From an uncultured Bacteroidota bacterium (GTDB lineage Bacteria; Bacteroidota; Bacteroidia; Bacteroidales; WCHB1-69): 35,013 bases of DNA. Numbering within the stretch: position 1 is the stretch's first letter; each line of letters begins with the position of its first letter. The notes below the pieces were generated by a model. The model saw only the letters and a program-made list of their open reading frames with translations, was not told the origin of the DNA and searched no databases. The stretch spans positions 1 through 35,013 of the forward strand of contig CADADB010000023.1 of the NCBI GenBank assembly GCA_902786595.1, written 5' to 3'. Shown here one piece after another: positions 1 to 35,013 of this stretch. Made by a program: the position numbers and the translations under genes.

Positions 1-66
1 TGTCAATGCCTGAAATAGGTTGACCGTTTTAAACACCAAAATCACCAAATCAAAAACGGATCAACA

Positions 67-477
67 ATGGAAAAATTAACAATTGAAGAACGGAGAAGAA
101 GAAGGTTCAGCGAAAGCTTCAAGCGGAAGAAAGTTCAGGAAATCGAAAGCGGCCAAACAAAAATTTCCGAAATTTGCCGCGTTTATCAAGTAAAAGGCCA
201 GAACGTGTACCGATGGCTTCACAAATATGGAAGTATGCAACAGAAAAAGGAACGGCTTATCGTAGAGACGGAAAGCGACACGCTGAAAGTCATAGAGTTA
301 CAAAAGCAGGTGGCCGAGCTGGAGCGCATTATCGGTCAGAAGCAGATAGAAATAGACTTCAAGGACAAGATGATAGATCTGGCCGAAGAGGTGTACCATG
401 TCGATATCAAAAAAAAATTCTGCACCCGACCATCCAATGGTTCAGAGACCACAGAGACGAATACCCATACTCACTGA
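67..477 (+). CDS. IS3-family transposase OrfA
   Basis: This 136-residue protein is the DNA-binding half of an IS3-family transposase. Residues ~14-55 form a helix-turn-helix (FSESFKRKKVQEIESG, then ISEICRVY and NVYRWLHKYG) of the transposase_8 type that recognises the terminal repeats. Residues ~75-112 are a heptad-patterned helix (IELQKQVAELERII and following) that fits the oligomerising leucine zipper seen in IS911/IS150 OrfA proteins. Nine A residues at 409-417 lie near the 3' end, where a -1 slip would move ribosomes into the catalytic frame. Residues after this run (FCTRPSNGSE...) have no family similarity and represent the unshifted tail. OrfA alone normally acts as a regulator of transposition; that role is inferred from the family. 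Confidence 0.9.
   Translation: MEKLTIEERRRRRFSESFKRKKVQEIESGQTKISEICRVYQVKGQNVYRWLHKYGSMQQKKERLIVETESDTLKVIELQKQVAELERIIGQKQIEIDFKDKMIDLAEEVYHVDIKKKFCTRPSNGSETTETNTHTH
408..420 (+). other. Programmed -1 ribosomal frameshift site of the IS element
   Basis: A run of nine A (409-417) follows a C and precedes TTC. In the OrfA frame it reads AAA AAA AAA TTC. The OrfB frame is -1 relative to OrfA, and the A-run is the only slippery sequence in the overlap. A-runs of the A AAA AAA class are the standard IS3 frameshift signal. The frameshift itself is inferred. Confidence 0.75.
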
Positions 478-1403
478 ACATGTTGTATAAAGCGTTGAAT
501 ATCAGCAAGCAGGCGGTGCACCAGCACCAATCCGTCATCGACCGCAAGATGGAGGAGCTGTGCTATGTGGCCATGATTGTGGAGCAGGTGCGTGCCGACC
601 ACCCCACCATGGGCGTGCGCGACATCTACTACATGATGCGCCCGGAAGGCATCGGGCGGGACCGCTTCGAGCGCTACTGTCAAGAACTGGGGCTTTCCTC
701 TGTGCGTACGGTGAACCCGTGCCGCACCACCGACAGCAGCGGAGTGATACGCTTCCCGAACTTGCTGGAAGGCCTCGCCATAACAAAAGTCAACACGGTA
801 TGGCAGAGCGACATAACCTACTTCGAGGTGAACGGCAAATTCTACTACATCACCTTCATCATCGACGCTTTCTCCCGCATGATTGTCGGGCACAGCGTGT
901 CCAAAAGACTTTTCACGGAGGACACGGTCATCCCCGCCCTGGAAATGGCGGTCAGATTCCGAAAAGGAGTCAATTTGGCAGGACTGATCTTCCACTCTGA
1001 TGGCGGAGGCCAGTACTATTCCAAGAAATTTCTGGAATTGACCGAAACACTCCATTTCAGGAACAGTATGTGTTTGTACTCTTGGGAGAATGGAAAGGCT
1101 GAAAGGATCAATGGCGTGATAAAGAACAACTATTTGGAGCACAGGAATATCAACTCCTACGAGGAACTCGTCATGGAGGTTGACCGCTCCGTGGCCCTTT
1201 ACAACAACGAGAAGCCCCACATTAAGTTACATCGGATGAGCCCCGCGCGGTACGAAAAAAAATTTACCTTTGCAGAGTCTGATTTCACGGCTCCCGGGGG
1301 CCGTGAAATCAGACTCTGCAGCCAAAAGAGTCGCATCGAAATGCAAAAGAAAATTAACAAAAAAGCAATCACCAATAAGAGACAAACGGTCAACCTTATT
1401 TAG
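411..1403 (+). CDS. IS3-family transposase OrfB (DDE catalytic part of OrfAB)
   Basis: This frame has no obvious strong start of its own and is most likely made as an OrfAB fusion (67-1403, about 445 residues) after -1 frameshifting at 409-417; an in-frame ATG at 480 is the alternative. It carries the rve/DDE integrase core: first Asp in VWQSDITYF, second Asp in IFHSDGGGQYYSKKF, and the Glu in ENGKAERINGVIKNNYL about 34 residues later. The C-terminal YNNEKPHIKLHRMSPARYE is a typical IS3 signature. A helical region related to HTH_21 precedes the core. The last 50 codons are unusual because a perfect inverted repeat (1271-1320) lies inside them, and the basic tail after it is not family-conserved. 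The catalytic triad appears complete. Confidence 0.9.
   Translation, partial: KKILHPTIQWFRDHRDEYPYSLNMLYKALNISKQAVHQHQSVIDRKMEELCYVAMIVEQVRADHPTMGVRDIYYMMRPEGIGRDRFERYCQELGLSSVRTVNPCRTTDSSGVIRFPNLLEGLAITKVNTVWQSDITYFEVNGKFYYITFIIDAFSRMIVGHSVSKRLFTEDTVIPALEMAVRFRKGVNLAGLIFHSDGGGQYYSKKFLELTETLHFRNSMCLYSWENGKAERINGVIKNNYLEHRNINSYEELVMEVDRSVALYNNEKPHIKLHRMSPARYEKKFTFAESDFTAPGGREIRLCSQKSRIEMQKKINKKAITNKRQTVNLI
1271..1320 (+). repeat. Perfect 21-bp inverted repeat inside orfB
   Basis: The arms 1271-1291 and 1300-1320 are exact reverse complements (left arm begins TGCAGAGTCTGATTTC), separated by the 8-nt loop TCCCGGGG. The structure lies in coding sequence 83 bp before the orfB stop and is not the terminal repeat. 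No T-run follows, so it is not a standard terminator. It may block translation or transcription entering from outside, or be a relic of an insertion. Confidence 0.9.
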
Positions 1404-1412
1404 GCATTGACA

Positions 1413-1496
1413 TCCTTAACCTTTAACCCTAAACCTTTAACCCTTAACCCTTAACCCTTAATCCTTAATCCTTAACCCTTAACCCATTAACCTTCT
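1413..1496. repeat. Degenerate heptamer array, TTAACCC family
   Basis: About 11 units of TTAACCC/TTAATCC/TTTAACC with period 7. The array reaches and includes the stop codon (TTA at 1487-1489, TAA on the minus strand) of the HsdR_N-like gene. In that gene's sense the unit is GGGTTAA, with a TAA in every unit. The IS right end abuts its outer edge. Confidence 0.9.
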
Positions 1497-1897
1497 AACT
1501 CGCAAATCCTCTCATTCTCAAAATCAATTCGAAACAACTTCCTTTCCACCCCGTTCGTCACGCAGACTATTGGGGCGCGGAGCACGGCGTTGTAGCGGGC
1601 GGCCTGGTCGGCGACCTGCTGCGTGAGCTTCACGTGCGGGGCCTTGCACTCGACCACCATATACGGCTGTAGTTCGTCATCGAAGACCACGAGGTCGTAA
1701 CGCTGCGTCATCCCGTTGACCGTCACCGCGTGCTCGACCGAGAGGTGTGACAACGGGAACCCCTTGACATTCAATAGGTAAAGGATGAAAACCTGTCGCA
1801 CGTGCTCCTCGGGGGTCATCACCACCCATTTCTGCCGCACAGGATCGAAAACCTCTTGTTGCGTGCCATTTTCCCGTATTTTAAGGGTATTTGCCAT
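1487..1897 (-). CDS. Type I restriction HsdR N-terminal-like (HSDR_N_2) protein
   Basis: This 136-residue protein matches the small stand-alone HsdR_N family common in Bacteroidota. It looks like the PD-(D/E)XK endonuclease domain of type I restriction HsdR subunits but without helicase or translocase domains. The probable catalytic motif is RYDLVVFD (Asp), followed about 12 residues later by MVVECKAP (E-x-K); TQQVADQAARYN is the usual helix after the core. No modification or specificity subunit gene is nearby, so a complete restriction system is not indicated and the cellular role is unknown. The start ATG at 1897 gives the family's normal N-terminus (FDPVRQKWVVMTPEEHVRQ). The stop codon lies within the last unit of a heptamer array. 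Confidence 0.85.
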   Translation of the reverse strand: MANTLKIRENGTQQEVFDPVRQKWVVMTPEEHVRQVFILYLLNVKGFPLSHLSVEHAVTVNGMTQRYDLVVFDDELQPYMVVECKAPHVKLTQQVADQAARYNAVLRAPIVCVTNGVERKLFRIDFENERICELEG

Positions 1898-1928
1898 GTT
1901 TTTTTGTTGATCGTTGATGTATTGTATC

Positions 1929-1995
1929 GCCCCTGTCGGGGCTTTAGGGAAAAAGGAACTGCTTCCTGCTACCGAGCTTTTGTCCCTGTCGGGAC
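1929..1995. repeat. REP-like pair of small hairpins
   Basis: Two related palindromes, GCCCC-TGTC-GGGGC (1929-1942) and GTCCC-TGTC-GGGAC (1982-1995), flank a spacer containing GCTACCGAGCTTTTG. The reverse complement of that spacer resembles the element at 3279-3350 (CAAGAGCTCGGTAGC), so both belong to one dispersed family. It lies in the 193-bp gap between the HsdR_N gene and nspC, next to the following array. Confidence 0.65.
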
Positions 1996-2090
1996 CTGTT
2001 GCCTATTGCCTATTGCCTGTTGCCTATTGCCTATTGCCTGTTGCCTATTGCCTATTGCCTATTGCCTGTTGCCTATTGCCTTTTGCCTAA
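1996..2090. repeat. Heptamer array, TTGCCTA/TTGCCTG family
   Basis: Thirteen consecutive 7-bp units directly downstream of the nspC stop codon (TAA at 2091-2093, minus strand). Units differ mainly at the last base. In order they read A A G A A G A A A G A T A, giving a partial 21-bp higher-order period. In the nspC sense the unit is TAGGCAA or CAGGCAA. Confidence 0.95.
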
Positions 2091-3245
2091 TTATCCCAAT
2101 TTCGCCTTGTACGAAGCGTAATCCCCCGGTTGCGCGAGCATTTCGAAGTTGCCGTCCTGGTGGATGACCCCGATGGCGGGATGCGCCACCCCGTTGAAGA
2201 AGGTGGTCTTCACCATCGTGTAATGGATCATGTCGTCGAAGACGATGCGGTCGCCGATCTCCAACGGCTCGGGGAAGGCGAAGTCGCCCATGCCGATGAA
2301 GTCGCCAGCCAGGCAGGAACAGCCGCCCAAGCGATAGACGTGCTTGCTGTTCTCGTCGGGTTCGGTGGCGCCGAGGACCGTCGGTTTGTAGGGCATCTCC
2401 AAGCAGTCGGGCATGTGGCAGGCGAAGGAGACGTTGAGCATCGCGATCTTGATGCCCTTGTTCTCGACGATGTCCTCTACGGTGGAGGTCAGCACGCCGG
2501 TCTGCCAGCCCACGGCCTCGCCCGGCTCGAGAATCACCTCCTCCAGATTCGGATAGCGGCTGCGGAAGTCCTGCAGCAGCCCGATGAGGTGCGGGATGTC
2601 ATAGTCGGCGCGGGTAATGTGGTGCCCGCCGCCCATATTGAACCATTTGCACTGCTTGATGAGGTCGGAGAACTTCTCCTCGGTGGCTTTCAGGCAGCGC
2701 TCGAGGGCGTAGCTGTCGTTCTCGCAGAGCACGTGGAAGTGCAGGCCCTCGATGCCTTCGGGCAGGGTGTCGGGCATGCCGTCGCGCAGGATGCCCAGAC
2801 GCGAGCCCGGCACAGCGGGATTGTAGAGGTCGGTCTCGATTTCCGAATATTCGGGGTTGATGCGCAGTCCGAGCGAGACCTTCTTGGGGAAGGCGGCGGC
2901 CTGTTCGCGGAACCGCTCATACTGTCCCAACGAGTTGAATGTCAAGTGACTGCTGTACATGAGCAGCTGTTCGAAATCGTTGTCGGTATAGACGGGCGCG
3001 TAGGTGTGTGCCTCGCAGCCCATCTCCTCGGCGATGAGCCGCGCCTCGTTCACGGAGCTGGCGGTGGCGCCGCTGAGCCACTCGTTGATGAGCGGGAACG
3101 ACGGCCAAAAGGCGTAGCCCTTCAAGGCGCAGATGATCTTCACGCCGGCCTCTTTCTGCACGAGGTCCAGAAGCTGCAAATTCGCTAACAATGCTTCTTC
3201 CGAGAGGATGTAGCAGGGGGAGGGGAGAGAGGTGTATATGTTCAT
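2091..3245 (-). CDS. nspC: Carboxynorspermidine/carboxyspermidine decarboxylase
   Basis: This cytoplasmic PLP enzyme, 384 residues, catalyses the last step of the alternative polyamine route, decarboxylating carboxy(nor)spermidine to (nor)spermidine. It belongs to the fold III (alanine racemase-like) decarboxylases. The probable PLP lysine is K42 in [10 protein letters not shown]. Other family signatures are [29 protein letters not shown], and the C-terminal [10 protein letters not shown] with the dimer-interface active-site Cys. I chose the ATG at 3245 ([16 protein letters not shown]); the reading frame stays open upstream only through a palindromic repeat element, and its translation there has no similarity to the family. 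The partner carboxynorspermidine synthase is not in the window. The stop codon touches a heptamer array. Confidence 0.92.
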
Positions 3246-3278
3246 AGTTAATAGATAATAGTTAATATTTTTCCTTGA

Positions 3279-3350
3279 GCAGCCCCGCAGGGGCAAGAGC
3301 TCGGTAGCCAGGGTTGAGGTGCGAGGAACGAGCGCCGCAACCCTGGGGGT
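3279..3350. repeat. REP-like palindromic element
   Basis: Contains GCCCC-GCA-GGGGC (3284-3296), CAAGAGCTCGGTAGC, and a hairpin with 9-bp arms CCAGGGTTG (3308-3316) and CAACCCTGG (3338-3346). It is related to the element at 1929-1995 in inverted orientation. It lies between the GldL-like gene and nspC and is translated only by spurious upstream extension of nspC. Confidence 0.7.
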
Positions 3351-3356
3351 CGAACA

Positions 3357-3379
3357 AATTATCAATTACGAATTATTGT
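3357..3379. repeat. Short heptamer array overlapping the GldL-like gene 3' end
   Basis: Three units, AATTATC AATTACG AATTATT, run across the stop codon (TAA at 3366-3368, minus strand) and the last three sense codons. Confidence 0.6.
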
Positions 3380-3578
3380 CCGCGATTTTTCCGATGATGA
3401 AGAACACCATCCAAAAGATGAGGACGCTTCCGCCTGTTATGGTCATGACGCTGCCGCCGGGCCATTTGCATAACATAAATACTATGCCTAACCCGAAGAC
3501 AATCAATGCATAAATCAGCAGCTTTTTCATAAACGCCTTATATCCGGCGGAATGGATCAAATCTTTAATACTGGCCAT
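3366..3578 (-). CDS. Small two-helix membrane protein, GldL N-terminal-like
   Basis: A 70-residue protein with two predicted membrane helices (about residues 19-37 and 45-64) linked by LCKWPGGSVMTI. The spacing and the K/H-WPG turn resemble the N-terminal transmembrane hairpin of GldL/PorL, the T9SS motor protein (consensus ...FKxxHWPGA...), but the cytoplasmic domain is missing. It may therefore be a stand-alone GldL_N-like protein. Its role is unknown. The start ATG at 3578 follows a -7 box at 3597-3605. The last residues (NNS-stop) are encoded inside an AATTATC-type heptamer array. nspC lies downstream on the same strand. Similarity is judged by eye on a short sequence. Confidence 0.7.
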   Translation of the reverse strand: MASIKDLIHSAGYKAFMKKLLIYALIVFGLGIVFMLCKWPGGSVMTITGGSVLIFWMVFFIIGKIADNNS

Positions 3579-3596
3579 AATGATGTTTTTGAAAGC

Positions 3597-3605
3597 GCAA
3601 AATTA
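3597..3605 (-). promoter_or_regulatory. Bacteroidota -7 box for the GldL-like gene
   Basis: The minus strand reads TAATTTTGC, matching TAnnTTTGC, 19 bp upstream of the start codon. No clear TTG -33 element is visible. Confidence 0.5.
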
Positions 3606-3663
3606 CAAAAAATGTGGTATATCTCCGCGTAGCTTTTCTCCGCGTATCTCGCGTATCTCACGG

Positions 3664-3767
3664 ATATATTCTACATTCAGCATTCGTCATTCAGCATTAA
3701 AAAGGGGAACCCTCTCGAGCTCCCCTGTTATTTATTCAGCATTCAGCATTCATAATTCAGCATTAAA
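3664..3767. repeat. Heptamer array, ATTCAGC family, split by a terminator
   Basis: CATTCAG/CATTCGT/CATTCAT units occur at 3731-3767, beginning 2 bp after the aminotransferase stop codon, and again at 3674-3698 beyond the terminator. In the gene's sense the unit is ATGCTGA, with a TGA in each unit. Confidence 0.85.
3699..3726 (-). terminator. Rho-independent terminator of the aminotransferase gene
   Basis: On the minus strand AGGGGA ... TCCCCT encloses a 16-nt loop containing CTCGAG and is followed by TTTTT. It lies 41 bp after the stop codon, between two blocks of the same heptamer array. Confidence 0.75.
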
Positions 3768-5078
3768 TCAGTGGTTCTCCTTGAACAGCTTCAGCCGCTC
3801 TTCCAAAACCGGGAACTGGCTGCGCGGGGTCAGGGAAACGCAGGCGCGGAGGCCTTCGCTGCGGTCGCTGCCGCAGGTGCTCAGCGAGATGGCGCTCACA
3901 CCGTAGTACAGGAACTCGTGCAGGAGTTCTTCGCTGCTCATGCCGGGATAGGCCACGGTGAAGTAGAAACCGTCGGCAAGGGGCTTGTCGCCGTCCTTGT
4001 CATAGACAATCTCGAAGCCGTTGTCCAGGAACATCTTCTTCATGATGGCGGCCTTTTCGCCGTACTCCTTCACGTCTTCGATGTAGTTGTAGGTGCCGTC
4101 GTTGCAGCCCTTGAGGATGGCGGCCATGGCGTACTGGGCAGAGTGGGAGACACCGGAGCTGATGGCATAGACCGTACCGTAGATGATGGCGCGGCCCAGC
4201 TTCTTCATCTTGAAATAGGGCTCCAGATCGTCGAACTCTCTGTTGTAGAGCTTCTTGGACATGATCATCAGGGCGATACGCTCACCGGCGTAGCTGAAGG
4301 CCTTGGAACCGGAAATCAGCAATGCGTAGTTGTCGGTGTATTTGCCGACGCTCGGCTGGTAGGGCGGGATGCCCGGAGCGGAGATGTTCTGGCGGAAGTC
4401 CATGCCGAAATAGGCGAGGTCTTCGAACACGAACACATCGTACTTGTTGGCCATGTCGCCGATGATTTGCAGTTCCTCTTCGGTGAAGCAGATCCACGAC
4501 GGGTTGTTGGGGTTGGAGTACATGATGGTGTGGATGTTACCCTTCTCGAGGTAGCTTTCCAGTTTGGCTCTCAGCTTGGCGCCGCGGTGCTCATAGACGT
4601 CGAAAGTCTCGTATTTGAGACCCATGACGCGGTGCTGTTGCTTCTGCACGGGGAAACCGGGGTCGATGAACAGGGTGGTGTCGCGCTCTTTGCGGCAGCG
4701 CACGAAGGTCATGAAACCGGCCATGCCGCCCATCATGGAACCCACTGTCGGGATGCAGTTCTCGGGTTCGACTTCAAGGTCGATGAAGTTCTTGACGAAG
4801 CGCGCAGCTTCCTGTTTCAGGGCTGGAATGCCCTCGATGTCAGGGTAGATGGCGGCGACGCCCTTCTTCAGGGCTTCGATCTGCGCCTCCACGCCCACGG
4901 AGCACGGCGGTAGTCCGGGAATGCCCATCTCCATGCGCACGAACTCCTTGCCGGATGCCTGCTCGATCTCGTTGATCAGACGTTTCACCTCACGGATAGA
5001 GGCCTTGCCCACGGAAGAAATTCCGCTTTCTGCAACTTTCTTGTCCACAATTTCTGCGGGAATCGGTGTGTTTTTCAT
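3768..5078 (-). CDS. PLP-dependent aminotransferase, class I/II
   Basis: This 436-residue fold-type I aminotransferase would act in the cytoplasm on an amino acid/2-oxoacid pair; its substrate cannot be read from the sequence. Visible family residues are the Asn loop (YSNPNNPS, 187-194), the Asp that contacts the PLP pyridine nitrogen (FEDLAYFGMD, D220), the Schiff-base lysine K259 in ISGSKAFSYAGER, and a C-terminal substrate-binding Arg (EGLRACVSLTP). Residues 50-60 (MEMGIPGLPP) replace the usual G(M)PD segment. The frame is open to 5195, but a -7 promoter box at 5117-5125 lies between that start and the ATG at 5078, so 5078 is the real start. It is followed by a heptamer array and a terminator, and appears monocistronic. 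Confidence 0.9.
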   Translation of the reverse strand: MKNTPIPAEIVDKKVAESGISSVGKASIREVKRLINEIEQASGKEFVRMEMGIPGLPPCSVGVEAQIEALKKGVAAIYPDIEGIPALKQEAARFVKNFIDLEVEPENCIPTVGSMMGGMAGFMTFVRCRKERDTTLFIDPGFPVQKQQHRVMGLKYETFDVYEHRGAKLRAKLESYLEKGNIHTIMYSNPNNPSWICFTEEELQIIGDMANKYDVFVFEDLAYFGMDFRQNISAPGIPPYQPSVGKYTDNYALLISGSKAFSYAGERIALMIMSKKLYNREFDDLEPYFKMKKLGRAIIYGTVYAISSGVSHSAQYAMAAILKGCNDGTYNYIEDVKEYGEKAAIMKKMFLDNGFEIVYDKDGDKPLADGFYFTVAYPGMSSEELLHEFLYYGVSAISLSTCGSDRSEGLRACVSLTPRSQFPVLEERLKLFKENH

Positions 5079-5116
5079 ACTGATATATTGATAGTTATAA
5101 TTCTGATGTTTGGACG

Positions 5117-5125
5117 GCAAAGATA
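5117..5125 (-). promoter_or_regulatory. -7 box for the aminotransferase gene
   Basis: The minus strand reads TATCTTTGC, an exact match to the Bacteroidota -7 consensus, 38 bp before the ATG at 5078. It decides the start codon against the longer upstream reading. Confidence 0.75.
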
Positions 5126-5167
5126 CACATTTTATGGATATATGTGTATGATTATATTTTTGGATAT

Positions 5168-5207
5168 GATTTAAGACGTAAGACTTAAGTATCACGTCTC
5201 AAATCTA
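5168..5207. repeat. Mirrored heptamer array, GACGTAA family
   Basis: Units GATTTAA GACGTAA GACTTAA GTATCAC GTCTCAA run up to and over the lptD stop codon (TAG at 5205-5207, minus strand). The two ends (5168-5179 and 5194-5205) are complementary with one mismatch, so the transcript could form a 12-bp hairpin right after the gene. Confidence 0.75.
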
Positions 5208-7820
5208 CAGATTGTTCGTGAAGTCTTGATGCAGGTTCAGCTTCAGCACGTCTTTCAAGGTGGAGGATTTCACGTTGATGGTGAACTGCCAGCCCTTGCG
5301 GTAACCGAACGGAATCCAGTTGAAGCTCATCTCCCAGCAGTGCATGTCGCGGTAGAAGTCCAACGATGTGTATGACAGTGACTTCTGGACGAAGTCGTAG
5401 CCCGTGGTGAAGCCGATTCTCCACTTTTTGGTGACTTGAACGTCGCCAGCGACACCTAACGTATGCACCATGTTGAACTTGTAGGGTTTCAGATCCTTGC
5501 CCACAAAGATGGGACGGTAATAGTCGAGGTTGTCGTTGATGCCGTAAGTGAACGAGTAGTTGAAAGTCAGTGACCACGGCAGCCGGTTGCGCTGGCGCTC
5601 CTGATCCTTCGACTTGAATGTGTTGTGGTCGATGCGGTAGTTGAGGGAGACACTGTACGAGCCGGAGGAAAAACGCAGGAGCCGGTGGTTGGCTTTCCAT
5701 TCGGTGATGTTCACGCGGCGGCCTTGCTCGTTGATGCTGTAGGGGTCGAAAATGAAACTGTAGGTCAGATACAGTTGCTTGAATAGGGTGCTGCGGCCGG
5801 ACATGGAGAACACCGACCATTTCAAGGAGTCAGCAGCGAAATCGTAGTACATGGAGATGTTGAAGTTGTCAATGAGCGGCACTTTTTTCACTCCCGTGAT
5901 GGTGTCTTTCCGGGAACGGACCTTGATTTCCAGGTTGTTGCCGAAAGAGAGCTGGGCGCGGGCCTGCATACGGTTAGCACCGCCTCCGAAGATGGCATTG
6001 TCGTAGTAGTTGTATTCAATCAGGTCGCCGGTCATCGGATTGACGTAGGTGGCCGTGTGACGTCCGTTCAGCATCGGCTGGAAATTAAAGCTCAGTGTCG
6101 GGGTGATAATATGGCGGATGGCATTCAGCCCGCCCTTCTTGAAGAGGTACATCACGTAGATTTTCGTGGTCAGGTTCGAGGAGATCATCAGGTCGTGCAC
6201 GGCGCCGAACTTGCGGTTGAAGTCCATCTGCAGCATCGGGACGGTTTCAGCCGCCGCGCTGTCCCACGTCATGTGGCGGGTGTAGTGCTGCAGATACCAT
6301 TTCTCCGTCAATGTGATGGAGGTGTTCCAGTTGATGGTCTTGGCAATCTTAATGGGGATGGTGATGGGCACGGTGTGCATGATGCCGGTCTCGAAATGGT
6401 TCCAAGTGACGGGCTTGAGGAATAAAGAGTCGAGCGTGTTGACCTGCCCGATAAGTTGCGATGACCATTTCATGGAGATGTTGTCGTACCATTTCAGTTT
6501 CCCGGCTTTGTCTTTCTTCCGGAAAGGGTAAAACTGGACGACGGACATGTTGATGTTGGGGAGTTTCAAGTTGACGGTGTGGTTTCCGGTGTTTTGTGAG
6601 TAGGAGACGGCGGCATCGAAGAAGAAAATGTCGGCGGCCGAAGTAGATAAGTTGACGGTGGAGGTGAACTGGTTGGAGAGATAGTCGTTCGCAGGGGTCA
6701 TGTTGTAGCGGGCGTAGTTGGCGCTCTGCACATCGATATGGGCGTTGAAACGTGTCCTGGGATGCGATTTGACATCCTGCTTGTGGTCCCAATAAATTTT
6801 GTAGTTGTTTGTTTTCTTGAAGTTTGCGGTGTCGATGCGGATGCCCGTAAGGGTGCGGGCAAAGGCTAGCTCGACGGTGCCGCTGCACATGTAGCGGAAG
6901 ACGTAGTTCGATTTGGCCTTGATGGCCCAGCTGCCGCGCGTGTATATGTCGGCGGATAACAACAGGTCGATGTTGTCGTTGATGGCGAAATAGAAACCGA
7001 GGTCTTTCAGATAAAAGCCCATGGATCCGGACTGTCCGAAAGAGGGCATCACCAAGCCGGATTTGTGGCGGGTGTCCAGCGGGAAGAAGGCGAAAGGCAG
7101 GGCCAACGGGGTGGGCACGTTCGTGAAGCTCAGATAGGCAGGCCCGATCAAGATCTTGTCGTGCTGGATGACTTTCGCTTTCGAGAAAGTGATCTCGTAA
7201 TGGGGGTCGCCGAGCTCGCAGGTGGTGTATTTTCCCCGTTTGATGTATGCGACATTGTTCCCGATCTTCTTGACCTGCTCTCCATGGATGAACCCGTCGT
7301 CCTGGGTGGTGATCACATTGGTGATCTTTCCCTTCTGGGTGTTGAAGTTGTACATGATCTCCCTGGCGTTGTAGTGCGCTTCCGCCTGGGAAAAGACGGG
7401 GAAACCGTGCATGTTCCCGTTGGAGTCGGCCACCCCGCAGGCATACAGCTCGTTGTGAATGAAGTCGATTTCGATGTAGTCGGCGCGGAGTTCCATGTCT
7501 TCGTATTGCACCATGGCATCGCCGAACAGGTATGTGTAGCGGTTTTGCAGATCGTTCACCACCGAGTCGCGGGCACTGTATTTGACGACCGAGGTGATGG
7601 CGTTTTGGGAGATGATTTTAGAGGATCGGATGGGAATAGATGCAGAATCCGCGTATGCGGCGTTGGGAATGCCGACGATGGTGGTGTCCGTTCTGGCACG
7701 GGCAGGCCGCCGTTGTTTTGTCTCCTGGGGGAAAACTTGAAAATATAATACACTGAATATGAATACCATAAGAAGCTTATGGAAATATGAAAAATCCAGT
7801 GTGTATATTTTTTTAATCAA
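5205..7820 (-). CDS. lptD: LPS-assembly protein LptD (Bacteroidota type)
   Basis: This ~871-residue outer-membrane protein would insert lipopolysaccharide into the outer leaflet as the beta-barrel partner of LptE. After a signal segment (LLMVFIFSVLYFQVFPQ) residues ~80-230 form the periplasmic OstA/LptA-like beta-jellyroll (YLFGDAMVQYEDMELRADYI, YNFNTQKGKI, FIHGEQVKK). The rest is a long beta-barrel with alternating aromatic strands and an aromatic-poor end DFTNNL. LPLDTRHKSGLVMPSFG-like wording at ~250-270 (FFPLDTRHKSGLVMPSFG) is characteristic. The start is uncertain: TTG at 7820 supplies a basic n-region (IKK), whereas the first ATG at 7769 would leave the signal peptide without one. It is divergent from the amidase gene, sharing the promoter region 7821-7895. 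Confidence 0.88.
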   Translation of the reverse strand: MIKKIYTLDFSYFHKLLMVFIFSVLYFQVFPQETKQRRPARARTDTTIVGIPNAAYADSASIPIRSSKIISQNAITSVVKYSARDSVVNDLQNRYTYLFGDAMVQYEDMELRADYIEIDFIHNELYACGVADSNGNMHGFPVFSQAEAHYNAREIMYNFNTQKGKITNVITTQDDGFIHGEQVKKIGNNVAYIKRGKYTTCELGDPHYEITFSKAKVIQHDKILIGPAYLSFTNVPTPLALPFAFFPLDTRHKSGLVMPSFGQSGSMGFYLKDLGFYFAINDNIDLLLSADIYTRGSWAIKAKSNYVFRYMCSGTVELAFARTLTGIRIDTANFKKTNNYKIYWDHKQDVKSHPRTRFNAHIDVQSANYARYNMTPANDYLSNQFTSTVNLSTSAADIFFFDAAVSYSQNTGNHTVNLKLPNINMSVVQFYPFRKKDKAGKLKWYDNISMKWSSQLIGQVNTLDSLFLKPVTWNHFETGIMHTVPITIPIKIAKTINWNTSITLTEKWYLQHYTRHMTWDSAAAETVPMLQMDFNRKFGAVHDLMISSNLTTKIYVMYLFKKGGLNAIRHIITPTLSFNFQPMLNGRHTATYVNPMTGDLIEYNYYDNAIFGGGANRMQARAQLSFGNNLEIKVRSRKDTITGVKKVPLIDNFNISMYYDFAADSLKWSVFSMSGRSTLFKQLYLTYSFIFDPYSINEQGRRVNITEWKANHRLLRFSSGSYSVSLNYRIDHNTFKSKDQERQRNRLPWSLTFNYSFTYGINDNLDYYRPIFVGKDLKPYKFNMVHTLGVAGDVQVTKKWRIGFTTGYDFVQKSLSYTSLDFYRDMHCWEMSFNWIPFGYRKGWQFTINVKSSTLKDVLKLNLHQDFTNNL

Positions 7821-7846
7821 AGGGAAAAACCTTTAGTCAATAATTA

Positions 7847-7855
7847 TATTTTTGC
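7847..7855 (+). promoter_or_regulatory. -7 box for the amidase gene
   Basis: TATTTTTGC, an exact TAnnTTTGC match, ends 40 bp before the ATG at 7896. It lies in the divergent spacer shared with lptD. Confidence 0.6.
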
Positions 7856-7868
7856 AAGAAAAAATCAG

Positions 7869-7877
7869 CAAAGATAA
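7869..7877 (-). promoter_or_regulatory. -7 box for lptD
   Basis: The minus strand reads TATCTTTGC 48 bp upstream of the TTG at 7820. It overlaps the amidase 5' leader, so the two divergent transcripts would overlap for a few bases. Confidence 0.6.
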
Positions 7878-7895
7878 TTAAAAAATCGCAATCCG

Positions 7896-9095
7896 ATGAA
7901 CTCGAAATTTTTTTTCTTATTATTTCTGTTCATAACTTTTTTGACCTTCCCCGTGTCCGCCCAAAAAGACGGGAAAACCTTCAAAGTGGTGATTGACGCA
8001 GGCCACGGCGGCAAGGATCCCGGCTGCCTTGGCGCTTATACCAAGGAGAAGGATGTCGCCTTGAACATCGCGCTGAAGACGGGTAAGCTTATCAGCGACA
8101 ACTGCCCGAATGTCAAGGTGATATATACGCGCAACACGGATGTGTTTGTGGAACTCTACCGCCGCGCCAAAATCGCCAACGACAATCATGCCGACCTGTT
8201 CATCTCTTTCCACTGCAATGCCAGCGAGAACAAGTCCGCCCACGGCATCGACACCTGGGTGATGGGACTTCACAAGAGCGAGGCCAACCTCGCCGTGGCG
8301 CGCGCCGAGAACTCCGCCATGCTGAAAGAGAAGAACTACGAGCAGAACTACGGCGGATTCAATCCGAACTCTCCCGAGTCTGCCGTCATGTTCTCCCTCT
8401 ATTCCACCGCATACCTCAACAACTCCATCCTTTTGGCCGACAAAGTCCAGAAAAACCTGATCAACACCACCCATCTCCGCGACCGCGGGGTCAACCAGGC
8501 CGGCTACTGGGTGCTTTGGGCCGTTTCCATGCCCAGTATCCTCATTGAAATGGGCTTCCTCACCAACCCCACGGAGGAGAAATTCCTCTCCGAGGAGAAA
8601 AACAAGGCGAGCATTGCCGATGCCATCTATCGCGCTTTTGTCTCCTATTATTCTCAAGTGACGGGCAATAAAGTCACCACTCCTGACGTTATTGCTTCTG
8701 ATAATAGTCAAACAGAATCATCCCCAAAATCCGAAGCAAATGATCACAACAATAATAATTCTTCTGATAATCAGTCGGATAAGAAAGTGGATGACCAGAA
8801 AACCACAGTAGATAAATCGCCTGCAAATCCTGACGAAGTTCGTTTCATGGTGCAATTCATGGCCCTCCCCGATAAGATTTCTTTGAACGATAACCGGTTC
8901 AAGGGCCTTCCGGATGTGAACTGTTATTTCGAAAACGGCCTGTGGAAGTACACCGCAGGGCGCGAAACAGGCGTGCAATCTGCCAAAGAGATCCTTAATG
9001 AGGTGAAAAAGAAGTATCCCGACGCATTTGTCATTGCCTTTAAAGGGGAGAACAAAATCCCTGTTTCCGAGGCGGTTAAGCTGGTGAAGCAGTAA
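7896..9095 (+). CDS. N-acetylmuramoyl-L-alanine amidase with C-terminal SPOR-like domain
   Basis: This 399-residue exported zinc amidase would cleave the bond between MurNAc and L-Ala in peptidoglycan during cell separation or remodelling. Residues 1-22 are a signal peptide (FFFLLFLFITFLTFPVSA). Residues ~28-235 are an Amidase_3 domain with the zinc ligands H37 (DAGHGG), E51 (TKEKDV) and the His of FISFHCNA, and the catalytic Glu of ILIEMGFLTN. A low-complexity Asn/Ser/Asp/Lys linker (~240-305) leads to a C-terminal ~80 residues (VRFMVQFMALPDKISLN ... YTAGRE) that resembles a SPOR-type peptidoglycan-binding fold. No autoinhibitory AmiB-like insert is obvious. It heads a run of five envelope-related genes on the plus strand. 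Confidence 0.92.
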   Translation: MNSKFFFLLFLFITFLTFPVSAQKDGKTFKVVIDAGHGGKDPGCLGAYTKEKDVALNIALKTGKLISDNCPNVKVIYTRNTDVFVELYRRAKIANDNHADLFISFHCNASENKSAHGIDTWVMGLHKSEANLAVARAENSAMLKEKNYEQNYGGFNPNSPESAVMFSLYSTAYLNNSILLADKVQKNLINTTHLRDRGVNQAGYWVLWAVSMPSILIEMGFLTNPTEEKFLSEEKNKASIADAIYRAFVSYYSQVTGNKVTTPDVIASDNSQTESSPKSEANDHNNNNSSDNQSDKKVDDQKTTVDKSPANPDEVRFMVQFMALPDKISLNDNRFKGLPDVNCYFENGLWKYTAGRETGVQSAKEILNEVKKKYPDAFVIAFKGENKIPVSEAVKLVKQ

Positions 9096-9184
9096 GGGTC
9101 AGACGGTGTCCGCATTCCGCTCGCGCATTCTGTCAATGTTGATGGAATGTGAATAAAAAATTTCCATCGTAGATGAAAAAATGG

Positions 9185-9193
9185 TATCTTTGC
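9185..9193 (+). promoter_or_regulatory. -7 box for the mlaD-like gene
   Basis: TATCTTTGC, an exact consensus match, lies 23 bp before the ATG at 9216, suggesting that the MlaD-like and DUF3127 genes have their own promoter. Confidence 0.65.
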
Positions 9194-9215
9194 CGATTGT
9201 AGAGATCATTATCCG

Positions 9216-10199
9216 ATGGACAAAAACAAACAGAAATCCTATTCCGACAAAGAGGTTAAAAGCATCAAAGTCGCCCTGTTTTTCATTGCGGCAGTGTTGA
9301 TTTTTTACCTTGGTTCTGTATTTTTGAAGGGCATTAACGTTTTCGGCAAGAAGAATTACTATTATGCCGTTTTTGAAGATGTCGGTGCCTTGCATGAAAG
9401 CACGAATGTGGCGTTGAATGGATACGAGATCGGCAAGGTTACCGGTATCAAGCTGTTGAGCTCCAATCCCGTGCGTATCTGCGCGGAGATTCTGGTCACG
9501 GAGGATTTGGACATTCCGGAAGATTCAAAGCTGGAAGTGGCGCAAAAGGATGTTTTAGGCGGGATGATTGTGAACCTCCATCTCGGACAATCCTCCAAGA
9601 TGGCTCATCGCGGCGACACGCTCGGCTGCTATCTCGCCGGCGGTATGCTGGATGGGGTGGGCGACCTCGTGGCGCAGCTCCAAAGTGTGGTCGCCTCTGT
9701 CGATACCATCGGGCAAAACCTCAAACTGGCCTTCCGCACAGAAGACTCCCTCAATGGTGGTACGATGATTAAGAACACGCTGGAGAACCTGGAGCACACC
9801 ACCGCCGACCTTTCCAAACTGTTGGCGGACAACGGCGGCAAAGTGAACAATGTGGTTGCACAGCTCCAGGTGCTCACCAAAACGCTCAGTGAGGCCAGCC
9901 CCAAAATCGACGCGATTGTAGCCAACGTGGACAATATCAGCGATTCGTTGGCGAAGTCCAATATCCGCACGCTCGTGAACAACGCGCAAAATACGCTCGA
10001 CAATGCCAACCAGATTCTTGCCACCGTGAAGAACGGCCAAGGTACTGTCGGCCAGCTGGTGAACAATGATTCGCTTTACGCTAACATTAACAAGACAATT
10101 GAAAGTTTGGATTTACTTGTGAAAGACCTCAAGGCAAATCCTTCAAAATACATTAACGTCACCGTTTTCGGTAAGAGAGAAAAGAAAAACAAAGAGTAA
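9216..10199 (+). CDS. MlaD/MCE-domain protein
   Basis: A 327-residue inner-membrane-anchored lipid-transport substrate-binding protein of the MlaD family. Residues ~19-41 form one N-terminal membrane helix (VALFFIAAVLIFYLGSVFL). Residues ~48-130 are the MCE domain (YYAVFEDVGALHESTNVALN, GYEIGKVTGI, LEVAQKDVLGGMIVNLHLG). The C-terminal ~190 residues are alpha-helical, with repeated Asn/Ser/Leu heptads (LAKSNIRTLVNNAQNTLDNA) typical of the periplasmic coiled region of MCE proteins. In Bacteroidota these proteins work with an MlaE/MlaF ABC transporter in phospholipid trafficking; the permease and ATPase genes are not in the window. The next gene starts 2 bp after its stop codon, so the two are co-transcribed. 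Confidence 0.9.
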   Translation: MDKNKQKSYSDKEVKSIKVALFFIAAVLIFYLGSVFLKGINVFGKKNYYYAVFEDVGALHESTNVALNGYEIGKVTGIKLLSSNPVRICAEILVTEDLDIPEDSKLEVAQKDVLGGMIVNLHLGQSSKMAHRGDTLGCYLAGGMLDGVGDLVAQLQSVVASVDTIGQNLKLAFRTEDSLNGGTMIKNTLENLEHTTADLSKLLADNGGKVNNVVAQLQVLTKTLSEASPKIDAIVANVDNISDSLAKSNIRTLVNNAQNTLDNANQILATVKNGQGTVGQLVNNDSLYANINKTIESLDLLVKDLKANPSKYINVTVFGKREKKNKE

Positions 10200-10201
10200 A
10201 C

Positions 10202-10789
10202 ATGGAAGTTACAGGAAAATTAATTCAGAAATTGCCCGTGCAGTCGGGTGTCAGCAGTTCAGGCAACAATTGGTCAAAGGCGGAATTCGTCATTGAGACC
10301 GTGGAACAATATCCCAAGAAGATATGCGCCAATTTGTGGGGTGACCGCGCCCGTGCGTTGGACCAATTCCAGGAAGGAAGTCTTATCACGGTCTCCTTTG
10401 ATTTGGAGTCCCGTGAGTTCAACGGCCGTTGGTACACCGACGTGAAGGCCTGGAAGGTGGAAGCCGCCACTCCCGCCGCCGTCACTGGTGCGCCCGCGCA
10501 AGGATATATGCCGCAGCAACCGCAATATGCGCCGCAGGGCTATGCCCAGCCGCAGCAGCAGATGTATCCGCCTCAAGGTTATCCTCAACAACCCCAGGGC
10601 TATGTGCAACCTCAACAGGCCGCCTATCCGCCTCAACCCCAAGGGTATGCGCCGGCTCCCCAACAGGGTTACCAGGCACCTCAGCAACCTTCTTCTTTCG
10701 CCCAGCCGCAGCCCGATATGAACACACTGCCCAATATCCCTCAGGAGACGTTTACCGACGAGGGTGGTGCAGATGATCTGCCGTTCTGA
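10202..10789 (+). CDS. DUF3127 protein with Pro/Gln/Tyr-rich tail
   Basis: A 195-residue protein. Residues 1-88 match DUF3127, a Bacteroidota family with an OB-fold-like, SSB-related appearance (MEVTGKLIQKLP, WSKAEFVIET, RALDQFQEGSLITVSFDLES, WYTDVKAWKVE). Residues ~98-175 are a low-complexity tail of repeated PQGY/QPQQ motifs, ending in an acidic DDLPF. Single-stranded DNA-binding proteins also combine an OB fold, a disordered Gly/Pro/Gln linker and an acidic DDxPF end, so this tip may bind partner proteins; that is inference from architecture. The function of DUF3127 is unknown to me. The stop codon TGA is the first base triplet of an octamer array. Confidence 0.85.
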   Translation: MEVTGKLIQKLPVQSGVSSSGNNWSKAEFVIETVEQYPKKICANLWGDRARALDQFQEGSLITVSFDLESREFNGRWYTDVKAWKVEAATPAAVTGAPAQGYMPQQPQYAPQGYAQPQQQMYPPQGYPQQPQGYVQPQQAAYPPQPQGYAPAPQQGYQAPQQPSSFAQPQPDMNTLPNIPQETFTDEGGADDLPF

Positions 10790-10818
10790 CGATGAGGCGA
10801 TGAAACGATGAGGCGATG
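10787..10818. repeat. Octamer array CGATGAGG/CGATGAAA between two genes
   Basis: Four 8-bp units run directly from the DUF3127 stop codon (TGA) to the ATG of the NlpC/P60 gene, which is taken from the last unit (GCGATGAA). Each unit contains TGA in the sense strand. Confidence 0.85.
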
Positions 10819-11601
10819 AATTCGGGTATATGTCATTTGACGGTGATACCGATGCGGGCGGAGCCGTCGTACTGTTCCGAGATGGTGAGCCAGTTGCTCT
10901 ATGGCGAGACTTACCGTGTGTTGGAAATGACCGATGAATGGGTTAGGGTAGAGACTCACCATGACAGCTATTCGGGCTGGATTCAACGGAAACAGTATTT
11001 CGGGGTCTCGGATGAGATTTTCGACAACTACTTGAAAGCCGACAAGTTGCGGCTTGCTTTCCCCTTTTTGCCAACGGGCGTGAAATCGCCGAATGCGCTG
11101 ACCATGGGCGCTCTGATGCCCACGAATCCGGAGGATGCTCCTTTTCGGGAGCGTTTCTCGGCTCCGAATGCGGAGAATTGGTGGCCTGCGGACGGCGTGC
11201 CTGACATTTCCCGTGTACAGCGTATGGAACTGCTCCGGAAATCGGCATTCTCACTTCTTGGTGCCCCGTATCTTTGGGGTGGCCGCACGCCGTTCGGCAT
11301 CGACTGCTCCGGTTTTGTCCAGTTATTGTATTCTTTGGTCGGCGTGCAGCTGCCCCGCGACGCCTCCCAGCAGGTGCTCTGTGGTGAGCCGCTCGACTTC
11401 GTTCATGAAGCCCGTCTTGGTGATCTGGCCTTTTTCCACAACGAGGAAGGGAACATTGTCCATGTCGGCATGATGCTCGGTGACGGGGAAATCATCCATT
11501 CCAGCGGCCGGGTCCGTGTTGACCGTATTGACGAGACCGGAATCTTTAACGAGGAAGTGCAGCGCTATACGCACCAGTTGCGGGTGATCGTGCGGGTGTG
11601 A
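10816..11601 (+). CDS. NlpC/P60 (C40) peptidoglycan hydrolase with SH3 domains
   Basis: This 261-residue protein would cleave the peptide stem of peptidoglycan. The N-terminal ~120 residues look like SH3b cell-wall-binding domains (MVSQLLYGETYRVLEMTDEWVRVE, YSGWIQRKQYFGVSD). Residues ~135-261 form the NlpC/P60 papain-like domain with Cys164 (FGIDCSGFVQ), His216 (NIVHVGMML) and His228 (EIIHSSG) as the probable triad. No signal peptide is visible, as is seen for several Bacteroidota homologues of this YkfC/dipeptidyl-peptidase VI type, which act in the cytoplasm on murein peptides; that is a plausible but unproven role. The start ATG is supplied by the end of the octamer array, 26 bp after the preceding stop codon. 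Its own stop is again followed by an array. Confidence 0.88.
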   Translation: MNSGICHLTVIPMRAEPSYCSEMVSQLLYGETYRVLEMTDEWVRVETHHDSYSGWIQRKQYFGVSDEIFDNYLKADKLRLAFPFLPTGVKSPNALTMGALMPTNPEDAPFRERFSAPNAENWWPADGVPDISRVQRMELLRKSAFSLLGAPYLWGGRTPFGIDCSGFVQLLYSLVGVQLPRDASQQVLCGEPLDFVHEARLGDLAFFHNEEGNIVHVGMMLGDGEIIHSSGRVRVDRIDETGIFNEEVQRYTHQLRVIVRV

Positions 11602-11634
11602 GGCGATGATGCGATGATGCGATGAATGAATGAT
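11599..11634. repeat. Octamer array CGATGATG after the NlpC/P60 gene
   Basis: TGA of the stop codon is followed by GGCGATGA TGCGATGA TGCGATGA ATGAATGA, continuing the same GCGATGA family as at 10787. Each unit carries TGA in the sense strand. Confidence 0.75.
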
Positions 11635-11638
11635 TGTA

Positions 11639-11659
11639 GGGGCGTATCGCATACGCCCC
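11639..11659. repeat. Perfect palindromic hairpin before mltG
   Basis: Arms GGGGCGTAT (11639-11647) and ATACGCCCC (11651-11659) enclose the loop CGC. It lies 8 bp before the mltG ATG at 11668 and probably belongs to the dispersed REP-like repeats. It could hinder ribosome access or stabilise the upstream mRNA; both are inference. Confidence 0.8.
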
Positions 11660-11667
11660 GTAAATCA

Positions 11668-12705
11668 ATGAATATTTTCATGAAAAAGAAAAAGATTATC
11701 ATAATCATTATATTGTCTGCCATTTTGTTGGCGGGAATCGCGGGGGGCGTTTTTTTCAAGACGTTCTTCGCTGAAAATGTCCAGAATCGGGAAACTGTCG
11801 TGGTGGTGCCGCCCGGTGCTACCTTCGAGCAGGTGATGGACACCTTGAGGAAGTATGAGGTGCTGAAGTCCGAAGAGAGTTTCAAGAAGACGGCTGAAGC
11901 GCTGAAATACAAAACGATACGCATTGGTAAATATGACATTTCCAGCTGTCGCACGAATCTGGATTTGGTGCGATTGCTGCGCCGGGGACAGCACTATCCC
12001 GTGAAGTTCACCTTCAACAACGTGCGTACGGTTGATCAACTTGTTGAGAGGGTGGGACATAAGTTCTTCTTCGAGCCGGAGGAACTTTCCGCGCTGCTTC
12101 ATGACAGAAGCTATATGAAGAAGTACGGGCTGTCAGACATTACAGCCGTATGCCTTTTTATCCCAAACACTTACGAGATTTACTATGACATCACGGCGGA
12201 GGATTTCCTCAATCGGATGAACGATTATTACGGACAGTTTTGGAACGAAAAGCGCAAGCAGGATGCTGAAACCATCGGGTTGACCCCGGTGCAGGTGGCC
12301 ACGCTTGCCTCGATTGTGGAGGAAGAGAACATGCGCCCGTCGGAGAAAGCGATTATCGCCGGACTCTACATCAACCGGCTGAACAAAGGGATGTTGCTTC
12401 AGTCGGACCCGACCGTGAAGTTCGCCATCGGGGATTTCGCCCGCAAGCGCATCCTGAACGCGGATTTGCAGATCGATTCACCGTATAATACCTACAAATA
12501 CAAAGGGCTTCCTCCCGGACCGATCCGCATTCCCGAAGCCTCCACGATGGATTCCGTATTGCATTATCGTCATCATAACTACCTCTACATGTGCGCCAAG
12601 GAGGATTTCTCGGGCTACCACAACTTTACTGCCAGTGCTGCCGAGCACGCCCGCAATGCCGCCCGTTATCGCGCCGCCCTCAACGCTCGTAACATCAAAC
12701 GGTGA
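11668..12705 (+). CDS. mltG: Endolytic murein transglycosylase MltG (YceG-like)
   Basis: This membrane-anchored lytic transglycosylase (345 residues from this start) would cut nascent glycan strands and set their length. A basic N-terminus (KKKK) precedes one membrane helix (IIIIIILSAILLAGIAGGVFF). A LysM-like subdomain follows (~ETVVVVPPGATFEQVMDTLR). The YceG domain contains the catalytic Glu218 of ASIVEEENM, equivalent to the Glu of the family ASIVEKE motif, and the signatures LYINRLNKGMLLQSDPTV, SPYNTY and LPPGPI. An in-frame ATG at 11626 would add 14 residues encoded by the palindromic repeat, which are unlikely to be real; ATG 11680 is an alternative. It is the last gene of the plus-strand envelope cluster. 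Confidence 0.92.
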   Translation: MNIFMKKKKIIIIIILSAILLAGIAGGVFFKTFFAENVQNRETVVVVPPGATFEQVMDTLRKYEVLKSEESFKKTAEALKYKTIRIGKYDISSCRTNLDLVRLLRRGQHYPVKFTFNNVRTVDQLVERVGHKFFFEPEELSALLHDRSYMKKYGLSDITAVCLFIPNTYEIYYDITAEDFLNRMNDYYGQFWNEKRKQDAETIGLTPVQVATLASIVEEENMRPSEKAIIAGLYINRLNKGMLLQSDPTVKFAIGDFARKRILNADLQIDSPYNTYKYKGLPPGPIRIPEASTMDSVLHYRHHNYLYMCAKEDFSGYHNFTASAAEHARNAARYRAALNARNIKR

Positions 12706-12712
12706 CCATTCA

Positions 12713-12788
12713 ACGCTTCATCACCTCATCGTGTCGTCGCCTCATCGTGTCGTCGCCTCATCGTGTCATCGCCTCATCGTGTCATCGC
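12713..12788. repeat. Octamer array TCATCGCC/TCATCGTG
   Basis: About nine 8-bp units (CATCGTGT, CGTCGCCT, CATCGCCT) begin about 8-10 bp after the mltG stop codon. The family is CGATGAGG in reverse-complement orientation, so unlike the other arrays the mltG sense strand has no stop triplet in the unit. Confidence 0.85.
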
Positions 12789-12821
12789 AAAAAAAAAGCC
12801 ACGCTTTAACGCATGGCTTTT
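12788..12821. terminator. Bidirectional terminator between mltG and tRNA-Val
   Basis: An A-run, GCCACGC TTTAAC GCATGGC and a T-run form a stem with T-tracts on both strands: TTTTTG on plus for mltG and nine T on minus for the tRNA. The stem contains one C-A mismatch. Confidence 0.85.
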
Positions 12822-12828
12822 TGTAACT

Positions 12829-12906
12829 TGGTGATCTGTACTGGATTTGAACCAGTGACCTCTTGCCTGTCAAGCAAGCGCTCTAAACCAACTGAGCTAA
12901 CAGATC
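12829..12906 (-). tRNA. tRNA-Val (anticodon GAC)
   Basis: The minus strand folds as a full cloverleaf: acceptor GATCTGT/ACAGATC, D-arm GCTC...GAGC, anticodon stem CTTGC/GCAAG with loop TTGACAG (anticodon GAC at positions 34-36, valine), and T-arm ACTGG-TTCAAAT-CCAGT. It is 75 nt with discriminator A, and the CCA end (12829-12831) is encoded. It is a single gene with its own promoter at 12925-12933 and the shared terminator downstream. A GAC anticodon reads GUC and GUU; it must not be confused with GUC (Asp). Confidence 0.95.
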
Positions 12907-12924
12907 GTCTGTCTGAAATCGGCG

Positions 12925-12933
12925 GCAAAAATA
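12925..12933 (-). promoter_or_regulatory. -7 box for tRNA-Val
   Basis: The minus strand reads TATTTTTGC 19 bp upstream of the tRNA 5' end, matching the Bacteroidota -7 consensus. Confidence 0.65.
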
Positions 12934-12959
12934 CAATTTTTTCGGACACCACCAACAGT

Positions 12960-12980
12960 TTCCGAAAATTTTTTTCGGAA
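12960..12980. repeat. Perfect 9-bp inverted repeat upstream of tRNA-Val
   Basis: Arms TTCCGAAAA (12960-12968) and TTTTCGGAA (12972-12980) flank TTT. It lies about 27 bp upstream of the tRNA -7 box, in the 312-bp spacer to the DUF5618-like gene. On either strand a short T-run precedes CGGAA but does not follow the stem, so an operator-type role is as likely as termination. The rest of the spacer (12981-13138) is AT-rich with no gene seen. Confidence 0.55.
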
Positions 12981-13138
12981 TAACTAGGTATGCGAACTGA
13001 TTTGCTCTTTGTTGAATGAAAACGACGCTGTTTTTTGCAGAATCAACATATAAAATTAACAAATAATTACAAAATAATTTCCTTGTTGTCTATGTAACTA
13101 TCTTGTTTTCAGTAATAAAAAATATTTTCCAAAAACTA

Positions 13139-13170
13139 TTGACAAACGCTTCTTTTTGTTGTATCTTTGC
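13139..13170 (+). promoter_or_regulatory. Promoter of the DUF5618-like gene
   Basis: TTG (13139-13141), 20 bp, then TATCTTTGC (13162-13170): an almost ideal Bacteroidota sigma-ABfr promoter, 48 bp before the ATG at 13219. Confidence 0.8.
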
Positions 13171-13218
13171 GAAAGGAATATATATTCTAAAAAACCACTA
13201 ACCTAAAAATCAAAAATA

Positions 13219-13626
13219 ATGGAGTATCAAAATCCAATTGACGAGGCAAGAAGATATGTGGACAACGCTGAAGAAGTCATTAACAAAGGAAAGTATGACC
13301 CTGAGACAAAATTGTATAAGGACAAGAAATATGTTCGCATGGCGGGTGACACGCTATGGAAGGGTTGTCTGATTGCATTAGATGCTTTGTTGCACGTGCG
13401 CAAGGGCAAAGGCCGTCCATCGGTCAAGAAATATCAGGAAGCCGCCGCCAAGCGTGATGGGAAATTGTTGCAGTATCTGAACACGGGATATGATCTTATG
13501 CATCTTACAATGGGATATGACGGCTGCAAAGAAAAAAAGGTCTGTGATGCGGGGTTCGAGAGGGCTCGGGCAATCATAAACTATTGTGCCAAACTGATGC
13601 CGAACCAATTGTACGTGGTCGGGTAG
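13219..13626 (+). CDS. DUF5618-like small helical protein
   Basis: A 135-residue soluble, mostly alpha-helical protein. The N-terminal NPIDEARRYVDNAEEVINK, then KLYKDKKYVRMAGDTLWKG and CLIALDALL, resemble DUF5618, a small Bacteroidota family with a HEPN-like helical look. No R-x4-6-H catalytic motif is visible, so ribonuclease activity is not supported. It has a strong promoter, a terminator of its own and no operon partner. The window's last 40 bases start a second gene with the same N-terminus (NPIEEARRY). The family assignment is from memory of the pattern, and the function is unknown. Confidence 0.75.
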   Translation: MEYQNPIDEARRYVDNAEEVINKGKYDPETKLYKDKKYVRMAGDTLWKGCLIALDALLHVRKGKGRPSVKKYQEAAAKRDGKLLQYLNTGYDLMHLTMGYDGCKEKKVCDAGFERARAIINYCAKLMPNQLYVVG

Positions 13627-13653
13627 GTCTGTCAATCGATTGTCCTGAATAGG

Positions 13654-13697
13654 ACGAAAAAAAACACCTCAGAATCAGTTCCGAGGTGTTTTTCGTC
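13654..13697. terminator. Bidirectional terminator between convergent genes
   Basis: ACACCTC (13664-13670) and GAGGTGT (13683-13689) pair around a 12-nt loop and are flanked by GACGAAAAA and TTTTTCGTC, which extend the stem and provide T-runs on both strands. It serves the DUF5618-like gene (plus) and kce (minus). Confidence 0.9.
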
Positions 13698-13698
13698 A

Positions 13699-13742
13699 TA
13701 AGTCAAATATCTTACGTCAAACGTCTCACGTCCTACGTCTTA
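13699..13742. repeat. Heptamer array, TACGTCT/TACGTCA family
   Basis: Six degenerate 7-bp units end at and include the kce stop codon (TAA, 13740-13742, minus strand). In the kce sense they read GACGTAG, GACGTGA, GACGTTT, GACGTAA, most with a stop triplet. The same family occurs after lptD and groES. Confidence 0.8.
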
Positions 13743-14570
13743 TCTCTTCTTCAGTCCGAGAATCTCGCGGGCCTCGTCGGAGGTGGCGATGGGACGGCCG
13801 AGCAGTTTGGCCATGCGTACGACCTTATCGACGAGTTCGCCGTTGCTCTTGGCGAGCACGCCGCGTTCGAGGTAGAGGTTGTCTTCGAAGCCGACGCGCA
13901 CGTTACCGCCCATGACGATGGTGGGGGCGGCGAGGGTGAAGGCGTGGCGGCCGATGCCGGTGCTGGTCCAGGTGCTGCCGGCGGGGATGTTCTTCACGAG
14001 CCAGCAGAGGTTGTCAACCGTGGCGGGAGTACAGCCGGGGACGCCGAGCACGAAGTTGAACTGCATCGGGGCGCCGGGAACCTCGCCTTTGCGGGCCATG
14101 GTGAGGATGGTGTCGAGGTGACCCATCTCGAAGCACTCGTATTCGGGTTTGATACCGCGCTCGATCATGCGTTTGCCGAAAGCGCGCATGGTCGGCATCG
14201 TGTTGTCGAAAATCTCGTCACCGAAATTGCAGGTGCCGCAGTCGAGGGTGGCCATCTCCGGAATCGGGGTGGTGTCAGTCGATTGCAGACGCTCGTCGGG
14301 GGTCATGCCCACAGCACCGCCCGTGGAAGGGATCAGGATGACGTTCGGGCAAGCTTTGTAGATGGCGTCCTCGCACTCCTGGAAGCGGGCACGGCTCTGC
14401 GTGGGCGTGCCGTCGTCCTCGCGCACGTGCAAGTGCACGATGGCGGCGCCGGCATCCACAGCGCTCTTGGCCTCACGCACTATCTCCTCAACAGTGTAAG
14501 GCACGGCCGGATTCTGTTCTTTCGTTACTTCTGCACCGCAAATTGCGGCGGTAATAATGAGTTTATCCAT
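13740..14570 (-). CDS. kce: 3-keto-5-aminohexanoate cleavage enzyme (BKACE family)
   Basis: A 276-residue zinc enzyme of anaerobic lysine degradation. With acetyl-CoA it converts (5S)-5-amino-3-oxohexanoate into 3-aminobutyryl-CoA and acetoacetate. The BKACE (beta-keto acid cleavage enzyme, DUF849) signatures are clear: the zinc ligands H46 and H48 in IVHLHVRED, and the Glu of VRVGFEDNLYL (E229, aligned with the third ligand). LIPSTGGAVGMTPDERL and GRHAF are typical. BKACE members act on many beta-keto acids, but the adjacent kal gene argues for the lysine substrate. It is the second gene of a kal-kce unit, separated by 127 bp that include a mirrored heptamer array. Confidence 0.9.
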   Translation of the reverse strand: MDKLIITAAICGAEVTKEQNPAVPYTVEEIVREAKSAVDAGAAIVHLHVREDDGTPTQSRARFQECEDAIYKACPNVILIPSTGGAVGMTPDERLQSTDTTPIPEMATLDCGTCNFGDEIFDNTMPTMRAFGKRMIERGIKPEYECFEMGHLDTILTMARKGEVPGAPMQFNFVLGVPGCTPATVDNLCWLVKNIPAGSTWTSTGIGRHAFTLAAPTIVMGGNVRVGFEDNLYLERGVLAKSNGELVDKVVRMAKLLGRPIATSDEAREILGLKKR

Positions 14571-14606
14571 TTTTATTCGTTGAATTTGTTATTATTTGAC
14601 TCTTTA

Positions 14607-14700
14607 GTTTTGGCTATTGGCTTTTGGCTTTTAGCTATTAGCTTTTGGCCAACAGCCAACAGCCAACAGCCAACAGCCAATAGCTAATAGCTAATAGCTA
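14607..14700. repeat. Mirrored heptamer array between kal and kce
   Basis: Six units of TTTGGCT/TTTAGCT/ATTAGCT are followed by about seven of AACAGCC/AATAGCT, the reverse-complement family. The two halves can pair into a hairpin with arms of roughly 40 nt. The outer end includes the kal stop codon (CTA 14698-14700, TAG on minus). Confidence 0.9.
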
Positions 14701-15096
14701 GTTGTTCTTTCTCTGGCATTGTTTCGGAACCACGCAGGTGCCGGAGGCGCGGCAGACCACGATGGGTTCTTCCAGCACGTCGGCAGCGGAAGCGCTAATA
14801 TCGGGACGAGGACGCACGACCTTGCGGGCCTCGAAGACCATCTTGCGGGATGTGTTGCCCACCTTGGTGATCTCACCGACAGCCTCGATATAGTCGCCGG
14901 CATACACGGGGGCGAGGAATTCCACATTGTCGTAAGCGCAGAAGAGGCCTTCGTCGCCATCTTGCATAATCAACAACTCCGTGGCCACATCACCGAACAA
15001 GGCGAGCATGTGGGCACCGTCAACTAAGTTTCCGCCGTAATGGGCATCTTGAGAACTCATTCTCAAACGAATCATAGAGGTTTTCTTTTCTTCCAT
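14698..15096 (-). CDS. kal: 3-aminobutyryl-CoA ammonia-lyase
   Basis: A 132-residue hotdog-fold enzyme that removes ammonia from L-3-aminobutyryl-CoA to give crotonyl-CoA, the step after Kce in lysine fermentation to acetate and butyrate. The sequence fits the family over its full length ([63 protein letters not shown]). The frame is open to 15153, but a -7 box at 15150-15158 overlaps that region, so the ATG at 15096 is the start. It is the promoter-proximal gene of the kal-kce pair. The other lysine genes (kamA, kamDE, kdd) are not in the window. Confidence 0.9.
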
Positions 15097-15149
15097 AATG
15101 TATTGTCTTTCAAATTGTTTGTAAATTATTGACCGTTTATTACGATTCG

Positions 15150-15158
15150 GCAAATATA
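15150..15158 (-). promoter_or_regulatory. -7 box for kal-kce
   Basis: The minus strand reads TATATTTGC, matching TAnnTTTGC, 53 bp before the kal ATG. It rules out the longer reading that would start at 15153. Confidence 0.7.
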
Positions 15159-15192
15159 CGCATTTTTCGTTGAAGATGTATCAACGGATTTA

Positions 15193-17034
15193 TCATGGGT
15201 TGATGACAATCACTTTTTTTGTGAAAGAACCCATTTTGATGAAATATATTCCCGAAAGAAAATCCATGTTGACTTGTACCGTGTTGTCTCCCTTTTGCAG
15301 GAAGAAATATTGTCCGTATGTGTATTGTCCATTCATATCATAAACGGAAGCCCAGACAGAACAGTCTTCATCCGTCGATATTTGCAAGTTTAAGTTCCCT
15401 CCTTGCCGTATCGGGTTGGGATAGCAGGTGACGGAGGAAATCTCATCTTCTTTCAGATGGAAAAACTCCTTGGTTTCAATCCAGAACCGATTTTCCCTTT
15501 CTAACAAGAATAGGTCAATCTCACGACAATACCTCTCCCACTCTCTTTCGTTTTGGGGATTGTTGAAACGATAAGCCTGTTGAGGTATTTCGTCCTTCAG
15601 AGCACTGCATATCTTGTTTAAGTAGGGTTTTGTGCGTTTGTAGGTGAAATACTTTTTGTTCACTTCCTCCAGCCGGGTGAGGTACTGGCTTTTGAAAGTC
15701 TCATTTTCCAGCAGTTTCCTGAAGACAAGGGTTGCCCATTCGCTGGTGCTCCAATATTCACCTGTGAAAGTGGCCATCATGTAAACATCGTATTTAGGAT
15801 TGTCAAGGCAGCAGTCTCCGTCGTAGAAAACCCACTGCCAAGGTCCGTCGTCCATGGTTTGCCAGCACCGCACGTTGTTGTTGGGCCAGTCCCAGTTGGC
15901 GGAGAAAAGTTCAAAGATGTAATAGTCGATGATGTTGGGGATGTCGATTTTGTTCGCAAAGTAAGAGTATTGTGCGGGATCCGAGAGGTCTGCTGTCATC
16001 AGCCAGTAGTAGAGGGAAAACCAGGAGTCGGAGGTGCCGGCCTCAACGGTGCCCCAGGAACTGATGATATTGACGCTGTCGGGGTTGACCTCGAAATGGC
16101 TTTCCAAGTAGCGTTCGTCAACCTTTTCCTCGAAGAAATAGATGCCCCAGTACTCGCCGTTGAGAAATAGGACGACTGGTCGTGAAGCCGTTGTGCCCAT
16201 GTTGAGCGGAGCGGCGATATGATTTGCCATCCAGTCGTTTATGCCGGCGGGGGAGCATGCGTTTCTGAACGGCCTGATGATTAAGTGCTTGAACTTCTTC
16301 AAGTCGGATTCCTCGAAAATCTTGTATTTGAAGTTCTTTTTCCCATATTCCTCACGGGCGTATATCTTGAGCCCTTTTTGCTGGGCGCGCCTGGCGCGGA
16401 TGCCACCGTGAGTGCGCAACCCCGCGAGTTGGTTGAAACCGTTGTTCCCTTCCGCATAGTACTCCACGTTCACAAGTCGCTCCCAATCCCGGCCCGACTG
16501 CGCGTAATTGCCAGAGTTGTCGATATCCTCCGGGTCGAAAAGGTCACCCGGCACCAGGATGCCCGTGTCGTGGGCGAAAAGTGACAATGAGTCGGCACAG
16601 ATGGAAATGACAGGGAGCTTGTGGAGGTTACAGCCGAGGGATTTGAAGAAGTAGGATTGCGTGACCACTGGCGAGACACGGTTCCCAAAGTCGTCGAAGG
16701 CGGCGGCGCGGATTACGATGCCCTTCACCACCGAATCCGGAAGATAGAATTCGTTTTCCGGGGAAATCGGGATCTTGTAGATGTCGGACCGGGAACATAA
16801 GTCGTTATTCAGCAGGAGAGGATTGGTATAGAGTAACGAGTTTTGATCCGGGGTGGCCCCGTTCAGCGTGTAACGGATGTGGTGACTGGAATTCTGACAT
16901 TTCAAGGTCAACGAAAACGCTTTTGAATAGACTCCTCCATTTGAAGAAAACCTCACCTCATCGCTCTGTGCCCACACCGGAACAGAAAAACAAAAAATAA
17001 GTATAATGTTGATTATTAAAATCTTAATCTTCAT
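15193..17034 (-). CDS. CotH-kinase-like protein with T9SS sorting domain
   Basis: A 613-residue exported protein. Residues 1-22 are a signal peptide ending VPVWA-Q. Residues ~25-105 resemble the chitobiase/hexosaminidase C-terminal beta domain (FSSNGGVYSKAFSLTLKC, IRYTLNGATPDQNS). Residues ~135-480 match the CotH family, a protein-kinase-like fold known from spore coats (LRTHGGIRARRAQQKGLKIY, NDWMANHIAAPL, FLNGEYWGIYFFEEKVDERYL, WQWVFYDGDCCL). The final ~75 residues (VTCYPNPIRQGGNLNLQIS ... GIYFIKMGSFTKKVIV) are a type-A T9SS sorting domain, so the protein should be secreted and surface-attached. Whether it has kinase activity or a structural role is not visible. No array follows its stop codon. 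Confidence 0.9.
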   Translation of the reverse strand: MKIKILIINIILIFCFSVPVWAQSDEVRFSSNGGVYSKAFSLTLKCQNSSHHIRYTLNGATPDQNSLLYTNPLLLNNDLCSRSDIYKIPISPENEFYLPDSVVKGIVIRAAAFDDFGNRVSPVVTQSYFFKSLGCNLHKLPVISICADSLSLFAHDTGILVPGDLFDPEDIDNSGNYAQSGRDWERLVNVEYYAEGNNGFNQLAGLRTHGGIRARRAQQKGLKIYAREEYGKKNFKYKIFEESDLKKFKHLIIRPFRNACSPAGINDWMANHIAAPLNMGTTASRPVVLFLNGEYWGIYFFEEKVDERYLESHFEVNPDSVNIISSWGTVEAGTSDSWFSLYYWLMTADLSDPAQYSYFANKIDIPNIIDYYIFELFSANWDWPNNNVRCWQTMDDGPWQWVFYDGDCCLDNPKYDVYMMATFTGEYWSTSEWATLVFRKLLENETFKSQYLTRLEEVNKKYFTYKRTKPYLNKICSALKDEIPQQAYRFNNPQNEREWERYCREIDLFLLERENRFWIETKEFFHLKEDEISSVTCYPNPIRQGGNLNLQISTDEDCSVWASVYDMNGQYTYGQYFFLQKGDNTVQVNMDFLSGIYFIKMGSFTKKVIVINP

Positions 17035-17054
17035 TATGGATTTGTACGTTTACT

Positions 17055-17063
17055 TCAAAGATA
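17055..17063 (-). promoter_or_regulatory. Probable -7 box for the CotH-like gene
   Basis: The minus strand reads TATCTTTGA, one base off the consensus, 20 bp before the ATG. Confidence 0.5.
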
Positions 17064-17082
17064 CATTAACTTCACCAATCTC

Positions 17083-17137
17083 CCGTCTATTCATCGCCTC
17101 ATCGCCTCATCGTCTCATCGCCTCATCGTCTCATCGT
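17083..17137. repeat. Octamer array CGATGAGN overlapping the wecB 3' end
   Basis: About seven units CATCGCCT/CATCGTCT on plus. On minus they read CGATGAGA/CGATGAGG, beginning inside the last four codons of wecB (encoding TMRR), giving its TGA stop and running on for five further units. Confidence 0.9.
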
Positions 17138-18202
17138 CTCCGCGATGACCTCTGCAGCATGACCGTCACCATAGAGCGTGATGGGAAACACTGGTGGCAC
17201 ATCCAACAGATTCTGAACGGTTTGCAGGATATTGGCGGGTTCCGTCCCGACCACGTGGTTGTAGCCGCAGCCCACCAGTTCCGTCCATTCGGTTTCGTTG
17301 CGGAGGGTGATGCAGTATCTACGCATGTAGTACGCCTCTTTCTGCAGTCCACCGCTATCGGTCATCACTAAAGTGCAGTGATTCAGAAGGTAAAGCATCT
17401 CCAAATAGCCGACAGGGTCGATGAATTGGATTGGGGAACGGTCAGTGGGGTAGCCGATGGTTTCCAAGCTCTTGCGTGTGTGTGGGTGCAGCGGGCATAC
17501 GACGGGAATGACATTGCAGGTCTGCTCAAGTGCATAGAGCAGTTGTTTAAGCACTTGAGGGTTGTCCACGTTTTCGGCGCGATGGAACGTGCATAGAATG
17601 TTTCGGTCGGGTAGGGTGGCAGCGGGTTTGCGCATGAGCGGGGCAAATTCCCGAGCCGCATCTTTCATCACATCGCCGCTCATCACGACCTGTGCGCCGT
17701 TGGCTAACCGCCCTTCGTTTCGAAGCTGATTCACCGCCGTTTCCGAGGGACAGAACAGCAGGTCACTGATGCGGTCGGTGAGGATGCGGTTGATCTCCTC
17801 CGGCATGTCTTCGTTGTAGGAACGCAGTCCCGCCTCCACGTGCGCCACGCGGAGGTGCAGCTTCTTGGCGGCCAGTGCGCCCGCGAGGGTTGAGTCCGTG
17901 TCGCCATAGACCAGCACCCAATCTGGCTTTTCTTGCAACAGAACCTCTTCGATTTTCTCCATCATGCGACCCGTAAGCGCTCCGTGCGGAAGCCCGTGTA
18001 TGTCAAAGTGATACGATGGTTTAGGGAGCTGCATCTCTTCAAAAAAGAGCTGCGACATGTTTGGGTCGAAATGCTGGCCGGTGTGCACGATGATTTCCTG
18101 AATATCAGGATATTGAGACAATGCACGGGATACCACAGCGGCTTTGATGAACTGCGGTCTCGCTCCGAGGATGGTGATTATTTTGAGGGTCTGATTATTC
18201 AA
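17123..18202 (-). CDS. wecB: UDP-N-acetylglucosamine 2-epimerase (non-hydrolysing)
   Basis: A 359-residue cytoplasmic enzyme that interconverts UDP-GlcNAc and UDP-ManNAc for surface polysaccharide synthesis. It has the WecB/MnaA GT-B fold signatures: TILGARPQFIKAA at the N-terminus, HTGQHFD, VYGDTDSTLAGALAA with the catalytic-region Asp, HVEAGLRSYNEDMPEEINR with the Glu, TFHRAENVD with the His, and SGGLQKEAYYM. No ATG exists near the N-terminus; the start appears to be TTG at 18202, just downstream of a -7 box at 18222-18230, with a stop codon in frame shortly upstream. The C-terminal TMRR and stop codon come from an octamer repeat array. No other polysaccharide genes adjoin it. Confidence 0.93.
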   Translation of the reverse strand: MNNQTLKIITILGARPQFIKAAVVSRALSQYPDIQEIIVHTGQHFDPNMSQLFFEEMQLPKPSYHFDIHGLPHGALTGRMMEKIEEVLLQEKPDWVLVYGDTDSTLAGALAAKKLHLRVAHVEAGLRSYNEDMPEEINRILTDRISDLLFCPSETAVNQLRNEGRLANGAQVVMSGDVMKDAAREFAPLMRKPAATLPDRNILCTFHRAENVDNPQVLKQLLYALEQTCNVIPVVCPLHPHTRKSLETIGYPTDRSPIQFIDPVGYLEMLYLLNHCTLVMTDSGGLQKEAYYMRRYCITLRNETEWTELVGCGYNHVVGTEPANILQTVQNLLDVPPVFPITLYGDGHAAEVIAETMRR

Positions 18203-18221
18203 AGCAACAATAAATTAGATG

Positions 18222-18230
18222 GCAAAAGTA
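18222..18230 (-). promoter_or_regulatory. -7 box for wecB
   Basis: The minus strand reads TACTTTTGC, matching TAnnTTTGC, 19 bp before the TTG start. The leader would be very short, about 13 nt. Confidence 0.6.
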
Positions 18231-18242
18231 CAATTTTTTCGG

Positions 18243-18291
18243 ATTATCGTTTCATCGTTTTCATCGTCTCATCGCTTCATCGTCTCATCGT
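18243..18291. repeat. Octamer array overlapping the PNGase F-like gene 3' end
   Basis: Units (CATCGTTT, CATCGTCT, CATCGCTT) on plus read as CGATGAGA/CGATGAAG on minus. They encode the last four residues TMRR and the TGA stop of the upstream gene, and end with TAA near 18248. Confidence 0.85.
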
Positions 18292-19974
18292 CCCAATAAG
18301 CACTCCCGACACGTTCCACGCACTGAAATACGAACCCTCGCGCTGCCCTTGCGGGATGGCGATGGTGATGGTGTGCACGCCGGGGGTGAGGCCAGAGAGG
18401 TCGAAATAGACCGGCTGCGTGGCGGTGCCGGGGCACCAGCCCGAACGGGAATAGTCGGATGATGACAATCCGTTCCAGAAGTTACCGGACGCGGGGTTGT
18501 AGGTGCGGAAAGTGCCGCAGTCGCTGCGCCACGGAGTGTGATGGAAACGCGGCTGCCCATCGATGAGGATGACGTTCTCCTTAGGTACGAATTCATCGCC
18601 CGTGTCCCAGCCGCCATGACCCGTGCTGAGGTAGCGCAATCGCAGCGAAGTGAGCCCCTCGGGAACGGTGAATGTTACTGTAAGCGAATCTGTTTCAAAG
18701 AGTTTGCCGTAATTCTGCCCCGACATCTCCATTACATTGCAGGTGTTGAAGAGCGGCAGAGTCCACAGGTTGTTGTCGTCGGTTTTCCATTCATAGCTTT
18801 CGGGATAGGCCTTGAGGTCGAGGGAAATCTTGTGGCCGCCGGCATCGTAGTTGCCGATGAACGCCCCAATATAGACATCGCCCTGCAGATATTGGCGCAA
18901 GTCGCTGACATCCTGTTTGTAATAGGCGGCGTCTTCCCATTCCTTGTCGTTCAACGAACGGTATTGGTTGAAGTGGTGCACCCCGAACGGTGTGAAGAAG
19001 CGGACCAGTTCCACCAGCGGCGTATAGTTTTTCTCCAACTTGATGCCTTGATACTGTTCGCCATTCTTGTCGGTGTAAATCGGCAGCACGCCTACACTGT
19101 CAATCAGGGCGTTCAGGAAGCTGATCTTGGAAGCGGGGATGACGAAGATGGAACCCGTGCGGTCGTAGGCATCGCCGTTCGATTGCTCGGTGAGCTCTGC
19201 AAATATCTGGTAATGAGCGGGTAATTGTTGGAGTTTGAGTCGTTTCAGGATGATGGTGCCGTTGGAGTAGGGCAGGGTCGTGTCGTATGGAATCGTGGTT
19301 GCTTTCGGCAGTTTAGGGTTGAAACAGATCTGTGCATCGCGGAAAACAGGAATGGTGATGACCAATTTCTCCTTTTCAAGGTTGTTGAGGGCGCGGCTGC
19401 TCATGTAGGTGCCGAGGTTGGCGGGAATCACAGGTTTCGCGTCCATCATCTTCCGCATGGTGGTCCCGAAGGTTTCGGAAACGAGCCGTGTGGTGGCATT
19501 GCCGTTGCGCGTGTATTTCACGAGTACACCCGGCAGGTCGGCGAAAGTAGTGGTCGGAGTGGCTCGGTATTTCAGATCCTCCGTCATCCAAATCTCCATC
19601 CGGTTGGAAAAGAGGGATGTGGTGTACTTCTTGCACCTGTATCCATCAACGATTTCGACTTTCTCAAACTGGTAGTCGTTGCCCGTGTGCAGGGAAATAC
19701 CAGTGAAATACTGCTCCTTCTCCGTGTAATAGAGCTGGTAGAAGGCGGTGTCATGCGCGAAGTCGATGTAAGTGTAGTGCTTCGCGATGCCGGGAATGGG
19801 GTTGGGCTCTTCCGGATTGGCGGAAGCGATGCACAGCTGGTCGTTGTTGACCGTCACCAGGGTGCGTGACGTGTCGCTGCTGCCATCGGTGAAAGATTCG
19901 TAGAGCAGGCGCTGCTGCGCGTTAGCCGTGAATGCGACGGCCAATGTGATGAGGGTGAGAAGGAGGTTTTTCAT
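18277..19974 (-). CDS. PNGase F-like peptide-N-glycosidase, exported
   Basis: A 565-residue exported protein (signal peptide 1-19, VAFTANA-Q). Its C-terminal ~370 residues match the two-domain jelly-roll fold of peptide-N4-(N-acetyl-beta-glucosaminyl)asparagine amidase F, which removes N-glycans from glycoproteins. The catalytic Asp60 of PNGase F corresponds to D271 in DAYDRTGSIFVI, and Glu206 to E461 in TGDEFVPKEN; TPWRSDCGTF, NPASGNF and SRSGWCPG are diagnostic. The equivalent of Glu118 is not clear (region VYIGAFIGNYDAGG, 368-380). Residues ~65-165 form an extra N-terminal domain with DLPGVLVKY, resembling GLPGLI-type proteins. There is no T9SS tail, so it is probably periplasmic. The last residues, TMRR, come from an octamer array. 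Activity is not proven. Confidence 0.85.
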   Translation of the reverse strand: MKNLLLTLITLAVAFTANAQQRLLYESFTDGSSDTSRTLVTVNNDQLCIASANPEEPNPIPGIAKHYTYIDFAHDTAFYQLYYTEKEQYFTGISLHTGNDYQFEKVEIVDGYRCKKYTTSLFSNRMEIWMTEDLKYRATPTTTFADLPGVLVKYTRNGNATTRLVSETFGTTMRKMMDAKPVIPANLGTYMSSRALNNLEKEKLVITIPVFRDAQICFNPKLPKATTIPYDTTLPYSNGTIILKRLKLQQLPAHYQIFAELTEQSNGDAYDRTGSIFVIPASKISFLNALIDSVGVLPIYTDKNGEQYQGIKLEKNYTPLVELVRFFTPFGVHHFNQYRSLNDKEWEDAAYYKQDVSDLRQYLQGDVYIGAFIGNYDAGGHKISLDLKAYPESYEWKTDDNNLWTLPLFNTCNVMEMSGQNYGKLFETDSLTVTFTVPEGLTSLRLRYLSTGHGGWDTGDEFVPKENVILIDGQPRFHHTPWRSDCGTFRTYNPASGNFWNGLSSSDYSRSGWCPGTATQPVYFDLSGLTPGVHTITIAIPQGQREGSYFSAWNVSGVLIGTMRR

Positions 19975-19978
19975 GTGG

Positions 19979-20055
19979 TTTAAGGGTTAAGGGTTAAGGT
20001 TTAAGGTTTAAGGTTTAAGGGTTAAGTCTAAGTTTAAGTTTTAAGTTTAAGTTTG
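19979..20055. repeat. Heptamer array GGGTTAA/GGTTTAA
   Basis: Six 7-bp units are followed by about five 6-7-bp units (GTCTAA, GTTTAA, GTTTTAA). It lies 37 bp after the FISUMP stop codon and directly upstream of the PNGase F-like ATG. In the FISUMP sense the unit is CCTTAAA, again with TAA. It is the complement family of the array at 1413. Confidence 0.85.
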
Positions 20056-20092
20056 GGAGGGGGCTAAAAGATTTGCATCGCAAGGTGTTCGT

Positions 20093-21436
20093 TTAATCGC
20101 GGAGACAGCGGACGGAGTGTCCAAGTATTTTCTCAAAGGCGGCGGGGAAATACATGTACGCTGACCAGTAAAACAGATAACAATTGTTTGCCTTGTCGCT
20201 TGTGGATTCGGTGGAAGACCAGAAGAAGGCCGCTTCCCCCTCGTGGCCGAACGATGAGCTGCCTAAGCAGAAACCAGCGGGTATGGCACTAAAACCCGTA
20301 GCGTTGTTAGTGTGGACCTCGCTGCCTGCATCGCATCCGCCGGGAGGACCGGGTGCCCACCAAGAGGTGGATGCCAAGGACTTGGCGATATAGATGTAAT
20401 TGTACCAGTTGTAACAGAGGTATTCTTCTTGGGAACTCACAAAGTCGTTAAGAACAGTCCATTCCGAATCACTGGGCAGATGCCATCCTGGGGGGCAAGC
20501 ACCCAAGGCCGCGTACCAGTTGTAGTAGTTCCCCCGCTCCTCCCAGGGAATCTCTGGACTGTAATATTGGAGGAAGTCGCAGTAGTAGGGTTCTGTGTCG
20601 CTCACTGACACGCTTCCGCCGACGGGAATGTCGGTGCCGTCAGAAAATTTCGATGTACGCAGGTTCTCTTTCATCCAGCATTGGTCTCCGATCTGCACCG
20701 TGTTGTAAATGTTGCCTTCAAGATCGCTCATGGTGGGCTGGTCGGCACACGGTGTCCCGTGCATGTCGAAAACAAGGTATATTTGTTCGCTTTCGAGCTG
20801 CTTTTTCCGGATGGCAGAACTCACTCTGGAAGGAGAATACCCACGGTACCTCATTTCGTCGCCGAGCTTGAACTCGTAAGGACTAGTGCTTTTCAATTGC
20901 ACGGCAGGGGTGATATCCCTATCCGCGCCTTCGTATTGGATAAGGTTCGCGCTTGCATGTCCGGTGTTTTGCAGCTTCACACTGCGGATTCCTGACCGGG
21001 TTTGCACCGTGAGAACGTACATCTGCGGAAGGGCGAGCGTGATGGTGAAAAGGTTCCCGCCTTCCTGCAGCATGCCACTCTGTTCGGCACAAATACGCCC
21101 GTTGATGTCGGTGAGACTCATCTGTGCGTATTCACTCTTCGGGGATTGTATCTTCACCTGTGTGGTACCGTCAAAAGGATTGGGCATCACTTGTATCCCG
21201 TTGTCTTCTGCGCGGTTTGGAATGCCTGATGGCAAAATGAGAGTGTAAACCGTGTCGGGGTAGTAGAGGGTCTCGCTCCAGTTGCGGGTGAGGTTCTCGA
21301 TGGTGATGCTGTCGGGCTGCAAATAGCTGCCATCGGTGGTCTGGTAAGAAAACGTCAGCGTAATGCTGTCCTGTCCTAACGCTGCCGAAATCGCCAGCAC
21401 TGCCACCGTTAAAAGGATGATGGCTCGTTTTTTCAT
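20093..21436 (-). CDS. FISUMP-domain exported protein
   Basis: A 447-residue exported protein (signal peptide 1-21, ILLTVAVLAISAALG). The C-terminal ~200 residues match the FISUMP domain (Fibrobacter succinogenes major paralogous domain): VQIGDQCWMKENLRTSKFSD, GNYYNWYAALGACPPGWHLP, DSEWTVLNDFV, GFSAIPAGF, AFFWSSTE and GHSVRCLRD. Residues ~80-155 (VMPNPFDGTTQVKIQS ... YVLTVQTRSGIRSVKL) look like a T9SS type-A sorting domain, but it sits inside the protein before the FISUMP domain rather than at the C-terminus. FISUMP proteins are usually surface lipoproteins or exported proteins of unknown function. A -7 box lies just upstream. Confidence 0.88.
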   Translation of the reverse strand: MKKRAIILLTVAVLAISAALGQDSITLTFSYQTTDGSYLQPDSITIENLTRNWSETLYYPDTVYTLILPSGIPNRAEDNGIQVMPNPFDGTTQVKIQSPKSEYAQMSLTDINGRICAEQSGMLQEGGNLFTITLALPQMYVLTVQTRSGIRSVKLQNTGHASANLIQYEGADRDITPAVQLKSTSPYEFKLGDEMRYRGYSPSRVSSAIRKKQLESEQIYLVFDMHGTPCADQPTMSDLEGNIYNTVQIGDQCWMKENLRTSKFSDGTDIPVGGSVSVSDTEPYYCDFLQYYSPEIPWEERGNYYNWYAALGACPPGWHLPSDSEWTVLNDFVSSQEEYLCYNWYNYIYIAKSLASTSWWAPGPPGGCDAGSEVHTNNATGFSAIPAGFCLGSSSFGHEGEAAFFWSSTESTSDKANNCYLFYWSAYMYFPAAFEKILGHSVRCLRD

Positions 21437-21453
21437 GTCTCAAATATTAAAGC

Positions 21454-21462
21454 GCAAAGATA
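21454..21462 (-). promoter_or_regulatory. -7 box for the FISUMP gene
   Basis: The minus strand reads TATCTTTGC, an exact consensus, 17 bp before the ATG. Confidence 0.75.
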
Positions 21463-21481
21463 CGTTTTTTTGATTAGTTTC

Positions 21482-21515
21482 AATACCCTTAACCCTTAAC
21501 CTTTAACCCTTAAAC
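21482..21515. repeat. Heptamer array TTAACCC beyond the tsf terminator
   Basis: Five units (AATACCC TTAACCC TTAACCT TTAACCC TTAAACC). In the tsf sense the unit is GGGTTAA; here the array follows the terminator rather than the stop codon. Confidence 0.8.
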
Positions 21516-21551
21516 CAAAAAAAACAGAGACGCCCTTCCGGACATCTCTGT
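21516..21551 (-). terminator. Rho-independent terminator of the ribosomal operon
   Basis: On minus ACAGAGATGTCC, loop, GGGCGTCTCTGT forms a stem with internal mismatches followed by a run of eight T. It lies 28 bp after the tsf stop codon. Confidence 0.88.
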
Positions 21552-21578
21552 CATTTTAATTGCAACAAAAGGAGACGA

Positions 21579-22586
21579 TTACTCGCCGATCTGTCTGCGG
21601 ATGAAACCGGTGCATTCCAGACCTTTTTCCATTCTCTTGATGTAGTCGCCGACGCTTTCTTTGCCGTCGCTGCCCATCACGATAGGTTGGTAGGTGAGGG
21701 TGCTTTCCTTGAAGAACTTCACCAGACGACCTTGTGCGATCTGCTGGATCTGTTTTTCGTTGAGGTTGGCGGCTGCCTTCTCGGCTTCCTCGACCTTGAT
21801 CTTGCGGGCCAGTTCAGCTTGCTCCTCGGTGATCCAACCCTTGGCCATGTTGGAGTTGATGTGGTCATCGCTGTCAACGTGTGCGGGGTTGATGCCAGCT
21901 TTGTGCAAGGCGGAGTCAACGGCTCTTTGGATCATTTCGAGGCGGGTCTTCTCAATACCCACGGCAAGTTCGTTGTCTTTGACGTCTTGCGGGATAGCGT
22001 TCTCGTCGAGGGCGACGGGAGCCATAGCGGTGATGTGCATGGCAACGTTGTGCGCCACTTCTGCGACCTTTTCACCACCCTTGTTGAATCCCACGAGCGT
22101 GGCTTTGTGGTTGCCCATGTGGTTGTAAGCGTCCACATAACCAGCTTCCAAAACTTGATAGTCAGGACATTCGATCTTCTCACCGGTTTTTCCAGTCAGC
22201 TCGATGAGCTTTTCGGAAACCTTCATACCATTAACATCCATGTTGAGGAGATCCTCTTTGGTCTTGATGTCAGCGGCCATTGCTTTGTCGAGGACGCTGT
22301 CGGTGAAGTTGACGAATTCCTCGCCTTTGCCCACAAAGTCGGTTTCGCAAGCCATGACGAGCATGTAACCCTTGGTTTTGTCGGCGTTGGTCTTGGCAAT
22401 GATGCGACCTTCGTTGGAGGAGCGGTCAGCGCGTTTGGCAGCCACTTTTTGACCTTTCTTGCGGAGGATGTCGCGAGCTTTTTCGAAATCGCCGTCGGCC
22501 TCGACGAGCGCTTTCTTGCAGTCCATCATACCGATGCCGGTCTCTTGTCTCAGTTTGTTAACATCTGCAGCTGTGATATTAGCCAT
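21579..22586 (-). CDS. tsf: Elongation factor Ts
   Basis: A 335-residue guanine nucleotide exchange factor for EF-Tu. The N-terminal UBA-like domain (VNKLRQETGIGMMDCKKAL) and the TDFVGKGEEF segment that contacts EF-Tu are present, followed by the core subdomains (VAEVAHNVAMHITAMAP) and KFFKESTLTYQP near the end. The length exceeds the ~280 residues of E. coli EF-Ts, in line with the longer Bacteroidota forms. It is the last gene of rplM-rpsI-rpsB-tsf, 29 bp after rpsB, and is followed by a strong terminator. Confidence 0.97.
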   Translation of the reverse strand: MANITAADVNKLRQETGIGMMDCKKALVEADGDFEKARDILRKKGQKVAAKRADRSSNEGRIIAKTNADKTKGYMLVMACETDFVGKGEEFVNFTDSVLDKAMAADIKTKEDLLNMDVNGMKVSEKLIELTGKTGEKIECPDYQVLEAGYVDAYNHMGNHKATLVGFNKGGEKVAEVAHNVAMHITAMAPVALDENAIPQDVKDNELAVGIEKTRLEMIQRAVDSALHKAGINPAHVDSDDHINSNMAKGWITEEQAELARKIKVEEAEKAAANLNEKQIQQIAQGRLVKFFKESTLTYQPIVMGSDGKESVGDYIKRMEKGLECTGFIRRQIGE

Positions 22587-22615
22587 ATTGTTGAATGTTT
22601 TTTCGGTGATTAAAA

Positions 22616-23428
22616 TTATTCGTTGTTTTTACGGGAGACTCTTCTGCGGCGGCCACCTTCGCGGTCGTCGTTCTCGCGCTCCTCGTTCTCGTTTTCGGCG
22701 TTCATTTCAGCCATTTCCTCTTCCATGCGGTCCTTGTTCATCTCGCGTTCTGCTTGTCCTTCGCGGATGGCGTCGCAGATGGCTTTGAGGATCACGGCGA
22801 TAGACTTGGATGCGTCGTCATTTGCCGGGATGGGGAAGTCCACCTGACGCGGGTCGGAGTTGGTATCGACGATGGCGAAGGTGGGGATGGCGAGCTTGCG
22901 GGCCTCGGCGAGGGCGATGTGCTCTTTCATGATATCCACGATGAAGACGGCTGCAGGGAGACGGGACAAGTCGCTGATAGAACCCAAGTTCTTCTCCAGT
23001 TTGGCGCGCTCACGGCTGATTTGCAGACGCTCGCGTTTGGAGATGTTCTGGAATTGGGGGCTTTCGATCAGACGGTCGATGTCGGTCATCTTTTTGACAG
23101 CCTTGCGGATGGTGAAGAAGTTGGTGAGCATACCGCCGGGCCAACGTTCGGTCACGTAAGGCATGTTCACTTCTTTGACCATAGTGGCGACGGTTTCCTT
23201 GGCCTGTTTCTTAGTGGCCACGAAGAGGATCTTACGGCCTGAGCGGGCAATGCTCTTGGCGGCGTTGCAAGCGTCCTCGATCTTGTCCATCGTCTTGTAA
23301 AGGTCGATGATATGGATGCCATTCTTCTCCATGAAAATGTAGGGAGCCATGGCGGGGTTCCATTTGCGTTTCAGGTGTCCGAAATGACAACCAGCTTCTA
23401 ATAATTCTTCAAATTGTACGTTTGACAT
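22616..23428 (-). CDS. rpsB: 30S ribosomal protein S2
   Basis: A 270-residue ribosomal protein of the small subunit. Canonical segments are LLEAGCHFGHLKRKWNPAM, HIIDLYKTMDKIEDA, ILFVATKKQAKE, ERWPGGMLTNFFTIR and PTFAIVDTNSDP. The C-terminal ~45 residues are a highly charged Glu/Asn/Arg extension (EEMAEMNAENENEERENDD then RRRR), longer than in E. coli S2 and probably disordered. A 104-bp spacer separates it from rpsI; I see no separate promoter or leader structure there that I can defend. Confidence 0.97.
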   Translation of the reverse strand: MSNVQFEELLEAGCHFGHLKRKWNPAMAPYIFMEKNGIHIIDLYKTMDKIEDACNAAKSIARSGRKILFVATKKQAKETVATMVKEVNMPYVTERWPGGMLTNFFTIRKAVKKMTDIDRLIESPQFQNISKRERLQISRERAKLEKNLGSISDLSRLPAAVFIVDIMKEHIALAEARKLAIPTFAIVDTNSDPRQVDFPIPANDDASKSIAVILKAICDAIREGQAEREMNKDRMEEEMAEMNAENENEERENDDREGGRRRRVSRKNNE

Positions 23429-23532
23429 GTTTTTTTTTTATTTGTTTACGTTCTTAAAAGCAACAGTGGAGTAGTCCTCATGCGGGAATCTTCACCGTTT
23501 CGATACTAAACACTGTCCAAACAAGATTCCGA

Positions 23533-23919
23533 CTAACGTTTGGAGAATTGGAATCTCTTACGGGCTTTGGGCTGACCGGGTTTCTTACGTTCCACCATAC
23601 GCGGGTCGCGGCGCAGGAAGCCTTGGGCTTTGAGTGCCGGACGGAGCTCGGAGTCTATCTGGATGAGAGCCTTCGCGATAGCCATGCGGAGAGCTTCAGC
23701 CTGACCGGTGACGCCGCCGCCGTCTAAGTTGGCCTTGATGTCATACTGACCCATCAGGTTAGCCACTTGGAGGGGTTGCTCGACCTTGTACTGCAGGGTG
23801 GGAACGCAAAAATATTCCTTGTAATCACGGTTGTTGACCATGATTTGGCCGCTGCCGGGTTTCATATACAAACGGGCGACTGCGGTTTTTCTTCTGCCTA
23901 ATGTATTGATAACTTCCAT
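23533..23919 (-). CDS. rpsI: 30S ribosomal protein S9
   Basis: A 128-residue small-subunit protein whose basic C-terminal tail reaches the P-site. It has the normal length and signatures: NTLGRRKTAVARLYMKPG, GGGVTGQAEALRMAIAKAL, DPRMVERKKPGQPKARK and the terminal FQFSKR. It begins 1 bp after the rplM stop codon, the usual L13-S9 pairing. Confidence 0.98.
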   Translation of the reverse strand: MEVINTLGRRKTAVARLYMKPGSGQIMVNNRDYKEYFCVPTLQYKVEQPLQVANLMGQYDIKANLDGGGVTGQAEALRMAIAKALIQIDSELRPALKAQGFLRRDPRMVERKKPGQPKARKRFQFSKR

Positions 23920-23920
23920 G

Positions 23921-24376
23921 TTACTTAATATCCTTAATGTTAATTACTTTGGGTTGTTGCGCTTCATGCGGATGGTTCGGGCCCACATAGACGTGGAGGT
24001 TGCGGAACAGCTGGGCACCGAGTCTGTTCTTCGGGAGCATGCCCTTGATGGCGTGTTCCAGAATGCGTCTCGGATCCTTGCGCATCACTTCCTTCGGAGT
24101 GGCAAAGCGCTGTCCGCCGGGATACGTGGTGTGGTGGACATACTGCTTGTCCGTCCACTTGTGGCCCGTGAAACGCACCTTCTCCGCGTTGATGATGATC
24201 ACATTGTCGCCGCAATCGAAATGAGGCGTGTAATAGGGCTTGTTCTTGCCTTTCAGTATGCGCGCCACCTGTGTAGCAAGGCGGCCCACAACCATCTCCT
24301 GGGCGTCAACGACTACCCATTCTTTCTTGACGATTTTCTCATTCGCCGAAATTGTTTTGTAACTTACTGCATCCAT
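23921..24376 (-). CDS. rplM: 50S ribosomal protein L13
   Basis: A 151-residue large-subunit protein, first gene of the operon. Signatures are KEWVVVDAQEMVVGRLATQ, VIIINAEKVRFTGHKWTDK, YVHHTTYPGG, MLPKNRLGAQLFRNLHVYVG and HPHEAQQPKVI. A near-perfect promoter lies 111 bp upstream, leaving a leader of ~105 nt that could carry ribosomal-protein feedback control; I see no defined structure to support that. Confidence 0.98.
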   Translation of the reverse strand: MDAVSYKTISANEKIVKKEWVVVDAQEMVVGRLATQVARILKGKNKPYYTPHFDCGDNVIIINAEKVRFTGHKWTDKQYVHHTTYPGGQRFATPKEVMRKDPRRILEHAIKGMLPKNRLGAQLFRNLHVYVGPNHPHEAQQPKVINIKDIK

Positions 24377-24486
24377 TTTTTCAGTTTTGTCATTTTTTTG
24401 TGAGAGACATCTTCACCCATATCTCTCTGATTTCTAATTTTTTTCCTTTGCTAACTTAAGGATAATAATCGAGAATTTTTAAGCGC

Positions 24487-24517
24487 GCAAAAATAGACTT
24501 TTTTTGGATATTGTCAA
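24487..24517 (-). promoter_or_regulatory. Promoter of the rplM-rpsI-rpsB-tsf operon
   Basis: The minus strand reads TTG (24515-24517), exactly 19 bp, then TATTTTTGC (24487-24495), the ideal Bacteroidota -33/-7 arrangement. It sits 25 bp after the end of the DUF819 gene. Confidence 0.88.
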
Positions 24518-24541
24518 GAGGTGTTGAAAAATATTTTTTCA

Positions 24542-25708
24542 CTAGCCGCCAACCGCCGTCAGCAGCATGAAGATACCGATCCCCAGATAGTTGCCGACGG
24601 CATATCCCAGCAGCCCGATGGCAATGCCGGGGAGAATCACCGACTTGTCGTGCAGCACGGCGGCCACCATCGGCACGAACGGCGGCGAGTTGATGAGGGA
24701 AATGGAGGCCGCAAGCGTCAGGTCGCCATCGATGCGGAAAATCCTGGCGAAAAGGAATTGCAGCACCAAGGACCCGAACACTGCAAACGCTATATAATAT
24801 AATATGTATAGGTGCTTGGAAAATTCAAGGTCGTGGACGTTCACCATCGTGGCGATGGCCAAACAGAAGACATAGACGAAGTAGAGCCCCACATTGAACG
24901 TGCCCTCCAGCCGCTTGACGGGCTTCCAGAAGGAGAGCAGCAAGGCGAGGGTGGTGAGGGTGATGATGATGACCGCCGTGTTGTTCTCGATGGGCAGCAG
25001 CAGGGAAAAACCGTAGGCGGCAGCCACGAGCACAGCTGCCACCCCGATGCCGGTAGCGCGGTTTCCCGCCTTCTGCCAGAACCTTTTCGTGTCCGTTGTG
25101 GATTCTGCGTTGCCAACGGTCTCTTCGGGAAGAGTGGGGGCTTCCGACTTCCTCTTGAAGAGCCGGCGCACGATCGGCCTTCCGAACGCGACGATGAATA
25201 TGAGGTAGATGCTGGTGACCACAAGGTCGTAGCCGGAAACCAGCAGGAAGAGGTGCTGTGGCAAATCCACGGCTTTGGCCACGGGAGCGAAATTGGGGAT
25301 GCCGCCGGTGTATATGCCCGTCATGGCAGCACTCACCCGCGCGAAATCAGTGACTCCCAAGCCCGCCTCCACCGCTTGCTCGCGGAACAGGAAAAAACCT
25401 GCCACAGTGACAGCCAGGACGCTGAACAGTCCTGTCAGGAAAACCTTGAGCACCGTCCCGGTGGACCAGTTGCGGAAATCACAGCCCAACAGCATCAACG
25501 GGATGGAGAGCAGCACCGCCACGTTGGAAACACTGGTGCACACGCTATTGGCAGTCTCCCCGACAATGCCGACGTTCCCCACCACCAGCCCGATGACATA
25601 GAGGATGACCATCGGCGAGATTTTCTCGATGATGGGCCACTTCCTTGCCGCAATCATCACCAGCAGCGGGATGACGATGAGGTACAATATGACGATAGTC
25701 GGAATCAT
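24542..25708 (-). CDS. DUF819 family integral membrane protein
   Basis: A 388-residue inner-membrane protein with about ten hydrophobic helices ([51 protein letters not shown] and so on). Conserved DUF819 features are the polar [16 protein letters not shown] loop and C-terminal [19 protein letters not shown] hydrophilic loop between helices ([16 protein letters not shown]...) lies near the middle. The family is related to sodium-coupled transporters, but the substrate is unknown. The start was set at ATG 25708 because a -7 box at 25734-25742 lies just upstream; the longer frame from 25753 would run through it. It is divergent from groES. No terminator or array follows the gene. Confidence 0.88.
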
Positions 25709-25733
25709 TCGGGTTGGCAGTTTTTTTCGGGCG

Positions 25734-25742
25734 GCAAAGGTA
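25734..25742 (-). promoter_or_regulatory. -7 box for the DUF819 gene
   Basis: The minus strand reads TACCTTTGC, matching TAnnTTTGC, 25 bp before the ATG at 25708. Confidence 0.65.
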
Positions 25743-25800
25743 CGATTTTTCACGATGAGTCCTTTTGTGACATTTTGGCAGAATCATTCTCGCGAAAACT

Positions 25801-25817
25801 TGGCACGGAATTTGCAT
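25801..25817 (+). promoter_or_regulatory. Putative sigma-54 (RpoN) promoter of groES-groEL
   Basis: TGGCACG (25801-25807), four bases, TTGCAT (25812-25817) match the sigma-54 -24/-12 consensus TGGCACG-N4-TTGCW at every position; the GG and GC doublets are separated by exactly 10 bp. The expected start site is ~57-45 bp before the groES ATG. No CIRCE inverted repeat is seen. An alternative, weak -7 reading is GGAATTTGC, which lacks the TA. Confidence 0.7.
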
Positions 25818-25873
25818 CCCTTCCCGCCGTCAACAAAAAAGACGAAAATTCAAACTTAAAAATAAAAAACAAT

Positions 25874-26149
25874 ATGAAAAACATCAAACCCTTAGCAGAC
25901 AGAGTTTTAGTGAAACCTGCAGAAGCTGAACAGAAAACCGCCGGCGGCATCATCATCCCCGACACCGCCAAGGAAAAACCCCAACAAGGAACCGTCGTGG
26001 CCGTCGGACCCGGCAAAAAGGACGAACCCATGACCGTCAAGGTGAAGGACACCGTGCTCTACGGCAAATACTCCGGCACCGAAATCCAACTCGACGGCGA
26101 GACCTATCTTATCATGAAGGAGAGCGACATTTACGCGATCTGCAAATAA
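25874..26149 (+). CDS. groES: Co-chaperonin GroES
   Basis: A 91-residue co-chaperonin that caps the GroEL ring. Family features are [20 protein letters not shown], the mobile loop [24 protein letters not shown], and [20 protein letters not shown]. The start was set at ATG 25874 ([11 protein letters not shown]); the frame is open far upstream but runs antisense through the DUF819 gene. It is followed by a 172-bp spacer with a repeat array and then groEL. Confidence 0.97.
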
Positions 26150-26275
26150 GACTTAAGACGTTAGACTTAGGACTTTAGACTTAGGACTTTAGACGTAGGA
26201 TGTAAGACCTTTAAGATATCAGGAACGGACAACCCCAAAGTCTCAAGTCTCACGTCTCAAGTCTCAAAACAAGAC
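26148..26275. repeat. Mirrored heptamer array between groES and groEL
   Basis: From the groES stop codon (TAA) run ~9 units GACTTAA/GACGTTA/GACTTAG/GACTTTA; after a short unique stretch come four units AGTCTCA/CGTCTCA, the reverse-complement family. Sense units of the first half contain TAA or TAG. The halves can pair into an imperfect hairpin in the groESL mRNA. Confidence 0.88.
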
Positions 26276-26303
26276 TGAATTAACGAATAAAACAAAAAAG
26301 TAA

Positions 26304-27956
<1,653 letters not shown>

Positions 27957-27958
27957 AG

Positions 27959-28155
27959 CATAATGCTTAATGCATAATTAAGGAGCATCGAGAGAAAGTC
28001 GGTGCTCCTTTTTTTTTCGGTTTGCGGTTTACGATTTGCGGTTTTTGCAGTTTACGATTTGCGCTTAAATCTCAACCATGTAATAATCCCCCCAAAAAGA
28101 AACTATATCGCTCCCCACCTCATTATCCATTATCAATTATCAATTATCCATTATG
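27959..28155 (+). repeat. ~200-bp direct repeat, copy 1 (after groEL)
   Basis: Contains a GCATAAT/GCTTAAT heptamer block beginning at the groEL stop codon, a terminator, a GGTTTGC/GGTTTAC heptamer block, a unique stretch (AAATCTCAACCATGTAATAA ... ATCGCTCCCCACCTC) and an ATTATCC/ATTATCA block. Copy 2 lies at 29266-29481 in the same orientation. The unique parts are nearly identical, while the heptamer blocks differ in unit order and number. Confidence 0.9.
27980..28017 (+). terminator. Rho-independent terminator of groESL
   Basis: AAGGAGCA (27980-27987) and TGCTCCTT (28003-28010) pair around a 15-nt loop that contains an inner CGA/TCG, followed by nine T. Confidence 0.92.
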
Positions 28156-28210
28156 TAGAATGGGTAAGGTCAACCCCAATATAAAACATCATTCAAAAAG
28201 GGCTGAAATC

Positions 28211-28335
28211 CCGACCTTTGTTAGGATAGGGTGAGCGGAGCAAGCCCTAGGTCGGATGCCGACGAATGGCCGACGAATAAAATGATGAATGTCCGATGAA
28301 CGGACGATGAATGACGATGTAGCGGTTGATGGTTG
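28211..28335. repeat. REP-like nested hairpin and degenerate array
   Basis: CCGACCT (28211-28217) pairs with AGGTCGG (28249-28255), with an inner AGGG/CCCT stem around GAGCGGAGCAAG. It is followed by degenerate repeats CCGACGAATGG and CGATGAACGGA to 28335. No gene is seen in 28018-28403; the 386 bp consist of repeat copies and arrays. Confidence 0.65.
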
Positions 28336-28343
28336 CAATAACC

Positions 28344-28390
28344 GGCCACGGCAAACAGATGTCTCCCCTTTAGTGGGCAAGGGGGGTAAT
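28344..28390 (+). repeat. GC-rich ~48-bp interspersed core, copy 1
   Basis: GGCCACGGCAAACAGATGTC, then TCCCC...GTGGGCAAGGGGGGTAAT. Related copies lie at 29214-29261 and 34726-34775 in the same orientation; each has GATGA-type repeats on the left and AATGC-type heptamers on the right. Confidence 0.8.
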
Positions 28391-28403
28391 TATGCATTAT
28401 GAA

Positions 28404-28991
28404 TCAAACCGATTCCTGCGTCATGTTTTCGATTTCCTCTTCGCTGAGCCCTGTCGCTTTCGCGATGGTGGAAATGTCTAAACCGCTTGCCAGTAGGTTT
28501 TTGATGAGCTCCCGCTGTCCCTCCGCTCTGCCTTCTTCGCGTCCTTTCTCAATACCCTGCTCAATACCCTGCTCGAAGCCTTGCTCGAGACCTTGTTCGA
28601 TACCCTCTTTCAGGGATATTTCGCGGGCGCAGCGGATGGCGTCCTGCACGTCGGCGTATTCGAGCACGCTTTTTCTGTACGCTTTCTTTTCCATAACGGT
28701 AAGTTTTGAATGCCTGCCGTCCTCGAACAGCCCACGGAACACTTCTTCCTCGCTCTCGCCGAGCAGCTCGCTGGGCAGGAAGGTGATGTCGGTCACGCCC
28801 TCCATCTTGTCGGGCAGGAATGCCCTGAGCAAGGCCAGCAGCCGCTCCGCACCCCTCCGGTCGCTGCAGAACAGCTTCTTGAAGCCGAAGTCGGTGAGCG
28901 GGTTGATGTAAACGGGATCGATTTCCGTTCCCATGGCTTTCGCGGCAGTTGCCGCGTCTTCTCTCGGATGGTTTTCTTTCGTTGACTTCAT
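28404..28991 (-). pseudogene. Rpn/PDDEXK-family protein lacking the nuclease core
   Basis: A 195-residue relative of the Rpn (recombination-promoting nuclease, PD-(D/E)XK family transposase) proteins, normally about 300 residues. The family N-terminus is present (VYINPLTDFGFKKLFCSD ... ITFLPSELLGESEE), as is the C-terminal part (VFRGLFEDGRHSKL, KKAYRKSVLEYADV) with its EQG-repeat helix (EGIEQGLEQGFEQGIEQG). The ~120-140 residues expected between LLGE and the LFE segment, which hold the D...E-x-K catalytic site, are absent, and the frame is kept. A promoter (TTG-N20-TATCTTTGC) precedes it, so it may still be expressed. It is either a decayed gene or a catalytically dead, regulatory form. The family identity is firm; the function is unknown. 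Confidence 0.8.
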
Positions 28992-29018
28992 AATACTTTG
29001 TTTTTTTTATTTTGTCCC

Positions 29019-29050
29019 GCAAAGATACAACGAAAACTCCCTCTTGTCAA
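29019..29050 (-). promoter_or_regulatory. Promoter of the Rpn-like gene
   Basis: The minus strand reads TTG (29048-29050), 20 bp, TATCTTTGC (29019-29027), 28 bp before the ATG. It is a good Bacteroidota promoter. Confidence 0.75.
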
Positions 29051-29213
29051 GGGTTTTGCGAAATTTTTTTTGTTCCTGGATGTCAGTGTGTTGCGGTTTT
29101 GTATTAACAGTTGATTTTGTAATAGTTAAATGTTTTAGAACAATTTTCGCAGGAAATCGGAGGGGGACCGATGAATAGACGATGAAAAGGGGATGAGCTG
29201 ATGAGAGGAAAGC

Positions 29214-29261
29214 CCGGCACGGCAAACAGATGTCTCCACCTTTAGGGGGCCAGGGGGGTAC
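29214..29261 (+). repeat. GC-rich interspersed core, copy 2
   Basis: CCGGCACGGCAAACAGATGT then CTCC...TTTAGGGGGCCAGGGGGGTA. It is preceded by degenerate GATGA repeats (29168-29206) and followed by AATGCATA heptamers. The 487 bp between the Rpn-like gene and the large T9SS gene (28992-29478) contain only the Rpn promoter and repeats; 29051-29160 is AT-rich with nothing recognised. Confidence 0.8.
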
Positions 29262-29265
29262 TAAT

Positions 29266-29481
29266 GCATAATGCTTAATGCATAATTAAGGAGCATCGAG
29301 AGAAAGTCGGTGCTCCTTTTTTTTTCGGTTTGCGATTTACGATTTACGGTTTGCGGTTTACGATTTACGGTTAAATCTCAACCATGTAATAATCCCCTAA
29401 AAAGGGAAACCATATCGCTCCCCACCTCATTATCAATTATCCATTATCAATTATCCATTATCCATTATCCATTATCCATTA
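29266..29481 (+). repeat. ~200-bp direct repeat, copy 2, with terminal heptamer array
   Basis: Same order of blocks as 27959-28155: GCATAAT heptamers, an orphan copy of the groEL terminator (29288-29325), GGTTTGC/GATTTAC heptamers, the unique stretch, and eight ATTATCC/ATTATCA units. The last unit contains the stop codon (TAA at 29479-29481, minus) of the T9SS gene; in that sense the unit is TAATGGA. Confidence 0.9.
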
Positions 29482-32400
29482 CTTCTTCACAAGCATCTTC
29501 GTCCCCGTGCCCGCATCCGTGGTCACGCGCACGAAATAGGTGCCGCTGGACAGGGTGGAGATGTCGATTCTCTGTGAATAGGGGGAGCACACCGTCTTCA
29601 CGACGGCGACGATTTTACCATAGACATCATAAACCTCCACATCTGTAATCTTGATGTTGCCGTCAACGCGGACATCCACATATTCGTTGGCGGGGTTCGG
29701 GTACAGCGCGATGCTGTTCGTCAGATGCTCCTCGATGTGATCGATCAGGGTCGAGAAGGTCATGTCGGCACCGCGAGTGGTCGTGTTGGCGGTGGTGGCA
29801 AAGGCACGATAAGTGTAGGTTGTCCCGTCCGTAAGACCGGTGAGCTCGTGGGAGAATATATCCTCAGTGGTGAGCACCGTCTGGTAGTCGATGTCCGAAA
29901 CTGCCTTCCACTCAAATCCTTGCGCGGTGATGGGCTGGTTGCCGGGGTCGGTGATGGCGCCGTTTAACGTCGCGCCCGTTTGCGTGATGGCAGTGGCCGG
30001 ATAGGTGGTCACTGTGGGTTCCTGGATGCTGTCCTGGGCGGTGGCGTGCTCCAACACCATGATGTTGTCGAGGAATATTCCGCCACCGGCATGAGACATT
30101 CCAAAAAACGCAATTTGATAGGTGGAAGAGGGCATGATCAAGTTTACGGTATCGTTGTTCCATGTGACCTCCATTGAGTTGTGGCCTCCGTAACCTTTCA
30201 GGAAATGCCAGGCGTCGGTGGCGGAAGTGCGGAACATGATCGCGATGCTGTCCACGGCGTAAGAATCGCCAAGCGCGTCATAGAAGAACGACACCGCAGG
30301 GACATACATGTTGCTGAGGTCCAGCGCAGGGGATACCAGAAGGCCATTAGAGTAGGAGATCAGCGAACTGGAATGATAGTACACATAGTGGTCGCCGTCT
30401 TGAGGATTCTGGAAGATGTTGTTGTATTGGTGGTTTTGCCAACTGTTGCCGGTGCCCGATGCGAAAGGCGTCCAACATCCGAAATCACCGCCCTCGAAAC
30501 TTTCGTTGTAGGGGAAGTCGGTGATGGTCTCGCACGGGGTCTTGAAGGTGATGTTGACGAACTCCACCGACTGGCTGCAGTCCGGTTTTACCCGCACGTT
30601 GTAAGTTGTGGCCGGCATCAACCCGCTCAGCGTGATCATCGGGACACTGACCGTCTGGGTGAGCCAAGTGGTGCTGCTCGACATCTTGTACTCCACAGTG
30701 AAGCTGTTGACGTCATCCTCCTCCGTCCAGGTGAGGGTGGCGGAAGTGGTCGTCAAATCGCTGGCGACAAGGTCGTCCACGGGCTCGCATTCGGGCTTGG
30801 TCTGCAAGGTCACGTCGTCAATATAGACATTGGCGCTGGATGCCAGGAGACAGCGGAAGGCGATGTAATGGCCCTCTCCTGTGTAGTTGGAGAATTTCAC
30901 GCGATAGGCAACATCATCGTAAAGGCCCGATGTGATGTGGAAGGTGTCCAGGGGGACGAAAGTGGTTGCGTCTATGGGGTCGTCCATCACGCCTACTTCA
31001 AGGTCGTAAGGAAGACTGGAGGAATAGACCCTGGCGAAGAACTTCAGCTGCAGGGTGTCCAAGGAGAGTTCTTCGGGGTTGATAGGCGGAATCGTGGCAT
31101 ACAGGTTCCCGCTCGTGGTGTTGAAGAACAGGCATCGCTGGCCCGTGTGCGCGTAGTTGTAAAGGGTGGAATGGTAAGCGTAAGGGAAGGAGGTGTGGAT
31201 GCGGTGCCAGCAGGGTGGCAGCGGGTTGGACGCGGTGCCGCCGCTGTTGCCCGTCTCGAAAGTCCAAGTCTGCGGAACCGATGAAATGCCCGTGCAGTCG
31301 GTCATGAAATTGCCGGTCTCACTCACATACGTGCTGTCTTCGCACACAATGGTGAGATACCATTGGTAAGTGGTGGAAGGAACCAGGTCTGTCAGATGAT
31401 ACACCCCGTCGGAGTCCAATGCCACCTGAATGGAAGCGTAGGTGTCGTCAGCCAGCGGTTTGTAATACAAGGTGACCTCCTCGGCATTGGAAATCCACGT
31501 CAAGTTGGCGGTTGTGCCGGTGATGAACGAGGCGTTGAGCTGGATCGGCGCGTTGCACTCGGGGATCACGTTCACCGCGATGTCGTCTATGTAGAAAAGC
31601 CAGTCGTTGGAACAGTCGTAGCGGAAGGCGATGCGCACGTTTTCCGGAACGTCCGTCACGTTAAAATCCACCAAATATTCATGGTAGTAGTAGTCTGTTA
31701 GATTGCCGGTGGCCACGGAAAACACCTCCACGAAACTGCTGCTGTCGGCGGGATTGGAGATGTAACCCGCCTTCAAGGTGCCGGAGGATGCCCCTTCTGG
31801 CTTGGCATAGAAGGAGAGGCGGAGGTTGCGGATCTCTTCGGAGAATTGCGGAAGGATGGCGATGGCAGACTGTGTCGTTGTGGAGCCGAACACCAACGCT
31901 GTGGGTGCGCTGTGTGCGTCCTGGGAGTAGGTGCCGTTTGTGAGGGTCATGGGGAGTGAGTAGTTGGACTCCACAATGCCGGGCAGCATGTCCCAGCAGT
32001 TGGGCGTCATGGCGGATGCATAGCTGTCGAAATTCTCCTGGTACGGGAAGTACGAATGGATGCCGCACGAGGTGATGAACTGCTGGACTATGCTCGGGGC
32101 CTCGGTGCCGTCCTCGCAAAGGGCGGCGACATACCAGTAATATTGGGTCGCGGGCTGCAGTCCGTTCAGGGTGAATGTGCCGCCGGTGGAGGTGGCGGCA
32201 ACGAATGTGTAGCTCTCTTCGAAAGAGGCGCGGTAGTACACTTTGTAGTCGCTCGCGCCGCCGCTCCAGCTTAAATCCGCAGACGATTGGGTTATTCCCG
32301 TGGCGTTCAACGCCGTCGGCTCGGGACAGGAGGCGTTCACCGTGATGGTGAGGTCGTCGAGGAAGATGCCGCTCACGTTGTCCGTGTCGGAACCGGCCCC

Positions 32401-34491
32401 GATGTAGCGGAAAGCAATGTAATAGTCGTTGCCGGAATAGGAATATTGGTCAAAATGGACGGCTTTGAGGGTATAGGTCGTGCCCGAGACGGGGATGGTG
32501 GCCAGCATGACGAAGGTGGAGGTGTCCATCGGGGAGGTCATCAATCCCACCTGCAGCGTGCCCAGGATGTTGGCGGAGAAGTAGGCCTGCGGCTCGCGGG
32601 CATAGAACATCAGACGCAAGGTCTCGATCTCCTGATTCACCTTTGGCGCCACCAGGAAGGCGGTGGAACCTTCCTGAGCCCCCAACTCCATGTATTGGGA
32701 ACCGGAATAGGCGTTGGCGGGGGAGGTCTCGATGGCCGGGAAATAGAGGTCGCCAAAATAATCCTCGATCACGCCGGGTTGCGCGACCGTCCAGCAATGG
32801 AACATGTTTTCGTTCTCAAAATCAAGGAAATACGGTACGGAAACCGCCGCACATAAAGTCGTGGCGGTAATTTGCTGGTAAAGATTGTCCGTGAACTCTT
32901 CGCAGTCCGGCGCCACTTCGATGACATATAAGGTGTTCGGGGCCAGCCCCATAAGCGTGATGGAATCCTCACTGACGATAACGGATTCCCAAATGCTCTC
33001 GTTTTCAGCACGATAGCGAACCAGGTAGCTGTAGTTCAGCCCACTCCAGGAAATCGAGATGTTGTTCTCCCCGATATCGTTGACGGTTAGTTGCTGCACT
33101 TTTGGACAGGGTGGAATCTCCCCCAGAGTCACATCATCCACACAGATGTTCATGATGCTGGTGGAAGCATTGGTCATGCGCATGGCCAGATGGCTGCCAT
33201 AACCGTTAAACTCGTTGAACAGCACGGTGTACGGCTCTGCAGGATAGGCCGCTGATTGGATGGTGAACGTGTTGACGGGTTGGAAGGTGCTGATATCCTC
33301 GGGATCGCCTATCACGCCCACTTCGATGTTCGCGCTCACGTTGTTGGCTGTAGTCTTGGCGAAGAACTCCAGTTGCAGCTGTTGTATGGGCAGCATTGTG
33401 GTGTCGATGCCGGGCAGGATGCAGACGCTTGTGGTTCCTGTGGAGGAGAAGTAGAGGCAGTAGTTTCCCGTATGCGCGTGTGCGGGGTTGAAATTGTAGG
33501 AGTATGGGTAGTTGCTGTTGGCCGGTCTCCGGCTCCAACAGGCGGGTAGGGGGTAGGAGGCGCTCCCTTCGACATTGTCTGTCTCGAAGCCCCACATAAC
33601 GGGCAGTTCGTTGATGGCGGAGCAAAGGGTGCGGAATTGGGCGCTGGTGAAGGCGCTGGACTCGCCGTCGCAACGGGTGCGCACATACACGACGTAGGGG
33701 GTGTTGTCGTCAAGGTTGTCAAGAACGTTCAGGGTGTCTGCCGTGACAATCCACGGCATTCCGGTGGTGTCCTCGTTGGCCGTTGTAAGCCGGTATTCCC
33801 ATTCGTTCTGGCCTTCGCGGGGGGTGATGTTCAGCATGGCGGAGTGCTCGGCGATGTCCGAAACGGTCGCTGCCATGGGCGACAGGCACGACATGCCGCC
33901 CGTGTAGGTGAAGGTGGTCTTGGGAATAAAACTATGGCGGGTAAGGTTGGTGATGGCATCCAGTCCGGCAGAGTTATACCCGCGGATGCTCATGTAACTG
34001 TCGGTACTCATCCCTTTGAACGTGGCTCCTTTGTAATTGGGCGTCTTCACGTCCGTCATGAATTCGAGGAGGAGGTTGCCGCCGGTATAGACAAACGGGG
34101 TGTCGAAAACGATGTTCATCACCCCTGTCGCCACCTCCAAGGTCCCCGAATAGACGGTTTCCGTCGTCTCGGTCAGGTAGCTGGCGCTTGTGAACGACTC
34201 GCTGTCCGTGCCCCCCATCTTGACAAGCATAGGCGCTTGCCAAGCGTAATTGAACGCCGGGGCGGATGTGTAGAAGGACAATTCCGTGATAGAGCTTCCG
34301 ACCATATCCGCCAGCATATTTTCCGGATAGATGATCTGGGTGTGCTGCCAGGAGCTCATATACAGTCCGTAGATGGGGATCTGGCTGTTCGTCGCGGAAC
34401 CGTCCGCCACGGTGGTGGTAGTCTGTGCCCGAAGTGGGGTTAGACCGCAAAGCAAGCCCGAAATCAGCAAAATGAGGAGATTCTTTTTCAT
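29479..34491 (-). CDS. Large multidomain adhesin-like protein exported by T9SS
   Basis: A 1670-residue surface or secreted protein. A signal peptide (KKNLLILLISGLLCGLTPLRA) is followed by alternating modules: fibronectin-III-like domains that each open with a Cys (CLSPMAA, CPKVQQL, CPEPTAL, CNAPIQL, CEPVDDL) and carry SADLSW/SATLTW strands, and choice-of-anchor/cleaved-adhesin jelly-roll domains (WGFETDNVEGSASYPLPACW, AHTGNYCLYF, GIFLDDLTI). A further domain (TGATLNGAITDPGNQPITAQ) resembles Bacteroidota Ig/FN3 repeats. The last ~75 residues (IALYPNPANEYVDVRVDG ... GTYFVRVTTDAGTGTKMLVKK) form a type-A T9SS sorting domain. No protease or glycosidase catalytic domain is seen, so adhesion is inferred. 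The ATG at 34491 is chosen over an upstream TTG/ATG extension because a -7 box lies at 34527-34535. Confidence 0.9.
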   Translation of the reverse strand: MKKNLLILLISGLLCGLTPLRAQTTTTVADGSATNSQIPIYGLYMSSWQHTQIIYPENMLADMVGSSITELSFYTSAPAFNYAWQAPMLVKMGGTDSESFTSASYLTETTETVYSGTLEVATGVMNIVFDTPFVYTGGNLLLEFMTDVKTPNYKGATFKGMSTDSYMSIRGYNSAGLDAITNLTRHSFIPKTTFTYTGGMSCLSPMAATVSDIAEHSAMLNITPREGQNEWEYRLTTANEDTTGMPWIVTADTLNVLDNLDDNTPYVVYVRTRCDGESSAFTSAQFRTLCSAINELPVMWGFETDNVEGSASYPLPACWSRRPANSNYPYSYNFNPAHAHTGNYCLYFSSTGTTSVCILPGIDTTMLPIQQLQLEFFAKTTANNVSANIEVGVIGDPEDISTFQPVNTFTIQSAAYPAEPYTVLFNEFNGYGSHLAMRMTNASTSIMNICVDDVTLGEIPPCPKVQQLTVNDIGENNISISWSGLNYSYLVRYRAENESIWESVIVSEDSITLMGLAPNTLYVIEVAPDCEEFTDNLYQQITATTLCAAVSVPYFLDFENENMFHCWTVAQPGVIEDYFGDLYFPAIETSPANAYSGSQYMELGAQEGSTAFLVAPKVNQEIETLRLMFYAREPQAYFSANILGTLQVGLMTSPMDTSTFVMLATIPVSGTTYTLKAVHFDQYSYSGNDYYIAFRYIGAGSDTDNVSGIFLDDLTITVNASCPEPTALNATGITQSSADLSWSGGASDYKVYYRASFEESYTFVAATSTGGTFTLNGLQPATQYYWYVAALCEDGTEAPSIVQQFITSCGIHSYFPYQENFDSYASAMTPNCWDMLPGIVESNYSLPMTLTNGTYSQDAHSAPTALVFGSTTTQSAIAILPQFSEEIRNLRLSFYAKPEGASSGTLKAGYISNPADSSSFVEVFSVATGNLTDYYYHEYLVDFNVTDVPENVRIAFRYDCSNDWLFYIDDIAVNVIPECNAPIQLNASFITGTTANLTWISNAEEVTLYYKPLADDTYASIQVALDSDGVYHLTDLVPSTTYQWYLTIVCEDSTYVSETGNFMTDCTGISSVPQTWTFETGNSGGTASNPLPPCWHRIHTSFPYAYHSTLYNYAHTGQRCLFFNTTSGNLYATIPPINPEELSLDTLQLKFFARVYSSSLPYDLEVGVMDDPIDATTFVPLDTFHITSGLYDDVAYRVKFSNYTGEGHYIAFRCLLASSANVYIDDVTLQTKPECEPVDDLVASDLTTTSATLTWTEEDDVNSFTVEYKMSSSTTWLTQTVSVPMITLSGLMPATTYNVRVKPDCSQSVEFVNITFKTPCETITDFPYNESFEGGDFGCWTPFASGTGNSWQNHQYNNIFQNPQDGDHYVYYHSSSLISYSNGLLVSPALDLSNMYVPAVSFFYDALGDSYAVDSIAIMFRTSATDAWHFLKGYGGHNSMEVTWNNDTVNLIMPSSTYQIAFFGMSHAGGGIFLDNIMVLEHATAQDSIQEPTVTTYPATAITQTGATLNGAITDPGNQPITAQGFEWKAVSDIDYQTVLTTEDIFSHELTGLTDGTTYTYRAFATTANTTTRGADMTFSTLIDHIEEHLTNSIALYPNPANEYVDVRVDGNIKITDVEVYDVYGKIVAVVKTVCSPYSQRIDISTLSSGTYFVRVTTDAGTGTKMLVKK

Positions 34492-34526
34492 GAGGAGTGG
34501 GGTTTGTTTTAATAAACAATGACGCT

Positions 34527-34535
34527 GCAAATTTA
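34527..34535 (-). promoter_or_regulatory. -7 box for the large T9SS gene
   Basis: The minus strand reads TAAATTTGC, matching TAnnTTTGC, 36 bp before the ATG at 34491. Confidence 0.65.
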
Positions 34536-34572
34536 TAAATTTTTTTTAATAAGTCGGGAGGGGGCGATAAAT

Positions 34573-34713
34573 GTGGAATGCTGAATGATGAATGCTGAAT
34601 GATGAATGCGGCGATGAAAACCGATGAGACGATGAGGCGATGAGACGATGAAACGATGAAGCGATGAGGCGATGAGACGATGAAACGATGAGACGATGAG
34701 GCGATGAGGCGAT
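34573..34713. repeat. Heptamer AATGCTG array followed by octamer CGATGAGN array
   Basis: Five units AATGCTG/AATGATG (34576-34610) change into about thirteen units CGATGAGA/CGATGAGG/CGATGAAA/CGATGAAG (34611-34713). This is the longest octamer array in the window, and it is in an intergenic region between divergent genes rather than after a stop codon. Confidence 0.92.
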
Positions 34714-34723
34714 GTGAGGGAAG

Positions 34724-34819
34724 CCCCGGCCACGGCAGGCGGATGTCTCCCCCTTTTGGGGGCCAGGGGGGTAATGCTGAATGCAGAATGCTGAATGATG
34801 AATGCAGAATGCAGAATGT
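34724..34819 (+). repeat. GC-rich interspersed core, copy 3, plus AATGCAG heptamers
   Basis: CCCCGGCCACGGCAGGCGGA, TGTCTCCCCC, TTTT, GGGGGCCAGGGGGGTAAT (to 34775), directly followed by six units AATGCTG/AATGCAG/AATGATG. The CCCCC-TTTT-GGGGG part can form a hairpin. No gene is seen in 34492-34973. Confidence 0.85.
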
Positions 34820-34837
34820 GTGGAGATGAAAACAAAC

Positions 34838-34875
34838 AAATTTCAGAATTTGAAATTTTAATAGTTAACTATTAA
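34838..34875. promoter_or_regulatory. Two adjacent perfect palindromes, possible operators
   Basis: AAATTTCA-GAATT-TGAAATTT (34838-34858) overlaps by one base the 18-bp palindrome TTAATAGTTAACTATTAA (34858-34875). They lie in the divergent spacer, 57 bp upstream of the -7 box of the last gene. Regulator binding is inference; AT-rich sequence makes palindromes less surprising. Confidence 0.45.
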
Positions 34876-34931
34876 TTAAAACGCAGAGAAAATATTTTTA
34901 CTTTTGTTGGCGTATTGTAAAAGAAAAAATG

Positions 34932-34940
34932 TATTTTTGC
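34932..34940 (+). promoter_or_regulatory. -7 box for the second DUF5618-like gene
   Basis: TATTTTTGC, an exact match, 33 bp before the ATG at 34974. A TTG at 34907-34909 lies 22 bp upstream, slightly too far for the standard -33. Confidence 0.6.
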
Positions 34941-34973
34941 GGCGTGAAATTAAAAACCAAAAAACAATAAGAA

Positions 34974-35013
34974 ATGGAAAAAGAGAATCCCATCGAAGAG
35001 GCCCGGAGATATG
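34974..35013 (+). CDS. DUF5618-like protein, 5' end only
   Basis: Only the first 13 codons are in the window (MEKENPIEEARRY). They match the N-terminus of the 13219-13626 protein (MEYQNPIDEARRY) at 9 of 13 positions, with conservative changes at others, so a paralogue begins here. The rest is outside the window. Confidence 0.65.
   Translation, partial: MEKENPIEEARRY

Follow-up and report, generated by a model that had tools for sequence, protein, structure and literature searches.

The window, meaning the whole 35,013-nucleotide stretch analysed here, carries a series of protein genes whose ends are repeatedly occupied by short tandem arrays with units of 7 or 8 bp (Table 1; Tandem Repeats Finder, TRF, score of at least 30). 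The PNGase F-like gene matches Pfam PF09112/PF09113, and the large T9SS-sorted gene carries Por_Secre_tail. An earlier note had claimed an array at 16 of 26 non-IS stop codons; with the above threshold, 12 of the 26 have one within 10 bp (HsdR_N-like, nspC, aminotransferase, DUF3127, NlpC/P60, kce, kal, wecB, PNGase F-like, groES, groEL and the large T9SS-sorted gene). The claimed array of mltG exists but lies beyond 10 bp, at 13 bp, while the stops of lptD and the Rpn-like gene have no nearby array above score 30. The 'GldL-like' gene of that list matched no gene, the sole candidate being a 70-aa ORF (3366-3578) with no Pfam match and a stop 99 bp away from an array. Arrays are indeed absent between tsf, rpsB, rpsI and rplM. 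On the start side, an array lies within 10 bp of 5 of 27 starts (IS gene counted). In four relatives the NlpC/P60 stop likewise has a period-8 array, at the codon or within 3 bp of it.

Table 1. Tandem arrays in the window (positions are those of the window).
Unit	Period	Position	Strand	Location	TRF score
GGGTTAA-type	7	1414..1492	-	overlaps HsdR_N-like stop (distance 0)	114
GGCAATA-type	7	1995..2089	-	2 bp past nspC stop	155
TATTAAC-type	7	3240..3267	-	overlaps nspC start	42
CTGAATG-type	7	3674..3698	-	spacer past aminotransferase gene	36
GCTGAAT-type	7	3734..3764	-	4 bp past aminotransferase stop	48
CGATGAGR	8	10790..10819	+	directly past DUF3127 stop	46
TGATGCGA	8	11599..11625	+	starts at NlpC/P60 stop	
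TCATCGTG/TCATCGCC	8/16	12718..12788	+	13 bp past mltG stop	121
weak array	7	13710..13742	-	at kce stop	38
GCTATTA/GGCTGTT		14648..14698	-	starts at kal stop; first arm of inverted pair	
AGCCAAT		14608..14649	-	complementary second arm, between kal array and kce start; inverted score 21.5	56
GGCGATGA	8	17091..17140	-	spans wecB stop	79
ACGATGAG	8	18246..18291	-	spans PNGase F-like stop	62
CCCTTAA-type		19977..20051	-	start-side, ends 3-5 bp before PNGase F-like start	94
TTAAGGG		21485..21513	-	66 bp past tsf stop	51
AGACTTA-type		26147..26194	+	starts at groES stop	54
AAGTCTC		26238..26267	+	inverted against groES array (inverted pair), before groEL	53
AAACAAT, weak		26290..26318	+	just 5' of groEL start	30
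TAATGCA		27954..27978	+	at groEL stop	36
TTTGCGG		28014..28044	+	groEL/Rpn-like spacer	41
CATTATC		28121..28154	+	groEL/Rpn-like spacer	54
TAATGCA		29262..29286	.	spacer, Rpn-like/large T9SS-sorted gene	43
TTTACGA		29329..29369	-	spacer past large T9SS-sorted gene	54
TAATGGA		29428..29481	-	starts at large T9SS-sorted gene stop	94
GAATGCT		34576..34609	.	upstream of large T9SS-sorted gene	54
CGATGAGA	8	34622..34714	.		130
AATGCAG		34773..34818	.		64

The 7-bp period extends far beyond the window. Within the 835 kb scanned (29% of this rumen-type Bacteroidales genome), 125 intergenic arrays had period 7, 18 had period 8 and 5 had period 6, with 0-1 at each of periods 4, 5, 9, 10 and 11, so that the proposed enrichment of period 7 over 5, 6, 9 and 10 holds genome-wide. 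The 665 kb of coding sequence contained one array at period 7 and none at periods 8 and 6, and 20 dinucleotide shuffles of the gaps in the first 435 kb gave no period-7 array. Exact two-copy runs in gaps, counted including those within degenerate longer arrays and compared with mononucleotide shuffles, showed their largest excess at period 7 (215 vs. 8.8 expected; 68 vs. 35.8 at period 6 and 19 vs. 2.2 at period 8). An assembly or gene-calling artefact is scarcely credible as the source: the named relatives are metagenome assemblies, others may be, and our home-made gene caller missed groES, but the pattern is repeated across many separately assembled genomes, and stop positions are independent of start choice.

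The arrays are anchored at stop codons. Among 150 arrays in co-directional gaps, 70 lay within 5 bp of a stop, for which uniform placement gives about 21.7±3.8, and 26 lay within 5 bp of a start, near the 22 expected, which upholds genome-wide the view that stops attract more arrays than starts do and more than uniform placement would give. The same held in a sister species (31/61 within 5 bp of a stop, uniform null 7.4), at eight other loci of the genus (18/27, null 4.7) and in named Bacteroidales (17/37, null 3.5). Barring arrays from the 30 bp before a start raises the stop expectation to 39.2±4.0, and barring them from 60 bp raises it to 62.4±3.8, so start avoidance may account for part of the stop preference; such avoidance is incomplete, as the 26 start-side arrays indicate. 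Unit and stop codon share a register in 18 of 77 period-7 arrays (random phase 4.0) and 9 of 13 period-8 arrays (1.6), with 10/28 (2.0 expected) and 7/8 (1.0) in the sister species. In both genomes together, 23 of 105 arrays have a unit that agrees with the last heptamer of the coding sequence at 6 or more of 7 positions (1.2 expected). A 7-bp step places a stop triplet in all three frames, and the arrays might thus serve as back-up stops; indeed, where arrays overlap the stop, 49 of 52 sense units contain a stop triplet (33.9 expected). However, this excess is built in by the overlap, and arrays lying 0-15 bp past the stop carry a triplet in 26 of 38 cases against 23.2 for shuffled units, which leaves the back-up reading close to refuted and very improbable.

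The units are also strand-polar, being C-poor on the outward-reading strand. Read outward, G exceeded C at co-directional stops by 109:10 (12 ties), at co-directional starts by 41:6 (1 tie) and at convergent stops by 13:2 (small n), and array-free co-directional spacers had no skew. Because convergent stops share the polarity, Rho avoidance in operons was rejected. The earlier note's idea that period and place rather than sequence are kept is supported in that 175 arrays comprise 61 distinct units and orthologous spacers swap units while position and a 7/8 period stay, but the freedom is limited by the C-poor outward strand and by units that recur at many sites, and the arrays are not confined to stops, since starts carry them too, including a distinct, mostly four-unit element. 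The polarity at both kinds of stop, together with the unskewed array-free spacers, would suit a selected 3'-end function that needs the period, the place and a C-poor outward strand but no particular sequence, such as a platform stepped at 7 nt that binds RNA or DNA. We consider such a function unlikely, though worth keeping in view: orthologues keep the place and the 7/8 period despite different units, but only 118 of 361 co-directional gaps of at least 40 bp have an array, presence differs in 13 of 76 comparisons with three relatives, and arrays are rare in the examined stretches of other families. For a folded RNA the comparison is unfavourable, the 66 stop-array spacers showing no excess of stability over 100 controls (mean z = -0.86 vs. 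-1.58). A general hairpin function was rejected on the same folding result and because only a minority of stop arrays (8/68) have inverted partners.

Orthologous spacers show how the arrays change. The 76 co-directional comparisons gave arrays in both spacers in 21 cases, in one in 13 and in neither in 42, a sharing far above chance that also fits a retained function. Units are changed in place, and in the kal-kce spacer length moves in whole units (85, 106, 127 and 127 nt in four close genomes, which differ by 21 and 42). Between rplW and rplB, 18 genomes have a spacer of 4-12 nt and 12 have one of 68-163 nt that contains period-7/8 arrays; in several species the arm of the long form next to the stop is G-rich and the one next to the start is C-rich, and the arms covary across species (p = 0.0014; p = 5e-5 for the arms of kal-kce). 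Long two-armed spacers opposite such short orthologues, and the covariation itself, would fit MITE- or REPIN-like intergenic inserts with inverted heptamer arms, of which single arrays would be one-armed remnants; such remnants would yield the outward polarity at no extra cost. Two-array spacers from the first 435 kb and from the loci of 20 relatives agree, 15 of 58 array pairs being inverted with at most one mismatch (3.1 expected) and 4 direct (2.7 expected). Against this, a strong complementary partner was found for only 8 of the 68 stop arrays (2.0 expected), a cruder half-versus-half test gave similar numbers of strong inverted and strong direct matches (10/99 and 11/99), and the unit diversity is too great for one element. 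The three Y1-transposase genes found in this genome all lack a period-6/7/8 array within 800 bp, and Y1 genes are present both in genomes rich in arrays and in genomes poor in them. We thus regard the insert reading as rather improbable. A Y1 transposase or a reverse transcriptase as driver was likewise rejected, as their counts did not clearly track array abundance, with genome size and completeness as confounders.

The constant place and period, the swappable units and the fixed direction suggest a process specific to length and place rather than a DNA element that the sites have in common. We tentatively favour, at somewhat less than even confidence, a slippage-like tandem duplication with a sharp step of 7 bp, 8 coming second, which would act in intergenic DNA of this Bacteroidales clade, be anchored at stops and run most often outward from the stop codon, writing and rewriting the arrays. 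Arrays produced in this way could lengthen tight spacers, grow or shrink by whole units and give way in place to arrays of another unit, and coding sequence would stay nearly array-free since a step of 7 bp disrupts the reading frame. Most single arrays are probably tolerated, not needed, and would have no function. The anchoring may reflect a DNA-level event where translation ends, for example single strands exposed where naked nascent RNA forms R-loops on a G-rich, C-poor strand. However, duplication gives no reason for a step of 7, plain slippage predicts neither the outward excess of G over C nor a preference for stops over mid-spacer positions, and R-loops leave the C-rich arrays before starts unexplained. 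Slippage alone would not give the arm covariation in two spacers, the 60-bp start-exclusion null covers most of the stop excess, most period-7 stop arrays have the stop codon out of register, and of 9 distinct cases only 6 have an array-bearing spacer longer than the clade B orthologue that lacks arrays. Lost mismatch repair was rejected, as mutS and mutL are both present in this genome. Among the 12 long-spacer genomes, mutS was above the family cut-off in 12 and mutL in 10, the exceptions being G003 and G010 (89% and 63% complete), so the arrays are not due to loss of mutS or mutL; the presence of repair genes is uninformative on repair activity.

Comparison with known systems draws on excerpts of the papers cited. 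The GGGNATC and GGGGA(C/T)T repeats of Xanthomonas and Nostoc also have period 7 and are intergenic, prefer the sense strand within 50 bp of stops and the antisense strand in the 50 bp before starts, are under-represented between divergent genes and differ in length between relatives (Rehm et al., 2015, PMC4692102). The Bacteroidales arrays resemble them in their non-coding location and in the G-rich strand, which is sense past stops and antisense before starts; stop-near heptamers with the same strand rule being published, the kind is already known. In contrast to the single G-rich, G-quadruplex-capable unit type described there, units here are many and change between orthologous spacers, and the longest G or C run is three in only 22 of the 175 arrays (two in 60, one in 93). 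REP/REPIN sequences with RAYT transposases (PMC3733652) are alike in being intergenic, often past genes, in inverted pairs and in within-genome families, but they are described as short palindromes with a GTAG-type tag, whereas the heptamer arrays are direct repeats and all three Y1 genes here lack flanking arrays. A separate REP-like family is present apart from the heptamer arrays. Ribosome termination structures also lie directly past stops across bacteria (Chemla et al., 2020, PMC7518266); they are defined by stable RNA, of which stop-array spacers have no excess. A 2025 repeat survey gives Bacteroidota as a high-density exception among otherwise depleted bacteria (PMC12699852), and the excerpts of this and another short tandem repeat survey (PMC4060949) do not single out heptamers or gene ends. 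Among the open-licence papers listed by our searches we found no description of in-place unit swapping or of these Bacteroidales arrays; what looks new is the number of units in one genome, their swapping in place and the covariation of arms.

The period-7 excess in bacterial genomes is an old and little-studied oddity, for which the length of DNA contacting the polymerase has been proposed as a cause (cited in PMC4692102). With its many arrays, its sister genomes, its short orthologous sites lacking arrays and its in-place unit changes, this clade allows mutational bias, selection and mobility to be separated. The arrays would also bear on how spacers lengthen inside core operons such as S10 and on how Bacteroidota start and stop genes in core operons. 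More speculatively, and in our estimate improbably, an undescribed general process might apply a seven-base ruler at gene ends wherever sequence is free to change, laying C-poor arrays outward on one strand, their sequences differing between unrelated bacteria; a single mechanism linked to translation start and stop would then have had four outcomes, those in Xanthomonas, Nostoc, Beggiatoaceae and these Bacteroidales.

The element (ATAACCN)x4 (F1) is separate from the stop arrays and constrained: it stands before starts, mostly with four units, and its copy number is nearly fixed. It lies within 15 bp of a called start in 16 of 31 cases. A regulon was rejected, since the 19 downstream proteins listed seemed, judged by eye, to be a mixture with mostly housekeeping roles. 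TAACTGA direct repeats of Beggiatoaceae, Cyanobacteria and some Bacteroidetes likewise have period 7 and form short sets mostly just 5' of start codons, and the genes they precede, ribosomal-protein genes included, have no common function (MacGregor, 2015, PMC4679880, as excerpted). F1 resembles them as a heptamer set ending a few nucleotides before starts, but its unit is ATAACCN, not TAACTGA; and whereas TAACTGA is mostly start-side, the arrays here overall favour stops, and F1 was also found reversed after stops.

Tandem arrays were called by autocorrelation at every lag over 835 kb, consisting of the window and 40 stretches of 20 kb picked by coordinate, and genes were called with a home-made ORF scorer, which missed groES. 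Intergenic arrays (score at least 15) have period 7 in 125 cases, period 8 in 18 and period 6 in five, followed by the multiples 14, 16, 21, 24 and 28; period 12 occurs five times, period 18 four times, periods 9, 10 and 11 once apiece, and periods 2 to 5 not at all. Coding sequence (665 kb) holds one array at period 7 and two at period 12, and no period-7 array arose when the gaps of the first 435 kb were dinucleotide-shuffled 20 times. In the sister genome G020 (341 kb, score at least 14), intergenic counts were 52, 16 and 10 for periods 7, 8 and 6 (coding counts: 2, 0 and 1). The window (35 kb, G+C 52%), part of contig C23 in a genome of 2.84 Mb, contributed 16 of the 113 arrays of periods 6 to 11 in the first 435 kb and is a biased piece, because it was chosen for its arrays. 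One of its proteins has its best named matches in Bacteroidales genomes assembled from yak and reindeer metagenomes (rumen or gut).

The arrays tend to be anchored at stop codons. Among 185 period-7/8 arrays (score at least 14), the 175 located between two called genes were kept and 10 dropped; gaps of at least 40 bp hold an array in 118 of 361 co-directional, 13 of 51 convergent and 10 of 69 divergent cases. A stop lies within 5 bp of 70 of the 150 co-directional arrays (21.7±3.8 expected under uniform placement), and a start within 5 bp of 26 (22.3±3.7 expected). When 30 or 60 bp before starts were barred in the null, the stop expectation rose to 39.2 or 62.4, compared with the observed 70. 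Stop anchoring was also found in G020 (31/61 arrays, 7.4±2.3 expected), in eight other loci of the genus (18/27, 4.7±1.6 expected) and in 14 named Bacteroidales loci (17/37, 3.5±1.6 expected), the last drawn from the 26 of 64 loci already showing a period-7/8 array. At starts, these sets have 3, 2 and 1 arrays, against 7.7, 4.8 and 3.5 expected.

In the kal-kce spacer of 20 relatives, the array begins at the kal stop in 14 (offset -9 to +2), is located elsewhere in four (one with period 9) and is absent from two. The 14 kal-stop arrays comprise eight of period 7 and six of period 8, with units including TAGCTAT, AAGAATT, TTAAGAC, AGCTTAGA, ATTAAGTT and TGTTTAAT, and spacer length differs by 21 and 42 bp among four close genomes. 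At loci L122, L125-L128 and L130, this spacer has period 8 in place of 7, so a one-base shift of the ruler is possible. Comparison of co-directional spacers with the sister and two other genomes found arrays in both for 21, in our genome only for 4, in the other only for 9 and in neither for 42 (Fisher P-value = 3e-8, inflated because some spacers were compared with several genomes). Where arrays are shared with G020, the units, judged by reading, are unrelated in 7 of 17. For rplW-rplB (36 genomes, 34 with a match, 30 loci examined), 12 genomes, our own included, have a spacer of 68-163 nt, and 18 (8 from the genus, 10 from the order) have one of 4-12 nt. Nine distinct array spacers have an array-free clade B orthologue (11 rows), and our own is the longer of the two in six and the shorter in three. 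Among other relatives, 200 kb of G024 holds 10 period-7 arrays, and 183 kb of G014 holds two of period 7 and three of period 8. The other-family set (20 stretches, three below 2 kb left out) yielded two period-7, four period-10 and no period-8 arrays in its 17 stretches (251 kb).

Arrays within 15 bp of a gene were read outward, away from the gene body, and scored for G>C or C>G. Over our genome, G020 and the eight other loci, the G>C:C>G ratio is 109:10 (12 ties) at co-directional stops, 13:2 (1 tie) at convergent stops, 41:6 (1 tie) at co-directional starts and 3:1 (1 tie) at divergent starts; the 14 named loci gave 15:3 at co-directional stops and 0:1 (2 ties) at convergent stops. Spacers of our genome with a single array also obey the rule (stop 45/49, start 20/21), and co-directional spacers without arrays have no G>C skew. 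The rule has been reported before, for the G-rich heptamers of Xanthomonas and Nostoc (PMC4692102).

Paired arrays within a spacer are inverted more often than expected: 15 of 58 pairs in two-array spacers are reverse-complementary at no more than one mismatch (3.1 expected), and four are direct (2.7 expected). The arms covary across species in kal-kce (mean within-species score 12.0 vs 6.9, P-value = 5e-5, 20 spacers of at least 40 nt) and rplW-rplB (13.0 vs 9.0, P-value = 0.0014, 12 spacers), P-values that are optimistic because related species are not independent; several individual species had no excess. A strong complementary partner exists for just 8 of the 68 stop arrays (2.0 expected), and a cruder test gave about equal inverted (10/99) and direct (11/99) matches. 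In the groES-groEL spacer, an AGACTTA-type array is followed by an AAGTCTC array, mutually inverted.

The data are consistent with a duplication process that has a 7-bp step and is anchored at stops. Unit and stop codon share a register in 18 of the 77 stop arrays with period 7 (4.0 expected for a random phase) and in 9 of the 13 with period 8 (1.6 expected), and the final coding heptamer matches the array unit in 23 of 105 (1.2 expected). Period-7 arrays in register are a minority, so many arrays start beside, not from, the stop codon. Slippage alone does not explain the polarity or the covarying arms, and inverted inserts or selection may contribute on top of duplication.

The element (ATAACCN)x4, flanked by GCTTC... 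and ...ATT, is distinct from these arrays. Among 31 elements with at least three units, the ATT end has a called start within 15 bp in 16, a stop (reversed) within 15 bp in seven and lies farther away in eight; no element has its GCTTC end within 15 bp of a gene. The free base in 28 four-unit runs is C in 33, A in 29, T in 21 and G in 1, and adjacent free bases are alike in 14 of 56 cases (18.8 expected), no more than by chance, so the element does not look like recent slippage. In our genome, the strict three-unit pattern has 181 overlapping hits vs 4 for the reversed pattern, and the strict pattern is present in 21 of 60 genomes searched, our own included; the window contains no copy of the element. 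It mostly has four units, sits immediately ahead of start codons, is reversed after certain stops and is common in part of the genus. The genes that begin at these start codons look like housekeeping genes (rplB and leuS, named by eye).

No period-6/7/8 array was found within 800 bp on either side of the three Y1 transposase genes of our genome. A GTAG-tagged repeat, CCCGACAGGG...AGCTCGGTAG, presumably REP-like, occurs in spacers, and two copies bracket one Y1-transposase (RAYT-like) gene. The REP-like label draws on PMC3733652. Two window spacers have, by eye, a long composite segment in common, apparently an intergenic block that was duplicated; it consists of a TAATGCA array, a terminator-like hairpin, a TTTGCGG/TTTACGA array and a CATTATC array. 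Another intergenic motif, CACGGCA..CAGATGTCTCC...GGGGGGTA, was seen by eye in three copies.

Positions of intergenic features in the window and at sampled loci (L-numbers)
Feature	Location	Position	Strand
REP-like repeat	window	1969-1993	-
REP-like repeat	window	3283-3307	+
REP-like repeat	L293	4960-4977	
REP-like repeat	L293	5944-5961	
groES-groEL spacer	window	26147-26267	
Spacer with composite segment	window	27954-28154	
Spacer with composite segment	window	29262-29481	
CACGGCA motif	window	about 28345	
CACGGCA motif	window	about 29217	
CACGGCA motif	window	about 34728	
(ATAACCN)x4 (examples among others)	L096	9030	
(ATAACCN)x4	L106	10722	
(ATAACCN)x4	L110	4191	
(ATAACCN)x4	L113	4178	
(ATAACCN)x4	L148	16811
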